Below are positions 1 to 64,000 of a stretch of 64,000 bases of DNA, one piece after another. Origin of the DNA: Acidocella sp. (GTDB lineage Bacteria > Pseudomonadota > Alphaproteobacteria > Acetobacterales > Acetobacteraceae); the NCBI GenBank assembly GCA_026224875.1, contig JAMFRU010000051.1, forward strand, positions 1 to 64,000, in the 5' to 3' direction. The notes beneath the pieces are model-generated. The model had not been told where the DNA came from. It did not search any database and saw nothing but the letters and a program-made list of their open reading frames with translations. Numbering within the stretch: position 1 is the first letter of the stretch; every line of letters starts with the position of its first letter. Position numbers and translations under genes: made by a program.

Positions 1-120
1 ATCCTTCCAGCCAATCAATGCCCGTCAAGGGCATCAATCGGCCTAGCAGGACCGGTACACTTTTGCGCCGCCATAAAAGACGCAAATCAGCCGGTTCAGT
101 GGTACACTTTGCCGCCGCTA
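1..120. mobile_element. possible end of an IS21-family element
   Basis: Two direct repeats of the motif ggtacactttt/gccgcc lie at 54-72 and 101-118, 47 bp apart. Each is followed by a GCCGCC-rich stretch, and the second is preceded by ccggttcagt. Repeated GGTACACTTT motifs are typical of terminal regions of IS21-family elements, where the transposase binds. No istA or istB coding sequence is visible, so the body would lie left of the window or be lost. The boundary and a target duplication cannot be seen. Confidence 0.35.
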
Positions 121-153
121 TTTATATCTATGCATAATGTTCTCATTTTGTTC

Positions 154-182
154 TTGACATCCAGCCCGGCTTTGCCCTTAAT
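154..182 (+). promoter_or_regulatory. possible sigma70-type promoter of the radical SAM gene
   Basis: A perfect TTGACA at 154-159 is followed, after 17 bp, by CTTAAT at 177-182 (four of six matches to TATAAT). It ends 24 bp before the preferred ATG at 206. If the upstream repeats are an IS end, this promoter lies just outside it and could have been created or affected by the insertion. Confidence 0.3.
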
Positions 183-205
183 CAAGGCGAGAACGGAGCG
201 TGAAC

Positions 206-1315
206 ATGTCAGCAGTTTCACGAGTGCAGGTCAAGACCAGAGATGTGCCGGGCGCCATTAAGGGGCGCGGTACTGCCGTCAATCCGCCCAACCGCTTCGA
301 GGCAGCGCGGGTGGAAGCCTTCGATGATGGCTGGGATCTGGCCGAGGAGGAGCAATCCCGGCCGCAGACGACGCTGATCCGCGACAACACCCGCAGCATC
401 ATCGCCCGCAACGATAGCCCGGACCTGCCCTTCAGCCAGAGTGTGAATCCCTACCGGGGCTGCGAGCATGGCTGCATCTATTGTTTTGCCCGCCCCAGCC
501 ATGCCTATCTTGGCTTCTCTGCGGGGTTGGATTTCGAGACCAAAATCGTCTTCAAGCCGGAGGCGGCCAAATTGCTGGAAAAGGAGCTGGCGAAATCCAG
601 CTATAAGCCCAGCGTTATCGTGCTCGGCTCCAATACCGACCCCTATCAGCCGGTCGAGCGCACGCTTTCCATCACCCGCTCGGTGCTGGAAGTTCTGGAG
701 CGTTTCGGTAACCCGGTCGGCATCGTCACCAAATCCGCCGGCGTGCTGCGCGATGTGGATATTTTATCGCGCATGGCCGCGAAAAACCTGGCCAAAGTGC
801 ATATTTCCATCACCACGCTCGACCCTGTGCTGGCCCGGTCGCTGGAACCCCGCGCTGCCTCCCCCGCCCGGCGCCTGGCCGCGGTGCGGGAGCTGCGGGC
901 AGCCGGGATTCCAGTGGGGGTGTTGGCCTCGCCGATGATCCCGGGCGTGAATGATGCCGAGCTGGAGAGCATTCTGGAGCACGCCGCCGCGGCCGGGGCG
1001 CAGAGCGCGCATACGATTCTGGTCCGCCTGCCGCATGAGCTAGCGCCGCTGTTTAGCGATTGGCTGGAGAAACATCTGCCCGACCGCGCCGCCCATGTGC
1101 TGAGCCTGATCCGCCAAAGCCGCGGGGGAAAGCTCAACGACCCGGATTTCCACTCACGTTTTGCAGGCTCCGGCCCCTATGCCGCGATGCTGCACCAGCG
1201 TTTTACCCGCGCCGTAAAACAGCTCGGGCTGGAGGACGGCGCCGCGAGCCTGGATTGCAGCCAGTTCGCCGCCCCCAGCGCCAAGGCGAGTGCCACACAG
1301 ATGAGCCTGTTCTGA
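206..1315 (+). CDS. PA0069-family radical SAM protein
   Basis: The protein of about 369 residues has the radical SAM cysteine triad in NPYRGCEHGCIYCFARP, giving C86, C90 and C93 from the ATG at 206; these would hold a [4Fe-4S] cluster that cleaves S-adenosylmethionine. The spacing and the flanking NPYRGC and YCFAR match the PA0069/SplB-like family, whose substrate is not established. A GTG at 200 is an alternative start, but a GGAG about eight bases before the ATG favours 206. The gene stands alone after the IS-like repeats and is followed closely by a small membrane protein gene. A cytoplasmic iron-sulfur enzyme is confidently inferred; its reaction is not known. Confidence 0.85.
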   Translation: MSAVSRVQVKTRDVPGAIKGRGTAVNPPNRFEAARVEAFDDGWDLAEEEQSRPQTTLIRDNTRSIIARNDSPDLPFSQSVNPYRGCEHGCIYCFARPSHAYLGFSAGLDFETKIVFKPEAAKLLEKELAKSSYKPSVIVLGSNTDPYQPVERTLSITRSVLEVLERFGNPVGIVTKSAGVLRDVDILSRMAAKNLAKVHISITTLDPVLARSLEPRAASPARRLAAVRELRAAGIPVGVLASPMIPGVNDAELESILEHAAAAGAQSAHTILVRLPHELAPLFSDWLEKHLPDRAAHVLSLIRQSRGGKLNDPDFHSRFAGSGPYAAMLHQRFTRAVKQLGLEDGAASLDCSQFAAPSAKASATQMSLF

Positions 1316-1337
1316 AATTTTGAAAGGAAGCCACACA

Positions 1338-1544
1338 ATGTTCGACATCACCATTATCACTGGCCTGGCCTCGCTGTTCGGCTGCCTCTGCATGGCCCTG
1401 GTCTGTGCCGCGCAAATTGCCGAGCTCTTCGCCGCGGCCCGGCCTGCCGACGCTATTGAACAGCCTTGGGAGATGAATACGCGCGCTCAATCCGTGCCAC
1501 CTGCACATGGTAGCTGGAATACCAGCGCTTATGTCCCCGCTTAA
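1338..1544 (+). CDS. small single-span membrane protein, hypothetical
   Basis: This 68-residue ORF starts with ATG nine bases after an AAGGAAG ribosome site and 22 bp after the radical SAM stop. Residues 3-27 form one hydrophobic segment (ITIITGLASLFGCLCMALVC and onward), followed by a polar tail. GC-rich third positions in the first half look coding. The last 92 bp overlap, tail to tail, the monooxygenase-domain gene on the other strand, which is unusual and lowers confidence. I do not recognise the family. It could be a membrane partner of the upstream radical SAM protein, but only adjacency suggests it. Confidence 0.45.
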   Translation: MFDITIITGLASLFGCLCMALVCAAQIAELFAAARPADAIEQPWEMNTRAQSVPPAHGSWNTSAYVPA

Positions 1545-1764
1545 GCACCTGGTTTTGCGCGGCTAGATGGTCGGTTTGCGTCTTCCATGCCGTAATCGAA
1601 GCGAGGTCCGGCCAGTAAGAAAGTGCGATTTCCTGATCGCCTTCGGCCACGGCACAGAATTCCAGGCACCCGAAGTCGCGCAGCGCCATCTCACGTAAGG
1701 TGGCGGCGGTTTGCACATAATCATCCATCTCCCCCACCGTGGCGCGGAAGATGACGACGAACAT
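1453..1764 (-). CDS. antibiotic biosynthesis monooxygenase (ABM) domain protein
   Basis: The 103-residue product opens with FVVIFRATVGEMDDY and carries the YWPDLASITAWK stretch typical of the dimeric alpha-beta-barrel ABM family, which includes small cofactor-free monooxygenases and heme-degrading-like proteins. Family members often act in stress or quinone handling; the substrate is not predictable here. The ATG overlaps the stop of the upstream arsC-like gene by one base (TGATG), so the two are probably co-translated. Its 3' end overlaps the small plus-strand membrane ORF. Confidence 0.7.
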   Translation of the reverse strand: MFVVIFRATVGEMDDYVQTAATLREMALRDFGCLEFCAVAEGDQEIALSYWPDLASITAWKTQTDHLAAQNQVLKRGHKRWYSSYHVQVARIERAYSSPKAVQ

Positions 1765-2105
1765 CAGAGCAGGTCTTTCACCAGCTCGGCCGGGCGGCAG
1801 GATTTCGCACCTTTGGGCGTTACCACCACCGGGCGGTTGAGCAGGATCGGGTTTGCCGCGATAGCGTCCAATATCGCGCTATCGGAAGCGCCCTTCAGCC
1901 CCAGTTCGGTGGCGAGCGGTTCTTTCTCGCGCAGCAGCGGCGCGGCACCACCAGTGAGCTTGGCGAGTTTTGCCAGCTGGGGCCGGCTGGGCGGGTTTTT
2001 CATATAATCAATGATCTCAGGTTCGATCCCGGCTTCCCGTATGAACGCCAAGGCATTGCGGGCCGTACCGCATTTGGGGTTAAAATATATCGTAACATCA
2101 GCCAT
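1764..2105 (-). CDS. arsC: ArsC-family arsenate reductase (glutaredoxin type)
   Basis: The 113-residue protein begins MADVTIYFNPKCGTARNAL with the catalytic Cys at residue 12, and has the PPSRPQLAKL segment and a C-terminal NRPVVVTPKGAKSCRP that matches the substrate-binding region of the ArsC/Spx thioredoxin-fold family. It would reduce arsenate to arsenite with glutathione and glutaredoxin. No arsB, arsH or ArsR is next to it, so it may also be one of the ArsC-like proteins of unknown role (YffB type). It is first gene of a two-gene unit with the ABM-domain protein. Confidence 0.75.
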   Translation of the reverse strand: MADVTIYFNPKCGTARNALAFIREAGIEPEIIDYMKNPPSRPQLAKLAKLTGGAAPLLREKEPLATELGLKGASDSAILDAIAANPILLNRPVVVTPKGAKSCRPAELVKDLL

Positions 2106-2195
2106 TTATTGAGCCACCTCGTGTTGCGCGGCACTGCGGGCGTCTCGCCCTCTTCATGGCCAATCTCGCGCAATTTCGCACTGAGCGCCAGTTCG

Positions 2196-2228
2196 CCAAT
2201 CCTGTTAGTGGCCCAATCCTTTTAGTGG
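2196..2228. repeat. tandem pair of 16-bp repeats
   Basis: The motif ccaatcctgttagtgg at 2196-2211 recurs as ccaatccttttagtgg at 2213-2228, one mismatch, in the 292-bp gap between arsC and argB. No gene is apparent in that gap. Repeated sites spaced 17 bp apart could be a regulator site for the leftward arsC unit, but this is only a possibility. Confidence 0.35.
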
Positions 2229-2397
2229 TAACGCCAGAAATGGAGAGGGCTCCCTCGGCAACGGTTGCACGGCGGGTCTAACATAACCCCCGCTTTCGTC
2301 GCAGCCTTTCGCCGGAGCCTTTAAGTGAAGTGCGGCGCGGCGGGCAAGCGGTTCTGATCCCGTCTTCACCTAATCATCATATTACTTATGGACCCGG

Positions 2398-3291
2398 TTA
2401 CTTATGGATCATCGTCCCGATGCCGCCTTCGGTGAAGAGTTCCAGCAGCAGCGCATGCGGCACGGTGCCGTCGAGGATGGTCGCACCCTTCACCCCGAGC
2501 GTCACGGCCTCCATGCAGGTTTCCACTTTCGGGATCATGCCGCCGGAAATGGTGCCATCGGCGATCAGCTCGTGGACCTGCGCCATGGTGAGATCGCTCA
2601 GCAACTCTTTGTCTTTATTCAAAACACCTGGAACGTCGGTCAACATCAACAGGCGCTGGGCGTTGAGCGCGCCGGCGATGGCACCGGCCGCAGTGTCGGC
2701 GTTGATGTTATAGGTCTCGCCGTCGTCACCGGTGCCGACCGGGGCGATGACCGGGATCAACCCTGCGCCGGTAAGGGCGTGGATGACCCGGGTGTCGATA
2801 AACACCGGCTCGCCGACATGCCCGAGATCCAGCAATTCCTCGATGTTAGAATCGGGGTCTATATAGGTGCGGCGAAGTTTGCGGGCGCGGATCAGCCCAC
2901 CGTCTTTTCCTGAAATCCCAACGGCCAGCGCGCCGGCCTTGTTGATGAGCCCGGCGACCTGCTTGTTGACAGAACCGGATAAAACCATTTCGACGATCTC
3001 GACCATGGCTTCATCGGTCACGCGCAGGCCGTCTATAAATTTACTTTTAATATCAAGGCGCTTTAGCATGGCATTGATTTGCGGCCCGCCGCCGTGGACG
3101 ATGACGGGGTTAATGCCGACCTGCTTTAGCAGAGCAATATCGCGGCCGAACTCACTGGCGAGCATGCCTTCCATGGCGTGCCCGCCGTATTTCACCACGA
3201 TGGTGGCACCGGCGTAGCGGCGCAGATAGGGGAGCGCTTTGGCGACGATATGCGCTTCATGCGCGGCGGCTTTCAAAGTATCGGTGCTCAT
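2398..3291 (-). CDS. argB: acetylglutamate kinase
   Basis: ArgB phosphorylates N-acetylglutamate in the second step of arginine synthesis. The 297-residue product contains the nucleotide- and substrate-binding glycine motifs VVKYGGHAM and [11 protein letters not shown], the central [15 protein letters not shown] segment and the C-terminal [10 protein letters not shown], all in family order; the length is normal. The reading frame is open for 71 more codons upstream, but an AAGGAG lies six bases before the ATG at 3291 and MSTDTLKAA is a usual N-terminus. It lies downstream of engB in the same direction, with about 490 bp between them. Confidence 0.95.
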
Positions 3292-3365
3292 GCGGGCTCC
3301 TTGCCATGAAAGCGCGGAGAAGTGAACTAACCCCCGGCTAATGGATATGGACCTACGAAGCGGGC

Positions 3366-3656
3366 CTATGGACGCGGGCCTATCGATACCCCTCGAATTT
3401 TGGTTAATGCCCGCCTGGATGCAAACAGGCTTTCCCAGCGGCGCATTTGGTGTCCGTTGCAATAGATCGCCCGCTCGGCAAAGTACGGCCAGTGCCCGTG
3501 CCACCCCAATGGCCGGCGTCGAATTTTTTTACGCGATAATGCAAGGAATTGTAGGCGCAACAGCACCTCGGCCAGCGCGCGTAGCCTACCATTTGCGACG
3601 TAGAAATCTGCGCGAGGATATCTCCGCGGATCGAAGCGAGGCGTAAACGTGGTCAT
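3366..3656 (-). CDS. doubtful ORF between engB and argB
   Basis: A 96-codon frame rich in Arg (for example [18 protein letters not shown]) sits in the 493-bp gap between engB and argB on the same strand. Codon third positions are mixed, unlike the strongly GC-biased neighbours, and only a weak GGCGGA precedes the ATG. I do not recognise it. It may be a decayed gene or non-coding. The rest of the gap holds the repeat at 3736-3775 and nothing else I can name. Confidence 0.2.
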
Positions 3657-3735
3657 TTCCGCCGATTAGCGTGAGACAATCCCAACTCGCAAGCCCGCAC
3701 ACAACGGCACAATCGAAGGCCGGGCCACAGCCAAA

Positions 3736-3775
3736 CTGAGGCCTCAGGCCCCAGCGGGTGCAGGGCAGAGCCCTT
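3736..3775. repeat. GGCCTCAGGCCCCAGCGGG-type repeat, terminator-like
   Basis: The segment begins with the palindrome ctgaggcctcag and continues ccccagcggg...gggcagagcccttc. It matches, in reverse complement, one arm of the long inverted repeat at 47442-47638. It lies ten bases beyond the engB stop and probably marks the 3' end of that transcript; the inner GGGC-AGA-GCCC can form a small hairpin. Confidence 0.45.
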
Positions 3776-3784
3776 CCAGCTTAC

Positions 3785-4513
3785 TTAAATAAACCCCGCA
3801 ATAACGGCCCGCAGATCATCAATCCCCGTCATCTTCTGGCTGGAAGTGGTGATCACCTCGCTAAACGCCGCCGGATGCTTCCCAGCCAGAGCCACGACCT
3901 CATCCTGCTTGCGCTTGAGCGCATTGGGTTTCACGTCATCGGCCTTGGTCAGCACCAGCTGGTAGGATACGGCCGATTGGTCGAGCAGCTCCATCACGGT
4001 TTCGTCCGAGGTTTTAATTTCCACACGCGCGTCCAGCAGCAGGAACACCCGGCTCAGGTTCGGGCGGCCGCGCAGATAGTCGAGCATCAGCCCCTGCCAG
4101 TCGCGCTTTACGGCTTGCGGGGCCTCGGCATAGCCGTAGCCGGGCATGTCCACCAACACCAAAGGCGCGTTCTGGCACTCAAAGAAGTTCAGCTGGCGCG
4201 TCCGCCCGGGCTGGTGCGACACGCGCGCCAGCGCTTTACGGCCCGTCAGTGCATTGAGGAGCGAGGATTTGCCCACGTTGGACCGTCCGGCGAAGGCAAT
4301 TTCGGTACCTCGCGGTGGGGGTAGGCCTTCGAGAGTCTGCGCTGCGTAGAAAAATTCGCAAGGACTCGCAAAGAGCTTACGCCCCGCCTCCAACTGTTCC
4401 GGCGACGTTCCAGATCCGGCAAAATTCAGGCCTTGTCCGCTCTCGGCGCCGCCGTGGCCGGTGTTGTTGTCTTCGTCTTCATCTTCGCCGCCGCCTGGCG
4501 CATGATCAGCCAT
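3785..4513 (-). CDS. engB: ribosome biogenesis GTP-binding protein EngB/YsxC
   Basis: EngB is a small essential GTPase that helps assemble the large ribosomal subunit. The G1 motif GRSNVGKSS, the switch region HQPGRTRQLNFF, the G3 DMPGYG and the G4 TKAD appear in order. The C-terminal region is followed directly by the stop. From the ATG at 4513 the protein has 242 residues with an acidic, variable N-terminus. This start lies 88 bp inside the end of yidC; a TTG nearer the conserved EAGRKLF segment would remove the overlap, so the start is not settled. It is part of the leftward rpmH-rnpA-yidD-yidC-engB block. Confidence 0.9.
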   Translation of the reverse strand: MADHAPGGGEDEDEDNNTGHGGAESGQGLNFAGSGTSPEQLEAGRKLFASPCEFFYAAQTLEGLPPPRGTEIAFAGRSNVGKSSLLNALTGRKALARVSHQPGRTRQLNFFECQNAPLVLVDMPGYGYAEAPQAVKRDWQGLMLDYLRGRPNLSRVFLLLDARVEIKTSDETVMELLDQSAVSYQLVLTKADDVKPNALKRKQDEVVALAGKHPAAFSEVITTSSQKMTGIDDLRAVIAGFI

Positions 4514-6204
4514 TGCTGCCCCACAGAAAGAGTGTTGTTCCAGGCCCAGTACAGTACCAGCCCGGCCGGAGAACGCGCCAGCATGAAGGTGAACATCAGC
4601 GGCATGAACTGGAACATGCGCGCCTGAGCCGGATCGGCCGGCGCCGGATTTAGCTTCTGCTGCATGAACATGGTGCAACCCATGATAATCGGCAGCAGGC
4701 CGACTTGCAGGATCGGGGAGATCGCTGTCGGGTCGAAGGGAATGAGCCCGAACAGGTTGAAGAGGTTGGTCGGGTCTGGGGCCGAGAGATCGTGGATCCA
4801 GCCGTAGAAGGGTGCCTGGCGCATCTCTATGGTGATGAAGATGACCTTGTAGAGCGAGAAGAACACGGGGATCTGCACCAGCATGGGCAGGCAGCCTGAA
4901 GCCGGGTTGATCTTCTCTTCCTTGTACAGTGCCATCGTGGCCTGCTGCAAAGCGAGATTATCGTCGGCGTGCTTCTCCTTCAGGGCTTTGATTTTCGGCT
5001 GCACGTTCTTCATCCGCGCCATGGAGCGGTAGGAATAGCTGGCGAGCGGGAAGAACAGCAGTTTGACGCCCACGGTGAAGATGAGGATGGCCAGGCCGAA
5101 ATTGCCGGTGAGACTGTTCAGATAATCCAGCGCGTAGAAGATCGGCTTGGTTAGAATATAGAGATGACCGAAATCGACCGCCTTATAGAGGTTCGGGATG
5201 CCGTACTGGTTCTGGTACCCATCCAGAATTTTAACCACCTTCGCGCCGGTGAAGAGATGCGAGGTGAAGCCGGCTTCGCCGCCCGGAGCAGCGACGACCG
5301 GATTGGCGGCGATGAAGCTGGTCTGATAGGCGCTGCCGTCGCCGTCATTCACCGTACCATAGGTCATGGAGGCGTTCATGGCGGCGGATTGGTCGGGCGC
5401 CACGGCGGCAAGCCAGTATTTATCGGTCACACCTGCCCAGCCGCCGGGGCCGGCGGCCTGGAAAGCGACACCGCCCGGAGCCTGGGCACCGTCACCTTTG
5501 AGGCTCTTGTAGGATTCCTGCTTCAGCGTGCCGTTGAACACGCCGAGCGGGCCGTCGAACAGCACCCAGCTGGTCTGTTTGTCGACCGGCTTGTAGTCGC
5601 GCACCACGCGCGACCAGGGGAAGAGGGAAACCGGCGCGGTGCCATGGTTGAGCACGTTCTGGCGCACGGTGAACATGTATTTGTCGTCAACCGAGAGCAG
5701 CAGCTGGAAAATCAGGCCCTGGCCGTTGTCCCAGGAGAGGGTGACCGGCGAGGAGGGCGTGAGCGAGGCCGCGGAGGTGGTCCAAAGCGTGGCATCCGAA
5801 GGGACTTTGATGCCGGCGGCGGCACTCCAGCCGAACTGCGCATAGGTGGGGGTGGGTCCGCCGCGGCGGCCCATGATCTGCACGAGGGGCGAGTCTTTCG
5901 CCACGGTCTCATGATAGGCGGTCAGCGTAATGTCGTCGAAAACCGCGCCGGTGAGGCCGACGCTGCCCTGCATCAGCGGGGCATCGACGGTGAGGCGGGG
6001 GCCGGCCGGCGGGGCGGCGGTGCTGGTGGAGGCGGTTTGGTTGCCGGCCCCCGTGCCGGCGGGGGTGCCGTTATCGACAGCCGCCTGCGTGGCGGGGGCC
6101 GCCTGGTGCTGCGGATGCGGCAGGAACTTGTCCTGGACGAAGGTGAAGACCCCCAGAACAGCGAAGGAAAACAAGAGGGCGAGGAGCAGGCGCTTCTGGT
6201 CCAT
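4426..6204 (-). CDS. yidC: membrane protein insertase YidC
   Basis: YidC inserts and folds inner membrane proteins, alone or with SecYEG. The 592-residue protein has the N-terminal signal-anchor helix MDQKRLLLALLFSFAVLGVF, a large periplasmic beta-rich domain, and the C-terminal insertase core with FGLAILIFTVGVKLLFFPL, YKEEKINPASGCLPMLVQIP and the final helices near PLMFTFMLARSPAGLVLYW. It starts five bases after yidD ends. A charged Ala/Lys/Thr tail ends the protein, and its last codons overlap the engB start. Confidence 0.96.
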   Translation of the reverse strand: MDQKRLLLALLFSFAVLGVFTFVQDKFLPHPQHQAAPATQAAVDNGTPAGTGAGNQTASTSTAAPPAGPRLTVDAPLMQGSVGLTGAVFDDITLTAYHETVAKDSPLVQIMGRRGGPTPTYAQFGWSAAAGIKVPSDATLWTTSAASLTPSSPVTLSWDNGQGLIFQLLLSVDDKYMFTVRQNVLNHGTAPVSLFPWSRVVRDYKPVDKQTSWVLFDGPLGVFNGTLKQESYKSLKGDGAQAPGGVAFQAAGPGGWAGVTDKYWLAAVAPDQSAAMNASMTYGTVNDGDGSAYQTSFIAANPVVAAPGGEAGFTSHLFTGAKVVKILDGYQNQYGIPNLYKAVDFGHLYILTKPIFYALDYLNSLTGNFGLAILIFTVGVKLLFFPLASYSYRSMARMKNVQPKIKALKEKHADDNLALQQATMALYKEEKINPASGCLPMLVQIPVFFSLYKVIFITIEMRQAPFYGWIHDLSAPDPTNLFNLFGLIPFDPTAISPILQVGLLPIIMGCTMFMQQKLNPAPADPAQARMFQFMPLMFTFMLARSPAGLVLYWAWNNTLSVGQQWLIMRQAAAKMKTKTTTPATAAPRADKA

Positions 6205-6209
6205 GAAAA

Positions 6210-6458
6210 TCAGTAGTCCTTAGCTTTTGGGGGCGTGATTAAAGGGACCGGGTCGTAACCGCCCGGGTTGAATGGGTGGCAACGCAGAATGCGTGTGGCG
6301 GCCAGCCGGCTGCCGCGCAAGGCGCCGTGGGTGGCTAGAGCCTCGCGCGCATAGGTGCTGCAGGAAGGCTCGAACCGGCAATTGGCACCGATCACGGGGC
6401 GCAAGGTCAGCTGATACACCCGTACCGCGCCCGAAAGCATATAGGCGGCGGGGCTCAT
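6210..6458 (-). CDS. yidD: membrane protein insertion efficiency factor YidD
   Basis: The 82-residue protein has the family pattern [27 protein letters not shown] and [17 protein letters not shown], with the conserved cysteine-rich PSCSxYA core. YidD is a small membrane-associated protein that helps YidC-dependent insertion. Its ATG overlaps the rnpA stop (ATGA at 6455-6458) and it lies five bases before yidC, so all three are probably translated together. Confidence 0.93.
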
Positions 6459-6826
6459 GTAGATACCTCATGCAGCGCCTCATCCAGGGCCTGGGCCAGG
6501 TTCTGGCGCAGTTTGGCGAAATCCATGCTGCCGGTTTCACGGCGGCCGATCAGCACCAGCTCCATACCCTGCGCGTTGCGTTCGGCCAGAACCAGACGTG
6601 CCGCCTCCCGCAGCCGGCGCTTGGCACGGTTACGGATGACGGCATTGCCGAGTTTTTTGGTGGCGGTGAAGCCCAATCGCACTGGTGCGACGGATGTTGA
6701 ATCCGAAGCGGATACGTCTTTCAACGCCTGCAGCACGAAGCCGGTTCTGACGATCTTTCTTCCCGATGCCGCGAGGCGGAGGAAGTCAGACCGCCGCTTC
6801 AGGCGCCCGGGTAGAAGCTGCGGCAT
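6455..6826 (-). CDS. rnpA: ribonuclease P protein component
   Basis: The 122-residue basic protein pairs with the RNase P RNA to process tRNA 5' ends. It shows the family motif [19 protein letters not shown], and [12 protein letters not shown] near the N-terminus. The ATG at 6826 has an AGGA a few bases upstream and begins [12 protein letters not shown]; a longer frame upstream overlaps rpmH and is rejected. It is 31 bp downstream of rpmH, the usual arrangement. Confidence 0.94.
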
Positions 6827-6857
6827 GTTTCCTCGTCCCGGCGCAGCGGGCGCAAAA

Positions 6858-6992
6858 TCAGGCGGAGAGCTTGGCGCGGCCCTTGGCGCGGCGGTTGGAC
6901 AGCACCTTGCGGCCGCCAACGGTTGCCATGCGGGCGCGGAAACCATGCCGGCGCTTGCGGACGATTTTAGAAGGTTGATAAGTCCGTTTCAC
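6858..6992 (-). CDS. rpmH: 50S ribosomal protein L34
   Basis: The 44-residue protein, from a GTG start, reads [18 protein letters not shown] and ends with [11 protein letters not shown], a full match to the L34 pattern. A GGAG (ctcc at 7001-7004 on the plus strand) stands before the GTG. It is the first gene of the rpmH-rnpA-yidD-yidC-engB block; promoters are expected in the 188 bp shared with the divergent AhpD-like gene. I see no DnaA-box cluster or dnaA, so an origin is not supported here. Confidence 0.95.
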
Positions 6993-7180
6993 GCTATTCA
7001 CTCCGGCAGATAAAAAACAAAAGACTATTGGCCCAGGCCGTCGCCGGCCGGGCACGATGGCGCGGTATAGGCGGGGGAAGGCCGCGGCGTCAATGGATGG
7101 AGGCGGGTACGGCTTGGCCACCCTGCCCTGCTGTGATGAAACTGCCCGCTAACTAAGCAGCATAATAACAGGAGTACGCG

Positions 7181-7642
7181 ATGTTATTTGAGGATTTCGC
7201 CAAAAGCCAGACGGATGTGGTGGCGGCGATGCGGCAGATGAGTGCGGCGGCCACGGCGCGGGGTTTAGAGAAGGAGCTGGTCGAATTGCTGAAAATTCGG
7301 GTGAGCCAGATCAATGGCTGCGCCTTTTGCCTGCAGTTTCATTTGAATCTGGCGCGCAAGCTCGGAGTCGACGAGGGCAAACTGGGGCTGGTGGCGGCCT
7401 GGCGCGATGCCGGCGGGTTTTCCGAACGTGAGTGCGCGGCGTTTGACTATGCCGAACGGCTGACGCTGCTGGGGTATAGTCATTTTACCGCCGCGGACCG
7501 GCCGGTGGATGGAATACCGTTTTCCGGCTCCGAAATCGAGCAGCTGACCATCGCGATTGCCACGATCAACGCCTGGAACCGTATTGCGGCGGCGCTGCAT
7601 TTTCCGCCCCCGCTTTCGTCCCCGCTTCCGCACCCGGCCTGA
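7181..7642 (+). CDS. AhpD-like carboxymuconolactone decarboxylase-fold protein
   Basis: The 153-residue product has the CxxC and downstream His of the AhpD core: C47, C50 and H54 in INGCAFCLQFHLNLARK, followed by AFDYAERLTL. Proteins of this type are small thiol peroxidase-like or alkylhydroperoxidase-like enzymes; some decarboxylate carboxymuconolactone, but the redox pair points to the AhpD branch. The ATG follows an AACAGGAG site. Its stop is 40 bp before the patatin gene in the same direction. Confidence 0.8.
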   Translation: MLFEDFAKSQTDVVAAMRQMSAAATARGLEKELVELLKIRVSQINGCAFCLQFHLNLARKLGVDEGKLGLVAAWRDAGGFSERECAAFDYAERLTLLGYSHFTAADRPVDGIPFSGSEIEQLTIAIATINAWNRIAAALHFPPPLSSPLPHPA

Positions 7643-7682
7643 ACCGCTTGCTCTGCACCGCAACAAGGCGCAGCTTAAGCCT

Positions 7683-8621
7683 ATGGTTTTACCCGTCTCT
7701 TCCCCCCGAATTGTGCTGGCGTTGCAGGGCGGCGGCGCGCATGGCGCCTTCACCTGGGGGGCGATGGACCGGCTGCTCGAATCGGGGCTGGTGTTGTCCG
7801 CGATCACCGGCGTGTCGTCCGGCGCGATGATCGCGGCCATGGCGGTGCAGGGCCAGTTGCATGGCGGCGCTGAAGGCGCGCGCAAGGCGATGGCACTGCT
7901 ATGGGAGCGGATCGCGGCGGCGCATATTTTCAATATCAGCATGAACACAGGCATGCCGGCCTCCCCGCTCGACTGGATGTGGGGCAAGGGGATGGAGTTC
8001 GGCAACGAGCTGGCGATGACCGGGTTTACCAATGCGTTGCGCATGTTCAGCCCCGGCCAGCTCAACCCGATGGGACAAAACCCACTGGCGCCGGTGCTCA
8101 AAGAGCTGATCGATGTGGAGGCGCTGCGCAACCCGGCAGCGGCCAGGCTTTATGTGGGCGCCACGGATGTTGAAACGGGTGCGGCAAAAGTTTTCACCAA
8201 TCATGAGGTCGGGGTACGGCATCTGCTGGCCTCGGCCTGTATCCCGATGATGTTCCCCGCCGTGGAGATCAACAGCCGGCATTATTGGGACGGCGGCTAT
8301 AGCTGCAACCCGCCGCTGGCGCCGGTGCTGTCCCCCAAGCCGGACCGGCTGATCCTGATCCGCGCCCAGCCGCGCGTACGCCCGGGCGTGCCGACCAGCA
8401 CCGCCGATATCGTACACCGGCTGCATGAGATTGCGTTTCAGGCGCCGCTGGAGGCCGAGCTCTCACTGCTGCCGCGCCAGACCAAATTGCTGGATATTTC
8501 CGCCGATGCGGCGCTGGCGCGCCATCCGCTCAGCTCCAAGATGAATACCGAGAAGGGATTTCTCGACGATCTGTTCGCCGCCGGGCGGGACGCGGCGGAT
8601 GCGGCCCTGCAGATGGCATGA
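7683..8621 (+). CDS. patatin-like phospholipase family protein
   Basis: The 312-residue protein begins MVLPVSSPRIVLALQGGGAH and has the oxyanion GGGAHG at about residues 16-21, the nucleophile elbow GVSSG with Ser45, and the catalytic Asp in HYWDGGYSCNPPL. These are the three elements of the Ser-Asp dyad patatin acyl hydrolases that cleave lipid esters. The family includes both cytoplasmic and secreted lipases; no signal peptide is seen. The open frame extends upstream into the preceding gene but ATG 7683 gives the normal N-terminus. Its stop begins a row of ATGA-coupled minicistrons leading to the histidine kinase. Confidence 0.88.
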   Translation: MVLPVSSPRIVLALQGGGAHGAFTWGAMDRLLESGLVLSAITGVSSGAMIAAMAVQGQLHGGAEGARKAMALLWERIAAAHIFNISMNTGMPASPLDWMWGKGMEFGNELAMTGFTNALRMFSPGQLNPMGQNPLAPVLKELIDVEALRNPAAARLYVGATDVETGAAKVFTNHEVGVRHLLASACIPMMFPAVEINSRHYWDGGYSCNPPLAPVLSPKPDRLILIRAQPRVRPGVPTSTADIVHRLHEIAFQAPLEAELSLLPRQTKLLDISADAALARHPLSSKMNTEKGFLDDLFAAGRDAADAALQMA

Positions 8622-8663
8622 GGTGCCTGGCATGAGGCACTTCGCATGAGTCATTTCGCATGA
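8618..8663 (+). repeat. three 14-nt minicistrons linked by ATGA overlaps
   Basis: ATGA occurs at 8618, 8632, 8646 and 8660, exactly 14 nt apart. Each ATG opens a five-codon frame (MRCLA, MRHFA, MSHFA) ending in GCATGA, whose TGA overlaps the next ATG. The first ATG overlaps the patatin stop and the last is the histidine kinase start. The unit looks like a tandem duplication of the stop-start junction. It preserves translational coupling from lipase to kinase through three restarts. Confidence 0.7.
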
Positions 8664-10075
8664 GTCCGGCCCGCCGCCCCGGCCGCCGGCGTTTCGATCT
8701 GTTCGGCGATTCGCTCTCGGGCCGGGTGCTATGGCTCACCGTGGCGGTGATTCTGGCCATCGAGCTGATGGTGCTGCTGCCGGGGCTGGGGCAACTGCGC
8801 AATGACTGGATGTGGGAGCGCGTGACCCATGCCCAGCTGTTGATGTACACGATGGCCGAGACCGGCACCGAGGTGACCCCGGATATGCGCGACCGTATGC
8901 TGCAATATGCGGGGGTTGCGCGCATCAGCTACCAGGCGCCGGACCAGCCGGCGCTGGTGCTGCAGGCCGACAGCATGCCCCCCGTTCCGCCACACACGAT
9001 CGACATCGCCTATGAAGGCGTGGGTTATGGCACCTGGCAGGCGCTGCTGCGCATTGCCGGGCAAGGCAGCCCCTCGGTGGATATCCGCGCCCCCTCGCCG
9101 CTGGAGCAGGGGGCGGTGGTGGAGGTGGTGGCGGATGCCGGGCCGCTGACGCAGGAACTGCGCAGCGATGCGGCGCATGTGTTCACCCTGACGGTGATCG
9201 TGGCACTTGTGACCGGGCTGCTGGTGTTCGCGGTGCTGGACAGGCTGCTGGTGCGGCCGATGCGGGTGATTACCACCAGCATCATCAATTTCCGTGAGGA
9301 CCCCGAGCAGGACGAGGCCTCGGACCTGGCTTGGCTCGCGGCGCGGCCGGAGGATGATATTTCCACCGCCGCGCGCGAGCTTAAAATCATGCAGGAAGAC
9401 ATGCGCGCTGCATTGTGGCGCAATGCGCGGCTCGCGGCTGTGGGCACATCCGTTGCCAAGATCAGCCATGACCTGCGCAACATTCTCTCAACCGCTTTGC
9501 TCGTGGCGGACCGGCTGCAGAGCGTGAATGACCCGACCGTGCAGCGCGCCACCCGCACGTTGATCCCGGCGGTGGAACGTGCCGCCCAGATGGTGACCAG
9601 GACCGTGGATTTTGCCCGCGAGGGGCCGCCGCCGGTTACCCGTACCGCCGTGCAGTTGAGCGAACTCACCGATGAGGCAATCTCGATGGTGCGGCCGCTG
9701 AACCCGGATGTGCGGTTTATTAACGAGGTGCCGCTGGAACTGGTGCTGCCGCTGGACCGTTCACAAATCTATCGCGTGCTGGTGAATTTGATGAAGAACG
9801 CGGCCGAAGCCGGGGCCAAGTCGATAAGCCTGGCAACCGAGCGCGACGGGGCGGTGACGCAAATGCGTGTGTCCGACGACGGACCGGGCCTGCCTTTGCG
9901 GGTGCAGGATAATCTGTTCAAGCCGTTTACCAGCTCGGGCCGCTATGGCGGTACGGGGCTGGGGCTGGCCATCGCGCGGGATTTGATCCGCGCGCATGGC
10001 GGCGATCTGGTGCTGGAATCGACGGGGCCGCGGGGAACTGTTTTCTGTATGGATCTGTCCGCCAGCGACACCTGA
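8660..10075 (+). CDS. sensor histidine kinase, HAMP type, orphan
   Basis: The 471-residue membrane kinase has two transmembrane helices (about 24-42 and 175-196) bounding a periplasmic sensor of about 130 residues, a HAMP segment after LLVRPMRVITT, the phospho-acceptor H270 in KISHDLRNIL, and an ATPase domain with NLMKNAAEAG, DDGPGLP and GGTGLGLAIARDL boxes. It would autophosphorylate in response to an envelope signal. No response regulator is next to it, so the partner is unknown. It is coupled to the patatin gene by stop-start overlaps, hinting that membrane lipid state may be linked to its signal; this is inference. Confidence 0.88.
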   Translation: MSPARRPGRRRFDLFGDSLSGRVLWLTVAVILAIELMVLLPGLGQLRNDWMWERVTHAQLLMYTMAETGTEVTPDMRDRMLQYAGVARISYQAPDQPALVLQADSMPPVPPHTIDIAYEGVGYGTWQALLRIAGQGSPSVDIRAPSPLEQGAVVEVVADAGPLTQELRSDAAHVFTLTVIVALVTGLLVFAVLDRLLVRPMRVITTSIINFREDPEQDEASDLAWLAARPEDDISTAARELKIMQEDMRAALWRNARLAAVGTSVAKISHDLRNILSTALLVADRLQSVNDPTVQRATRTLIPAVERAAQMVTRTVDFAREGPPPVTRTAVQLSELTDEAISMVRPLNPDVRFINEVPLELVLPLDRSQIYRVLVNLMKNAAEAGAKSISLATERDGAVTQMRVSDDGPGLPLRVQDNLFKPFTSSGRYGGTGLGLAIARDLIRAHGGDLVLESTGPRGTVFCMDLSASDT

Positions 10076-10140
10076 AGCTCTAAATATCTAGAAAATCGCT
10101 AGGAAAAGGGCGGTTGTGCTTGGCAGCAAACCAGCTCCTG

Positions 10141-10157
10141 GGACAAAAAAATTGTCC
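10141..10157. promoter_or_regulatory. perfect inverted repeat, possible operator
   Basis: GGACAA-AAAAA-TTGTCC is a perfect 6-bp inverted repeat with an A5 spacer, 80 bp before the precorrin-2 dehydrogenase gene. It lies in an AT-richer 160-bp gap. It could be an operator for the sulfur/siroheme pair or the loop of a small hairpin ending the kinase transcript. I cannot assign a regulator. Confidence 0.3.
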
Positions 10158-10237
10158 GCCGGAACCGGCATACAGGAGAAAATTTTTATTATTGCCCTTG
10201 CATTGCAACGGACGAAAAAAACCTCTTGTTGAGGGTT

Positions 10238-10768
10238 ATGATTCCGCTGGTTTTCACTCCTGATCGCGTTCGCATCGGCCTGGCCGGTGGCGGTGCGCCT
10301 GCTGCCCGGCGCCTTGCGGCACTGCGCGCCGGCGGGGCTGAGCCGGTTGTGGTTGCGGCCGATGCGACGGCGCTTGCGGGGCTGAACCTGCTGTATATCG
10401 CCGGGCTGGACCTGGGGCCGGCCGAAAAGCTGGCGACGGCGGCACGGGCAGCGGGCGTGCTGGTGAATGTCGAGGATGTGCCCGCACTTTGCGATTTTCA
10501 TGCGGTGGCCGAAGTGCGCCGCGGGGATTTGCTGCTGACAGTTTCAACTGGCGGCGCGGCGCCCGGGCTGGCCGGCGTCATTCGCCGGGCGCTGGAGGTG
10601 TTGTTTCCAGCGGCCTGGGCGGAGCGGGTCGCTGAAGTGGCCGCCTTGCGTCAGGGTTGGCGGGCCGAAAACCTGCCGATGGCCGAGGCGGCAAAACGCA
10701 TAGAAGCCATGGTGCGGGAGCGCTGTTGGCTCCCCTCCCCCGAAGCGGCCCGCTCCAAAGCAGAGTAA
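10238..10768 (+). CDS. precorrin-2 dehydrogenase / siroheme synthase N-terminal domain protein
   Basis: The protein of about 176 residues starts MIPLVFTPDRVRIGLAGGGA, a Rossmann-like NAD-binding start, and has VLVNVEDVPALCDFH and LLLTVSTGGAAPGLAGVIR, matching the CysG N-terminal/Met8 family that oxidises precorrin-2 and may chelate iron to make siroheme. It lacks the methyltransferase half of CysG. ATG 10238 is preferred over a TTG at 10226. It is directly followed by the APS reductase gene, fitting a role in assimilatory sulfite reduction, which needs siroheme. Confidence 0.85.
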   Translation: MIPLVFTPDRVRIGLAGGGAPAARRLAALRAGGAEPVVVAADATALAGLNLLYIAGLDLGPAEKLATAARAAGVLVNVEDVPALCDFHAVAEVRRGDLLLTVSTGGAAPGLAGVIRRALEVLFPAAWAERVAEVAALRQGWRAENLPMAEAAKRIEAMVRERCWLPSPEAARSKAE

Positions 10769-10773
10769 TTCCC

Positions 10774-11574
10774 ATGTTCATGTCTTCGTCTCAGGACAAT
10801 TCCATCATGCTCGATAATGTCACTCACCCCGCTCCCTTGGCCCCCTCTCCCTTGGCCCCCTCTCCCTTGGCCCCCTCTCCCTTGGCCGAGGCGGAAACCA
10901 TTCTGGCCAATGCCATCACCCGCGACTTTGCCGGGCGGGTTGCGCTGGTCTCGTCCTTCGGCACGGAATCTGCAATTTTGCTGCATATGGTGGCGACGAT
11001 CGACCCTAGCCTGCCCATCATCTTTTTGGATACCGGCAAGCTCTTCCCCGAGACTTTGGCCTATCGCGACGCATTGGTGGCGAAGCTCGGGCTGACCGAT
11101 GTGCGGGTGATAAAACCCTCCGGCGCGCAGCTGGCGGCTTATGACCCCGATGGGCGGCTGTGGCAGAAGGATACCGACCTTTGCTGCGCCATCCGCAAGA
11201 CCAATCCGCTGGATGATGCGCTGGTTAATTTCGAGGCCTGGATTACCGGGCGCAAGCGCAGCCAGGCCGGCACGCGGGCCAATATGCAGGCGGTGGAAAC
11301 CGGGGCGGATGGGCGCATCACCGTCAACCCGCTGGCCTATTGGAGCGATGAGCAGCTCGATGCTTATTTCGAGGCGCATGACCTGCCGCGCCATCCGCTG
11401 CAGGAACAGGGGTATACCTCTATCGGCTGCGCCATGTGTACAGCCAAGCCGCTGCCGGGCCAGGACCGGCGCTCCGGCCGCTGGGCGGGCCAGGCCAAGA
11501 CGGAATGCGGGATCCACATGCCGCGTGCCATGACGGAGCCCACCTGGCCCCAAAACCTAACCTTCGACGTGTAA
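10774..11574 (+). CDS. cysH: phosphoadenylyl/adenylyl-sulfate reductase
   Basis: The protein, up to 266 residues, reduces activated sulfate to sulfite. It has VSSFGTESAILLHM and FLDTGKLFPET of the PP-loop fold, DLCCAIRK and later GCAMCTAKP; the paired CC...CxxC cysteines would hold a [4Fe-4S] cluster, the mark of the APS-using type, and ECGIH near the C-terminus carries the catalytic Cys. ATGs at 10774, 10780 and 10807 are possible starts. A 15-bp tandem repeat in the N-terminal codons gives a Pro-Leu-Ala-Pro-Ser tract. It sits five bases after the siroheme gene; the rest of the sulfur pathway is not in the window. Confidence 0.92.
   Translation: MFMSSSQDNSIMLDNVTHPAPLAPSPLAPSPLAPSPLAEAETILANAITRDFAGRVALVSSFGTESAILLHMVATIDPSLPIIFLDTGKLFPETLAYRDALVAKLGLTDVRVIKPSGAQLAAYDPDGRLWQKDTDLCCAIRKTNPLDDALVNFEAWITGRKRSQAGTRANMQAVETGADGRITVNPLAYWSDEQLDAYFEAHDLPRHPLQEQGYTSIGCAMCTAKPLPGQDRRSGRWAGQAKTECGIHMPRAMTEPTWPQNLTFDV
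10832..10887 (+). repeat. in-frame 15-bp tandem repeat in cysH
   Basis: The 15-bp unit ctcccttggccccct occurs three times exactly (10832, 10847, 10862) and a fourth time partly (10877-10887). It encodes repeats of Pro-Leu-Ala-Pro-Ser in the disordered N-terminus of CysH, before the catalytic domain. Being in frame, copy changes would alter length without breaking the gene. Confidence 0.85.
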
Positions 11575-11710
11575 GACGGGTTCTGGCGGCCATCTGGCGG
11601 CGGTTTTCTGCGTAAGCCTGCCCTCGCGAAAGTGGGGGTGCTCACGTACAAGGGTACGCTCCGCTCCGGTGCTCGAAAACCACCGCCAGCTGACTCGCCA
11701 TAACCCGTTT
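11575..11710. repeat. imperfect long inverted repeat after cysH
   Basis: The left arm 11575-11608 (gacgggttctggcgg ... ggcggcggttttc) matches the reverse complement of 11675-11710 (gaaaaccaccgccag ... taacccgt) over about 34 bp with a few mismatches. The middle holds gtacaagggtacgctccgctcc, itself hairpin-forming. It starts immediately after the cysH stop, so it can end that transcript; its size suggests a repetitive-extragenic-palindrome type element. Confidence 0.55.
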
Positions 11711-11754
11711 TACGGGCATGAGCTGGGCGGGGCATTGAGAGTGGGGCTTGTTCG

Positions 11755-11807
11755 GAGACCGTCCTCCAAGGGATCCAGGGGACAAAGCCCCTTGGGAGGA
11801 CGGTCTC
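11755..11807. terminator. strong hairpin between convergent cysH and MFS genes
   Basis: The 18-bp left arm gagaccgtcctccaaggg (11755-11772) pairs with 11788-11807 with one extra base, closing a loop of about 15 nt. It ends five bases before the stop of the leftward MFS gene. No T-tract follows closely, so it may act as an RNA-stabilising or factor-dependent terminator for either strand. Confidence 0.55.
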
Positions 11808-11811
11808 AGAA

Positions 11812-13242
11812 TTATGCCCCCGTCTCATGATGCCCGCTCATGGCCTCGCCTGCGTTGCGGGAGAGGTGGGCGCAGAAGGGGCTGGCGAGGAGGGCTATGG
11901 TGCTGACGGTGATGAAGGCCAAAGCATAGTCGGCTTTTATGGCGATGGGGTGGTGCAGGAGTTTCATTGAGAGGTCGAGTGTGGCTGCACCGATGACGAT
12001 GCCGAGGGTGAGGGATAGTTGCTGGATGGTGGAGTAGAGGCTGGTGGCGGCGGACATGCGGGCGCGGGGGATATCGCCATAGGCGATGACGTTGAGCGCG
12101 GTGAATTGCAGGGAACGGAGGAAGCCTCCGACGAAGAGGATGAGGTTCATGACGAGTGACGGCCAGCTTGGCTCGAAAGCGGCGCAGAGGCTCATGGCGA
12201 TGGCGGCCGCCGCCCCGTTCCAGACGAGGATGGTGCGGAAGCCGAAGCGGGCGAGCAGCGGCGGGGCGGCGGGCTTCATGAACATGGCGCCGGCCGCGGC
12301 GGTGAAGGTGACGAGGCCGCTGGCCAAGGGCGTGAAGCCGAAATTGAGCTGCAGCATGAGCGGCAGCAGGAAGGGCAGTGCACCGACGGCAATGCGGAAG
12401 AGCGAGCCTGCCAAAGCCGGGATGGCGAAGCTGGGGATGGCGAAGAGGGTGAGGTCCAGCACTGGGTGATCTGTGTGTTTGGCATGCCACCAGTAGAACG
12501 CGCAGGCGCTGAAACCGGCGGTGTAGGCGGCGAGGGTCCAGCTGGCGGGCACGAGGTCGCGCCCCGTGGTTTCGAACGCGGCCATGAGCAGGGCCATGGC
12601 GAGGCCTGATAGAATGAGGCCGCGCAGGTCGAGCCGTCCGCCCCTGCCCTCTTCCCGCATGTCCGGAATGTAGAGCGTGACGGCGATGGCGCCGATGATG
12701 CCAACCGGGACGTTGATATCGAACACCCAGCGCCAGCTGGTGTAGGAGACGATGAGGCCACCGAGCGGCGGCCCGATAACCGGGCCGATGAGGGCGGGCA
12801 TGGTGAGCCAGGCCATGGCCGAGACCATCTGCGAATGCGAGACCGAGCGCATCAACACCAGCCGCCCGACAGGGACCATCATGGCACCACCCAGCCCCTG
12901 GAAGATTCGGGCTGCCACCAGCACCGGGAGGTTGGGGGCAAAACCGCAAAAGACGGAGCCTATGGTGAAGACCACGATGGCGGAGCGGAACACCTGGCGG
13001 GCACCGTAGCGATCCGCCACCCAGCCCGAGGCGGGGATGAAGACGGACAGGGAGATGAGGTAGGAGGTGAGCGCCACGCTCATGTGCAAAGGGGCGGTGT
13101 GGAAGCTGCGCGCCATCGCAGGCAAGGCAGTGGAGATGATGGTGGAGTCGAGCGATTGCATGAACAAAGCCGAGGCGATGATGATCGCCATGGTGCGCAT
13201 GCGCGCCTGACTTAAAACCGGCTCAACTTCGCTATCCGCCAT
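11812..13242 (-). CDS. MFS transporter, DHA2 (EmrB/QacA-like) drug efflux family
   Basis: The 476-residue protein has about 14 hydrophobic segments. Near the N-terminus are FMQSLDSTIISTALPAMAR, the DHA2 motif with Asp, then AIVSDRYGARQVF-like loop text (WVADRYGARQVFRSAI) and the motif C region ALIGPVIGPPLGG. It would expel hydrophobic drugs with proton influx; the substrate is unknown. There is no HlyD partner next to it, unlike the second pump at 45.9 kb. It is the last gene of a unit following DUF971, Trm112, Lon-domain and thioredoxin genes, three bp after DUF971. Confidence 0.88.
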   Translation of the reverse strand: MADSEVEPVLSQARMRTMAIIIASALFMQSLDSTIISTALPAMARSFHTAPLHMSVALTSYLISLSVFIPASGWVADRYGARQVFRSAIVVFTIGSVFCGFAPNLPVLVAARIFQGLGGAMMVPVGRLVLMRSVSHSQMVSAMAWLTMPALIGPVIGPPLGGLIVSYTSWRWVFDINVPVGIIGAIAVTLYIPDMREEGRGGRLDLRGLILSGLAMALLMAAFETTGRDLVPASWTLAAYTAGFSACAFYWWHAKHTDHPVLDLTLFAIPSFAIPALAGSLFRIAVGALPFLLPLMLQLNFGFTPLASGLVTFTAAAGAMFMKPAAPPLLARFGFRTILVWNGAAAAIAMSLCAAFEPSWPSLVMNLILFVGGFLRSLQFTALNVIAYGDIPRARMSAATSLYSTIQQLSLTLGIVIGAATLDLSMKLLHHPIAIKADYALAFITVSTIALLASPFCAHLSRNAGEAMSGHHETGA

Positions 13243-13245
13243 ATT

Positions 13246-13608
13246 TTAATCCCGGCTCAGCCCGGCGTCCTCCAGCAAGCGCACGTAACGCCGCCATCTT
13301 ATGTTTTGTTCCCGGCCGAGTTCGCGCAAGAACTCCCAGGAATAGATTCCGCTGTCAAAGCCATCTGAAAACTTGAGGCGCAGCGCGTAATTGCCGACCG
13401 GCTCGGCGGCGAGCAGCCGGACGAGTCGCTTGCCAGCAATGAGCGGTTTGGCGTGGCCGGGCGGGGGCGGCGGGACGGGCACAAGCACGCGCAACAGTTC
13501 GGCGGCCATGGTCACAATGGTGCCGTCCTCATAGGTGAGTTCCAGCCGATGGATTTCGTGGCGGATTCGGATGCCGTGCGGCGCGCTTGCGGCGCTCGCG
13601 GCACTCAC
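13246..13608 (-). CDS. DUF971 (GBBH-like N-terminal) domain protein
   Basis: The 120-residue product contains [23 protein letters not shown] and a C-terminal [15 protein letters not shown], the signature of the DUF971 / gamma-butyrobetaine-hydroxylase-like N-terminal domain, also met in proteins linked to iron-sulfur assembly. The start is GTG and overlaps the Trm112 stop (GTGA). The middle carries a run of five prolines. No catalytic residue is recognisable; a small binding or maturation role is likely. Confidence 0.82.
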
Positions 13609-13796
13609 GGGTCTAGCGGCCGCGCCTCGTCCACCAGCATGATGGGGATGCCGTCACGTATGGGAAAAGCCAGGCCGGCTTTGGTCGAGATCAGCTCGTT
13701 GCGCACGGCATCATAGGTGAGCGGGGCGCGGGTGAGCGGGCAGACAAGCATTTCCAGCAGGCGCGGGTCGGGTTTTTTGGTGCTGTCTGAACTCAT
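13605..13796 (-). CDS. Trm112-family protein
   Basis: The 63-residue protein reads [19 protein letters not shown] and continues with [19 protein letters not shown], the full pattern of the bacterial Trm112-like (YcaR) family. In eukaryotes Trm112 activates methyltransferases; the bacterial role is not established. It keeps only one of the zinc-knuckle cysteines. Its ATG overlaps the stop of the Lon-domain gene and its stop overlaps the DUF971 GTG. Confidence 0.88.
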
Positions 13797-14452
13797 GCCT
13801 GTGGCTCCTGGACGTCGCCGCCGAGCGAGTCGATTTCCAGCAGCGCACGCAGGGCCTCGGCGCGGGCGGTGAGATCGCGGGCTTCGAGGAGGGCCTGTTT
13901 TTCCTCGGTGCTGAAAGGGCAGGCCATGCAGAGGGAGGTGACGAGGTTGGCATCCGACATCTCGGCGATGGCGTCCCAATTGGCTTCGGCCCCGGCGGTG
14001 GCGAAATAGCGGCGCAAAGCATCGAGCAGGTATTGGCGCGGGAAGGGCAGCATAGCGTCGAGGAGGCGCAAATCGGGGGCGAAGCCGGCCACGCCGGCGG
14101 CCACACGGCGGTAGCCGCGGTTCATCTCGATCTCTTCGGCGATGGTGTAGCGGATGATGCCGGTGAGGGTGATGAGGTAGCGGCCGTCATCGGTCTCAGC
14201 GAAGGAAGAGATCCGGCCGAGGCAGCCGATGCGGTACAGGCCGGGGCCGGTTTCACCGCGGGCGAGGCGTTTGTCCGGCTGGATCATGCCGAAATAGCGC
14301 CCCTGCCCCAGCGCATCCTCGACCATGGCGAGGTAGCGTGGCTCGAAAATGCTGAGCGGCAGATGGCCGCCGGGCAGCAGCAAAGCCCCGCCGAGCGGGA
14401 AGACCGGGAATTGCTCCGGCAGATCGTCCAGGCGAGGCGTGGGGGCGCCCAT
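13793..14452 (-). CDS. LON peptidase substrate-binding domain protein
   Basis: The 219-residue protein has the Lon N-terminal fold pattern [34 protein letters not shown] and [20 protein letters not shown], without any AAA+ or protease domain. Such stand-alone proteins are common beside thioredoxin-TPR and Trm112 genes in alphaproteobacteria, with a likely protein-quality role. Its stop overlaps the Trm112 ATG and its ATG starts right at the thioredoxin gene's end. Confidence 0.9.
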
Positions 14453-15400
14453 TCAGCTGAACAGCAGTGCCGAGAGCTTGCGACGCGCCGCCATGGTGGC
14501 GGGGTCGTCCATGCCCCAGGCTTCGAAGAATTTTAACAATTGCAGCCGGGCCGCACCCTCGTTCCAGGCACGGTCGCGGCGCATGATTTCCAGTAGAGCG
14601 GCGGCGGCGGCGGCGCGGTCGCCGGAAGCGTTCATGGCCGTTGCCAGCTCGTAGCGGGCTTCGAAATCATCCGCGTTGGCGGCCAGGCGGGACTCGAGCC
14701 CGGCCAGCGCGCCTTGCGCCTTGCGGCCCTCTTCGAGCAGGGCCAGAGCCGAACGGGCTCCGGCGATTTCAGCATGCTCGGCGAGCTTGGGCGGAACCTG
14801 GGCGAGGATCTGGTGCGCCTGCTCCTCATCGCCCAAGGCCAGCAATGCGCGGATAAAGCCGGCCCATGCCTCTGGTTTATCAGGGTCTTCCTGCAAGGCG
14901 GCGGCAAAGAACTGGGCGGCGGGCTCGGCCTGGCCTTCTTCCAGCATCGCCTTGCCCTGGGCGATGTAATCGGCCGCCGGCGGGGCGGAGCCGGCCTGTT
15001 TCAGCAGCGTTTCGACGAAGCGCTTGACCTCGCTCTCCGGCAAGGCGCCCGAGAAGGTGTCGGCAATCTGCCCCTGCCAGAAGGCGACAACGGTGGGGAC
15101 CGATTGCATGGGCAGGCCCATGCGGCCGAGCTGGGCGATCAGCTCGCGGTTCTGGTCCACATCGATTTTGGCCAGGCGCACCCGCCCGCCCTGAGCGCGG
15201 ACAACCTTCTCCAGCGTGGGCGTGAGGGTTTTGCAGGGGCCGCACCAGGTGGCCCAGAAATCGACCAGCACGGGGATTTGCTGGGAGGCATCCACCACCT
15301 CGGCCATGAAAGTGGCCTGGGTGACATCCATCACCGGGTCGGCGGCCGCTTGGGCAGCAGCGGGGCTGGTTTCGGCCGCATTGTTGAAGAGCGTGTTCAT
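14453..15400 (-). CDS. thioredoxin-TPR co-chaperone (YbbN/CnoX-like)
   Basis: The 315-residue protein has an N-terminal thioredoxin domain with the WATWCGPCK active site (C53, C56) followed by a helical TPR-like region rich in Ala, Glu and Gln. YbbN/CnoX proteins hold clients for GroEL and protect against oxidation; those in E. coli lack one Cys, while this one keeps the full redox CxxC. ATG 15400 gives MNTLFNNAAET; the upstream open frame is the antisense of the tRNA and is not coding. It is the first gene of the unit running to the MFS pump. Confidence 0.88.
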   Translation of the reverse strand: MNTLFNNAAETSPAAAQAAADPVMDVTQATFMAEVVDASQQIPVLVDFWATWCGPCKTLTPTLEKVVRAQGGRVRLAKIDVDQNRELIAQLGRMGLPMQSVPTVVAFWQGQIADTFSGALPESEVKRFVETLLKQAGSAPPAADYIAQGKAMLEEGQAEPAAQFFAAALQEDPDKPEAWAGFIRALLALGDEEQAHQILAQVPPKLAEHAEIAGARSALALLEEGRKAQGALAGLESRLAANADDFEARYELATAMNASGDRAAAAAALLEIMRRDRAWNEGAARLQLLKFFEAWGMDDPATMAARRKLSALLFS

Positions 15401-15571
15401 GCCTGACAATCCGTATGTGTTTCCTCCGGTATGTATATAGTACGCCGCGCCGCCGTCACACCCCACTGCCCCACGCCCTACTGTCAGCCGTGAGGGATTT
15501 TGTGTTTCACGCGCTTGCAATCCTTGGCAGCGCTGTATAAAGAGCCACCACCGCGCGTTAAGCGGCTGTGA

Positions 15572-15646
15572 GCGGGCGTAGCTCAGGGGTAGAGCACAAC
15601 CTTGCCAAGGTTGGGGTCGAGGGTTCGAATCCCTTCGCCCGCTCCA
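15572..15646 (+). tRNA. tRNA-Gly (anticodon GCC)
   Basis: The 7-bp acceptor GCGGGCG pairs with CGCCCGC, followed by T and an encoded CCA. The D arm holds GCTCAGGGGTAGAGC, the anticodon stem CAACC/GGTTG closes the loop TTGCCAA with anticodon GCC, and the T arm has GGTTCGAATCC. All four arms fold. Confidence 0.97.
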
Positions 15647-15744
15647 ATTTTTCAGTAGAGATATCAATGCGTTATGTGCCATTTGGCCATAACACTGTGT
15701 AGCGTTTCTCTATCAAATAACCGCGAATATAAGCAGAACACAGC

Positions 15745-15766
15745 AAAAAACCGGGCAAAATCCCGG
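15745..15766 (-). terminator. intrinsic terminator
   Basis: On the minus strand CCGGGATTTTGCCCGG is followed by six T residues, a stem of five or six G-C pairs with a T-tract. It lies 87 bp beyond the phosphotransferase stop and would end that leftward unit before the tRNA gene. Confidence 0.65.
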
Positions 15767-15853
15767 CAACGGGTTTTTATTATGTTCTACGGCGAATCGC
15801 GGGATTGACGATATATTGCTGTGGTACCCAGCCGGCCTCGCGGGCCAACAGTA

Positions 15854-17128
15854 TTAGAGGCGGGAGAGAATCTGCACAAAGCCACGCCGTTGCCATAGGT
15901 TCAGCACGTTGGTTAGCATATGCAGCTGAGTGCGCGCGGCCTCGCTTTTCTTAAAGCGGATATCGAAACGATCATGAGCAGGCGCCAGGTCCGGAATTTG
16001 CGCGCGGATGATCGGCGGGGCGTCGAGCAGCCAGGCCATGCCCATGGTAGCAACGTACAGGAATATGTGATCCTGCAACTGCGTCAGGGGAATGGCGGGA
16101 CCGCCATGTGCCTCGTATTCGCGCAGAAACAGAGACAGCAGCGCATCGAGCTGATCATCTAGCATGTCCGGCTCGGCGGCACTCAGTGTGCCCCAGAGGG
16201 CGAGGGCGATGTTCATCTGGCCGACACGGCCCCAATCCATCAGCCCGCAATGCAGCGCACCGTTTTCGCGCCGCCAGAACCAGGCGTTGTCGATATTGGC
16301 GTTCCAATGGCACAGCGCGATGAGATCCGGAGCGCTGGTGAGGAAGGTCTTTATCTCCGCCTGGCGCTCAAGGAAGAGTGGCATTTCTGCCGAGAGCTGC
16401 GCGATGAAATCTGACGCCACGATGTTGGCGGGCAGCAGACGCGGAAATTCTTCGGCGAAGGCGGCGATGCGGGCGATGCGGTTGCGTAATTGGCGGGCGT
16501 CGTAACGGATGGGATCGCTGGCGGCGGCCGCGGCGGGATCGAAGGGGAAAAGCAGACCGAGATTTTCACCGAGATGGCCGGATTTATGCGCGCCGGCGAG
16601 GCTTGCGTTGGCGGTGATCACGGCGCGGTAATGCGCCAGCGCATCGGGCAGCTCGTAATCCAGGCATTTATCGTAATGCGGCTCTATGCCGCCCATGCCA
16701 AACCCGATGCGCTCGGTGATGAGAATGCCGGTGCCGGATGCGTGGTGATAATCGCCGAACAAACAGGCGGGCACGGTGATGGGAAATGCGGGATGGCGCG
16801 AGATGGCGGCAAAGCGCACCTCTGGTTCCAACTGGTCGCGGCCGCGGTCGCGAATCGGGTCGTCGAAATCGCGCGAAAATTTGACGAAAAGGGTTTCCAA
16901 TAGACCAGCAGCTGGTTTTTCGTAAACGATGGACAGGAAAACCTTGCGCCCGGTGCTGCCGCCGGGGCATTCCTCGAACTGGGTGATACGCGCGACGGCG
17001 TTATCCGCACCCAGCACACCGCCGCTGCGGAACGCGGTGGTGAGGAAGGTTTCGCCGCCGTCGCGCAATGCGTCCATATGCGCGGGGATGGACAGGCCCA
17101 TGCCGTCGCCATGTACCCAGTGCTCCAT
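15854..17128 (-). CDS. aminoglycoside-phosphotransferase-fold protein with altered catalytic motif
   Basis: The 424-residue protein belongs to the kinase-like phosphotransferase family: HxDxxxxN-type segment LCHWNANIDNAWF at residues 272-284 and the metal-binding GLMDWG with D298. The expected catalytic Asp (HxD) is Asn276, while H274 and N281 remain. The fold is used for small-molecule or acyl-carrier substrates in many catabolic clusters. Loss of the Asp may mean altered mechanism, a binding role, or use of the nearby D280. It starts two bases after hyuA ends and is the last gene of the hyuB-hyuA unit. Confidence 0.72.
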   Translation of the reverse strand: MEHWVHGDGMGLSIPAHMDALRDGGETFLTTAFRSGGVLGADNAVARITQFEECPGGSTGRKVFLSIVYEKPAAGLLETLFVKFSRDFDDPIRDRGRDQLEPEVRFAAISRHPAFPITVPACLFGDYHHASGTGILITERIGFGMGGIEPHYDKCLDYELPDALAHYRAVITANASLAGAHKSGHLGENLGLLFPFDPAAAAASDPIRYDARQLRNRIARIAAFAEEFPRLLPANIVASDFIAQLSAEMPLFLERQAEIKTFLTSAPDLIALCHWNANIDNAWFWRRENGALHCGLMDWGRVGQMNIALALWGTLSAAEPDMLDDQLDALLSLFLREYEAHGGPAIPLTQLQDHIFLYVATMGMAWLLDAPPIIRAQIPDLAPAHDRFDIRFKKSEAARTQLHMLTNVLNLWQRRGFVQILSRL

Positions 17129-17130
17129 GA

Positions 17131-19206
17131 TCAGTGCCGCGTCAGCTCGTAATCGCCGGCGTCATCCACCCGCGCGTGCCAGCCGGGATAGACCACGATG
17201 GTGGTGAATATCTCCTGGATGATCGCAGGGCCAGTGACCTCGTGGCCGGGGGCGAGATCGCCACCGAAGAAGATGGGGGTTTCGGCAAAACCCTGGCCGA
17301 GATTGGCGCGGCGGGTTTTGCTGGGCTTTGCTTCCACGCGTGGCGTATCGAAACCCGCTGCCACCACTGGCGAGGGGGTGACCACATGGCTCGCCAGACG
17401 CACGCCGATGACCTCGGGCTGTTCGTGTTCGCGGATGTGGTTGTATTCAGCGAGATGGCGCTCGTTGAACAGAGCGATGGCGCGCTCGCCGATGGTGTCA
17501 TCGATGAAGGAGAGGTCGTGCAGTTTTCCATTCGGGTTCAAATCGAATGTGAGTGCGAAATTCTGCCCGGCGTAGCGCAGATTGATCTGGTAATTCGCGA
17601 CGATTTCCTCAGGCTTGAACGAGGCATCTGCGAAATATTTTTCGGCACGGTTGGCAAGTTCCGTCCACAGCGCTTTCAGCCGGGCCGTGTCCAACGCATT
17701 GGCTTTGGCGACATAGGAGCGTTCTTCATCGATGCTCGGGTTGGCAACCAGTGTACCCAAAGCCGAGAAGCTGGGCGAGGCTTTGGGTACCAGCACACGA
17801 GAAATACCGAGATCATCGGCCTGGATGGCGGCGAAGGCCGGACCGTTGCCGCCATAGGCCAGCATGACGAGGTTTTTCGAGTCTACCCCGCCCTGGCTCG
17901 CCGTGGTGCGGCGCACGCCTTGCGACATATTGGCGTTGACGACACGCCAGCAATCAAACGCGGCGTCCTCGGCGGAATAGCCCATCTGCGCACCGATTTT
18001 TGCGAAAGCCTCCTCGACCCGATCACGCTTGAGGCTGAAACTGCCGCCGGCGAAACCGGCTTCGGTGGAGAGAATGCCGAGCATGACCAGGGCATCGGTA
18101 ATGGTCGGCTGGGTGCCGCCTTTGCCGTAGCAGATCGGGCCAGGGACGGAACCGGCCGAGGCGGGGCCGACGTGCAGCGCACCACCTTTGACATGGCAGA
18201 TCGAGCCGCCGCCGGCACCGAGCGTTTCCACCTTCACCATCGGCACGCCGATGAGATAGCGATGGTGCATGTTCCAGCCGGCTTCGGCAGGTGCTGAGCC
18301 GTTGATGACCAACGACATGTCGTAAGAGGTGCCGCCGAGATCCACGCACAACAGGTTGGGATGGCCCTTCGCGCTGCCAACATGCGCCGAGCCGACCACA
18401 CCGCCAACCGGGCCGGAGGCGAGCACGCGGATGGGCGCACCGTCGATATATTCTTTCGTCATCACGCCGCCATTGGCCTGCATTACGAGCAGTTGCCGGG
18501 CGTAACCATTCTCCCTGAGGCGGGTAGCCAGACGTTCGATATACGCGGTAACGGGCGGGGCGATGTAGGCGTTGACCACCGTGGTGCTTGTGCGGTCAAA
18601 CTCCGGGCCGCGCGGCAGCACTTGATGCGAGAGCGAGATGGAAGCACCCGGCATTTCCTCGGCGATAATCTCGCCGATTCGCTTTTCATGCGCCGCGTTG
18701 ACGAAGGAAAACAGCAGGGAAACCGCAACCGAAGTTACATTCTGTTTTCGTAATTTTCGGCAAGCCACACGCACTGAGTCTTCATCGAGCGGCTTATGTA
18801 CGTCACCATTGAACAACACGCGCTCGGACACGGTGAGGCGGCGGCGGCGCGGGGTTATCTGCTTCGGCGGGGCGAGGCGAACGTCCCAGATATCCTCTTT
18901 GAAACCACGGCGGTATTCGATCTCGTCTCGAAACCCTTCAGTGGTGATAAGGCCGGTAAGTGCGCCATTCATTTCGATAAGGGTGTTGTCTGCCACGGTG
19001 GTGGCATGCACGATTGCGTCGCAATTGCCGAGGAATTCGCGCAGCGACAGGCCTTCCTTCTCGCTGAGCTTCTCCAGCCCGTTCATCACGCCGATGGAGC
19101 GATCCTCCGGTGTGCTGAGATTTTTATGGACGATAACGCTTGAACCTTTGAGAAACGCAAAATCCGTGAACGTGCCACCAATATCAATGCCGACGCGAAA
19201 ACCCAT
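17131..19206 (-). CDS. hydantoinase/oxoprolinase family protein, A subunit
   Basis: The 691-residue HyuA-type protein starts MGFRVGIDIGGTFTDFAFLK, the ATP-binding first strand of the ASKHA fold, and has LLCVDLGGTSYDMSLV and LGAGGGSI in the centre. Relatives with HyuB form ATP-dependent amide-ring hydrolases (hydantoin, oxoproline) or acetone/acetophenone carboxylases. The two types cannot be told apart from these motifs alone. It follows hyuB by 58 bp and leads straight into the phosphotransferase. Confidence 0.9.
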   Translation of the reverse strand: MGFRVGIDIGGTFTDFAFLKGSSVIVHKNLSTPEDRSIGVMNGLEKLSEKEGLSLREFLGNCDAIVHATTVADNTLIEMNGALTGLITTEGFRDEIEYRRGFKEDIWDVRLAPPKQITPRRRRLTVSERVLFNGDVHKPLDEDSVRVACRKLRKQNVTSVAVSLLFSFVNAAHEKRIGEIIAEEMPGASISLSHQVLPRGPEFDRTSTTVVNAYIAPPVTAYIERLATRLRENGYARQLLVMQANGGVMTKEYIDGAPIRVLASGPVGGVVGSAHVGSAKGHPNLLCVDLGGTSYDMSLVINGSAPAEAGWNMHHRYLIGVPMVKVETLGAGGGSICHVKGGALHVGPASAGSVPGPICYGKGGTQPTITDALVMLGILSTEAGFAGGSFSLKRDRVEEAFAKIGAQMGYSAEDAAFDCWRVVNANMSQGVRRTTASQGGVDSKNLVMLAYGGNGPAFAAIQADDLGISRVLVPKASPSFSALGTLVANPSIDEERSYVAKANALDTARLKALWTELANRAEKYFADASFKPEEIVANYQINLRYAGQNFALTFDLNPNGKLHDLSFIDDTIGERAIALFNERHLAEYNHIREHEQPEVIGVRLASHVVTPSPVVAAGFDTPRVEAKPSKTRRANLGQGFAETPIFFGGDLAPGHEVTGPAIIQEIFTTIVVYPGWHARVDDAGDYELTRH

Positions 19207-19264
19207 TACAAACTCCCAGATCGGCAGCGCCGATCAAACTCTCACGGACCCGCTTGCGCGGTTA

Positions 19265-21082
19265 TTATTCAGCGGCCAGCGCGCCGCGCATTTCCTGCCG
19301 CAGCACTTGCGTGGCTTTAACATCCACGGCCAGGTCATATTCTTCCAGGCTGCCGGTCAGCACCACGCCGTATTTTTCGCGCGCGGCACCCAGGCTAACA
19401 TACTCGTCCAGCACGTCTTCCTTCACCGCCTCTGGGTCGCGTAAAATCGCCGGGCCGAAGCCTGCCCCGCCGCCATGCTGATAGGCTATGGTGGCACCCG
19501 CCGGGAGTTGCGCCTGGGCGGTGCGTTCGATCTTATATTCATTAGGCGAGCCTACCTCGAAATGATTGGTGTAGGGGATCGCATCATCACCACCGCACAT
19601 GCCGCGCAGGGGATGGTCGGCCGAGACCATCCAGGCGACTGCCATGGTCGGCGCCAGCACTGTTTTCACGTTCAAACTGCCGGGCGCGCCGCGCCATTGG
19701 CCGGCACCGCCGCCATCGGTTTTCATCTCGCGGCTGATGTTGAGAATGGGAAAACGTGTCTCCGCATCCTCGGCCTCGGAGAGCAACAGATTACCGAGGC
19801 TGACCGGACATGACCCCCAGCCGTCGATGCCCTGCACGGCGGAGCTGTCCATCGAGCGGCAATCCACCCCCTGGTCCATCCACATCATGCCATTGGCATC
19901 GAACCCCATCACTGCATTCGGCATGCCAATTTTATACAATTGCGGTGCCGCACGTTCCGGAACCACCTGGCTGAGGCAGAGACAAACCGCTTCCGTGATC
20001 TCGCAAGCTGGATGGAAGGAACCCAGAGCGGCCGGCTTGCCCGGCGGCGGCTGGGCGATGCAGCCTTCGGGGATGATGATGTCAACCGCGTCGAACAGGC
20101 CTTCGTTCTTGTCGATCGAAGGGTCGATGGCTGCCCCCACCTGCGTCATTACATAGGAGCGGCTGTTGGCAAAGGTGTTCCATACGCCGACGAGGGTTTG
20201 CCGGTCATCCGTGCCGGTCAGATCCACCGTGAGCTGGTCGCCTTTGATGCTGCAGGCGACATGCACTTTCACATCGCGCGTGCCGACCGTGTCATGGTCG
20301 ATCAGCACCGTCGCCTCGTAAACACCATCGGGCCAGCGCGACACTTCTTCACGCATGCGCTTCTCACTCTGGATGATCGCGTGGTTGATGGCGGCTTTCA
20401 CCTTGCCGGAACCTTGCGCGCGGATCATCGTCTGCAATTTCACCGCCGCCTGCTGCACGCCGCCGATCATCGCCGCGAGATCGCCGCCGAAGGTCGCGAA
20501 ACGGTTGTTGCGCTCCAGCATATGGATCACGTCACGCCGTTTCTCGCCACGATGCACCAGCTTCAGGCACGGGTAGGATACGCCTTCGGTGTAAATATCG
20601 GTTGCTTCCAGCGTGAACCCGCCGGGGTCCTTGCCGCCGGTATCACCTTGATGCGCCTGCAGGGTCTGGAACAGAATCAGCTCGCCGGCATCGTCGAACA
20701 CCGGGGTGTAGACGCAATAATCCGGCAGATGCCCGCCGCCATATTCGGGATCGTTGGAGAGCAGCACATCACCCGGGCCGATGTCGTATGCATCCATGTT
20801 CATCAGCGCCCAGCGCACCATCATCTGGTTGACGAAAGTGAGGTGCGGCGTGCCGATGGCACCCATGGCCAGGCGCCCCTGCGCATCCACAATCGCGGCA
20901 TTGCGCTCGTTGGAGGAGTTGATGATCGGCGAGGAGGCGGCACGGCCCAGATGCGTCGCGGCTTCAAAACAGATCGTCTCGAACGCGCCGCGGATGATGC
21001 CGGCGGTAACGGGGTCGATATTGGCCCCTGTGGGCAGCGGCGGGCGCTTGGCGGCCAGCTTCCGGTTCAGTTCAAACGACAT
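19265..21082 (-). CDS. hydantoinase/oxoprolinase family protein, B subunit
   Basis: The 605-residue HyuB-type protein has VTAGIIRGAFETICFEAATHLGRAA near the start, the GAIGTPHLTF and GDVLLSNDPEYGGGHLPDY regions, and the glycine-rich end GATIAYQHGGGAGFG. Together with HyuA it would hydrolyse an amide ring or carboxylate a ketone with ATP. ATG 21082 is chosen because AGGAGG precedes it at about nine bases. It is downstream of a 67-codon ORF and first of the large genes of this leftward unit. Confidence 0.9.
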   Translation of the reverse strand: MSFELNRKLAAKRPPLPTGANIDPVTAGIIRGAFETICFEAATHLGRAASSPIINSSNERNAAIVDAQGRLAMGAIGTPHLTFVNQMMVRWALMNMDAYDIGPGDVLLSNDPEYGGGHLPDYCVYTPVFDDAGELILFQTLQAHQGDTGGKDPGGFTLEATDIYTEGVSYPCLKLVHRGEKRRDVIHMLERNNRFATFGGDLAAMIGGVQQAAVKLQTMIRAQGSGKVKAAINHAIIQSEKRMREEVSRWPDGVYEATVLIDHDTVGTRDVKVHVACSIKGDQLTVDLTGTDDRQTLVGVWNTFANSRSYVMTQVGAAIDPSIDKNEGLFDAVDIIIPEGCIAQPPPGKPAALGSFHPACEITEAVCLCLSQVVPERAAPQLYKIGMPNAVMGFDANGMMWMDQGVDCRSMDSSAVQGIDGWGSCPVSLGNLLLSEAEDAETRFPILNISREMKTDGGGAGQWRGAPGSLNVKTVLAPTMAVAWMVSADHPLRGMCGGDDAIPYTNHFEVGSPNEYKIERTAQAQLPAGATIAYQHGGGAGFGPAILRDPEAVKEDVLDEYVSLGAAREKYGVVLTGSLEEYDLAVDVKATQVLRQEMRGALAAE

Positions 21083-21133
21083 TCTTTTGCGCCCTCCTGG
21101 CACGGTATAGGCCAGCCATCACGGCCGGCCGTC

Positions 21134-21337
21134 TCAATGTTCGGTAAAGCCGGGGTCGGCCGGGGAGAATCCCGGCGCGGTCTCCGCTTGCTGCAATTTA
21201 GCCGAATCCGCGCAGTAGACCGACACGGTGATGCCGAGATCCAGATGATCGCCGGCACCCACGCATAGGGTTCCCCCAACGCTGTTCGCTTTGGCGGTAC
21301 GTTTCTCGGGCACACGCCGCAGGGTCGTTTGACGCAT
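21134..21337 (-). CDS. small ORF upstream of hyuB, unknown
   Basis: The 67-residue ORF starts MRQTTLRRVPEKRTAKANSV and ends near FSPADPGFTEH. A GGAG stands six or seven bases before the ATG at 21337 and its third codon positions are GC-rich like real genes here. It is 51 bp before hyuB in the same direction. It has two Cys only. Acetone carboxylases have a small third subunit, but no clear similarity is visible, so I call it unknown and possibly a partner of HyuAB. Confidence 0.45.
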   Translation of the reverse strand: MRQTTLRRVPEKRTAKANSVGGTLCVGAGDHLDLGITVSVYCADSAKLQQAETAPGFSPADPGFTEH

Positions 21338-21568
21338 CCTTCGCTCCATAATTCGCAGTCTTTGAGCAAATCTAGCTACGCGCGGCGCGGCGCGGCAGCA
21401 AGCAGAGCGAGGGCCTGCTGCCATCTGCGGCAAGCGGGGATGCATTACGAGACCAGCCGTGCCGCGGCGGATATGGTTGAAGAATTGGGCAAGCCGGACT
21501 GCATGGGGAGGCATTTGCCCTATCCTGCCCCGGTGATAGGACGAGCGGGCTGGAGGGTTTGTCTGTTT

Positions 21569-21883
21569 ATGGCTTCGGGTGAATTTACGAAAGCGGCACA
21601 GCTTAGTGACGTGCCGCATGGTGCCAAACTGGTGGTTGAGATAAATGGCAAACCCATTCTGCTATGTAATTGGAACGGCAAGGTTTTTGCGGTCTCCAAC
21701 ATCTGCTCGCATGCCGAGGAAAAGCTCGATTGCGGCCGCATGTCCAATGGCTGGATCGCCTGCCCGATCCATGGCGCACGGTTTGACCTGGCCACCGGTA
21801 AAGCCAAGAATCCACCCGCCAAACAGCCGATCCCGATCTATGCGGTGCAGCTTGTCGACGGTTGGATCGAGGTTGACGCCTGA
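21569..21883 (+). CDS. Rieske [2Fe-2S] ferredoxin-type protein
   Basis: The 104-residue protein carries the Rieske motif CSHAEEKLDCGRMSNG then ACPIHGARFDL, ligands C46, H48, C65 and H68. Small free Rieske ferredoxins pass electrons to ring-hydroxylating oxygenases, and an oxygenase alpha subunit lies 9 kb downstream. ATG 21569 has GGAGG 11 bases upstream; the frame continues upstream but with no family match. It is divergent from the hyuB unit and directly before the AraC gene. Confidence 0.9.
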   Translation: MASGEFTKAAQLSDVPHGAKLVVEINGKPILLCNWNGKVFAVSNICSHAEEKLDCGRMSNGWIACPIHGARFDLATGKAKNPPAKQPIPIYAVQLVDGWIEVDA

Positions 21884-22018
21884 TGGTCACCGGCCCCGCT
21901 ATGCCACATCGCACAAGCGATAATGGCCGATTTACCTTGTCCGGCCCCGGGGTTTGTCTTAGAGTATCAAGCCTAAGGGTGCGTACAAAAAAAGGCGCCT
22001 GCGGAAGGAGATCGGCAG

Positions 22019-23011
22019 TTGCCCGTATTGGCTTTTGACATGACAACCGCAAATCATGAGCTTCGGCGCCATGAATTTCGCGGCAAAAATAACTCTGACT
22101 ATTATGAGGGCGAGCTGCGCCCCATCTCGCCGCGCGATGTGGATATGCGCATCGAGAAGAGCGTGGCCGGCGAGTATTACATCTATAAGCTCACCTCGCG
22201 TTCGGGCCTCGTGTTCCGTCGCTCGTGGGCGCATATTCGCTCGGACAAAACCAATGTAACCGTGTTCTGGTTCGTCCGGCGCGGGACTATTACCGTGTCC
22301 TACCCTGGCGCCAAACATCAGATCAGCCCGCAGGAATGCGCCGTTACCCGCTCCTGCAGGCCCTTCAACATGGAGCTGACGCCGGATAAGAACGGGCTGC
22401 TCGAGGCCATGCATGTGGTCGTGCCCTCGCATGAGCTGCATTCCATCATCAGCGACGGGCTGGAAGCCGGCCGCCCCTTCCCCACCACCAAGGGCGATCT
22501 GTTTCTGGTCGAGCGGATTTTCACTTTGCTGTTCGATGAAGACGATCAGATCGACGCTGACATCTCCGAGCAACTTGTCCGGACCTTGCTGACCGGACTT
22601 GGCAAATCCATCACCCGGTTCGGCGGCATCCCGGCACCGCGCAGCTCGATTGCCGAGAAGCGCACATCCGATATCAAGACCTGCATCAGCCGGCATATCG
22701 CCAATCCGGATTTGAATGCGCGGATGGTGGCCGAGCGCTGCGGCATCTCGCTGCGGTATCTCTGCCATATCCTCAAAAAGAACGATCTGTCCTTCTCGCA
22801 TCTAATCTGGGAGCGGCGGATTGAAATGGCCGAGGCCTGGCTGAAGGACCCCGCCATGCAGCATCATCTGGTGTGCGAGATCGCCTATCTGGTCGGGTTC
22901 AAAAGCAGCGCGCATTTCAGCCGCATGTTTAAAACACGGTTTGGCGTGGCCCCGCGCGAATATCGCGACCGGCATGCTAAATCCGCCGCGGCCGCACTGG
23001 CTGCCGTTTAA
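22019..23011 (+). CDS. AraC-family transcriptional regulator
   Basis: The 330-residue regulator has an N-terminal AraC-binding-like domain (SVAGEYYIYKLTSRSGLVF; the dimerisation and effector part) and a C-terminal double helix-turn-helix with VAERCGISLRYLCHIL and VGFKSSAHFSRMFKTRFGV. A TTG at 22019 is preferred because GGAAGGAG lies eight bases before it; ATG 22040 is the alternative. It precedes the NTF2-DUF7065-kinase-SDR-P450 unit by 140 bp and is the probable activator of it, as AraC regulators commonly sense pathway substrates. Confidence 0.88.
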   Translation: MPVLAFDMTTANHELRRHEFRGKNNSDYYEGELRPISPRDVDMRIEKSVAGEYYIYKLTSRSGLVFRRSWAHIRSDKTNVTVFWFVRRGTITVSYPGAKHQISPQECAVTRSCRPFNMELTPDKNGLLEAMHVVVPSHELHSIISDGLEAGRPFPTTKGDLFLVERIFTLLFDEDDQIDADISEQLVRTLLTGLGKSITRFGGIPAPRSSIAEKRTSDIKTCISRHIANPDLNARMVAERCGISLRYLCHILKKNDLSFSHLIWERRIEMAEAWLKDPAMQHHLVCEIAYLVGFKSSAHFSRMFKTRFGVAPREYRDRHAKSAAAALAAV

Positions 23012-23151
23012 AGCGGCACGCCGCAAGCCGGGATTGGCAAGTCATCATGTCTGAAAGTGCAGCGGGCGGGGAAGTTGGCCCGTGCCCTCTTTACGCACGG
23101 CCGGTGGCGGCACATCAATCCTGCATAATAATGGGATGATCGAGGAACGCC

Positions 23152-23583
23152 ATGGATCCGCTGGATCGCTTGCAAGCCATTGAAGACATCCGCTTGCTGA
23201 AGGCGCGCTATTTCCGGTTCATGGACACCAAACAATTCGACCGTCTCCCGGAGTTATTTGCGCCGGATATGCAGGTGCTGACCCCGAGCGGTGCGGTGTA
23301 TACGGATAGCGGGCCCGCGTTCGCCGCCAGCCTGAAACATTCGCTGGAACATAGCGTCTCCGTGCATCAGGGTTTCATGGGCGAGATCGATATACTCGAC
23401 GCGCATAACGCCACGGGAGTATGGGCGATGCAGGATGTGATTGAATGGGCCGACCGGCATCCGGTGCAGGGATGGAAATCCATTACCGGGCGCGGCCATT
23501 ATCACGATACCTACCGCAAAATTGACGGCGCCTGGCGGATTGCCAGTTTTACCCTCACCCGGCTGCGGCTGGATACGATTTGA
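23152..23583 (+). CDS. nuclear transport factor 2-like (SnoaL-like) protein
   Basis: The 143-residue protein starts MDPLDRLQAIEDIRLLKARYFRFMDT and has WADRHPVQGWKSITGRGHYHDTY then IASFTLTRLRL, the cone-shaped NTF2-like fold of the SnoaL-like family. Such proteins act as dehydratases, isomerases or cyclases on steroid, polyketide or terpenoid substrates. It is first of the rightward unit, 20 bp before the DUF7065-like gene. The exact reaction is not known. Confidence 0.82.
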   Translation: MDPLDRLQAIEDIRLLKARYFRFMDTKQFDRLPELFAPDMQVLTPSGAVYTDSGPAFAASLKHSLEHSVSVHQGFMGEIDILDAHNATGVWAMQDVIEWADRHPVQGWKSITGRGHYHDTYRKIDGAWRIASFTLTRLRLDTI

Positions 23584-23603
23584 TATAGGAATGGAATTCG
23601 CAA

Positions 23604-24539
23604 ATGCATGATCTGCCGCAAGCTGACCGGTTTTCAGAAGATCGCAGCGACAATCCGTATTGGAATGAGAGCGTCTGGTTTTCCATTTCCAAGCCGGAGG
23701 AGAAGATCCACGGTTTCGTGCAATATTATTTCCGCCCGAATATGGGCATGCTGAATGGCGGACCGGTGCTGTGGGACCCGAGCGGGACCTATCAGTGGAA
23801 CTGCCTGTACTACAACTGGGCCCATTTGCAGGCGATGCCAGCGGGGGCGGAAAAATTCAACATGACGGCACGTAATTCGCTGACCGTGAAAGTGCTTGAG
23901 CCACTGAAATCCTACGCCATCGGCTATGACAAGGATGGGGTCAAAATGGACCTCGTCTGGGAGGCGATCGGGCCGGTGCATGAGCTGAAGACCGGCGATG
24001 CGGGGCAGCAGAAAACCGCGCGCTTCCATATCGAGCACCCGGGCCGGATGAAGGGTACAATCCGCATTGATGAGCGGGAGATCGCGATTGATTGTTTTTC
24101 CATGCGCGACACTTCCTTTGGCCCGCGGGATTATGAGGCGCTGGCCAGCGGCGGGTATTTCTGGGGGATTGCCGCAAACAGTTCTTTCCACGCCATCGCC
24201 ATGGGTGAAGGACACGAGCAGAAAATCATCGGCGGGTATATCTACAAGGATGGCGAACTCTCCAGCCTTGTTTCCGGCACGCGCAAGGTGGTAGAATTTG
24301 GCAAACACGGCCCGCGACGCGTGATTTTTGAGGCCACCGACAAGCTTGGCCGCAGCATGACCGCCACCGGACGACTCGATGATGGGCTGGTTTTCACCGG
24401 CTATACCGACCACACGGTCGTCTGGTCGCTCATTGAATGGGATTGGGATGGCGTGCAACATTGGGGCGACAACCAGGAGTTCTGTTCTCTGGTGCGATTC
24501 CGCGACATCGCCCGCGGCGTGATTCCCGCCGGGCATTAG
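23604..24539 (+). CDS. DUF7065-like (CrtC-like lipocalin-fold) protein
   Basis: The 311-residue protein opens with PYWNESVWFSISKPEEKIHG and contains CFSMRDTSFGPRDYEA and YTDHTVVWSLIEWDWDG. This resembles the DUF7065/hydroxyneurosporene-synthase-like beta-barrel proteins found in catabolic clusters with NTF2-like, SDR and phosphotransferase genes. The function is not established; CrtC hydrates double bonds, so hydration of an unsaturated terpenoid-type intermediate is a reasonable guess. It is followed by the kinase-like gene after nine bp. Confidence 0.7.
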   Translation: MHDLPQADRFSEDRSDNPYWNESVWFSISKPEEKIHGFVQYYFRPNMGMLNGGPVLWDPSGTYQWNCLYYNWAHLQAMPAGAEKFNMTARNSLTVKVLEPLKSYAIGYDKDGVKMDLVWEAIGPVHELKTGDAGQQKTARFHIEHPGRMKGTIRIDEREIAIDCFSMRDTSFGPRDYEALASGGYFWGIAANSSFHAIAMGEGHEQKIIGGYIYKDGELSSLVSGTRKVVEFGKHGPRRVIFEATDKLGRSMTATGRLDDGLVFTGYTDHTVVWSLIEWDWDGVQHWGDNQEFCSLVRFRDIARGVIPAGH

Positions 24540-24548
24540 GAGAGCATC

Positions 24549-25244
24549 GTGCAACCCAATCAAACACCAGGTCAGATTATCATCGTCAACGGCACTTCGG
24601 GTTCGGGTAAATCCACCACCTGCGAATTGCTGGCCAAAAAGTCGCAGGATTTCTGGCTGCTTTATGGCATCGACCATTTTATGGCAGGCACTCTGCCGGC
24701 ACAATTTGGCCATCACGGGCCGCGTTCGCGCGAGGGGATTTATGCGCATCCGGTGGACGAGCAAAATCCCAGCGGGCCGCTGCGCTGGAGTTTTGGCCCC
24801 TATGGCACGCGGGCTTTTGCCACGCTGCATGAATGGGTCGCCAGCGCCTCGCGCCAGGGCTGCAATATCATCCTCGACCATCTGATGATGATCGATCCGC
24901 CGGTGTTGCAGGATGCAATCTGGCGTATGCAGGGCCTGCCGGTGCTGCTGGTCACGTTGAAGCCGCCGTATGAAGTGCTGCAACAGCGCCTGGCCCAGCG
25001 CAAATACGACAAGAAACTCCCAACCGATATTCTCGGCGAGGATGCCGTGCGCATCATCACCGACCGGCTCGACCGCCTGCGCCCCTGGTTCTACGAGGCC
25101 GTTTACGCCAATGATTGCAGCGATCTGGAGATCGACACCGAGACGCACGGGCCGGAAGCGGTGCGGACAATGATCGAGCAGCGGCTGACGGCCGGACCCG
25201 GTACCGCCTTCGAGACGCTGCGGGCCCGCTACCCCCAGCCATAA
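24549..25244 (+). CDS. chloramphenicol phosphotransferase-like kinase
   Basis: The 231-residue protein begins with a GTG start and has the P-loop GTSGSGKST at residues 15-23 and the Asp42 of IDHFMAG, in the positions of chloramphenicol 3-O-phosphotransferase; it also has LLVTLKPPYEVLQQRL, a lid-like arm. Here it lies in a catabolic unit and not in a resistance cassette, so it may phosphorylate an alcohol intermediate. With the APH-fold protein at 15.9 kb the island has two small-molecule kinases. The identity of the substrate is unknown. Confidence 0.75.
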   Translation: MQPNQTPGQIIIVNGTSGSGKSTTCELLAKKSQDFWLLYGIDHFMAGTLPAQFGHHGPRSREGIYAHPVDEQNPSGPLRWSFGPYGTRAFATLHEWVASASRQGCNIILDHLMMIDPPVLQDAIWRMQGLPVLLVTLKPPYEVLQQRLAQRKYDKKLPTDILGEDAVRIITDRLDRLRPWFYEAVYANDCSDLEIDTETHGPEAVRTMIEQRLTAGPGTAFETLRARYPQP

Positions 25245-25402
25245 GGTTGCCCGAAAATGAGACGCGAATTGCTCGGCACCGCCACCGGGCGGCAATTCCG
25301 CCGGTTACGAATGGCGCAAGGAGGCGAGCCAAGGGTAGAGTGATGCGTGATTCCTTCAGGAACACGGGTCGAAACTGATATAAATCTAAGCAGCGGACGG
25401 GA

Positions 25403-26257
25403 ATGAATTTGGCACCTGGGATGGAAAACGGCCACGCCGCAAACGGCACGGCAAGCAATGGTGCCAACAGGGCGCCGGTTGTACTGATTACCGGCGCCAG
25501 CGCGGGTATTGGCGAGGCCACGGCACAGCGTTTTGCGCGCGAGGGTTACCGGATTGTCGCCGTGGCGCGCGGCCGCGAGAAGCTTGACCGCCTGGTCGCC
25601 GCCCTCTCCCCCATTACCGAGATTGTTGCGTTTGCGGGTGACGTGGCCGAACCGCATGTGCCGCAGCAGGCCGTGGACCTCGCCATGGCACGCTTTGGCC
25701 GGCTCGATTGCCTGGTGAATAACGCCGGTTCCGGGCGCTGGGCGGCGGTGCATGAAACCGATGATTCCATGCTTAACGAGGTCGTCGATATCAGCCTTAA
25801 GGCCCCGTTCCGCTTTTGTCGGGCGGCGTTGGGTGTGATGAAGCCGGGCTCGGCCATCGTCACCGTCGGCTCTACATTCGGGATGGTCGGCGGGTTGAGC
25901 GGTGGGATTTACTGCGCGGTGAAGGCCGGGCTGATCGGGCTGACCCAGACGCTCGCGGCGGAATATGGCGCCAAGGGCATCCGCTCCAATCTGGTGGCAC
26001 CCGGCGTGATAAAAACCGACATGACCAAGGATTACTGGGATGCGGATTTCTTCAGCCGCATCAACCAGGAGATGACACCGTTCGACCGCGAGGGCACGAC
26101 CACGGATGTCGCCAATGCCATTTATTTTCTGGCCTCCGACCAGGGCAGCTATATCAACGGCCAGAGCATCGCACTTGACGGCGGCTGGACCACAACGAAG
26201 TTTCTGTGCAAGGAAGCGATGCTCGCCGAGCGCGTACCTCACAGCAAAGTAAGCTAG
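25403..26257 (+). CDS. short-chain dehydrogenase/reductase (SDR)
   Basis: The 284-residue classical SDR has the NAD(P) motif ITGASAGIGEATAQRF, NNAGSGRW, Ser in VGSTFGM and YCAVK for the catalytic Tyr and Lys, and the C-terminal YINGQSIALDGG. It would oxidise or reduce an alcohol/ketone of the pathway substrate. The first 30 residues before the motif are a poly-Asn/Ala linker-like extension. The P450 start follows after 12 bp, so a role with the P450 product is likely. Confidence 0.9.
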   Translation: MNLAPGMENGHAANGTASNGANRAPVVLITGASAGIGEATAQRFAREGYRIVAVARGREKLDRLVAALSPITEIVAFAGDVAEPHVPQQAVDLAMARFGRLDCLVNNAGSGRWAAVHETDDSMLNEVVDISLKAPFRFCRAALGVMKPGSAIVTVGSTFGMVGGLSGGIYCAVKAGLIGLTQTLAAEYGAKGIRSNLVAPGVIKTDMTKDYWDADFFSRINQEMTPFDREGTTTDVANAIYFLASDQGSYINGQSIALDGGWTTTKFLCKEAMLAERVPHSKVS

Positions 26258-26268
26258 GGAGAGTGGTA

Positions 26269-27567
26269 ATGAACGCAACGAATGGTGCCGGCGTGTGCCC
26301 GATGACCGGCAAAGGCGCCGCGCTGGAGCAGATGTCGCTGATCGACCCGGAGATTTCGGCCCGACCGAAAGCCTATTACGACGCGATGCGCGAGGCCGAC
26401 CCCGTGCATTACGATGAGAAGCTGCACATGTATCTCATCTCGCGCTTCGAGGATATTCAAACCATCCAGCGCGATCCAATCACTTACTCGGTCAAGCATG
26501 GCTACGAGGCGCAATATTCCGCCGGCTTCTTCGACGAATTCAAGGAGATTCTGGAGCGCGACGGCGGCGGCTATTTCCCCGATGCCATCATGTCCGACCC
26601 GCCGTACCACACGCACATCCGCGGGTTGATGGACCGCGCCTTCACAGCCCACCGTGTGCGTGAACTGGAGCCGCTGATCACCTCGATCATCGTGGATGTT
26701 ATCGATAAATTGCCCGCAACCGGCCCGGTCGATATCGTTAAAGCGTTTTCGGTGCCCATCACTATCCGCGTTATCTGCGAGCAGCTCGGCGTGGACCAGT
26801 ATAACGCCGACAAATTGTCGCGCTGGTCGCAGGCCGTGACGGCTCAAATAGGCCGCATGCAGAATCGCGAGCAGATGATCGAGAATGCGAAAGAACTTTG
26901 CGATCTGCAGCATTTCCTCATCGGCCATATCCGCGACCGTGAGGCCAACCCGAAAGAGGATATGATCTCCGACCTGGTGCATGCCAAAATCGAAGGTTCG
27001 GATGAGACGAAGTTGACATTTAAAGAGATCGTCTCACTGGTGCGCGCGCTGATGATCGCGGGCAATGACACCACGGCCACGGCGATGACCAATCTGTTCT
27101 ACATTCTCGCTACCCAGCCGAAGGTGGCTGAAATTCTCATGAACGCCGCCGATGACGACCGGTTGATGTCGCGCTTTACCGAGGAGCTGCTGCGCATCGA
27201 GCCGCCGGTGCGTGGGCTCTCGCGCATGACGACCAAAGAGGTCGAGCTTGGCGGTAAAACCCTGCCGGCACATGCGCATCTGCTGTTGATGTACGCCTCC
27301 GCCAATGACCAGGAAGAGGTATTCGGCTGCCCGCGCGATTTCGATATGGAGCGCAGCAATCTCGGCCGGCATGTGTCCTTCGGCGGCGGCCCGCATAAAT
27401 GCATCGGCATCTCGCTGGCGCGGCTGGAAATCCGCATCGCGGCGCGCGAGGTGGCCAAGCGGCTGAAAAACATCAAGCTGGAAATCCCGGTCGGGGAAAT
27501 CCCCTATTTGAAGTCCGTGGCAACGCACTCGATCGAAAGCCTGCCGATCAGCTATACGAAAATCTGA
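26269..27567 (+). CDS. cytochrome P450
   Basis: The 432-residue soluble P450 has the oxygen-binding I-helix AGNDTTA at about residues 264-270, the K-helix EELLRIEPPVRG (ExxR type) and the heme-ligand loop VSFGGGPHKCIG with C378. It would hydroxylate or demethylate the pathway substrate using electrons from a ferredoxin. The gene for a [2Fe-2S] ferredoxin lies two genes downstream, but no ferredoxin reductase is in the window. ATG 26269 with GGGAGAG upstream gives the usual length. Confidence 0.95.
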   Translation: MNATNGAGVCPMTGKGAALEQMSLIDPEISARPKAYYDAMREADPVHYDEKLHMYLISRFEDIQTIQRDPITYSVKHGYEAQYSAGFFDEFKEILERDGGGYFPDAIMSDPPYHTHIRGLMDRAFTAHRVRELEPLITSIIVDVIDKLPATGPVDIVKAFSVPITIRVICEQLGVDQYNADKLSRWSQAVTAQIGRMQNREQMIENAKELCDLQHFLIGHIRDREANPKEDMISDLVHAKIEGSDETKLTFKEIVSLVRALMIAGNDTTATAMTNLFYILATQPKVAEILMNAADDDRLMSRFTEELLRIEPPVRGLSRMTTKEVELGGKTLPAHAHLLLMYASANDQEEVFGCPRDFDMERSNLGRHVSFGGGPHKCIGISLARLEIRIAAREVAKRLKNIKLEIPVGEIPYLKSVATHSIESLPISYTKI

Positions 27568-27577
27568 GGGACATACA

Positions 27578-28426
27578 TTGGGGCAGGAATTAGCAGGCAA
27601 GGTGGCCATCATCACGGGCGGTGCCAGCGGCATCGGCCGGGCCACTGTTGAAGTGTTTGCCACCGCCGGTGCGCGCGTGGTGATTGCCGATGTGAACGAC
27701 GATGCCGGGCACGAGCTTGCCAAGCAGATCGGCGCGGATGCGTTCTATCAGCACACCGACGTATCCAAAGCGGACCAGGTGCAGGCTGTGGTCGATGCGG
27801 CCGTGGCAAAATTTGGCGCACTCAACATCATGTTCAACAATGCCGGCATTTCCGGCGGCCGCCATCCGTTTTTCCTGGATGACGATCTTGAGAATTTTCA
27901 TTCCGTTATTGGCGTGAATCTATATGGCGTGATGATCGGTTCCCAGCGCGCCGGGCGGCATATGGCCAAGCATGGCGGCGGGGTGATCCTCAACAACGCC
28001 TCCATCGCCGGCATCATGGCCGGCCAGGCGCTGATGAGCTACCGCGCCTCGAAAGCGGCGGTGATCCATCTCACCAAATCACTGGCAATCGACCTGGCGC
28101 GCCACAACATCCGCGTCAACTGCCTCGCCCCCGGGCATATCCGCACGCCGATCCGCGTGATGGCGGATGGTGTCTCGGGCGATACCGCGGCGCGGCTGGA
28201 AAAGCACCTGGCCCCGGTGTGGGATGAGAACAAACCGCTCAAGCGCGACGGCGTGCCGGAAGATGCTGCCTACGCCGCGCTGTTCCTCGCCAGCGACCGC
28301 GCGGCGCAGATCACCGGCGCGATTTTGCCGGTCGATGGTGGCATCTCCGCTGGTGATTCGGTAAACCATCTGGAGAAGATACTCTCGGCCCAGGACGAGT
28401 TTCTGGCCAATGAAGGAACGAATTGA
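27578..28426 (+). CDS. short-chain dehydrogenase/reductase (SDR)
   Basis: The 282-residue SDR has GGASGIGRATVEVFATAG, NNAGISGG, Ser in NNASIAG and YRASKAAV as the active-site pattern, and ends with QITGAILPVDGGISAG. The start is TTG, ten bases after the P450 stop. Its stop overlaps the ferredoxin ATG (TGATG), so SDR and ferredoxin are probably made together. It likely oxidises the alcohol made by the P450. Confidence 0.9.
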   Translation: MGQELAGKVAIITGGASGIGRATVEVFATAGARVVIADVNDDAGHELAKQIGADAFYQHTDVSKADQVQAVVDAAVAKFGALNIMFNNAGISGGRHPFFLDDDLENFHSVIGVNLYGVMIGSQRAGRHMAKHGGGVILNNASIAGIMAGQALMSYRASKAAVIHLTKSLAIDLARHNIRVNCLAPGHIRTPIRVMADGVSGDTAARLEKHLAPVWDENKPLKRDGVPEDAAYAALFLASDRAAQITGAILPVDGGISAGDSVNHLEKILSAQDEFLANEGTN

Positions 28427-28752
28427 TGAGTGCGTTGACGGTCACGTTTGTCGAGGAAGACGGCACGGTTAAAACTCTCTCGGGCGAGACCGGCCAGTCG
28501 CTGATGCAAGTTGGCAAAGATGCCGGGGTAGAGGGAATCCTAGCCGACTGCGCCGGCTCCTGCGCCTGCGCCACCTGCCATGTGTATGTGGACGACGATT
28601 GGTACACCGCCGTCGGTGCGCCGGATGCCGTGGAGGCCGAAATGCTGGATATGGTGGCGGATGTGCGCAAGGATAACAGCCGGCTATCGTGCCAGATTAA
28701 GCTGACGGCGGCGTTGGATGGACTTAAGGTTACGGTCGCTCCGCTGGGTTAA
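28426..28752 (+). CDS. [2Fe-2S] ferredoxin (adrenodoxin-like)
   Basis: The 108-residue protein has cluster ligands C42, C48, C51 in DCAGSCACATCHVYV and a distant Cys in SRLSCQIKL, the CX5CX2C...C spacing of putidaredoxin/adrenodoxin-type ferredoxins. An additional C46 is present. Such ferredoxins feed class I bacterial P450s, so it most likely serves the P450 two genes upstream. Its stop runs into a three-hairpin element. Confidence 0.92.
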   Translation: MSALTVTFVEEDGTVKTLSGETGQSLMQVGKDAGVEGILADCAGSCACATCHVYVDDDWYTAVGAPDAVEAEMLDMVADVRKDNSRLSCQIKLTAALDGLKVTVAPLG

Positions 28753-28872
28753 GCAGTACCTTTTTGTGAACAAAAAGGTACCCAAAAAAACTTTGGCCTT
28801 GTGGGCGTTGGCCATGCCAACGCCCACAGGGCCAAAGTTTTTGGTGCAGCTTTTTTCAAAAAGCTGCTGCTT
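28751..28872. repeat. three-hairpin repeat element, copy 1
   Basis: Three hairpins stand in a row: GTACCTTTTT/AAAAAGGTAC (28756-28781), a long stem around TGTGGGCGTTGGC / GCCAACGCCCACA (28788-28840), and GCAGCTTTTTT/AAAAAGCTGC (28846-28867). The ends AAGCAG and CTGCTT are inverted. It starts at the ferredoxin stop and ends next to the VOC stop, so it can terminate both convergent genes. A second copy in the same orientation is at 38450-38568. Confidence 0.85.
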
Positions 28873-29337
28873 TTACTTCAATAAATCCAGCCTGAAATCG
28901 CAGTGCTGCGCCGTCTGCTGAAGCTCGATCAAATTGCCTTCCGGATCGCGCCCATAAACCGACTTCACATGCCCCATGTCGATCGGCGCGGGGCTGCCGA
29001 AGGTCATGCCAAGGGTTTTCAGCCGCTCGTATTCTTGCTCAATTTCCGTCACATCCACACAAAAATGCGTATAGCCCTTGTCCTGTGGGTTGAGCGGCGC
29101 GGCGGGCCGGGGCGCCGGGGCCTCGAACTGGAACATCTCCACGTAGCAGGTCCCGGCCCGCAGCATCGCCCCGCGCGCGGCTGAGGCCTGCACGTCGATC
29201 AACCGGTCCACGATTGGCTCGTCTTTCCAGGCAAAATGCTCGCCTACGACCTCAAAACCAAAGGCCGCTTTGTAGAACGCAATCATTTTGTCGAGATCAT
29301 GGACGTGGACCGATACGTGGTGAATGCCTCTGATCAT
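28873..29337 (-). CDS. VOC family (glyoxalase/dioxygenase-like) protein
   Basis: The 154-residue protein begins MIRGIHHVSVHVHDLDKMIAFYKAAFGFE and has CVDVTEIEQEYERLKTLG, the paired beta-alpha-beta modules of vicinal oxygen chelate proteins; H6/H7, and a Glu near the C-terminus (EGNLIELQQT) are likely metal ligands. It could be an isomerase, epimerase, dioxygenase or glyoxalase-like lyase. It is the only leftward gene within the island's rightward stretch, opposite the P450 unit, and divergent from the amidohydrolase. Confidence 0.85.
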   Translation of the reverse strand: MIRGIHHVSVHVHDLDKMIAFYKAAFGFEVVGEHFAWKDEPIVDRLIDVQASAARGAMLRAGTCYVEMFQFEAPAPRPAAPLNPQDKGYTHFCVDVTEIEQEYERLKTLGMTFGSPAPIDMGHVKSVYGRDPEGNLIELQQTAQHCDFRLDLLK

Positions 29338-29528
29338 TTGGTCCCCCTGTTTTCGATCCGTTAAGCCACCCCGCCAGACGGCACAACGGCTACGGCGGCT
29401 CTAGCAAGGATAGACAAATCGCGGTGCATGATGGGTCATTCGGAGCCCGGGGCTTGGGGGTAATGTCATCATAGGTTGAAGTGCCGCGCTCGGGCTTTGC
29501 GCGTGCCGGATGTGGGGAAAAAGAGCCA

Positions 29529-30806
29529 ATGGGCAGCAAACTGATCACCGGCGCGCGCATCTGGGATGCCGCCGGTACGCCGGCGTTTACGGGCGACGTG
29601 CTTATCGACGGTAACCACGTACGCGCCGTGTCGCGCAATCCCGGCCAGCTGGCGCGGGAAGGCTGCGATGTGATCGACGGTTCGGGCCTGACATTGATGC
29701 CGGGCATGGTCGAAGGCCATACGCACCTCTCCTTCGAGAGCGTGGCCGCGACCGAGGACCTGATCACCCCCACACCCGAGGAGCAGGTGTTTACCACGGC
29801 CCGCGGGGCAAAAGCGCTGCTGGATGCAGGGTTTACCAGCGCTTACGGCGCGTCCGAGGCCAAGCTGCGCCTGGCTGTTGCCGTGCGCAACGAGGTGAAT
29901 GCCGGCCGCATCCCCGGCCCGCGCATCCGCGCTGGCTCGCTGGAAATTTCGGTGACCGGCGCCATGGGCGACGAGGGCAGATTGCATAACGAGCGGCCCG
30001 GCGGCCCGGCGATGATCGTCAACGGGCCGGAGGAGATCCGCAAAGCCGTGCGGCTGTTCTGCCGCGAGGGCTGCGATAATATCAAACTCGACGTTTCGGG
30101 GGATCCGTTTTACCCCAACACCCCCGGCCACACTACGCCGATGGCGCTGGATGAAATCCGTATGGCGGTGGAAACCGCACACGCCTATGGCCGCAAGGTG
30201 AATGCGCATACGCGGTCTGTCGAAGGCTCCAAAAACTGCATCCGTGCCGGGGTGGATGGGTTGTTCCACTGCGAATACGCCGACGCGGAATTACTCGACA
30301 TGATGGAAGAGGCGCGCGACCGCATTTTCGTGGTGCCAACCGTCAGCCTGTTCCACACCATCGTTAAGGGTGAGGCCTCGGGCAGCGGGCTGACGCCGGA
30401 GGTGGGCGGCTATATGGGCATTCCGGGGCTGCTGGAAGAATCCGCCAAAACCCACACTGAATTGCGCAAGCGCGGCATCCGCCACCTCATCGGCGGCGAT
30501 TACGGTTTTGCCTGGAGCCGCCAGGGCACGAACGCGCGCGATCTGCAATTTTTCGTGGACTATTACGGCTACACGCCAGAGGGAGCTCTGCTCTGTGCCA
30601 CGCGTAACGGCGGGCTGGCGATGCGTGATGCGGGCGATCTCGGCACCATCACCGATGGCGCGCTGGCCGATCTGCTTCTCATCGCCGGAAACCCTCTCGA
30701 AGACGTTTCGATCATGACCGATGCCAACCGCCTCGTCATGATCATGAAGGACGGCGAAATCTACAAAAACACGACCGGCATCGCGCAACGCCGCGCCGCC
30801 GCCTGA
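29529..30806 (+). CDS. amidohydrolase family protein
   Basis: The 425-residue metal hydrolase has the N-terminal beta strands with LITGARIWDAAG and the ligand sites GHTHLSF (first HxH), IKLDVSG (a likely carboxylated Lys), NAHTRS, LFHCEYA and LIGGDYGFAW (final Asp). It matches the imidazolonepropionase/prolidase-like branch and would open a cyclic amide, lactone or amide bond. ATG 29529 follows a GGGGAAAAAGAG. It is first of the rightward unit with the Rieske oxygenase. Confidence 0.88.
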   Translation: MGSKLITGARIWDAAGTPAFTGDVLIDGNHVRAVSRNPGQLAREGCDVIDGSGLTLMPGMVEGHTHLSFESVAATEDLITPTPEEQVFTTARGAKALLDAGFTSAYGASEAKLRLAVAVRNEVNAGRIPGPRIRAGSLEISVTGAMGDEGRLHNERPGGPAMIVNGPEEIRKAVRLFCREGCDNIKLDVSGDPFYPNTPGHTTPMALDEIRMAVETAHAYGRKVNAHTRSVEGSKNCIRAGVDGLFHCEYADAELLDMMEEARDRIFVVPTVSLFHTIVKGEASGSGLTPEVGGYMGIPGLLEESAKTHTELRKRGIRHLIGGDYGFAWSRQGTNARDLQFFVDYYGYTPEGALLCATRNGGLAMRDAGDLGTITDGALADLLLIAGNPLEDVSIMTDANRLVMIMKDGEIYKNTTGIAQRRAAA

Positions 30807-30818
30807 TAGGATAGTGAC

Positions 30819-32222
30819 ATGAACAAGATCACCCCCACATCCACGCCCGGCGAAGCCCGCTGCCCCGCGCAGAGCACGCAGGATATCATCGCCAAGGACA
30901 AAGTTGGCGCGCCTGACTGGGTCCGTTCGGAATCCTATGAATATATGGGCAGTGAGGACATCCCCACCGAGCGCTATATCGACCCGGCCTATGCAAAAGC
31001 CGAGTACGAGCGCCTATGGACCCGCACCTGGCAATTCGCCTGCCGTGAAGAGCATATTCCGGAAGTGGGCGATTACCATGTCTACGACCTCGGGCCCTAC
31101 TCCTTCATCATCACCCGCGTTGGCGAGAACGACATCCGCGCCTACTTCAACGCCTGCCTGCACCGCGGCACCAAGCTTCGCGCCTCAAACACCGAGGGTC
31201 GCGCTTCCGAATTCCAGTGCAGTTTCCACGGCTGGAGCTGGAATATCGACGGCACCAATAAATCCATCACCTGCCCCTGGGATTTCCCGCATGTGGATGC
31301 CGCCAAGCTGAACCTGCCGGAAGCGCGTGTCGAAACGCTTGGCGGTTTTGTCTGGATCAATATGGACAAGGATGCGCCGACCCTGGCCGAATATCTCGGA
31401 CCCGAGGCGCTGGCGCATATGACTGCCTGGAAGCTGGAAAACCGCTATATCGCTCTGCATGTGCAAAAACGCATTCCGGCCAATTGGAAGCTCACCATCG
31501 AAGCGTTCCAGGAAGCTTACCACGTCATCATCACCCACCCGCAGGTGGCGGTCTCCAATGCCGATGCCAATTCGCAATATGATGTTTACGGCGAGCATGT
31601 GGACCGCTTTATCTCACCGCTTGGTGTGCTCAGCCCGCATCTCGAAGGCAAGTATAACGAGCAGGATATTCTCGACCAATTCACGGTGGGCGATGCCGGC
31701 GTGCTGGAAGGCAACCGGCTGGAAGTTGGCAACAGCACCGCGCGCCAGGTGATGGCCGATATGTTCCGCGGCATGTTCGAAAAATCCGCGAATACGGATT
31801 TGAGCGATGTCTCTGATTCCGAAATGCTCGATTGTTTCTCCTACACCATCTTCCCCAACACGTTCCTCTTCCCCGGCATTTCCCTGCCCATGGTCTACCG
31901 CTTCCGTCCGGACCCGAAGGACCATCGCGGCTGCATATACGAGGTGATGTTCCTGCGCCCGGCGCCGAAGGATGGCGAGCGCCCCACCCCAGCCGAGCCG
32001 ATCATTCTGGAGCAGGATCAGAGTTTTAAGGAAGCCGAGGGCATGGACCCCGGTTTCGGCGCCATTCTCGACCAGGATACGGATAATCTCTTCCTGCAGC
32101 AGGAAGGTTTGGAAGCCAGCGCCAAGCACGGGCTGACACTCGGCAATTATCAAGAAATCCGCATCCGCCATTTCGAAAAAGCGGTCGATAAATATCTGGC
32201 GATGCCCCCGAAAAAACCCTGA
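30819..32222 (+). CDS. aromatic-ring-hydroxylating dioxygenase-type Rieske oxygenase, alpha subunit
   Basis: The 467-residue alpha subunit has the Rieske site C113, H115, C134 and H137 in ACLHRGTK and CSFHGWSWN, and a catalytic iron site with H235 and H240 in FQEAYHVIITHPQ. The residue two before... the usual bridging Asp (DAYH) is Glu232 here, as in a subgroup of Rieske oxygenases. It would dioxygenate, monooxygenate or O-demethylate a ring substrate. No beta subunit or reductase is next to it; the Rieske ferredoxin at 21.6 kb may serve. Its stop overlaps a 33-codon ORF. Confidence 0.9.
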   Translation: MNKITPTSTPGEARCPAQSTQDIIAKDKVGAPDWVRSESYEYMGSEDIPTERYIDPAYAKAEYERLWTRTWQFACREEHIPEVGDYHVYDLGPYSFIITRVGENDIRAYFNACLHRGTKLRASNTEGRASEFQCSFHGWSWNIDGTNKSITCPWDFPHVDAAKLNLPEARVETLGGFVWINMDKDAPTLAEYLGPEALAHMTAWKLENRYIALHVQKRIPANWKLTIEAFQEAYHVIITHPQVAVSNADANSQYDVYGEHVDRFISPLGVLSPHLEGKYNEQDILDQFTVGDAGVLEGNRLEVGNSTARQVMADMFRGMFEKSANTDLSDVSDSEMLDCFSYTIFPNTFLFPGISLPMVYRFRPDPKDHRGCIYEVMFLRPAPKDGERPTPAEPIILEQDQSFKEAEGMDPGFGAILDQDTDNLFLQQEGLEASAKHGLTLGNYQEIRIRHFEKAVDKYLAMPPKKP

Positions 32223-32323
32223 TGGGAGACGCAGCGAGGGGCAAACGTGCTGGCGCGGCCGGGCAACCGGCGCCCGAGCTGGCGGGCTATGATGTCGCGC
32301 ATTCGCTGGAGTATGTTTTGTGA
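32222..32323 (+). CDS. 33-residue coupled small ORF
   Basis: This short ORF begins at an ATG that shares its A with the Rieske oxygenase stop (TGATG) and ends in a TGA that overlaps the GTG start of the next gene (GTGA at 32320). It fills the gap between the two genes exactly and reads MGDAARGKRAGAAGQPAPEL then AGYDVAHSLEYVL. It has no recognised family. It could be a coupling leader, a micro-protein or the remains of a gene whose rest was lost. No separate SD is seen; translation would rely on coupling. Confidence 0.45.
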   Translation: MGDAARGKRAGAAGQPAPELAGYDVAHSLEYVL

Positions 32324-35300
32324 CCAAAACCGTCGTAACGCTCGCTGACCGCTATGAGCAACGCTCCGGTCAGATATTTTTGTCCTCCATGCAGGCGCTG
32401 GTACGTCTGCCGTTGGACCAGAAGCGGCGCGATGTAGCGGCGGGGCTGGTAACGGGCGGCTATGTCAGCGGCTATCGCGGCTCGCCGATCACCACGCTGG
32501 ATGCGCAGCTCTGGGCCTCGCAGAAACTGCTGGACGCGCATGATATTCATTTTGAGCCCGGGCTGAATGAGGAGCTAGCGGCAACCTCGCTACGCGGTAC
32601 ACAGCAGCTCGGCTGGTTCGGCAAAACCCGTTTCGATGGCGTGTTCGCTATGTGGTATGGGAAAGGCCTCGGCGTGGACCGCGCCTGCGAAGCGCTGAAA
32701 CTGGCAAATTTTGAAGGCACGCATGCCAAAGGCGGCGTGCTGGTGGTGGCGGGCGATGACCATGCCGCCAAATCCTCCGCCTCGGCGCATCAATCCGAAC
32801 ATACGCTCATCGTCGGCTTCATCCCCATTCTCGCTCCCTCCACCACCGCCGAGATTTTGGAATATGGGCAGCTGGGCTGGGAGATGTCGCGGTTTTCCGG
32901 GCTGTATGTGGGCATGAAAACCGTTACGGATACACTCGATCTTACATCGTCCGTGACTCTGCCAGAGCTTTCCATAATCCGCCCGGAACTGGCCGGCCGC
33001 AACTTGAACCTGCGCCGCAGCCTGCCGGCACTGGTGCAGGAATCCCTGGTGGTAAATGAACGCCTGCCCACCGCCATAGAGTTCGCCCGCGCCAATGGGC
33101 TCAACCGCGTAATTATCGCGCCGGCGCGTCGTCAACTCGTCATCGTCACCTCCGGAAAATCCTATCTCGATGTGCGCCAGGCTCTGCGTGACCTCGGGCT
33201 GGATGAGGCCCGCTGCGCCGCCCTTGGCATTGGCCTCATCAAACTCGGCATGACATGGCCGCTCGACCAGGAATTCATCCGCAACGCCTGTGCCGACGCG
33301 CGCGCATTATTGGTTGTTGAAGAGAAACGGCCGGTCATCGAAGATCAGCTCGCCACCGCCCTTTACAGCCTGCCCACGCGCCCAGAAATTCTCGGCAAGC
33401 GCGACGAGCAAGGCCGCGTGCTGTTCCCGCTGGACGGCGTGCTCGATGCCGGCCTGGTACGCCACGCCATCCTGCACCGTCTCGAAGCGTTGGGCCTCGT
33501 CGATGACGAGCTCACGCGCCGCTCGGCTGCACTTGACGCCATCGCTTCAGCCGCCCTTTCCCCCGCCGCCGCCATCCGCCCCGCCTATTTTTGCTCAGGC
33601 TGCCCGCATAACTCCAGCACCAACATTCCCGAAGGCAGTCTCGCACTCGGCGCCACCGGCTGCCACGGTCTCGCCGCTTTCATGCCGGAGCGCCGCACCA
33701 TGAATGTCGTCGGTATGGGCGCTGAAGGGCTGGCTTGGGTTGGCGCGCAGCATTTCGTCGAAACCCAGCATGTGTTTTCAAACATGGGTGATGGCACCTA
33801 CACACATTCAGGCATCCTCGCCATCCGCGCCGCCATTTCGGCCAAAGCAAATGTTACGTTCAAGATTCTTTATAATGATGCGGTAGCCATGACTGGCGGG
33901 CAGCCGCTCGAAGGCAATACCTCGGTCGATATGATCATCCGGGAACTGCAGGCCGAAGGGGTGAAACCCGTTATTCTAGTGAGTGACGAGCCCGAGAAAT
34001 TCAAAGACCAAACGGTACGCGTTCTGCACCGCGATCATCTCGACGAGGTCCAACGCGAATTGCGCGAAGTGGCGGGCGTCTCCGCGATTGTGTATGAACA
34101 AACCTGCGCCAATGAAAAGCGCCGCCGCCGCAAACGGGGTGATTACCCAGATCCGGATCTGCGCCTGTTCATCAACCCCGCGGTTTGCGAAGGCTGCGGT
34201 GATTGCTCGCGCCAATCGAACTGCGTCAGCATCACCCCGCTGGAAACCGAATTCGGCCGCAAACGTGCTATCGACCAATCCAACTGCAATAAAGACTACA
34301 GCTGCATCAAGGGGTTTTGTCCCTCCTTCGTCTCATTGCGCGGCGCCAAACCGGCCAAACGCGCGGCCGACACCAGCGGGCTGGATGCGCTGATTAAAAA
34401 ACTCCCCGTGCCGGCGATAGTTGACGTCACTGATTCATATTCCGTTCTGGTAACGGGTATCGGCGGCACCGGCGTGCTCACTGTCGGCGCGATCCTAGGC
34501 ATGGCCGCCCACATGGAGGGCAAATCTGCAAAAGTGCTGGATATGACAGGTATGGCGCAAAAAGGCGGCGGCGTGATGAGCCATGTCCGCTTCAGTGCCT
34601 CTGCCGATCACATCCCCAGCGCACGTCTCGGTACCGGCCAGACCGACCTCCTCGTCGCTTGCGATCTAATCGTCGCCTCCGGCCCCGATGTGGTGAAAAC
34701 AATCCGCGCCGATACGCATGTGGCCGCCAATGAAGACGTTGTGCCAACCGGCGAGTTCCAGACACGTCCAGATGTCGACCTCTCCCCCACCACCTTCATG
34801 CACGCGATCGAGCAGCGCATCGGCAAGGGTAATATCAGCTTGCTCCGCGCCAATGAGCTCGCCGCGAAACTGCTTGGCGACACGATTTTCACCAACCTCA
34901 TGATGGTCGGTTTCGTAGCCCAGAAAGGCCTGTTGCCGGTCGGGCTTGAGGCCATCGAGGAGGCGGTACGGCTCAATGGCACGGCGGTAAAACAAAACCT
35001 CATGGCACTCTCCCTCGGCCGTCTGGCCGCGGCGTTTCCAACTGAGCTCATGGCTTTTGCCAAACTCACCAGCACGGGTCAGCCGCAGACACCGGCCGAA
35101 ATGATCTCCAGCCGCGCTAAGCATCTCACTGCCTATCAGAATGCGGCCTATGCAAAAACCTATACGGAATTCATGGACGATATGGCAGCGCGCTTGCGCG
35201 GCCACGACGCCGCACCATTTCTCATGCAGGTAGCGAACCAACTCGCGCGGCTGATGGCCTATAAGGACGAATACGAAGTCGCCCGTCTCTACAGCCTGCC

Positions 35301-35748
35301 CGCTTTCCGCGAAGACCTCGCCCGCCAGTTCGACGGCAATTACAAAATCGCCCTCAACCTCGCCCCGCCTTTGCTCGCCTTCCGTCGCGACGCCAAAACT
35401 GGACGCCCGAAAAAAATTGAGTTCGGACCATGGATTTTTCCGTTGCTAAAACTTATGAGCCAGCTAAAACCCCTGCGCGGCACGTTGCTGGACCCGTTCG
35501 GCTACACCGCCGAACGCCGCATGGAGCGCCGGCTCATTACAGAATATCGTGAAATGATTCTTGCACTCGCCGCCAGCGTTACCGATGCCACCATGGACCA
35601 GGCTACCGAAATCGCTGGTGCCGCGCATCTTATCGCCGGCTACGGTCCGGTGAAGGACGATGGCGAAAAAGCATATCAGGCGCACATAAAGACATTGCTT
35701 GCAGCCTACGGTAATGTCGCACAGGAAATGGCCACGGCGGCCGAATAA
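32320..35748 (+). CDS. indolepyruvate-type (2-oxoacid) ferredoxin oxidoreductase, fused
   Basis: The 1142-residue protein fuses the alpha (TPP) and gamma parts, the long alphaproteobacterial form. It has YRGSPITTLDAQLW near the N-terminus, the TPP-binding GDGTYTHSG at about residue 490, a ferredoxin domain with CEGCGDCSRQSNC (from about residue 623) and SCIKGFCPSF, and the C-terminal gamma domain with GIGGTGVLTVG. It converts an aryl or branched 2-oxoacid plus CoA to acyl-CoA, reducing ferredoxin. Start GTG with GGAG ten bases earlier. Its place between a Rieske oxygenase and a flavoprotein suggests a pathway-specific oxoacid. Confidence 0.93.
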   Translation: MTKTVVTLADRYEQRSGQIFLSSMQALVRLPLDQKRRDVAAGLVTGGYVSGYRGSPITTLDAQLWASQKLLDAHDIHFEPGLNEELAATSLRGTQQLGWFGKTRFDGVFAMWYGKGLGVDRACEALKLANFEGTHAKGGVLVVAGDDHAAKSSASAHQSEHTLIVGFIPILAPSTTAEILEYGQLGWEMSRFSGLYVGMKTVTDTLDLTSSVTLPELSIIRPELAGRNLNLRRSLPALVQESLVVNERLPTAIEFARANGLNRVIIAPARRQLVIVTSGKSYLDVRQALRDLGLDEARCAALGIGLIKLGMTWPLDQEFIRNACADARALLVVEEKRPVIEDQLATALYSLPTRPEILGKRDEQGRVLFPLDGVLDAGLVRHAILHRLEALGLVDDELTRRSAALDAIASAALSPAAAIRPAYFCSGCPHNSSTNIPEGSLALGATGCHGLAAFMPERRTMNVVGMGAEGLAWVGAQHFVETQHVFSNMGDGTYTHSGILAIRAAISAKANVTFKILYNDAVAMTGGQPLEGNTSVDMIIRELQAEGVKPVILVSDEPEKFKDQTVRVLHRDHLDEVQRELREVAGVSAIVYEQTCANEKRRRRKRGDYPDPDLRLFINPAVCEGCGDCSRQSNCVSITPLETEFGRKRAIDQSNCNKDYSCIKGFCPSFVSLRGAKPAKRAADTSGLDALIKKLPVPAIVDVTDSYSVLVTGIGGTGVLTVGAILGMAAHMEGKSAKVLDMTGMAQKGGGVMSHVRFSASADHIPSARLGTGQTDLLVACDLIVASGPDVVKTIRADTHVAANEDVVPTGEFQTRPDVDLSPTTFMHAIEQRIGKGNISLLRANELAAKLLGDTIFTNLMMVGFVAQKGLLPVGLEAIEEAVRLNGTAVKQNLMALSLGRLAAAFPTELMAFAKLTSTGQPQTPAEMISSRAKHLTAYQNAAYAKTYTEFMDDMAARLRGHDAAPFLMQVANQLARLMAYKDEYEVARLYSLPAFREDLARQFDGNYKIALNLAPPLLAFRRDAKTGRPKKIEFGPWIFPLLKLMSQLKPLRGTLLDPFGYTAERRMERRLITEYREMILALAASVTDATMDQATEIAGAAHLIAGYGPVKDDGEKAYQAHIKTLLAAYGNVAQEMATAAE

Positions 35749-35764
35749 CAATACGGGAGCAAAA

Positions 35765-37477
35765 ATGGCCGAAACATATGATGTGATCGTCGTGGGCTCC
35801 GGTGCGGCCGGTATGACCGCGGCCCTGCGCGCGGCCGAGCTTGGCCTGCACGTCCTCATCGTCGAGAAGGCGCATAAATATGGCGGCACCACGGCCACCT
35901 CTGGCGGTGTCGCCTGGATCGCCAATCATGGCCTCGGCGGCACCAGCGACACGCGCGAAGAGGCCCTGACCTATCTCGACGCGGTGATCCAGGGCCCGGT
36001 CAACCGCGAGCGGCTGGAAGCCTATGTCGATACCGGGCACAACATGCTCAGTTTTTTAGGCAAGCTCGGCATCAACTTCATTCCCATGCCCTGGCCCGAT
36101 TATTTTGCCGAACTGCCAGGCTCACGCACCGACCGCTCGCTGGTGCTGCCAATGTGGGATGGCCGCAAACTTGGCAACAAATTTCCGTTGGTACGCGAAC
36201 AATTTCCGCGTTTCAAACTCTTCAACCGCTACGCCATGAATCTGGCGGAGACATTCACCATCGCGGCCCGCGCCAAAGGCTGGAAGCGGATGCTCGCCGG
36301 CGTTATCTCGCGTTATTGGAGGGATCTGGCCACGCGCAAAATCACCAAGCGCGACCGCTGGTTTACCTCGGGCAATGCTGTCATCGGCCCGTTGCTGGAG
36401 CAGCTTTCCGCCAAAAATGTCGAGATCAGGCTTGAGACAAAACTTGAAGAGCTGATCGTCGAGAATGGCAAAGTCGGCGGCGTGCGCGTGAGCCGTTTCG
36501 GCACGCCTTACGAGATTTCGGCGCGCCACGGCGTCGTCATTTGCGCCGGCGGGTTCGAGTGGAATCAGCAGCTGCGTGATCGTTTTTATCCCGTAAAAAC
36601 TTCCATCTGGTGGACTAGCACGCCGCAAGGTGCAAACACCGGCGATGCGCTCCTGGCAGCCGAAGCCATAGGTGCTACCACGGAACACACAGAGGAAGGC
36701 TGGTGGGCACCGACGATGATCATGCCCAGCGCCAGTGCCTCGAATTTTGAGGAAGTACACCAGGCCGTGTTTGATGTCGGCCGGCCCTCCAGCGTCTGCG
36801 TCAACCGCAATGGCGACCGGTTTGTGAACGAGAGCTGCAGCTACGATCGTTTCGGTGTCGGAATGGTTGAGGACCAGCAGAAGACCGGCGCGAATTTGCC
36901 ATGCTGGCTGGTGTTCGACGCCGTCTTCCGCGCCAAATTCACCGCCGGCGGGTTCCTGCCCTCCGCCATCATGTCCGACAAATCCCTCCCCGTGGATTGG
37001 TGGGATCATTATATTTTCAAATCGGATAACATCGCCGATCTAGCGAAGAAACTGCAGCTTGATCCAGCGAAGTTGGTCGATGTAGTAAAGCGTATGAACG
37101 AATACGCCGCCAAGGGAGAGGACCCGGAGTTTGGCCGCGGCAGCACAATTTATGACCAGGCGTTTGGCGACCCTACCTGCAAACCCAACCCGGCGCTCGG
37201 TCCCATCATCAAAGCGCCCTTCTACGCCATTCCGATTCACCTGGGCGATCTCGGCACCAAAGGCGGCCTCAAGGCCGATGCCAAGGCGCGCGTACTGGAC
37301 GGTAATGATCAGCCCATTCCCGGCCTGTTTGCCGCCGGCAATGCTACCGGCAGCCCCTTCGGTCTGAACTATCCAGGCGCAGGCGGCACCATCGGCCCAG
37401 CCATGGTATTCGCTTTTATCGCCGCCAACGAAATTACCGCCCGCGCCAGCAACCGCGATGTAAGCAGCGCGGCATAA
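35765..37477 (+). CDS. FAD-dependent 3-ketosteroid-delta1-dehydrogenase-like protein
   Basis: The 570-residue flavoprotein has the FAD-binding VIVVGSGAAGMTAALRAAE near residues 6-24, GGTTATSGGVAWI, and the C-terminal NYPGAGGTIGPAMVFAFIA, which resembles the KstD end with its flavin-contacting Gly-rich loop. KstD-type enzymes introduce a double bond into the A ring of 3-ketosteroids; related ones dehydrogenate other cyclic ketones. A fumarate-reductase-like oxidoreductase is the broader alternative. GGGAG precedes the ATG by five bases; it follows the oxidoreductase by 16 bp. Confidence 0.82.
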   Translation: MAETYDVIVVGSGAAGMTAALRAAELGLHVLIVEKAHKYGGTTATSGGVAWIANHGLGGTSDTREEALTYLDAVIQGPVNRERLEAYVDTGHNMLSFLGKLGINFIPMPWPDYFAELPGSRTDRSLVLPMWDGRKLGNKFPLVREQFPRFKLFNRYAMNLAETFTIAARAKGWKRMLAGVISRYWRDLATRKITKRDRWFTSGNAVIGPLLEQLSAKNVEIRLETKLEELIVENGKVGGVRVSRFGTPYEISARHGVVICAGGFEWNQQLRDRFYPVKTSIWWTSTPQGANTGDALLAAEAIGATTEHTEEGWWAPTMIMPSASASNFEEVHQAVFDVGRPSSVCVNRNGDRFVNESCSYDRFGVGMVEDQQKTGANLPCWLVFDAVFRAKFTAGGFLPSAIMSDKSLPVDWWDHYIFKSDNIADLAKKLQLDPAKLVDVVKRMNEYAAKGEDPEFGRGSTIYDQAFGDPTCKPNPALGPIIKAPFYAIPIHLGDLGTKGGLKADAKARVLDGNDQPIPGLFAAGNATGSPFGLNYPGAGGTIGPAMVFAFIAANEITARASNRDVSSAA

Positions 37478-37488
37478 AGGAGAATCTC

Positions 37489-38445
37489 GTGACCGAAACA
37501 TTCGACGCCCTCTCGACGGCGGAAGAGGTGCTGGCCGGCATCGATCTGCACGGCAAGCGCATCCTTGTCACCGGTGTGTCCGCTGGCATCGGCGTAGAAA
37601 CAGCGCATGCGCTGGCGGTGCGTGGAGCTACCGTTTTTGGTGCGGCACGCGACCTGACCAAAGCCAAAGCCGCCATAGCGCGCGTGCAGGGCGATACGCC
37701 AACCAGCGGCTCCGTCACTTTGGTCGAGCTTGACCTCGCTTCGCTCGCCAGCGTGCGCGCCTGCGCCGGCCAGATGGCGCTGCAGGGTCCATTCGATTTG
37801 ATAGTGGCCAATGCAGGGCTTATGGGCCCGCCCTTGGGCCGCACGGCGGAAGGTTTCGAAACGCAATTCGGCGTCAACCACCTCAGCCATTTCGTGCTGG
37901 TCAACCGCCTCGCCCAGTGCATCCGCCCCGGCGGCCGCGTCGTCGTGCTCGCCTCCTCAGCGCATCACATTGCGGACATCAACCTCGACGACCCGAATTT
38001 CGAGCATACGGAATACACGCCCTATCTCGGTTACGGCCGCTCCAAAACCGCTAACATCCTGTTTGCGGTCGAGTTCGACCGCCGGCACCGCGCCCGCGGG
38101 ATTCGCGCCACCGCAGTACATCCGGGAGGCGTGGAAACCGAATTGGGCCGCTATATGGACCCAGCCACGCGCGAGGCCCAGCGCAAGGCGCTGGGCGATG
38201 CCAGCACCTGGAAATTTGTGCGCAAAAACGCGGCGCAAGGTGCATCAACCTCCGTCTGGGCCGGCGTATACGCACCCGCCGACGAAGTGGGCGGCCACTA
38301 TTGCGAAGATTGCCACGTTGGCGAAATATTACCGGGTCCGGCCGCGAGCCCCATGGGCCCAGGTGTGGCTGCGTATGCGATTGACCCTGAGCGCGCCAAG
38401 GCTCTTTGGAAGAAGAGCGAGGAGTTGGTAGGAGAAAGCTTCTAA
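37489..38445 (+). CDS. short-chain dehydrogenase/reductase (SDR), oxidoreductase type
   Basis: The 318-residue SDR has ILVTGVSAGIGVETAHALA, NAGLMGPPLGRT, NHLSHFVLVNRL and the active-site YGRSKTAN, of the retinol-dehydrogenase/WW-oxidoreductase-like subgroup. It starts with GTG after an AAAGGAG. It is the last gene of the amidohydrolase-Rieske-oxidoreductase unit and stops into a three-hairpin repeat. It probably handles an alcohol/ketone step of the same substrate. Confidence 0.9.
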   Translation: MTETFDALSTAEEVLAGIDLHGKRILVTGVSAGIGVETAHALAVRGATVFGAARDLTKAKAAIARVQGDTPTSGSVTLVELDLASLASVRACAGQMALQGPFDLIVANAGLMGPPLGRTAEGFETQFGVNHLSHFVLVNRLAQCIRPGGRVVVLASSAHHIADINLDDPNFEHTEYTPYLGYGRSKTANILFAVEFDRRHRARGIRATAVHPGGVETELGRYMDPATREAQRKALGDASTWKFVRKNAAQGASTSVWAGVYAPADEVGGHYCEDCHVGEILPGPAASPMGPGVAAYAIDPERAKALWKKSEELVGESF

Positions 38446-38449
38446 GAAA

Positions 38450-38568
38450 AAGCAGTTACTTTTTTGTAAAAAAGTAACCAAAAAACTTTTGGCCCTGTGG
38501 GCGTTGGCATGGCCAATGCCCACAGGGCCAAAAGTTTTTTGTGCAGCTTTTTCAAAAAGCTGCTGCTT
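38450..38568. repeat. three-hairpin repeat element, copy 2
   Basis: This copy has hairpins GTTACTTTTTT/AAAAAAGTAAC (38455-38478), a long stem around CTTTTGGCCCTGTGGGC / GCCCACAGGGCCAAAAG, and GCAGCTTTTT/AAAAAGCTGC (38543-38563). Compared with copy 1, the first stem differs by paired changes (GTACC/GGTAC versus GTTAC/GTAAC) and the second stem gains a pair. It starts just after the SDR stop and its end overlaps the stop of the leftward 3-hydroxyisobutyrate dehydrogenase gene. Confidence 0.85.
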
Positions 38569-39451
38569 AACTTTCGCGAATCGCCTTAATTATTCCTGAA
38601 AAATCGACCCCGCCCTGCCCCGCGGCAACAAAACTCTGATAGATTTCCGCAGCATGTTTCCCCAGAGCGGTGCTGGCTCCGGCGGAAGCCGCGGCTTCCT
38701 GGCTCAGTAACAAATCCTTCAGCATCAACGCCGCGGCAAAGCCGGGTTTGTAGTCGTTGTTAGCCGGGCTGGTGGGTACTGGCCCCGGCACCGGGCAGTA
38801 GGTGGTCAACGACCAGCATTGGCCCGAGGCAGTGGAGGCGACATCGTACAACGCCTGGTGCGACAGCCCTACTTTTTCGGCCAGCACAAACGCCTCGCCC
38901 ACCGCGATCATCGAAATACCGAGGATCATGTTGTTGCAGATTTTCGCTGCCTGTCCTGCGCCGGCGTCACCGCAATGCACGATCTTTTTGCCCATCAGTT
39001 CCAGCACAGGTTTTGCACGCGCAAAATCGCTAGCGGCACCACCGGCCATGAAGGTAAGCGTACCGGCAGATGCCCCGCCGACACCACCGGACACCGGCGC
39101 ATCGAGGTTCAGCATGCCCGCCGCCACCGCCAGCGCATTCGCCGCCCGGGCACTGTCGATATCGATGGTGGAGCTGTCGATAAACAGCGTACCCGCTGAC
39201 GCCGCCTGCAGAATCCCGCTGCCATAAAGCTCCAGCACCAATTTTCCGTTGGGCAGCATCGAAATCACGATCGACGCGCCCTTCACCGCCTCAACAGCGG
39301 TAGCAACAACCGTAATCCCAGCCTTCGCCGCGGCCTCATTGGCCGCCGGCACAACGTCAAACCCCTGCACTTTGTGCCCGGCCTTGGCGAGGTTAGTTGC
39401 CATCGGCAGCCCCATATTGCCCAGCCCGATAAACCCGATCGTTTCAGTCAT
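38567..39451 (-). CDS. 3-hydroxyisobutyrate dehydrogenase family protein
   Basis: The 294-residue protein has the NAD-binding GFIGLGNMGLPMATNLAK, the DAPVSGGVGGA substrate loop and the catalytic Lys in GAGQAAKICNNM, with a normal length. It oxidises 3-hydroxyisobutyrate in valine breakdown, or related beta-hydroxyacids. The acyl-CoA dehydrogenase gene upstream fits branched-chain acyl-CoA breakdown. The last codon borders the three-hairpin element. Confidence 0.9.
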   Translation of the reverse strand: MTETIGFIGLGNMGLPMATNLAKAGHKVQGFDVVPAANEAAAKAGITVVATAVEAVKGASIVISMLPNGKLVLELYGSGILQAASAGTLFIDSSTIDIDSARAANALAVAAGMLNLDAPVSGGVGGASAGTLTFMAGGAASDFARAKPVLELMGKKIVHCGDAGAGQAAKICNNMILGISMIAVGEAFVLAEKVGLSHQALYDVASTASGQCWSLTTYCPVPGPVPTSPANNDYKPGFAAALMLKDLLLSQEAAASAGASTALGKHAAEIYQSFVAAGQGGVDFSGIIKAIRES

Positions 39452-39462
39452 AACAGCCCCCT

Positions 39463-40614
39463 TTATTGCGGCGCCAGCAGGCCGCGCGCGATGATGACGC
39501 GCATGATTTCGTTGGTACCTTCAAGGATCTGATGCACACGCAAATCGCGCACGATCTTCTCGATCCCGTAATCAGATAAATAACCATAACCACCCAGTAA
39601 TTGCAGCGCCTGGTTGGCAATCTCGAACCCGGTATCGGTCACAAAGCGTTTGGCCATGGCACAGAGTTTCGTGGCATCCGGCGCCTTGTCATCCAGTGCA
39701 CAGGCCGCGCGCCACAGCAGCAGCCTTGCTGCTTCCAACTCCGTTGCCATATCCGCCACGCGGAATTGCAGCGCCTGAAACTGGCCGATGTTTTTGCCGA
39801 ACGCCTTGCGCTCTCCCAAATAGGCAATGGCCTTATCGAGCGCGCTCTGCGCCCCGCCCAGCGAGGCCGCGGCGATGTTGATCCGCCCGCCATCCAGCCC
39901 GGCCATGGCGATTTTGAAGCCGATGCCCTCGGGTCCAAGCCTGTTCGCCACCGGCACGCGCACATCTTCCATAATCACCTGGCGCGTCGGCTGGGCGTTC
40001 CAGCCCATTTTGTATTCGTTGGCGCCGAAGGAGACGCCCGGCATGTCCTTCTCGATGATCAGGGTCGAAATCCCTTTCGCCCCCTCCTCGCCGGTGCGTA
40101 CCATCACGGCATAAATCTCGGCCACGCCGGCGCCCGAGATAAATTGTTTTACACCGTTAACCATATAATGGTCGCCATCCAGCACCGCCTTCGTGCGCAG
40201 TGCCGCCGCATCGGAGCCGGCGGATGGCTCCGTTAAACAATAACTGGCGAAATGCTCCATGCTGCAAAGCGCCGGTAGATATCTGGCCCTCTGCTCATCA
40301 TTGCCATAACGGTCGATCATACCCGCAACCATGTTGTGGATCGAAATATACGCGGCAATCGTCGGGCAGCCCGTGGCCAAAGCCTCGATGATCAGCGCCG
40401 CATCGAGCCGCGACAGGCCCGAACCGCCCAACGCCTCATCGACATAAATACCGCCCATGCCCAAGGCCGCGGCGGTGCGCATTGTCTCCAGCGGAAAATG
40501 CTTCGTCCTGTCCCATTCCACCGCGAAGGGCGCCAGATGCTCATCGGCAAAGCCACGCGCCATATCGCGTATGGCCTCCTGCTCCTCGCCCAATGCAAAA
40601 CACAGGCCGCTCAT
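39463..40614 (-). CDS. acyl-CoA dehydrogenase (isobutyryl-CoA type)
   Basis: The 383-residue flavoprotein has ASYCLTEPSAGSDAAALRTKA, FISGAGVAEIY and the C-terminal QLLGGYGYLSDYGIEKIVRD and ILEGTNEIMR, where the Glu is the catalytic base of medium-chain type enzymes. It would oxidise isobutyryl-CoA or similar to the enoyl-CoA with FAD and ETF. ATG 40614 with a GGGGAG upstream is preferred to an upstream longer frame. It is co-directional with the 3-hydroxyisobutyrate dehydrogenase, 11 bp away. Confidence 0.9.
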   Translation of the reverse strand: MSGLCFALGEEQEAIRDMARGFADEHLAPFAVEWDRTKHFPLETMRTAAALGMGGIYVDEALGGSGLSRLDAALIIEALATGCPTIAAYISIHNMVAGMIDRYGNDEQRARYLPALCSMEHFASYCLTEPSAGSDAAALRTKAVLDGDHYMVNGVKQFISGAGVAEIYAVMVRTGEEGAKGISTLIIEKDMPGVSFGANEYKMGWNAQPTRQVIMEDVRVPVANRLGPEGIGFKIAMAGLDGGRINIAAASLGGAQSALDKAIAYLGERKAFGKNIGQFQALQFRVADMATELEAARLLLWRAACALDDKAPDATKLCAMAKRFVTDTGFEIANQALQLLGGYGYLSDYGIEKIVRDLRVHQILEGTNEIMRVIIARGLLAPQ

Positions 40615-40639
40615 CCACCGCTCCCCAATATTCTTGGCG

Positions 40640-40677
40640 CCACCATAGGCTTCAACAAACACGCACGCCTATGGTGG
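40640..40677. promoter_or_regulatory. inverted repeat in the acyl-CoA dehydrogenase leader
   Basis: CCACCATAGGC at 40640-40650 and GCCTATGGTGG at 40667-40677 form a perfect 11-bp inverted repeat with a 16-bp spacer, 26-63 bp upstream of the gene's ATG on the minus strand. It can be a dimeric regulator site or a leader hairpin. A second weaker pair, ATGTG/CACAT, lies at 40693-40710. Confidence 0.45.
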
Positions 40678-40714
40678 ATTTTCGCGCCTCCAATGTGTGT
40701 TAATTCACATATGC

Positions 40715-41578
40715 TTAACGGCGATCCAAGAACTCCAATATCATCGGCGCCAGCAACGGCCAGCGTTCGAACCGCCCGCGGCCGGGCGCATTCGGAATCA
40801 TCCCGCAATTGTTCCATTCCTGGTCGGGCCAAGGCGGCTCCACCAGCTGCGCATTGGGCAACAGTGCCGCCACCTGCTCACTCGCCTCGCGTGTGTGAGA
40901 AAGGTCGCTCTTGCCGCTGCGCAGCACAATCGCTGGCATGGTCAACCGGGCAAACTGCTCCGCCGAAATTCCCGGCACGGGCGATACGCGCGAATAGGCA
41001 TAGCCCTCGGCCCAGAGCTGCATTTTGGCGATGAACGCATCCGCGTCCCATTTCAGTATAAGCTCGCGGTTGCGCGGATTACGGGCAATCTGGTCGGCAA
41101 AACCGGGCAGTGCCGCCACCGCCGCCATGCCGCCCTTGGTCGCCGCCGCGGCTGCATCGGCGCAATAATAAGTCGCGAGCTGTGCCAGCGAAATCGCGCC
41201 GCCGCTGACCCACCAGATGAATATTTTACTCACATACTTCGGCATCCGCGCCGCCGCCAGCAGCGAGATTCGCGAGCCGGCCGAACCGCCCACCAAAGCG
41301 AACCGCTCCAACCCAAGTGCTGCGGTCAGCCCCACCAGCGTGTCCGCATGCAAAACCGATTCGCTTGCACCATCGAAACTGATATCGGACGCACCGCAAT
41401 TAGGCCGGTCCCACGACAATACGCGGTAACCACCCTGCACCAGCTCGGCCGCCAGCTGCGGCAGGCCGGGTGTGTCGCGCGGGTAGCGCCCGCCTGGCGT
41501 CAGAATAACCAGCGGCGCATCCGCCGCCCCGAAAAATGCGTAATCGATCTCGATACCGCCGACATCCTGCTTCGCCAT
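40715..41578 (-). CDS. alpha/beta hydrolase
   Basis: The 287-residue protein has LVILTPGGRYPRDTPGLPQL, the oxyanion-region WDRPNCGASD and the nucleophile elbow GGSAGS (Ser of GxSxG). A catalytic Asp/His pair near the C-terminus is not obvious by eye. It could hydrolyse an ester, lactone or C-C bond in the island. ATG 41578 has GGGGAG five bases upstream. It is divergent from the IclR gene and is the first gene of the leftward unit with the acyl-CoA dehydrogenase. Confidence 0.8.
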   Translation of the reverse strand: MAKQDVGGIEIDYAFFGAADAPLVILTPGGRYPRDTPGLPQLAAELVQGGYRVLSWDRPNCGASDISFDGASESVLHADTLVGLTAALGLERFALVGGSAGSRISLLAAARMPKYVSKIFIWWVSGGAISLAQLATYYCADAAAAATKGGMAAVAALPGFADQIARNPRNRELILKWDADAFIAKMQLWAEGYAYSRVSPVPGISAEQFARLTMPAIVLRSGKSDLSHTREASEQVAALLPNAQLVEPPWPDQEWNNCGMIPNAPGRGRFERWPLLAPMILEFLDRR

Positions 41579-41729
41579 TTCGCTCCCCATTTCTTCATCG
41601 CAGCGCCGCTTCAACGCGGCTTCATAACCCTTCCGGCAACTCTATGACATGACTGTAGGCGAAAACACCCGCCGCAAATATTGCCGCCAGAACCCCTGCC
41701 CCGCAAAACTTGCAATGTTTTTTGTTTTG

Positions 41730-41763
41730 GTTACATAGTAACATACAAAGTCGAATAGTAACA
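41730..41763. promoter_or_regulatory. repeated ATAGTAACA sites, probable IclR operator
   Basis: GTTACATAGTAAC (41730-41742) is a GTTAC-N3-GTAAC palindrome. ATAGTAACA recurs at 41735-41743 and 41755-41763, 20 bp apart, about two helical turns. They lie in the divergent region between the hydrolase and the IclR gene, 33-66 bp before the IclR start. A site for IclR itself, controlling both directions, is plausible. Confidence 0.45.
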
Positions 41764-41795
41764 CGTTAAGGCAACACTATTAAGGACGGAGCCCA

Positions 41796-42554
41796 ATGGC
41801 GGTCAAGCGTAGTCTCAGTGCCGGGCGCATGCTGTCGGTGTTCGAACTCGTGGCGCAGCTCCAACCCATCGGGGTGAGCGCGCTGGCCCGCGAGTTGGTC
41901 GCGGATAAATCCGCCGTGCAGCGCGACATTATGACCCTGGCCGATGCCGGCTGGATCCGCCTGGTACCGGGCCTGCGCGGGCAATGGGAGCTTACACTGC
42001 ATGCGCTCTCTTTGGCCCGCCCGCCGCACAGCAGCCACAGCCTGCGCCACCGCCTGCGCCCCATGCTGGAGCGGCTGCACGAGAGCAGCGGCGAGACCGT
42101 GTACTTAACCCTGCCGTATCAAAAACATTTCATCGTGGTAGATGCGCTGGAGAGCCAGCACATGCTGCGCGTGGTACCTTCCATCGGCATGAGCGTGCCG
42201 CTGCAGGGGAGTGCCACGGCGCGCGCCTATCTCGCGTTTTTGCCCGCCGCGCCAGCGGAGGCTTTGCTCGGCGGGCCGCCCTCCGCCGCCATGCTGGAGG
42301 ATTTCGCCCTCACCCGCGAGCGCGGCTATGCGGTAAACGATGGCGATATCCTGCCCGGCTCGGTCGCCATCGCCGCCCCGGTGCTCACCGGCCCGCATCA
42401 GCCCGTCGGCGCGCTGGTGCTGGTCGGGCCGCATGAGCGCATTCCGCCGGCACGCCAGCGCGAAATCGGCATGGCATTGCGCGAGGCAGGACGCGGCACA
42501 ATGGAAGCCTGGCCAGGCGAACACGCGCCGCGCCCGGGTGTGCTGGTGGGGTAA
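41796..42554 (+). CDS. IclR-family transcriptional regulator
   Basis: The 252-residue protein has an N-terminal winged helix-turn-helix (SLSAGRMLSVFELVAQL and VSALARELVADKSAVQRDI) and a C-terminal effector domain with LHESSGETVYLTL and ERGYAVNDGDILPGSVAIAAPVL. IclR regulators often control aromatic or acyl-CoA catabolic operons. Its divergent position to the hydrolase/acyl-CoA dehydrogenase unit suggests it governs that unit. Confidence 0.88.
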   Translation: MAVKRSLSAGRMLSVFELVAQLQPIGVSALARELVADKSAVQRDIMTLADAGWIRLVPGLRGQWELTLHALSLARPPHSSHSLRHRLRPMLERLHESSGETVYLTLPYQKHFIVVDALESQHMLRVVPSIGMSVPLQGSATARAYLAFLPAAPAEALLGGPPSAAMLEDFALTRERGYAVNDGDILPGSVAIAAPVLTGPHQPVGALVLVGPHERIPPARQREIGMALREAGRGTMEAWPGEHAPRPGVLVG

Positions 42555-42566
42555 ATCCCGGCCCGT

Positions 42567-43181
42567 TCAACCCTTGCGTGTTTTCTTAACCACGCCTTCG
42601 AAATGCGGCGCATCCGCCAAAGTGGGTGTCACGACCAGCCGGTCCAGAATATCCGCCATCTTGTCGATGCCGACGGATTCGCTTTGTTCCAGCCACCAGG
42701 CCAAAATTTCGAGAGTGGAGGCAACCGCGAACGCCACCCGCAGATCGCCTGGCAGCCAGGATTCAAACTGCCCCTGCTCAGCCGCCAGCTGGCGCATCTG
42801 GCGCACAAATTCCGATTTCACCGTGCCGGCCGCACCGCCGGTCAACAGCGCCGACCAGATTTTCCGGTGCTCCCATACATAAACGAACAATGCACGCGAG
42901 GTGGAGCGCGTATCGGCGCTATGCAGCATCGGCAAAGTCACCGCCGTCAGCCCGGAAATCTGATCCGCGGCGAGATCGTTCAGCAACGCCTCCTTGCTCG
43001 GGAAATGCCGGAAAAACGTTGCGTATCCGATTTTCGCTCTACCGGTGATTTCGCGAATGGTCACCTGTTCAAAAGGTTTTTCCTCCAGCAGACTTACCAG
43101 CGTGGCACGCAACGCCGCGCGTGAACGTACCGCTCTTGCATCGCCCGGCTCCTGCCCAATCTGCGCGTCCTGATCCGCCAA
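42567..43181 (-). CDS. TetR-family transcriptional regulator
   Basis: The protein of about 204 residues has the N-terminal TetR helix-turn-helix FEQVTIREITGRAKIGYATFFRHF and a helical ligand domain. No strong ATG is present; a TTG at 43181 lies seven bases after AAGGA, and a TTG two codons earlier is too close to the site. Its target is not adjacent: 3' of it is only the IclR gene end (convergent), 5' is the second TetR gene. Confidence 0.85.
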   Translation of the reverse strand: MADQDAQIGQEPGDARAVRSRAALRATLVSLLEEKPFEQVTIREITGRAKIGYATFFRHFPSKEALLNDLAADQISGLTAVTLPMLHSADTRSTSRALFVYVWEHRKIWSALLTGGAAGTVKSEFVRQMRQLAAEQGQFESWLPGDLRVAFAVASTLEILAWWLEQSESVGIDKMADILDRLVVTPTLADAPHFEGVVKKTRKG

Positions 43182-43260
43182 GCCCAAATCCTTGCTATTC
43201 CATCAATGTCATTAGCCGTGATGGGCGCTGATTCCAAGCATTTGGCGGCAATTATCCTCT

Positions 43261-43329
43261 ACGCGCCGCGTCAATCTTCCCAGACGCGCCGCGTCAATCT
43301 TCCCAGACGCGCCGCGTCAATCTTCCCAG
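43261..43329. repeat. three exact 23-bp tandem repeats
   Basis: The unit acgcgccgcgtcaatcttcccag (given here in part as acgcgccgcgtcaatcttcc) occurs at 43261, 43284 and 43307 with no mismatch. The array lies between the two TetR genes, 9 bp after the second TetR stop. There is no unique spacer, so it is not a CRISPR array. Confidence 0.85.
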
Positions 43330-43337
43330 CTACAATC

Positions 43338-43913
43338 TTACATGGTTGCGAGTGCCAAAGCCGCCTCCACGCCGCTTTCCAGCATTTTCACCGAGAGTAC
43401 CGGGTCCGTCACCGCGCGGGCCATCTGCAATGTACCAAGCATGGTGCCAAAAATACCGATGGCACGGCGCGAACGCACCTCCTCCGGCATATCCACCGGC
43501 AACGCTGCCTCAAACTGCGCCAGCAGCTCCTTCAGCCGCCCGGTAAAAGCGCTACGGGTTTCTGGCTCGTGCCTGGCGATCTCGGCAATCAATGCCGCGG
43601 CGGCACAACCCAGCTCCGGCGTGTCGCGATGCACGGGCCGCAAATACGAACGCACCAGCGCCTCCAGGCTTTCACCCTTTTCCAGCAGCACGGCGCGGCG
43701 TTCCCGGCTCTGGTCCGAGGCTTCCTCCAGCGCGGCGCGCACCAGCTCCTCCTTGGAGGCAAAATGCGCATAGAACCCGCCGTGCGTTAAGCCCGCATCG
43801 GCCATCAACCCGGCAATGCCGACCGCCTCCACCCCTTCCTTGCGGAAGCGCCGGGCGGCCGTCTCCACAATACGGCGGCGGGTCTGCTCCTTATGGCCTT
43901 TGTCGAAACGCAT
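43338..43913 (-). CDS. TetR-family transcriptional regulator
   Basis: The 191-residue repressor begins MRFDKGHKEQTRRRIVETAA with the TetR DNA-binding helix region VEAVGIAGLMADAGLTHGGFYAHF, which is of the TetR_C_7/AcrR type. ATG 43913 has GGGGGAGA upstream. It is divergent from the SDR-EmrA-EmrB operon, with an inverted repeat in the shared region, so it is likely the local repressor of that pump. Confidence 0.88.
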   Translation of the reverse strand: MRFDKGHKEQTRRRIVETAARRFRKEGVEAVGIAGLMADAGLTHGGFYAHFASKEELVRAALEEASDQSRERRAVLLEKGESLEALVRSYLRPVHRDTPELGCAAAALIAEIARHEPETRSAFTGRLKELLAQFEAALPVDMPEEVRSRRAIGIFGTMLGTLQMARAVTDPVLSVKMLESGVEAALALATM

Positions 43914-43947
43914 GGCTGCTATCTCCCCCGGAATAGGAAACCGAAAT

Positions 43948-43986
43948 AAAATGATGATTGACATATAATATGATGATCGTCATTTT
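43948..43986. promoter_or_regulatory. promoter with probable TetR operator
   Basis: AAAATGATGAT (43948-43958) and ATCGTCATTTT (43976-43986) form an inverted repeat with one mismatch. Inside are TTGACA (43958-43963) and TATAAT (43964-43969), and ATTTTA or TTATAG further along can be a -10. It lies between TetR and SDR starts, so binding here would block both transcripts. Confidence 0.5.
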
Positions 43987-44023
43987 ATAGCCCGTCGTCA
44001 CCCCAAACGCAAGGATATCTCTC

Positions 44024-44848
44024 ATGTCGCAAGCGACCCCCGCAAAAGCACTGGCCCTAGGTACCGCACTCGTCACCGGCGCATCCAGCGGTATCGGCGC
44101 CGTCTATGCCGAGCGTCTGGCCAAGCGCGGTCACGACCTCATTCTGGTGGCACGTGACGAGGCCCGGCTGAATGCGGCCGCCGGCAAACTCCGCGCCGAC
44201 CACGGTATCTCCGTTCTCGTCCTGCCGGCGGATCTCAGCACGGAAGCCGGCATTTCCGCCGTTGAGCGCCGTCTGGAGAGCGACCCCTCCATTACCTTGC
44301 TCGTGAACAATGCCGGCATCGGCGTGGCGGCAACGCTCGCGGAAACGAGCACGGCCAATGTCACCGGCCTCGTCCAGCTCAACGTGCTGGCCGCCGCCCG
44401 GCTCGCCACCACCGCCGCCCGCGCCTTCACCCCGCGCGGCCATGGCACCATCGTCAACATCGCCTCGGTGCTCGGTCTCGTCGCTGAGCTCTTCAACCCC
44501 GTCTACAACGCCACCAAGGCCTTCGTGCTCAGCCTGTCGCAGAATATGCATCGCGAACTTTCCCCCAGCGGCATCCGCGTACAGGCGGTCCTCCCCGGCA
44601 TCACCCGCACCGAGATTTTCGAGCGCGCAGGCGGCAATATCGCAGCCTACCCGCCGGAAATGATCATGGAAGTGCATGAGATGGTCGATGCCGCCCTCTC
44701 CGGGCTCGACCAGGGCGAAATCGTCACCATCCCCTCCCTGCCCGACGCCGGTGATTTCGAAACCTTTACCCAGGCCCGCCTGGCTTTGGGCCCCAACCTC
44801 TCGCGCAACCATGCCGCGCCGCGCTACCGGGTGAGTGTCCCGGCATGA
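44024..44848 (+). CDS. short-chain dehydrogenase/reductase (SDR)
   Basis: The 274-residue SDR has LVTGASSGIGAVYAERLAK, NNAGIGVAATLAE, Ser in NIASVLG and YNATKAFVL as the active-site set. It is the first gene of an operon with EmrA- and EmrB-like genes, and its stop overlaps the EmrA ATG (ATGA). SDRs beside pumps may modify the exported compound; its substrate is unknown. Confidence 0.9.
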   Translation: MSQATPAKALALGTALVTGASSGIGAVYAERLAKRGHDLILVARDEARLNAAAGKLRADHGISVLVLPADLSTEAGISAVERRLESDPSITLLVNNAGIGVAATLAETSTANVTGLVQLNVLAAARLATTAARAFTPRGHGTIVNIASVLGLVAELFNPVYNATKAFVLSLSQNMHRELSPSGIRVQAVLPGITRTEIFERAGGNIAAYPPEMIMEVHEMVDAALSGLDQGEIVTIPSLPDAGDFETFTQARLALGPNLSRNHAAPRYRVSVPA

Positions 44849-45924
44849 GCGGCGCTACCCACCCCGGCGCCATCCCCGGCCAGCGCGCCGGGGGGGTACG
44901 CCTCAACCGCAAATCGCTTCTCTTCGCCGGCGCTGGCCTGCTCACCCTGGCCGCCATTGTCTATGGCGCAAACTACTGGGCCACCGGGCGGTTCCTGCAA
45001 AGTACCGATGACGCCTATGTCGGCGGCGATGTTTCCGCCCTCGCCCCGCAGGTGAGCGGGCAGATCGCCCAGGTCTCGGTAACCGACAACGAAACCGTAC
45101 ACGCCGGCCAGCTCCTGGTGCAGCTCGACGACCGCCCCTACCGCGCCGCCCTCGCCCAGGCCGATGCCAACGTCGCAGGTGCCAAGGCCGCTTTGGCCAA
45201 TCTCGACGCCACGGAAAACCTCCAGCAATCGGTCGTCGCCGAGGCGCAGACCGACATCACCGCCGCCGATGCCGCCGTGGGTCTGGCCCGCTTGAATCAG
45301 TCCCGTTACGCCCGCCTCGCCGCCAGCAGCGCCGGCACCGAACAGGACGCGCAAACCGCCAATGCCACTCTGGCCCAAAACACCGCCGCCGCCCAAAAAA
45401 CCCGCGCCGCGCTGGCGGCCGAAATCGCCCGCCTCGCCGTCATCGAAACCCAGAAAACCCAAGCCCAGGCCAGCCTCGCCGGCGCCCAGGCCAGCCGCGA
45501 TGTGGCCGCATTGAACGAGCAATACACGCGCATCGTCGCCCCGTTTGACGGCGTAGTCGGCGACCGCGCCGCGCATGTCGGCGACTACGCCTCCGCCGGC
45601 TCGCAACTGCTCTCGCTGGTGCCTACGCAAGGCCTCTGGGTCGATGCCAATTTCAAGGAAGACCAACTGGCTCACATGCAGCCCGGTCAGAACGTCAGCA
45701 TCGTCGCGGACATCGCGCCCGGGGTAAAAATCACCGGCCATGTCGGCAGCCTCTCGCCCGCTTCCGGCGCCGTGTTCAGCCTGCTGCCGGCGCAAAACGC
45801 CACCGGCAATTTCACCAAAATCGTCCAACGCGTGCCGGTCCGCGTGCTGCTCGACGGCAACGCCGCCACCCTCGGCCTGCTGCGCCCCGGCCTCTCCGTG
45901 ACCGCGACAGTTGATACAAAATGA
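44845..45924 (+). CDS. HlyD/EmrA-family membrane fusion protein
   Basis: The 359-residue periplasmic adaptor has one N-terminal helix (LLFAGAGLLTLAAIVYGANY), the biotinyl-lipoyl hairpin start STDDAYVGGDVSALAPQVSG, a long Ala/Gln-rich coiled coil with repeated AQANLAS-type steps, and RIVAPFDGVVGDR. It joins an inner-membrane MFS pump to an outer membrane channel. It overlaps the SDR stop and the pump start (ATGA) on each side. Confidence 0.92.
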   Translation: MSGATHPGAIPGQRAGGVRLNRKSLLFAGAGLLTLAAIVYGANYWATGRFLQSTDDAYVGGDVSALAPQVSGQIAQVSVTDNETVHAGQLLVQLDDRPYRAALAQADANVAGAKAALANLDATENLQQSVVAEAQTDITAADAAVGLARLNQSRYARLAASSAGTEQDAQTANATLAQNTAAAQKTRAALAAEIARLAVIETQKTQAQASLAGAQASRDVAALNEQYTRIVAPFDGVVGDRAAHVGDYASAGSQLLSLVPTQGLWVDANFKEDQLAHMQPGQNVSIVADIAPGVKITGHVGSLSPASGAVFSLLPAQNATGNFTKIVQRVPVRVLLDGNAATLGLLRPGLSVTATVDTK

Positions 45925-47441
45925 GAGAGATCCTGCCCTTCGCGGTGATGTGCATCGGCATGTTCGCAGCCTTGCTGGACATCCAGATCGTCGCTTCGTC
46001 GCTGCAGGATATCGGCGGCGGGCTCTCCGCCGCGCAGGATGAAATCGGCTGGGTGCAGACCGCGTACCTGATCGCCGAAATCATCGTCATCCCACTCTCC
46101 GGCTGGCTCACCCGCGTGTTCTCCACGCGCTGGCTGTTCACCGCGTCAGCCGCCGGCTTCACCCTCACCAGCATGCTGTGCGGTCTGGCCTGGAACATCG
46201 ATTCCATGATCGTCTTCCGTGCGCTGCAAGGCCTGCTAGGTGCCTCGATGATCCCCACCGTCTTTACCTCCACATTTCATTACTTCCCTGGCCAAAAGCG
46301 CGTCTATGCCGCCGCCGTGGTCGGCACCATCGCCTCCATCGCCCCCACACTCGGCCCCGTCATCGGCGGCTACATCACCGATGCGCTGAACTGGCACTGG
46401 CTGTTCTACGTCAACCTCATCCCTGGTATTCTGGTCACCATCTTCTCGGCGATGCTGATCGATATCGACAAGCCCGACATCAAACTTCTGCGTGACGCCG
46501 ACTACATCGGCATCGTACTGATGGCCGTCGGCCTCGGCACTTTGGAATACACGCTGGAGGAAGGCACGCGCTGGAACTGGTTCTCCAACACCACCATAAC
46601 CACCTGCGCCTGGATTGCCGGCATCACGCTGATCAGCTTCATCACCCGCTGCCTGATGATCTCAAACCCCGTCGTCGATTTCCGCGCTCTCACCAACCGC
46701 AATTTCGCCGTGGGGTGTTTCCTATCCTTCGTAGTCGGCATTGGCATGTTCGCCACCATCTACCTCACGCCATTGTTCCTCGGCTACGTCCGCGGCTTCT
46801 CCGCCTGGCAGACCGGCGTTGCCATTTTCTCCACCGGCATCGCCTCGCTCGCCGGCGTGCCCGTATACATCTCCCTGACCAAACGCATGGACCTGCGCTG
46901 GCTCATGCTGGGCGGCATGGCCTGCTTCGGACTCGGCATGTGGAGCTTCTCCTTCATCACCAGCGATTGGGGCTGGCAGGAGCTAATGGTCCCGCAAATC
47001 CTACGCGGCTTCCCGCAGGTGTTCTGCGTCGCCCCGGCGGTCAGCTTGGGCCTCGGCAGCCTACCGCCCGCACGCCTCAAATACGCCAGCGGATTGTTCA
47101 ACATGATGCGCAATCTAGGTGGCGCTGTCGGCATCGCCATAAGCGGTGCCATCATCAACGACCGCACCAACTTCCACTTCATGGTGCTAGCCTCCAACCT
47201 AACCGCAGCCCACCCCCAGGCCCTAAACGCCCTCGCCACCCTACAACAACAAATGGGCAGCACACTAAACGCCCAGCGCGCCGCCCTACAGGAACTATGG
47301 ACCCTAACCTACGCCCAAGCCGCCACCCTGGCCTACGCCGACGCCTTCCGCGCCATAACCCTAGCCTTCGTAGCCGCCGTATGCCTCGCCCCACTACTCC
47401 GCCAAGTCACCCCGCCGGCGCAGCCGATCAACGACCATTAA
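45921..47441 (+). CDS. EmrB-type MFS drug efflux transporter (DHA2)
   Basis: The 506-residue protein has 14 hydrophobic segments, the start FAALLDIQIVASSLQDIGGG with DHA2 Asp and LGPVIGGYITDAL motif C, and a C-terminal pair of helices. With the EmrA partner it exports hydrophobic compounds across both membranes. Its upstream gene overlaps it by four bases. A long inverted repeat follows its stop. Confidence 0.93.
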   Translation: MREILPFAVMCIGMFAALLDIQIVASSLQDIGGGLSAAQDEIGWVQTAYLIAEIIVIPLSGWLTRVFSTRWLFTASAAGFTLTSMLCGLAWNIDSMIVFRALQGLLGASMIPTVFTSTFHYFPGQKRVYAAAVVGTIASIAPTLGPVIGGYITDALNWHWLFYVNLIPGILVTIFSAMLIDIDKPDIKLLRDADYIGIVLMAVGLGTLEYTLEEGTRWNWFSNTTITTCAWIAGITLISFITRCLMISNPVVDFRALTNRNFAVGCFLSFVVGIGMFATIYLTPLFLGYVRGFSAWQTGVAIFSTGIASLAGVPVYISLTKRMDLRWLMLGGMACFGLGMWSFSFITSDWGWQELMVPQILRGFPQVFCVAPAVSLGLGSLPPARLKYASGLFNMMRNLGGAVGIAISGAIINDRTNFHFMVLASNLTAAHPQALNALATLQQQMGSTLNAQRAALQELWTLTYAQAATLAYADAFRAITLAFVAAVCLAPLLRQVTPPAQPINDH

Positions 47442-47638
47442 AAAAGGCTGGGGCTCTGCCCCTCGACCCCGCTGGGGCCTGAGGCCCCAGACCCCCGCTA
47501 CTGAAGACTTAAAAAAGAGGCCTGCCTCCGTGCTGTTTCAAACAGCATAGTGGCAGGCCTCTTTTATAAGTCTTCAACTAATGGGGTCTGGGCCTCAGGC
47601 CCAGTGGGGGTCGAGGGGGCAAAGCCCCTCGCCTTTTT
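47442..47638. terminator. 197-bp nested inverted repeat, bidirectional terminator
   Basis: Outer arms 47442-47495 and 47583-47638 share ggcctgaggcc and ccccagac/gtctggg text; an inner 24-bp stem 47503-47526 and 47552-47575 (gaagactt..gaggcctgcc / ggcaggcctc..aagtcttc) is nearly perfect; the loop holds TGCTGTT-TCA-AACAGCA. It covers the whole gap between the convergent EmrB and OprB-like genes and ends in A/T runs on both sides, so it can stop transcription in both directions. Confidence 0.85.
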
Positions 47639-49010
47639 AAAACGTCGTGCTCATCCGCGCGCCGATGACGAGTTCGTTGCGCAGGTTGTGCGTGCCATCA
47701 TTCGGGTCCAGCACGCCGCCGCCGGGGTTCACGACATATTGAATGTCGGGCTGCACGTTCAGCCAGGGGGTTACCGCGGCCTGATAGGTCAGCTCGAATA
47801 ATTCTTCCGTGTTCTGCCGCGGCAATCCGGAATCCACATCCAGCCCGGCGGCGCGGCTGCTCACCTTGCCGATGCCGAAGTCGAGGCCGGCGGTATCGTT
47901 GTCACGCCCCGGAATCGGTGCCGCCACGGTCACGCCACCATTGAAGAAGAAGCTGATGAAATTCTGAGTGCTCGGCGCGCCCATGACGCGGCCGAACACG
48001 TTAACGTTCTGCGACGAATTTTTGGCGTTTTGCCAAACCGTCTGATCGATCACGGCGTAGAGGCTGTAATTGCCATGATGCATTTTCGGGTTGCCGTTGC
48101 TATCGGTATCCGCGAGCGAAAGCCCATCGGTGCCGTAGCGCTGGTCGGAGAAGGCGCCGCTATCGTACCAACCGCCGAGTTTATACGTGCCGGCCAGGCC
48201 GAACGGGGTCGCGGAATACTGGTATTCGGCAATCCACAACGCGCCGGTGTTCAGGTTGAACTTGCCCCCGTTGCGGTCGAGCTGCTGCGCATCATCGCCA
48301 AACGCGCCGCCGCCGGGATTATCGTCGAACACGCCGGCCAGGATCGCCTGGTTGGGCGTCGGCTTGAACTGCACGCGCACGCCGAGCGAGGCGAGCGGAT
48401 AGGCCGGGCCGCCACCGTAAAGATCATCGGAAGGCACCAGCGGCCAGCCGGCCATGGTATTGACGAAGAGCGCTGAATAGGTGCTGCCCATGAATTCATT
48501 ATCGATGCTCTGCTGACCGATCTTGATATCGAACAAGCCCTTGTCGAAGCTCTGGTCGTACCACATCTCCCACAGCCACGAGCCGTCCTCGCCTTCATTG
48601 CCGTTGGCCGCCTGAAGGTTGTCGAGATACGGGCCGGACAGCGACTGCCCATGCAGTTGCAGCCCGGTGATATGGAACAACCCGCCCTGCAGGCCGAACG
48701 CCTTGCCGGTATCGACCTCCAGCGTGCCGGTGGTCACACCCTGCATCGTCGCACCGTTCTTCACACCGCCGGAGGCTGCATCGAGCAGGTTTTCGCTATC
48801 ATTGATGCTGACGGTGATACCATGGTTATCGAGCGCCGAACGCACGCCGCCCGGATCGCCCAGGAGTTCCGAGCGCGTCCAGATATCGCCGGCGTACGGC
48901 GCTGGTGTCGTCTGTGCCAAAGCCGGTGCCGCTCCCAAAATCCCAAGCCCTGCTGCGAGCGAAATTGCAGACAAGTGCCCACGCATCCAAAATTGATTGG
49001 ATTTTCCCAT
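47637..49010 (-). CDS. carbohydrate-selective porin, OprB family
   Basis: The 457-residue outer membrane protein has a signal peptide (SAISLAAGLGILGAAPALAQ) and OprB features: GLFHITGLQLHGQS, DIKIGQQSIDNEFMGS and the porin end ELVIGARMSTTF with terminal Phe. It would allow solutes across the outer membrane. It follows efeB by 41 bp with AGGAGAAGG before the ATG. Next to iron-uptake genes, it may serve iron complexes rather than sugars. Confidence 0.9.
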   Translation of the reverse strand: MGKSNQFWMRGHLSAISLAAGLGILGAAPALAQTTPAPYAGDIWTRSELLGDPGGVRSALDNHGITVSINDSENLLDAASGGVKNGATMQGVTTGTLEVDTGKAFGLQGGLFHITGLQLHGQSLSGPYLDNLQAANGNEGEDGSWLWEMWYDQSFDKGLFDIKIGQQSIDNEFMGSTYSALFVNTMAGWPLVPSDDLYGGGPAYPLASLGVRVQFKPTPNQAILAGVFDDNPGGGAFGDDAQQLDRNGGKFNLNTGALWIAEYQYSATPFGLAGTYKLGGWYDSGAFSDQRYGTDGLSLADTDSNGNPKMHHGNYSLYAVIDQTVWQNAKNSSQNVNVFGRVMGAPSTQNFISFFFNGGVTVAAPIPGRDNDTAGLDFGIGKVSSRAAGLDVDSGLPRQNTEELFELTYQAAVTPWLNVQPDIQYVVNPGGGVLDPNDGTHNLRNELVIGARMSTTF

Positions 49011-49051
49011 TACCTTCTCCTGTTTCGTCTATGTTTAAATTAAGCTCTCGG

Positions 49052-50296
49052 TTAAGCCGCCTCGAATAATCCCTGGCCGATATAGCCACCCTTTTCGACA
49101 CCCGGCGGGCAGGCGAAAATCGCGCTGCCGACATGTGTCGTGAACTGGTTGAGCGCATCTATTTTCGACATCTTGTCGAAGAGTTTCACAAACCCGGTGC
49201 GCGGGTCCTTCTGGTAAGACTGAAAAAACAGTCCGGAATCGTATTCAACGCCCTGGTGCCAGGGTGGCCAGCGTTCGGCCACGAAACTGGCACCGTCGTT
49301 GTATGAATAAGACCGCCGCAAAATCTGTGTGCCGTCATTATTCACAGGTGCAGCCAGCCGCACATGCGCATTCTCGGCAATCACGTAATTGCCGTCCTTG
49401 TCCGTGGCGTTGAAATCCGGCGCATCGAACTCGTGCTTGCCACCCAATGGCGCGCCGCTGGCCTTGGCACGGCCAAACGTCTGTTCCTGGAAGGCAACGC
49501 GCATGCGGTCCCAATGCTCCAGTGCGATGCGGATGCGCCGCGCCACCATATAGCTACCGCCTTGCATCCAGCCCGCATCATCAGCCCACACCGCCTGTTG
49601 CAGCGGCGTACCAGTCGGGTTCATCGTGCCGTCTTTAAAACCCATCAAGTTACGCGCCGTGCCCTTGGTTTTGGTGCCGGTCGAAAACCCGCTCTGCACC
49701 CATTTCAACGTCGCCGTGCCATAGGCCATCCGCGCCAGCTGCCGCACAGCATGGAACGCCACCTGCGCATCATCGGCACAGGCCTGCACACATATGGCGC
49801 CGCCAGTTTGTCCCTCAACCAGCTGGTCGCCATTGAACCCCGGCAGATCCACCAGCGCCGCCGGACGCTTCGCCGCAATCCCGTAACGGTCCTTGCCCGC
49901 AAAGCTAAACATATCGGGACCAAAACCAAAAGTAATGGTCAGGTTCGAAGGGTTGAGCCCCACGGCCTCGCCACTATCCAAAGGCGGCCTATCATCATCC
50001 TGCTCGCCCGGCACGGCCGCCAGCCCGGCGCTCATGCGCGCCGCGGCCACCGTCCAGTTTTGCAGCATGATGATAACGTCCTGGCGGCTGTCCGTCGCCA
50101 GGTCGAAAGAGCCAAAATACAGACTGCTCTGCATCGGCGTGGCAATGCCGGCCTGGTGTGGGCCGTAAAACGGCACCACACCTTGAGCCACATCATGCGC
50201 CTCGGCGGGCCGCGCTACTGACGCCGCGGCAATGCCACCCGCCAGCCCGCCGGCGACACCAAAGAATCCGCGCCGAGATGGTCCCTTGTCGATCAT
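49052..50296 (-). CDS. efeB: EfeB/Dyp-type heme peroxidase, Tat exported
   Basis: The 414-residue protein has a twin-arginine signal SRRGFFGVAGGLAGG (R8-R9) and Dyp-peroxidase motifs: GFKDGTMNP with the GxxDG catalytic segment, and HVRLAAPVNNDGTQILRRSY downstream. EfeB oxidises or releases heme iron in the periplasm, normally with EfeU and EfeO; these are not adjacent. Its ATG overlaps the propeller stop (ATGA), so the beta-propeller and EfeB are coupled. Confidence 0.92.
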   Translation of the reverse strand: MIDKGPSRRGFFGVAGGLAGGIAAASVARPAEAHDVAQGVVPFYGPHQAGIATPMQSSLYFGSFDLATDSRQDVIIMLQNWTVAAARMSAGLAAVPGEQDDDRPPLDSGEAVGLNPSNLTITFGFGPDMFSFAGKDRYGIAAKRPAALVDLPGFNGDQLVEGQTGGAICVQACADDAQVAFHAVRQLARMAYGTATLKWVQSGFSTGTKTKGTARNLMGFKDGTMNPTGTPLQQAVWADDAGWMQGGSYMVARRIRIALEHWDRMRVAFQEQTFGRAKASGAPLGGKHEFDAPDFNATDKDGNYVIAENAHVRLAAPVNNDGTQILRRSYSYNDGASFVAERWPPWHQGVEYDSGLFFQSYQKDPRTGFVKLFDKMSKIDALNQFTTHVGSAIFACPPGVEKGGYIGQGLFEAA

Positions 50297-51420
50297 TTTG
50301 CCTCAACAACCGTGTTCACATCGTCCTCGACATAATAGAAGCCTTTACCCGACGGATTCATAACGATCCCAAACAAATCTCCGGAGCCGGGCGGGGTCTG
50401 CGCCTCATCCGTATCCAGCGCCGCGGTATCAACCTGCTTGCCGGTCGCGGGATCAACCTCGACCACGTAGCCATCAAGCCCGTTCACCACCAGCAGATTG
50501 CCATTCGGCGCCGTCGCCAAAGCCAGCGGCCGGTTCAGCTTGCCGCCCTTGGTCACCACCGTGCCGGTACCGGCACTGTCAGTGCGCGTCGCGGCATCAG
50601 CGATTTTCACAACCTGGTTGTTGATCGCATCGGAGACATAGAGCTCGCCATTCTTGCCCAAAGCCAGACCCGTCGGCCCAATCAGGAACACGCTCGCATC
50701 AGGCGTGGAAGAGAAGCCGCTGCCGATTACGGTCTTGCTTGTCACCACCGGCGCCTTGCCATCGGCAATCTCCAAACCAATGCGCAGCACAGTCGCCGTG
50801 TTCTTCACCGCCGTGTTGGCACCGCCCGTTCCGAAGCCGACGTTGCTGACGAACAAAGTCGCGGTATCGCCATTATCGATCCAGGCCATATTGCCCCAGG
50901 GATCGGCAATGTCGGCGTCAGTGATCGTGCCCGCAACCGAGCCCTTGGAATCCAGAATGATCAGGCAGCCCTGACCCAAAGTTTTGCTCGTGCCATCGGT
51001 GCTGGGCGCGCTACCCACAATCACCCAGCCGGATTTCAGCACCGCCAGCGCGGTGGTCAGGCCGACGCCGCCCGGGCAGCCGGCCAGTGTCGCCGGAATG
51101 GTCGCGAATGTGGTCATCTTGCCGGTGGCCGGGCTGTAATTGATAATGGTGGTGCCCAGACCCTGCAGATTGCCCTTGTTGTTGAAATTATCGACCAGCA
51201 GGTCGCCCTTGGTCAGGCCGCCGACGGTCGCCGGCACGGTGGCCATGGCATAGGGGTTCTGGTCGCCATTCTCCGGCACGGCGGAGGTGGCGAGGTGATG
51301 CGTCTTGATGCCGCTGAGGTAAGAGCCGGTATCGGCCTGCGCATGCATCGGCAGGGCCACGGCCAAAGCCAGGCAGGATGCCGCAGCAAGCAAAGTTGAA
51401 GAGGTTTTACGTGTCGTCAT
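50293..51420 (-). CDS. secreted beta-propeller (NHL/YncE-like) protein
   Basis: The 375-residue protein has a Sec signal (TLLAAASCLALAVALPMHAQA) and about six blades of the type PTGLALGKNGELYVSDAINN and ATAPNGNLLVVNGLDGYVVEVD. Such propellers act as scaffolds or ligand binders in the periplasm. GGGAGA precedes the ATG at 51420. It is coupled to efeB and may be an EfeO-like partner in function, but this is inference. A Fur-like palindrome lies 31 bp before its ATG. Confidence 0.85.
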   Translation of the reverse strand: MTTRKTSSTLLAAASCLALAVALPMHAQADTGSYLSGIKTHHLATSAVPENGDQNPYAMATVPATVGGLTKGDLLVDNFNNKGNLQGLGTTIINYSPATGKMTTFATIPATLAGCPGGVGLTTALAVLKSGWVIVGSAPSTDGTSKTLGQGCLIILDSKGSVAGTITDADIADPWGNMAWIDNGDTATLFVSNVGFGTGGANTAVKNTATVLRIGLEIADGKAPVVTSKTVIGSGFSSTPDASVFLIGPTGLALGKNGELYVSDAINNQVVKIADAATRTDSAGTGTVVTKGGKLNRPLALATAPNGNLLVVNGLDGYVVEVDPATGKQVDTAALDTDEAQTPPGSGDLFGIVMNPSGKGFYYVEDDVNTVVEAK

Positions 51421-51450
51421 CGTCAGTCTCCCAGTGTTCATTAATGGCAA

Positions 51451-51465
51451 TGCAAATTATTCGCA
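51451..51465 (-). promoter_or_regulatory. Fur-like iron box
   Basis: TGCAAATTATTCGCA is an inverted repeat TGC-AAT-T-ATT-GCA with one mismatch. It resembles alphaproteobacterial Fur/Mur-type boxes. It is 31-45 bp upstream of the propeller-efeB-porin unit and downstream of fbpC. Confidence 0.5.
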
Positions 51466-51514
51466 ACACAACAAGAAAAAAATTTGGCGGTTATTTACGC
51501 TTTTTCGGCCGCAT

Positions 51515-52591
51515 TTAAGTCATGGCGGCCTCCGTTCCGGCGCCGCTCACCGGGGCGGGATAGGCCACAACCTTGCCCTCCACCGTCAGCCATACTTTGG
51601 CACCCGGCGGCGGCACGGCCTGGCTGAATACGCGGGCCGTAACATCACCGGCCAGCGCCCCTTCCAGCCCGAGCGTCACCACGGCGTCACGGCCATAGAA
51701 CGCCACATCCTTCAGCAGCGCCGGCACCGCATTCAGCGCCCCAGCGCTACCCAGCCGTATCTGCTCGGGCCGGATCATCACTGAAACCGGCCCCGTCAGC
51801 CCCGCCGCCGCCAGGGTCAAAGCGCCCAGCGCGCAATGCACGCGCCCGGCCTCGGCAATGCCGGGGCAAAACACCGCATCGCCCACGAAATCGGCCACGT
51901 AAGGGCTCGCCGGCCGGTGGTACAACTCCTCCGGCGTGCTCATCTGCGCCAGCACCCCGTGCTGCAGCACACCCACGCGCTCACCCATGGAAAGCGCCTC
52001 CTCCTGGTCATGCGTCACCAGAATCGCGGTCGCCCCGGCGGCCCGAATGGCGCGCGCCACCGCCTCGCGTGTCTCCACCCGCAAGCCGGCATCGAGCGCC
52101 GAGAACGGCTCATCCAGCAGCAGCAGTTTTGGCGAGGGCGCCAACGCGCGGGCCAGTGCCACACGCTGCTGCTCGCCGCCCGAAAGATTTTGCGGCGCGC
52201 GGTCGGCGTAATGGCCGGGCAACCCGACGAGGGCCAGCAACTCGGCCACCCGGAAGCGTGCCTTGCGTTCAATCCGGCTCAGGCCAAACGTAATATTATC
52301 CGCCACACAAAGATGCGGAAACAACGCCCCCTCTTGCGCCACATAGCCAATGCCGCGCTGCTCCGGCGGCTTGGCAAACGAGGCCGCCGCGAGCAGCTCA
52401 TGCCCCAGCCTTATCTCGCCACCATTCAGCTTTTCGAAGCCCGCGATCAGCCGCAGCAAAGTCGTTTTGCCGCTGCCCGAGGCGCCCAGAATAGCCACCA
52501 GCTCGCCGGTACCCACCTGAAAATTGATCCCGCGCAGCACCTCAACCGTGCCGATGAATTTGGTCAGGCGAATAACATCAAGCAGCGCCAT
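51515..52591 (-). CDS. fbpC: ferric iron ABC transporter ATP-binding protein
   Basis: The 358-residue ATPase has Walker A GASGSGKTT (36-44), signature LSGGEQQR (136-143) and Walker B LLLLDEP (157-163), and a C-terminal TOBE-like regulatory domain. It powers ferric-ion import with the FbpB permease and FbpA binding protein encoded upstream. Its ATG lies two bases after the fbpB stop. Confidence 0.93.
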   Translation of the reverse strand: MALLDVIRLTKFIGTVEVLRGINFQVGTGELVAILGASGSGKTTLLRLIAGFEKLNGGEIRLGHELLAAASFAKPPEQRGIGYVAQEGALFPHLCVADNITFGLSRIERKARFRVAELLALVGLPGHYADRAPQNLSGGEQQRVALARALAPSPKLLLLDEPFSALDAGLRVETREAVARAIRAAGATAILVTHDQEEALSMGERVGVLQHGVLAQMSTPEELYHRPASPYVADFVGDAVFCPGIAEAGRVHCALGALTLAAAGLTGPVSVMIRPEQIRLGSAGALNAVPALLKDVAFYGRDAVVTLGLEGALAGDVTARVFSQAVPPPGAKVWLTVEGKVVAYPAPVSGAGTEAAMT

Positions 52592-52593
52592 GT

Positions 52594-54186
52594 CTACACC
52601 GCCCCATGCGCGATGGAGAGCACACTGGCCGCACCGAAGCGCCGCGCCAGCAGCCAGGAGGCGAGCATCGACATCACAGCCATTGCCGCCGCAAAAGGTG
52701 CCGCCGCGGCAAAAGCAACCGTGGAGGTATTGGCCCAGATCTGCGTCGCCAAAGTCTGCGTGCCGATGGGTGCCAGCAGTAACGTCGCGGTCAGCTCGGT
52801 GGTGATGGCGATGAACACCATCGCCGCCGCCGCCCCGAGCCCGGGTGCCGCCAACGGCAGCGTAATCCGCAGCAGCACCGCCAGCCTTCCTAAGCCCAGC
52901 GAGCGCCCGCTCTCCTCCAGCCGCACCTGCGCCTGCATCAAAGCCGAGCGCACGCTCACCAGCGCCAATGGCAAAAACAACACTGAATAAGCCAGCAGAA
53001 GCAAAAACGTACTCTGATACAGCGGGTGCAGATCATGCACAGTCAGCGAGATCAGCGCGAGCGCCACGGCAATGCCCGGCACGCCCTGCGCCAGATACGC
53101 CGCGCGCTCCAGCACCGCCACCAGCCAGCCGTCAGACCGCGTGGCCAGCATGCCCAGTGGCAGCGCCAGCGCCATCGTCAACGCCGCCCCGCCCACACCA
53201 AGCCGTACTGAAGCCCAGGACGCTCTCGCCACCGCTGCCCAATCCGAAGCCGCCACTGTGGTCGCGGCGTTGCCCGTCTTCGTCAGCCAATAACCGATCA
53301 TGCCCAAAGGCACCGCCAAAGCCGCAAAGCCGAGGATTGCCAGAACCACCGGCGCGACAATACGCGCCTTGCCCAGGCTGTAGCGCGTAGCCGCCGCCCT
53401 GGTGCCGCGCGCCAGCCGACCGTAGCGCGCCGTACCGCGTACCAGCTGCTCCGCCACCAAACAGGCGATACACAGAGCAATCAGCACCATCGCCAGCAGC
53501 GCCGGCTCAGCCCCGGAAAACCCAGCACGATAAGCGGCATAAATCGCAGTGGTAAAGGTACGAAAACGCAGCAGCGCAAAGGCGCCGAACTCCACCAGAG
53601 TATTCAATGCCACCAGCAGCATGCCGCCCAGCAGCGCCGGACGCAGCTGCGGCAGCACCACGCGCAGAAACACCTGCCGTGTATTATTCCCCAACGCTCG
53701 CGCGGTCTCTTCCAGCGCCGGGTCCATCTCCCGCAACGCCGCCGCCACCGGCAGATATATCAGCGGGTAATACGACATCGTGACGACCAGCAGCGCCCCG
53801 CCAAAATTGGAAAACAACGAAGAATCCAGCGACAGCCACGCATAACTCGAAATAAACGCCGGTATCGCCAGCGGCACCACCGCCAGCACGCCCCATAATT
53901 TACGCCCCGGCAAATCCGTGCGCTCCACCAGCCACGCCGTACCGGTACCGATCAACGCACACGCCACCGTCACGCAACCAATCAACAACAGCGTATTGGT
54001 CAGCAACTCACCCGTCAGCGGCCGCCACAGCAGCATAACAGCCAGCGACCAACCGGCCGCCACGGCGTTGCCCGCCGTAACACCAATCGGCAGCAGCACG
54101 AGGATGGCAATGGCCACCCCCGCCACCAGTAACCCCGGATTAGGGCGCCTTGGCACTGTCATAAGTTTGCTGCCGGTGGCCAGCAT
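52594..54186 (-). CDS. fbpB: ferric iron ABC transporter permease
   Basis: The 530-residue permease is a fused two-domain FbpB/SfuB type with about 12 hydrophobic segments; each half has an EAA-like loop, for example EMDPALEETARALGNNTRQVF and ALMQAQVRLEESGRSLGLG. It carries ferric iron across the inner membrane. ATG 54186 is chosen because the in-frame ATG eight codons later has no ribosome site. It follows fbpA by three bases. Confidence 0.93.
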   Translation of the reverse strand: MLATGSKLMTVPRRPNPGLLVAGVAIAILVLLPIGVTAGNAVAAGWSLAVMLLWRPLTGELLTNTLLLIGCVTVACALIGTGTAWLVERTDLPGRKLWGVLAVVPLAIPAFISSYAWLSLDSSLFSNFGGALLVVTMSYYPLIYLPVAAALREMDPALEETARALGNNTRQVFLRVVLPQLRPALLGGMLLVALNTLVEFGAFALLRFRTFTTAIYAAYRAGFSGAEPALLAMVLIALCIACLVAEQLVRGTARYGRLARGTRAAATRYSLGKARIVAPVVLAILGFAALAVPLGMIGYWLTKTGNAATTVAASDWAAVARASWASVRLGVGGAALTMALALPLGMLATRSDGWLVAVLERAAYLAQGVPGIAVALALISLTVHDLHPLYQSTFLLLLAYSVLFLPLALVSVRSALMQAQVRLEESGRSLGLGRLAVLLRITLPLAAPGLGAAAAMVFIAITTELTATLLLAPIGTQTLATQIWANTSTVAFAAAAPFAAAMAVMSMLASWLLARRFGAASVLSIAHGAV

Positions 54187-54189
54187 GGA

Positions 54190-55209
54190 TCAGATAAGCC
54201 CCGCCTGCTGCAGCAACTGGCCGGCTTCCTGGTCATCGCCCAGTTTCGACACGTCGATATTGGGCGGCGTCAGATCCTTGAACGGCGTAAGCTTGGCATT
54301 GGGCGCCACGCCAGGCCGCAGCGGATATTCATAATCGATATCGCTCGCCCCAAGCAGTTTCTGCGCCGCCTCGCTATCCAGGAACGCCACAAACTGCTGC
54401 GCCGCCGCCTGGTTCTTCGAGGATTTCAGCACCGCTGCACCGGACACGTTGATCAACCCGCCAGTGTCGCCGTTTTTGAAATGATAAATCTTGCTGTCGA
54501 TTTTTTCCGGTCCCAGCTCTGTATCCAGCCGGTCCCAGTAATAATTATTGATGATCGCGGTCGCAACATCGCCGCGCGCCACCGCCGCCACCGCACCTTC
54601 ATCATCATCATAAATCAGCGCATTGGCCTTCAGCCCTTTAAGCCACGCCAGAGCAGCCGCCGTACCATCCTGCTTGATCACCGCAGAAACCAGTGGGAGG
54701 AAATCCGAATCAGAGGGCGCGATGCCAATCTTTCCCTTCCACTCCGGCTTGGCGAGGTCGAGCAGATGCACCGGCAAATCCACCGCACTGATCTTGGAGG
54801 GGTTGTAGGCCAACACGTTTTCACGCGCGAGCACGCCCAGCCAGTTACCATCCGCCGCACTATATTGCGCCGGCACGAGTTTTAACGTCGCCGGGTCCAC
54901 CGGGGCCAGCACTCCCTTCTCATCCAGCAGGTTCAGCTCTGGCGAGTTCTCGGTAAAGAACACATCGGCCGGCGAATCCGCCCCTTCCTGGATCAGCTGG
55001 TTCGCCACATCCGGGCCTTCACCCTCATGCAGCAACACTTTAATACCGGTTTCCTTGGTGAACTCAGCCGCCAGCATTGCATCCACCTGCGGATGCTGCG
55101 CGCTGTAAACGGTCAGGCTCGTGGTCTGTGCCAACGCACTGGACAGCCCCCCAGAGAAGCCAATAGCGAGGGTAAATGCCACCAGTGACGGCGTAAAAAC
55201 ATATTTCAT
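54190..55209 (-). CDS. fbpA: ferric iron ABC transporter substrate-binding protein
   Basis: The 339-residue periplasmic protein has a signal peptide (SLVAFTLAIGFSGGLSSALAQ) and the type II binding fold, TTSLTVYSAQHPQVD, FTENSPELNLL and the Tyr-rich AIINNYYWDRLD region that holds iron in FbpA proteins. It delivers ferric iron to FbpB. It is the first gene of fbpABC. An Irr/Fur-like palindrome stands 32 bp upstream. Confidence 0.93.
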   Translation of the reverse strand: MKYVFTPSLVAFTLAIGFSGGLSSALAQTTSLTVYSAQHPQVDAMLAAEFTKETGIKVLLHEGEGPDVANQLIQEGADSPADVFFTENSPELNLLDEKGVLAPVDPATLKLVPAQYSAADGNWLGVLARENVLAYNPSKISAVDLPVHLLDLAKPEWKGKIGIAPSDSDFLPLVSAVIKQDGTAAALAWLKGLKANALIYDDDEGAVAAVARGDVATAIINNYYWDRLDTELGPEKIDSKIYHFKNGDTGGLINVSGAAVLKSSKNQAAAQQFVAFLDSEAAQKLLGASDIDYEYPLRPGVAPNAKLTPFKDLTPPNIDVSKLGDDQEAGQLLQQAGLI

Positions 55210-55240
55210 GGGAGGGACGAAGCTCCAGTCTAAACGCTAT

Positions 55241-55255
55241 TGAGAAACATTCTCA
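55241..55255 (-). promoter_or_regulatory. Irr/Fur-like iron box upstream of fbpA
   Basis: TGAGAA-ACA-TTCTCA is a perfect 6-bp inverted repeat with a 3-bp spacer. It fits the alphaproteobacterial iron-control element TTTAGAA-N3-TTCTAAA well and is also compatible with a Fur box. It lies 32-46 bp before the fbpA ATG. Confidence 0.6.
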
Positions 55256-55389
55256 TTTGCTACGTTTGACATAAGTGGCCTTTCCAAACCTGTCAATTGC
55301 CAAAACCCACAAACGCTTTCAGCAAAACCGATGCGTCCTCCCAGTTGCGCGCAGGTTTGACAAATGCCGCGCAAGCGTGTGTCCTAGCC

Positions 55390-58234
<2,845 letters not shown>

Positions 58235-58238
<4 letters not shown>

Positions 58239-59182
58239 GTCACAACCCTCGTATCGGCAGGCACGGTCAGCCACCCCAGCCATAAATTCACAGTCAATTC
58301 GCCACCGGCCAAAGCCACCGGCGCCGCACTCTCCAGCCCCGCCGCCGCAAACCAGCTGGCAATCTGCGCATCGGTAAACCCAAGCCGCGCATGCGCATCA
58401 CGCGTCCGCAATTCTTCCTTCTCATGCGGCCCGAAATCCACCACCAGCAACCGCCCCTGTGGTGCCAGCAAACGCGCCGCCTCGGCCACCACCGCCGCCG
58501 GATGCTGCGCGTAATGCAGCACCTGGTGGATGATCACCACGTCCGCCGACGCACTCAGCAGCGGCAGCGCAAACATATCGCCCTGGCGCAATTCCACATT
58601 CGCCAAACCCGTACTCGCCAGTTTCTCCCGCGCCAGCCGGAGCATCTCCGGGCTGCGGTCAATCCCAATGGCGCTCTCAGCCTCCGCCCCCAGCAGCTCG
58701 ATCATCCGCCCGGTTCCGGTACCGATATCCACCAGCCGCCCCACGGGTGCATCCGCCAACACCATGCGAATCGCCGCCTCAACCTCGCTCTCCGCCACAT
58801 GCAGCGAGCGCATCGCATCCCATTCCGCGGCATGGGCGTTAAAATAATCCTCCGCCGCCCGCGCCCTATCCGCCCGCACCGCCGCCAGACGCGCAATATC
58901 CGCCACCGCCCAGTAATCACCGTCCCCCTGCCACGCATCAATCGCCGCCAGCAGCGGCACCACCATGTCGCCCAGGCCCAGAAACACCCAGCTCCCCTCC
59001 CGGCGCCGCAACACCAGCCCGGCATCGGCCATAATCTTCACATGGCGCGACACCCGTGGCTGGCTCTGCCCCAGCACCAGCGCCAGCTCGCCGATGGACA
59101 GTTCCATGGCCCGCAGAAGGCTGAGAATCCGCAGCCGCGTCGGGTCCGCCAGCGCGGAAAATACAGCAAGCGCATTATCCAT
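58235..59182 (-). CDS. ArsR-type regulator fused to a SAM-dependent methyltransferase domain
   Basis: The 315-residue protein has an N-terminal ArsR winged helix (FSALADPTRLRILSLLRAM and VLGQSQPRVSRHVKIMADAGLV) and a C-terminal methyltransferase domain with VDIGTGTGRMIELLG and VVIIHQVLHYAQHP. Fused regulators of this type precede metF in alphaproteobacteria and are thought to sense S-adenosyl-homocysteine or -methionine. A palindrome stands right before its start, so it likely represses its own operon. Confidence 0.88.
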
Positions 59183-59190
59183 AACGTGAT

Positions 59191-59206
59191 ATAAAGATAT
59201 CTTTAT
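59191..59206. promoter_or_regulatory. perfect 16-bp palindrome, operator of the metF operon
   Basis: ATAAAGATATCTTTAT is a perfect palindrome with a GATATC centre, nine bases before the ArsR-methyltransferase start on the minus strand. It resembles operator sites of SAH-responsive ArsR regulators, so autoregulation of the operon is likely. Confidence 0.6.
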
Positions 59207-59306
59207 GTCTGTGTCAATGTGATACTCAACCGAACCAAGCCAAAGGTGAGCCCGCCGCCGCCCAACCCTTAAACTTGTCTTAATGACCACCCTATGACAT
59301 TGCCTC

Positions 59307-59320
59307 CCCCGATATCGGGG
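59307..59320. promoter_or_regulatory. palindrome before the squalene-hopene cyclase start
   Basis: CCCCGATATCGGGG is a perfect 14-bp palindrome that includes the GGGG of the probable ribosome site (GGGGAAGG) nine bases before the cyclase ATG. In RNA it would form a hairpin hiding that site, or in DNA serve as a dyad operator. Confidence 0.4.
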
Positions 59321-59328
59321 AAGGTTAC

Positions 59329-61344
59329 ATGGACGCCGCAGAACTCCAGACGGACGACATCAGCCAGGCAATCGCCGCCGCAATCGGCTGGCTCGACCGC
59401 GAACAATCCCCCGACGGCTATTGGGCCGGTGCCGCGGAAACCAATGTCGCCATGGAAGCCGAATGGCTCCTCACCAGCCATTTCCTGGGCCAGCCCCTCC
59501 CCGGGGAAAACCTCGTCATCGCCGGCATTCTGAACCGCCAACGCCCGGACGGCGCCTGGGAAGTCTACCCCGCCGCGCCCAAAGGCGATCTCAACGGCAC
59601 GGTAGAGGCCTACGCGGCCCTGCGCGCCAAAGGCTTCGCCAAAGACCACCCCGCGATGCTCAAAGCCCGCGACTGGATCATCGCCGAAGGGGGCCTCCGC
59701 AACATCCGCGTCTTCACCCGCTACTGGCTGGCGATGATCGGCGTGTGGCCCTGGGCAGCCGCCCCCAACCTGCCGCCCGAAATCATCCGCCTGCCCTTCT
59801 CCATCCCCCTCAACATCTACCATTTCGCGCAATGGGCCCGGGCCACCATCGTCCCCCTCTGCGTCGTCTCCGCCCGCCAGCCGGTCTGGCCGCTGCCCGG
59901 CAACGATTTGCTAGAAGAACTCTTCCCCCAGGGCCGCGAAAACTTCGACTTCTTCCTGCCCAACAAAATCGCCAAACGTTTTTCCCTAGAATGGGCCTTC
60001 GAACATCTCGACCGCGCCCTGCACTGGGTCCAGCGCAAAAACCTCATGCCCGGCCGCGAGAACGCGATAAAACTCTGCCTCGAATGGCTCATAAAACACC
60101 AGGATTGGGACGGCGCCTGGGGCGGCATCCAGCCCCCCTGGATCTACAGCGTCATCGCCCTCTTCAACGAAGGCTACGACCTCCAACACCCCGTGCTGCA
60201 AAAAGCCTGGAGCGCGCTGGATTCGCACTGGTCATACGAGCGCAACGGCGGCCGCTTCATCCAGGCCACCGACTCCGTTGTGTGGGACACGATGATCACC
60301 CTGCTGGCCCAGGCCGAAACCGGCCGCGACATCGCCGGCACGCCCAGCACCCGCAAAGCCCTAGAATGGCTGCTGGACGCGCAAGTGCTGGTGGATGGCG
60401 ACTGGTCCAAACACACCACAAACACCAAACCCGGCGGCTGGGCCTTCGAACGCGCCAATCTGCGCTACCCGGATGTGGACGACACCGCCGTCTGCCTGAC
60501 CCTCCTCGCCAACATCCGTGAGGATGCCGGCGATCTGCGCCCCCGCATCGAGACCGCCATCACCCCCGCGGTACAATGGCTGCTCGGCATGCAATGCAAA
60601 AACGGCGGCTGGGGCGCGTTCGACAAAGACAACGACAAAGAAATCATCTCCAAAATCCCCTTCTGCAATTTCGGCGAAGCCCTCGACCCGCCCAGCGCCG
60701 ACGTTACCTCCCATGTGCTGGAGGCTTTTGGCGCCTTGGGGCTAAAGAACACCCACCCCGCCGTAGCGCATGCGTTGCAATTCCTGCGCGACGAACAGGA
60801 GCAAGACGGCAGCTGGTTCGGCCGCTGGGGCGTGAACTACGTATACGGCACCGGCGCCGTGTTGCCTGCTCTGCGGGCAGTAGGCGAAGACATGACCCAG
60901 CCCTGGATCGTTAGCGCCGCCGCCTGGCTTAAAGCCCACCAGAACGCAGACGGCGGCTGGGGCGAAAGCTGCGCCTCCTACATGAGCGCCGCCTGGCGCG
61001 GCAAAGGCAATTCCACCCCCTCACAAACCGCCTGGGCCCTGCTCGGCCTCATGGCGCAGGATGAGGCCCCGGACACAGCCGCACTCACCCGCGGCCTCGC
61101 TCACCTCACCTCAACCCAGCGCCAGGACGGCACCTGGAACGAGCCCTATTTTACGGGCACCGGCTTCCCCGGCTACGGCGCCGGCTCACGAGTCGATCTG
61201 AACGATCCCGCCTTCATCGCCGGCATGCCGCAAGGCGAAGAATTGTCGCGTGGATTTATGATCGGCTATAATCTCTACCGCCATTATTTCCCGCTGATGG
61301 CACTGGGAAGGGCGCGCGGACTAAGCGGACGACAGAGTCTTTAA
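59329..61344 (+). CDS. shc: squalene-hopene cyclase
   Basis: The 671-residue cyclase turns squalene into hopene/hopanol at the membrane. The catalytic DxDD motif is at D382, D384, D385 in YPDVDDTAV, and QW-type repeats (for example QDGAWGG, QCKNGGWGAF and QNADGGWGE) occur through both barrels. Length is normal. The 3' end overlaps the glycosyltransferase stop by three bases. No hpn genes are next to it in this window. Hopanoids stabilise membranes, as expected for acid-tolerant Acetobacteraceae. Confidence 0.96.
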   Translation: MDAAELQTDDISQAIAAAIGWLDREQSPDGYWAGAAETNVAMEAEWLLTSHFLGQPLPGENLVIAGILNRQRPDGAWEVYPAAPKGDLNGTVEAYAALRAKGFAKDHPAMLKARDWIIAEGGLRNIRVFTRYWLAMIGVWPWAAAPNLPPEIIRLPFSIPLNIYHFAQWARATIVPLCVVSARQPVWPLPGNDLLEELFPQGRENFDFFLPNKIAKRFSLEWAFEHLDRALHWVQRKNLMPGRENAIKLCLEWLIKHQDWDGAWGGIQPPWIYSVIALFNEGYDLQHPVLQKAWSALDSHWSYERNGGRFIQATDSVVWDTMITLLAQAETGRDIAGTPSTRKALEWLLDAQVLVDGDWSKHTTNTKPGGWAFERANLRYPDVDDTAVCLTLLANIREDAGDLRPRIETAITPAVQWLLGMQCKNGGWGAFDKDNDKEIISKIPFCNFGEALDPPSADVTSHVLEAFGALGLKNTHPAVAHALQFLRDEQEQDGSWFGRWGVNYVYGTGAVLPALRAVGEDMTQPWIVSAAAWLKAHQNADGGWGESCASYMSAAWRGKGNSTPSQTAWALLGLMAQDEAPDTAALTRGLAHLTSTQRQDGTWNEPYFTGTGFPGYGAGSRVDLNDPAFIAGMPQGEELSRGFMIGYNLYRHYFPLMALGRARGLSGRQSL

Positions 61345-64000
61345 GAGGCCGTTTTGCGCTGCGCCGCGGCGTCCGTACGCTTGCGTTGCCGTATGTCGTA
61401 GGTCTTGTAGGCGGCGAAGCAGCCCGCCGCCACCACCTGCCCCAACGCCCGCCGGTCCAGAAATGCCAAGCCGGGCGGCAGCCCCGCCGCGATGCCGCGC
61501 GTGGCCAGATGCAACGCCAGTGCCCTGGTCAACAGGCCTGGACCGGAGCACAGCCAGGGAAACTCGTTATCCCCACGGTTAACGCCTGCCACCACCGCGC
61601 GAAGTGCTGCCTGCAGCACCGGATGGCCGGGGGAAGCTGCCAGAAAATGATTGGCGGCGCAGCCAAACTCCTCCTGCGCCAGCACCAGGCTGGCCCCGGA
61701 GGGTAGCAGCGTATCCAACGGCCGCAGGCAGCGGTCATCCGCGTCCACATAAACCCCGCCCTCGGCCACCAGCAACGCCAGCCGGAAAATATCCGCCTTC
61801 TGTGAAACTTCCTGCACACTCTGATAGGCCTGGATGACCGGTCCAGCGAATTTCGAGGCGAGATAGTCGCGCGCCCGAATCTCGTCGAAACGGCGCCATT
61901 CATAGGCGGGGTTGCGGTCCCGCCAACTCTGCATCAACGCCTCGATATCTGCCGGTGCCTCCTGCTTATCCCAAAATACGTTGATGATTCGCGGAATCGG
62001 CGTGGCGCCCTCCTGCTGGGGGATGAAGTCCAGCATCTCCGCCTGGCGCAACGCCAGCAGCAGGCTGGCGGCGGGTGCGGTGTTGTCCGGCGCCTCGCGC
62101 ACCAAGGCGGCCACCGGGCCCAGCCGCTCCAAGGCGGGCCGCGCACTCAACCCGGCGAGCGATTCGGCCATGTTTTCATCCAGCGCATATTCGTCGATCA
62201 TCTGCCCGAGCAGCGATTGCGAAATGTTCAGCGACTCGCCGCGCAGCCGGCGCTCAGCCGCCATCAGCCCATATTGGCGGCTCAGATGCGCGCGCGCGGC
62301 CGGCAGGTCGAACCGCATCAGATGAGCCCTTGCCAGCGCTTCCTGCAAAGTGGTGTCGTTCGGGTCCAGCGCCGCCGCCGCCTCGTAATGCGCCAGGGCG
62401 CTGTCCATCTGCCACAGGCTTTCCGCCAAAGCGCCCACGCAGCGGCGCCTGACCGCACGCAACGGCCCTGCGGCAACGGGAATGCCGAACAAGCATTTCT
62501 GCAGCATCGCATCCGAGCCGGCCAGCAGCTCGGTCTGGAACCGCTCGACCCAGAGCCAAAATCCGGGTGGCCCGGCGGCGGCACCGGTGGTGGCGGCGCG
62601 GGCGGCGCGCAACGCCTCGTTCATCTGCCCAGTGCGGCGCAGCAGCGTAATCCGCCAGCTTTGCAGCTGCGGGGTTACACCATGTTCCATCTCCAACGCC
62701 TGCAGGCCTGACAGCGCATCCTGAATCCGGCCCTGCCAGGCCAGCGTGTCAAGCATGCCGAAGCGGAAGGCGAGTTCGGCCGGGTTATGCTCCGCCGCAG
62801 CACTGTAGATCTCGAAGGCCTGGGCAGTGTCGCCCACCGTAAGAGCCTGGCTGGCGAGTTGTACGGTCGCATCCACATGGTCAGGCGCCAGCGCCAGCGC
62901 CCGTATCAGATGCTCGTTACTCTCAAGCTGGCGCCCCAGCCTGTATTCCTGGCGGGCCAGCTCCGCCAGCAGGGTGGGGTTTTCGGGTTCCAGCGCCAAC
63001 GCCCCGGCAAACCATTTTGCAGCCTCCTCGTGTAGGCTCGCCAGGCGCTCGGTATAGGCCAGGCTGAGCAGCACCGGCATGTGGCCGGGATGTTCAGCGA
63101 GCAACGCCCGCGCGCCGCGCCGCGCCTCATCCAGCGCCCCGCTGTCCCGCAGTTCCTCGACCAGCCCCAAACGGGGCGCCAGCTCCATGGGTGCCAGCCT
63201 CGATGCCGCCTCGAAATGCCGCCGTGCTACCACGCGGTCCGCCTGGGCACGGGCGCAATAGCCAAACCCCAGCTCCACCGCCCAGAAGCCTGGGGATATT
63301 TTCTCCGCCTGGGCCAGGGCAGCCTTGGCATCCTCTATCCTGTCCAGGGCGCGCAATTCCTCCGCCACGTCGAGCCAGCGCCACATATCGTCCGGCGCCA
63401 GCCTGGCCGCCGCCTCGAAGCAGTCCAGCGCCGCCGCACGGTCTCCCCCAGCCCGGCTGATATGGCCCTGCAGAACATGGGCGTGCCAAAATTTCGGCTC
63501 TCTCGCGCGCAGCGCCACGAGCACGGCCATAGCCTCTTCCGGCCGCGCCGCCGCGCGCAACGCCTCAGCCAGTGCCATGGCATGCCATGGATCATGCGGC
63601 GCCAGCCGCGCGATCGCGCGCAGGGCGTCCAACTTCTCTTCCCCCTCCGCCGTGGCGGCAAAGCTTTCCAGCTGAGCGGCCAGCGCCGACGGGGAAACAC
63701 TAATCTCAGTTAACAACGCAGCGCCCGACCCGGCCTCGCGCGCGGAGATCACGATCTCCTCCGCCTCGTCCAAAGACTGCAGAGACACCAGAGACCTCGG
63801 AGACAACGGCCAGGCGAAACCATAATGGCCATCGCCATTTCCGTTACCCACCACATCCATGCGGAACATGTCAGCTATTTTTGAACCCGCCGGCGTGCCA
63901 TTGATCAGAAATTCGATATTGAGCCGCAGCTCGGGCGTGGCGGCGCACCAAGCCCACCCCAGTACATTCAGCCCGTCATCCAGCCGGTCAATATAACCAG
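61341..64000 (-). CDS. TPR glycosyltransferase with DxD motif (5' end outside window)
   Basis: The frame is open through the right edge, so the start is outside the window. The visible N-terminal residues read GYIDRLDDGLNVLGWAWC and contain the GWAxD-type beta domain often before glycosyltransferases. Next is a long run of TPR-like helices (about 450 residues). The C-terminal part has the GT32-like DxD site in AEGGVYVDADD with CLRPL, so it would transfer a sugar from a nucleotide sugar. Starts at 63869 or 63860 would cut the beta domain and are therefore not used. Confidence 0.85.
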   Translation of the reverse strand, partial: GYIDRLDDGLNVLGWAWCAATPELRLNIEFLINGTPAGSKIADMFRMDVVGNGNGDGHYGFAWPLSPRSLVSLQSLDEAEEIVISAREAGSGAALLTEISVSPSALAAQLESFAATAEGEEKLDALRAIARLAPHDPWHAMALAEALRAAARPEEAMAVLVALRAREPKFWHAHVLQGHISRAGGDRAAALDCFEAAARLAPDDMWRWLDVAEELRALDRIEDAKAALAQAEKISPGFWAVELGFGYCARAQADRVVARRHFEAASRLAPMELAPRLGLVEELRDSGALDEARRGARALLAEHPGHMPVLLSLAYTERLASLHEEAAKWFAGALALEPENPTLLAELARQEYRLGRQLESNEHLIRALALAPDHVDATVQLASQALTVGDTAQAFEIYSAAAEHNPAELAFRFGMLDTLAWQGRIQDALSGLQALEMEHGVTPQLQSWRITLLRRTGQMNEALRAARAATTGAAAGPPGFWLWVERFQTELLAGSDAMLQKCLFGIPVAAGPLRAVRRRCVGALAESLWQMDSALAHYEAAAALDPNDTTLQEALARAHLMRFDLPAARAHLSRQYGLMAAERRLRGESLNISQSLLGQMIDEYALDENMAESLAGLSARPALERLGPVAALVREAPDNTAPAASLLLALRQAEMLDFIPQQEGATPIPRIINVFWDKQEAPADIEALMQSWRDRNPAYEWRRFDEIRARDYLASKFAGPVIQAYQSVQEVSQKADIFRLALLVAEGGVYVDADDRCLRPLDTLLPSGASLVLAQEEFGCAANHFLAASPGHPVLQAALRAVVAGVNRGDNEFPWLCSGPGLLTRALALHLATRGIAAGLPPGLAFLDRRALGQVVAAGCFAAYKTYDIRQRKRTDAAAQRKTAS

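Follow-up and report, generated by a model that had tools for sequence, protein, structure and literature searches.

The window, a 64,000-nucleotide stretch of DNA, holds between positions 15854 and 42554 an island of about twenty enzyme genes together with AraC- and IclR-family regulators (Table 1). Gene families were called by Pfam and NCBIfam scans at an E value of 0.001, complemented by motif searches. Every component named in an earlier sequence-only reading was present, but three SDRs lie within the island rather than the four claimed, the fourth starting outside it at 44024. The dehydrogenase at 38567–39451 was ruled out as an SDR, its family match being 3-hydroxyisobutyrate-dehydrogenase-like. 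Both small-molecule kinases were recovered, the CPT-like one by family match and the one at 15854–17128 by predicted fold only. Judged from strand and spacing, the genes fall into at least five transcription units. The P450 and KstD-like genes probably begin downstream of their called starts, and ATG at 21569 is the likely start codon of the Rieske ferredoxin. Open reading frames at 40697–41647, 42603–43124 and 43206–43790 (plus strand) and 21959–22801 (minus strand) were set aside as shadow ORFs because a family match was found on the opposite strand only; that at 21134–21619 (minus strand) was treated likewise, since it has no family match and overlaps the Rieske-motif frame on the other strand.

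Table 1. Features of the island, with positions counted from the first letter of the window.
Feature	Position	Strand	Basis and remarks
APH/choline-kinase-fold phosphotransferase, 424 aa	15854–17128	-	Predicted fold; last gene of HyuB-HyuA-kinase run
HyuA, ATP-binding subunit, hydantoinase/oxoprolinase family	17131–19206	-	Pfam/NCBIfam
HyuB, hydantoinase B/oxoprolinase subunit	19265–21103	-	Pfam/NCBIfam
Rieske-type ferredoxin, about 104 aa	21569–21883	+	CxH...CxxH motif and conservation; open frame 21329–21883
AraC-family regulator	22019–23011	+	Family match
SnoaL/NTF2-like dehydratase, BaiE-like	23152–23583	+	Pfam and PDB matches
DUF7065-DUF7064 protein, 25-phosphosteroid-lyase-like	23604–24539	+	Pfam, predicted fold, sequence profile
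CPT-like P-loop kinase (GTSGSGKS)	24549–25244	+	Pfam/NCBIfam and motif
SDR 1	25403–26257	+	Family match
Cytochrome P450, heme-Cys motif FGGGPHKCIG	26206–27567	+	Family match and motif
SDR 2	27578–28426	+	Family match
[2Fe-2S] ferredoxin	28423–28752	+	Family match
Terminator-like hairpin, 20-bp stem	28793–28835	+	Between P450 run and VOC; consensus scan only
VOC-family protein, 154 aa	28873–29337	-	Family match
Amidohydrolase, prolidase-like group	29481–30806	+	Family match
Rieske oxygenase large subunit	30819–32222	+	Family match
Fused 2-oxoacid (indolepyruvate-type) ferredoxin oxidoreductase (IOR), 1142 aa	32320–35748	+	Pfam/NCBIfam
KstD-like FAD dehydrogenase	35699–37477	+	Pfam/NCBIfam, PDB match, motifs
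SDR 3	37489–38445	+	Family match
3-Hydroxyisobutyrate-dehydrogenase-like protein	38567–39451	-	Family match
Acyl-CoA dehydrogenase	39463–40662	-	Family match
Alpha/beta hydrolase	40715–41614	-	Family match
IclR-family regulator	41796–42554	+	Family match

Two of the encoded proteins gave steroid-type matches. For the NTF2-like protein, the only PDB matches at an E value of 0.001 were bile acid 7-alpha-dehydratases (best E = 1.8e-14), and its segments YFRFMD, SVHQG and WAMQD align with the active-site segments of BaiE, whose active site we take to be Tyr, Asp, His and Asp. The KstD-like protein matched 3-oxosteroid 1-dehydrogenase 7p18 (E = 1e-129), with PDY, YDRFG and YPGAGG aligning with 7p18 and KstD chains; catalytic-type tyrosines are present, the catalytic positions being presumed to be those of 4c3x. 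Its best NCBIfam model scored 504.7 bits, below the equivalog cut-off of 789. A search of the island's own genome (95% complete) for KshA (PF19298) gave no match, the same search, which had no positive control, having matched 1 of 14 control genomes and none above the cut-off. This failure to find KshA makes steroid breakdown by the canonical 9,10-seco pathway improbable. The Rieske oxygenase gene lies 9 kb from that of the Rieske ferredoxin, and no small-subunit family was matched among the island genes scanned. The [2Fe-2S] ferredoxin, which co-occurs with the P450 at ortholog loci, is its probable partner.

The HyuB-HyuA-kinase run ends with a kinase gene only 2 bp from HyuA. Its product had no Pfam or NCBIfam match at an E value of 0.001 and no sequence match to 25-hydroxysteroid kinase (25-HSK), phmmer finding no PDB chain at E values up to 1. 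Foldseek assigned the AlphaFold model (pLDDT 93) to the kinase fold, with 25-HSK ranking only 12th (TM 0.43–0.46) and no specific match. The usual APH kinase motif is HGDxxxxN, with the catalytic Asp in HGD; here the segment reads HWNANIDN, and Asn276 takes the canonical Asp position in 20 of 20 aligned sequences, with Asp280 nearby. For HyuA, the top model was caprolactamase alpha (CapA; 558 bits against a cut-off of 1000), the two CapAB NCBIfam equivalog models scoring 557.8 and 227.1 bits, both under 1000-bit cut-offs, and the best PDB sequence match was N-methylhydantoinase; the family also includes ketone carboxylases. HyuAB shares its domain architecture with CapAB, N-methylhydantoinase and acetophenone carboxylase at scores below the equivalog cut-offs of the matched models. 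A lignin acetophenone route, with its phosphotransferase and carboxylase, was rejected because HyuA is closer to the hydrolases than to acetophenone carboxylase, and the aromatic or lignin-type substrate that the sequence-only reading had also entertained found no support. Neither HyuAB nor the amidohydrolase is known to us from steroid degradation.

The DUF7065 protein is distantly homologous to 25-phosphosteroid lyase (11–13% identity), as judged from both its predicted fold and a sequence profile. When its predicted model was submitted to Foldseek, the top five hits were chains of that lyase (E = 1.3e-10 to 8.9e-10, TMq 0.67–0.70), the fold also covering hydratases and Diels-Alderases; in a profile search of PDB sequences the lyase again came first (E = 2.4e-4, over about 100 residues that cover its RDRSWG motif). 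The corresponding motif, RDTSFG at residue 168, keeps the Asp (residue 169), which may be catalytic. Given the Foldseek and profile matches, phosphate elimination fits this protein better than hydration, one of the steps suggested earlier. We propose, from sequence and predicted structure, that the DUF7065 protein and the CPT-like kinase, whose gene starts 9 bp downstream, could carry out an ATP-dependent dehydration of a hindered alcohol, by phosphorylation and then expulsion of the phosphate.

Among the closest described systems is the 25-hydroxysteroid kinase/25-phosphosteroid lyase pair of Sterolibacterium denitrificans (PMC8449060; PDB 9fsg, 9fzn, 9g2i and 9g4c), with which the island shares the lyase-like fold, the RDxS[WF]G motif and an adjacent kinase gene; the PDB lyase entries are, to judge from their titles, the Sterolibacterium enzyme. 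In the product-complex chain of 9g4c the motif Asp reads Asn. The two systems differ in that the island kinase is P-loop CPT-like whereas 25-HSK is APH-like, and in that the island is rich in oxygenases whereas the pathway of Sterolibacterium needs no oxygen. The authors of the 2021 study reported no candidate for the lyase in the vicinity of the 25-HSK gene (PMC8449060), and a 2024 paper still terms the lyase putative (PMC11061730).

Kinase adjacency was examined at 22 of 35 DUF7065 loci (30 from one search and five from the family sample described below), the other 13, which include locus L117 of the window itself, having been dropped for want of a callable motif-bearing ORF. Since L124 and L137 are one gene, the 22 loci represent 21 distinct genes. 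By motif, an APH kinase adjoins the lyase-like gene in 10 of the 21 (6 genera), and at 12 of the 22 loci (8 genera) no adjacent kinase was detected in this way. Pfam raised the APH total by two, to 12 of 44 immediate neighbours. It is possible, if somewhat short of probable, that the DUF7065/DUF7064 proteins make up a wide family of lyases that eliminate phosphate and whose genes often sit next to one for an APH kinase, and that the unrelated CPT-like kinase stands in for the latter in this aerobic, oxygenase-rich polycyclic-isoprenoid island, the core of which Alpha- and Gammaproteobacteria share. If so, ATP-dependent dehydration of inert alcohols would reach well beyond anaerobic sterol degraders, extending to aerobic soil bacteria, and DUF7065, a family without assigned function, would gain a testable reaction.

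The entire block is kept gene for gene in three further genomes, which is beyond chance, and its core is found again, in rearranged order, both in sphingomonads and in Gammaproteobacteria (Solimonas and Ketobacter, for example). Isolates with the core include Solimonas terrae KIS83-12, Sphingomonas cavernae K2R01-6 and Novosphingobium beihaiensis B2638. Relatives of the Rieske oxygenase (RHO) were collected from 49 loci, 37 with orthologs and 12 with paralogs; 10 of the 37 are shorter than 15 kb, and one (L053), where a contig end cuts the oxygenase gene, was assigned to them by hand. The amidohydrolase, the most constant RHO partner, lies less than 500 bp from it at 32 of the 37 ortholog loci versus 0 of 12 paralog loci, and none of six core genes occurs in any of the latter (0/12). 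A Rieske ferredoxin relative is present in 18 of the 37. Genome-level checks covered the 20 genomes from which 20 of the 49 loci come, and found relatives of HyuA in 18 (68–90% identical), of KstD in all 20 (51–92%), of the enoyl-CoA hydratase encoded on contig C21 of the island's own genome in 18 (best per genome 60–97%) and of the APH-like kinase in 13 (best per genome 42–83%). That second locus, which carries CoA enzymes missing from the island, also encodes a fused CoA-transferase (CaiB fusion) and an aldo/keto reductase, and all three C21 genes are partners in other genomes.

Not every part travels with this core. DUF7065, the NTF2-like protein and the CPT-like kinase were found together at only 3 of 37 ortholog loci, limited to close relatives, and are therefore an add-on; the 3-hydroxyisobutyrate dehydrogenase and acyl-CoA dehydrogenase are likewise present at 3 of 37. 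A family sample of 249 genomes, own genome counted, was queried with RHO, amidohydrolase, P450 and DUF7065. Close orthologs of any of the first three occurred only in the own genome and in one other (G080), where the three sit together in 4.4 kb. Distant DUF7065 copies were present in sampled genomes that showed no close oxygenase ortholog. The expected co-occurrence of DUF7065, the NTF2-like protein, HyuAB and the fused oxidoreductase accordingly fails in part, for the first two. A plasmid copy in WTD-1, with the oxygenase gene truncated beside an IS256 copy, was uninformative.

Our preferred reading, to which we give a probability of about 0.5, is that the genes of the island are inherited together as a single aerobic pathway for the catabolism of a steroid- or triterpenoid-like polycyclic isoprenoid that bears a hindered, probably tertiary, alcohol. 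The single pathway suggested earlier is supported for the core, sets of whose orthologs remain together in both Alpha- and Gammaproteobacteria despite altered gene order, but not for every part; a large cyclic, steroid- or terpenoid-like substrate is favoured by the BaiE, KstD and phosphosteroid-lyase matches, with the failure to find KshA on the other side. On balance, sequence and model clues lean towards a polycyclic isoprenoid. In the proposed route, the P450 with its ferredoxin and the SDRs would oxidise carbons to alcohols and ketones, KstD would introduce double bonds beside a ring ketone, and the BaiE-like protein would eliminate a hydroxyl group in the beta or the vinylogous position of the enone. 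A hydroxyl unable to leave in this way would be phosphorylated, most likely by the adjacent CPT-like kinase, and the DUF7065 protein would expel the phosphate to give an alkene. The Rieske oxygenase and Rieske ferredoxin would then hydroxylate the activated ring, and the amidohydrolase and ATP-dependent HyuAB would hydrolyse putative target ring bonds. IOR would convert the released 2-oxo acid to an acyl-CoA, the acyl-CoA and hydroxyisobutyrate dehydrogenases would process a branched short acyl product, and the three C21 enzymes could carry on from there. If true, a pathway of many environmental genomes could be tested directly with few substrates and two small proteins. Searches of an open-access library turned up nothing against the earlier statement that this exact gene set is not known from a described pathway.

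HyuAB could instead open a lactam with ATP, the substrate being a polycyclic N-heterocycle (a lactam or alkaloid, perhaps steroidal or terpenoid), with the amidohydrolase cleaving the product and the P450, Rieske oxygenase and KstD preparing the carbon rings. The caprolactamase and N-methylhydantoinase matches of HyuA would suit this, as would the constancy of the amidohydrolase and of HyuA relatives; yet HyuA falls well under the CapA cut-off, its family extends to ketone carboxylases, and no amine oxidase or transaminase family was matched among the island genes scanned, so that we regard an N-heterocycle as unlikely. An aromatic, estrogen-like 4,5-seco pathway, in which P450 hydroxylation and ring cleavage precede acyl-CoA formation by an EdcC-like IOR, appears less likely still. 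The edc estrogen-degradation cluster of Novosphingobium/Caenibius tardaugens contains a P450 gene (edcA), and its IOR gene edcC is immediately preceded by a VOC gene (PMC7793797); IOR and VOC genes adjoin in several gammaproteobacterial loci. Against it, the scan of the island genes revealed no large extradiol dioxygenase of the EdcB type, the VOC protein has 154 residues, the words 'Rieske' and 'amidohydrolase' occur zero times in the edc main text (PMC7793797), and KstD and the BaiE-like protein would have no task on an aromatic A ring.

Chance juxtaposition of unrelated catabolic units (hydantoinase, P450, Rieske/IOR/KstD and branched-acyl) would agree with the number of transcription units, the two regulators, the strong hairpin between units and the rarity of the NTF2-like/DUF7065/CPT and dehydrogenase sets at ortholog loci. 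It is already weakened by co-occurrence in shuffled order across two classes and by the absence of the six core genes from paralog loci, and we consider it improbable. Abscisic acid degradation was set aside, the accessible portion of PMC9599779 offering no gene set for comparison. Also among the closest described systems is the Delta-4,6 pathway for bile salts in the sphingomonad Sphingobium sp. Chol11, where the 7-hydroxysteroid dehydratase Hsh2 and KstD steps resemble the island's BaiE-like and KstD-like genes, whereas Chol11 has five KshA homologues (PMC8399759) and none was found in the island's genome. At the right-hand end of the island, the alpha/beta hydrolase and IclR pair is also present in one of the other RHO loci (L031).

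The window forms the first 64 kb of C118, a contig of 82.6 kb in a 3.87-Mb genome. Gene families in the island (15854–42554) were assigned with Pfam and NCBIfam, and motifs were located with scripts. The genes listed by the sequence-only reading were recovered in this interval, except that three SDRs lie inside it and not four. Judged from strand and spacing, the island comprises at least five transcription units (see table). Between the ferredoxin gene and the VOC gene lies a strong terminator-like hairpin with a 20-bp stem and a run of Ts. In the Rieske oxygenase, the segment QEAYHVIITH apparently places Glu at the position of the bridging residue, which we take usually to be Asp in naphthalene-type Rieske oxygenases.

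Features of the island and its surroundings, with positions in the window
Feature	Position	Strand	Basis
HyuB-HyuA-kinase unit		(-)	strand/spacing
Unit from AraC onward: NTF2-like-DUF7065-CPT-SDR1-P450-SDR2-ferredoxin		(+)	strand/spacing
VOC unit		(-)	strand/spacing
Amidohydrolase-Rieske oxygenase-IOR-KstD-SDR3 unit		(+)	strand/spacing
HIBDH-ACAD-hydrolase unit		(-)	strand/spacing
APH-like kinase	15854–17128		
Rieske ferredoxin	about 21569–21883		
NTF2-like	23152–23583		
DUF7065	23604–24539		
CPT-like P-loop kinase	24549–25244		
Terminator-like hairpin	28793–28835		consensus match only
Rieske oxygenase	30819–32222		
TetR/SDR/efflux genes	42567–47441		
Porin-to-importer row	47637–55209		

With the Rieske oxygenase as query, 49 loci were obtained and named (L-numbers), and their neighbourhoods were read for up to 10 kb on each side. 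By oxygenase identity, these were split into 37 ortholog loci (at least 60%, plus L053 with a cut gene) and 12 paralog loci. The most constant partner was the amidohydrolase, present at 32 of the 37 ortholog loci (26/27 among loci of at least 15 kb), and in every one of these 32 it lay less than 500 bp from the oxygenase. P450 and its ferredoxin were found at 19 and 20 ortholog loci, respectively; VOC, Rieske ferredoxin and the fused 2-oxoacid oxidoreductase (IOR) at 19, 18 and 17; and, within flanks of at most 10 kb, KstD at 12, HyuB at 6 and HyuA at 4. None of these genes, amidohydrolase included, was seen above threshold at any of the 12 paralog loci. When the whole genomes behind 20 of the 49 loci were checked, relatives of HyuA (68–90% identity) were present in 18, of KstD (51–92%) in all 20 and of the APH-like kinase (best per genome 42–83%) in 13. 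The complete block, from APH-like kinase to IclR, was retained in the same order in three genomes (L010/L080, L011/L081 and L041/L082).

Among 249 sampled genomes of the window's family, own genome counted, close relatives of the oxygenase (≥60%), amidohydrolase (≥60%) and P450 (≥55%) were confined to the own genome and one other (G080), in which the three genes span no more than 4.4 kb. At the more distant level of 40–50% identity, the oxygenase had matches in two additional genomes and the amidohydrolase in 18; remote DUF7065 relatives (25–31%) were found in 6 others. It had been proposed that finding the parts separately in relatives, with unrelated regulation, would speak against a single pathway. 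By locus, whole-genome and family-sample co-occurrence the core stays together, but the NTF2-like/DUF7065/CPT trio does not, being present at 3 of the 37 ortholog loci, with those remote DUF7065 relatives elsewhere in the family. Since the trio is confined to the close group, it probably adapts the core pathway to a particular substrate and does not define it.

Rearranged versions were found in other bacteria. In Ketobacter (L092 and L028; Gammaproteobacteria), hydratase and HyuA immediately precede a stretch with two CaiB genes, an AraC-like regulator and P450-SDR2-ferredoxin-KstD-AKR-APH-like, followed by transporters and cofactor-type genes and then IOR-VOC-amidohydrolase-oxygenase-Rieske ferredoxin. 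One Solimonas contig (Gammaproteobacteria) holds, in ∼35 kb, oxygenase, amidohydrolase, VOC, IOR, APH-like kinase, hydratase, KstD, ferredoxin, SDR2, P450, AraC-like regulator and HyuA; the stretches examined there contain no CaiB pair. In Sphingobium and Sphingomonas (L018 and L044; the latter Sphingomonadaceae), SDR2-P450-ferredoxin is divergent from amidohydrolase-oxygenase, with CaiB-type CoA-transferase genes next (in L018 after HyuB-HyuA) and SDR1-KstD close by. A plasmid of Sphingobium sp. WTD-1 that was typed as conjugative (L079) has an oxygenase gene of this kind in truncated form beside an IS256 copy, with another piece of that gene ∼12 kb off and an amidohydrolase gene nearby; this cluster seems to be in decay.

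Recurrent partners missing from the window were then sought in the own genome. On a second contig (C21:40560–50774; L101, L102) lie a fused CaiB-CaiB, an enoyl-CoA hydratase, an aldo/keto reductase (AKR) and an acyl-CoA dehydrogenase, the last adjoining an APH kinase (PF01636); SDRs and a zinc alcohol dehydrogenase are on this contig too. The hydratase is 80% identical to the Solimonas hydratase adjoining KstD and has relatives (best per genome 60–97%) in 18 of the 20 genomes; the reductase is 63–64% identical to proteins of oxygenase loci L033 and L043. The C21 cluster is probably the other half of the pathway. The island, with its second locus, is a real, co-inherited catabolic gene cluster, a known kind of thing. 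The claim that no described pathway has this gene set was not contradicted by the open-access literature searched, where no paper combined as many as five of six key terms for the set.

The most testable part of the island is its phospho-lyase module. The five best PDB matches to the AlphaFold model of the DUF7065 protein (pLDDT 85) were chains of 25-phosphosteroid lyase, a name taken from 2026 PDB titles (E 1.3e-10 to 8.9e-10, TMq 0.67–0.70), followed by kievitone hydratase, AttH and Diels-Alderases. A profile of nine sequences likewise placed this lyase first among PDB sequences (E 2.4e-4), aligned across its RDRSWG motif, which reads RDTSFG in the window protein. As the product-complex chain 9g4c has RNRSWG, we infer that the motif Asp is catalytic. 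A further match of the window protein is to NCBIfam model Rv3169, at 34.6 bits and so far under the cut-off of 150; the presumed neighbour of Rv3169, Rv3168, has the APH fold. According to PMC8449060, the partner enzyme, 25-hydroxysteroid kinase, transfers phosphate to a tertiary alcohol at C25, and the lyase gene was still unknown in 2021; PMC11061730 still termed the lyase putative in 2024.

In a sample of the window's class, 27 of 385 genomes (own counted) carry DUF7065, against 0 of 14 control genomes. For 22 motif-bearing DUF7065 loci, which represent 21 distinct genes and come in part from the family sample, Pfam assigned 12 of the 44 immediate neighbours to the APH kinases. By motif, an adjacent APH kinase was present at 10 loci from 6 genera and absent at 12 from 8 genera; genes directly beside APH kinases are those of L004, L005, L121, L122, L127–L130, L133 and L134, and several such kinase genes overlap the lyase-like gene by ∼4 bp. 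From these neighbours, a kinase-plus-lyase pair recurs. In the island, the kinase gene 9 bp behind DUF7065 encodes a P-loop protein of the chloramphenicol-phosphotransferase type, which belongs to another superfamily. The island's APH-like kinase has the APH/choline-kinase fold (AlphaFold pLDDT 93; best Foldseek E 2.5e-7, TM mostly 0.4–0.5), with 25-hydroxysteroid kinase at rank 12 and Rv3168 at rank 20, and had no sequence match in the PDB. All 20 aligned sequences of this family have Asn (H-x-N-A-x-x-D-N) where, we assume, APH kinases have the catalytic Asp of an HGD motif; the family either uses a different base or is not a kinase.

As to a steroid substrate, the best solved relative of KstD is 3-oxosteroid 1-dehydrogenase 7p18 (E 1e-129), with retention of tyrosine and glycine motifs that we take to be catalytic; KstD scores under the NCBIfam equivalog cut-offs. 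At E 0.001, the PDB relatives of the NTF2-like protein were BaiE bile-acid 7-alpha-dehydratases only (best E 1.8e-14), and the aligned Tyr, Asp, His and Asp, presumably with active-site roles, are retained. KshA, the PF19298 oxygenase, was not found in the genome by a search that rang in 1 of 14 controls, with none over the cut-off, and so had no positive control; the standard 9,10-seco steroid route is therefore unlikely. HyuAB is closer to ATP-dependent lactam hydrolases than to ketone carboxylases, and we know of no place for HyuAB or the amidohydrolase in steroid routes. The edc estrogen cluster shares with the island P450 and a VOC gene, there adjoining its IOR gene, but "Rieske" and "amidohydrolase", both encoded in the island, have zero occurrences in the main text of its description (PMC7793797). 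The Chol11 bile-salt route has the dehydratase and KstD logic in common with the island but also KshA homologues (PMC8399759).

Just past the island, an SDR and an efflux pair (HlyD/MFS) are accompanied by two regulators of the TetR type. Beyond them, consecutive genes for an OprB porin, a DyP-type peroxidase, an NHL-repeat protein and the ATPase, permease and binding protein of an ABC importer have the look of a unit for iron or solute uptake.
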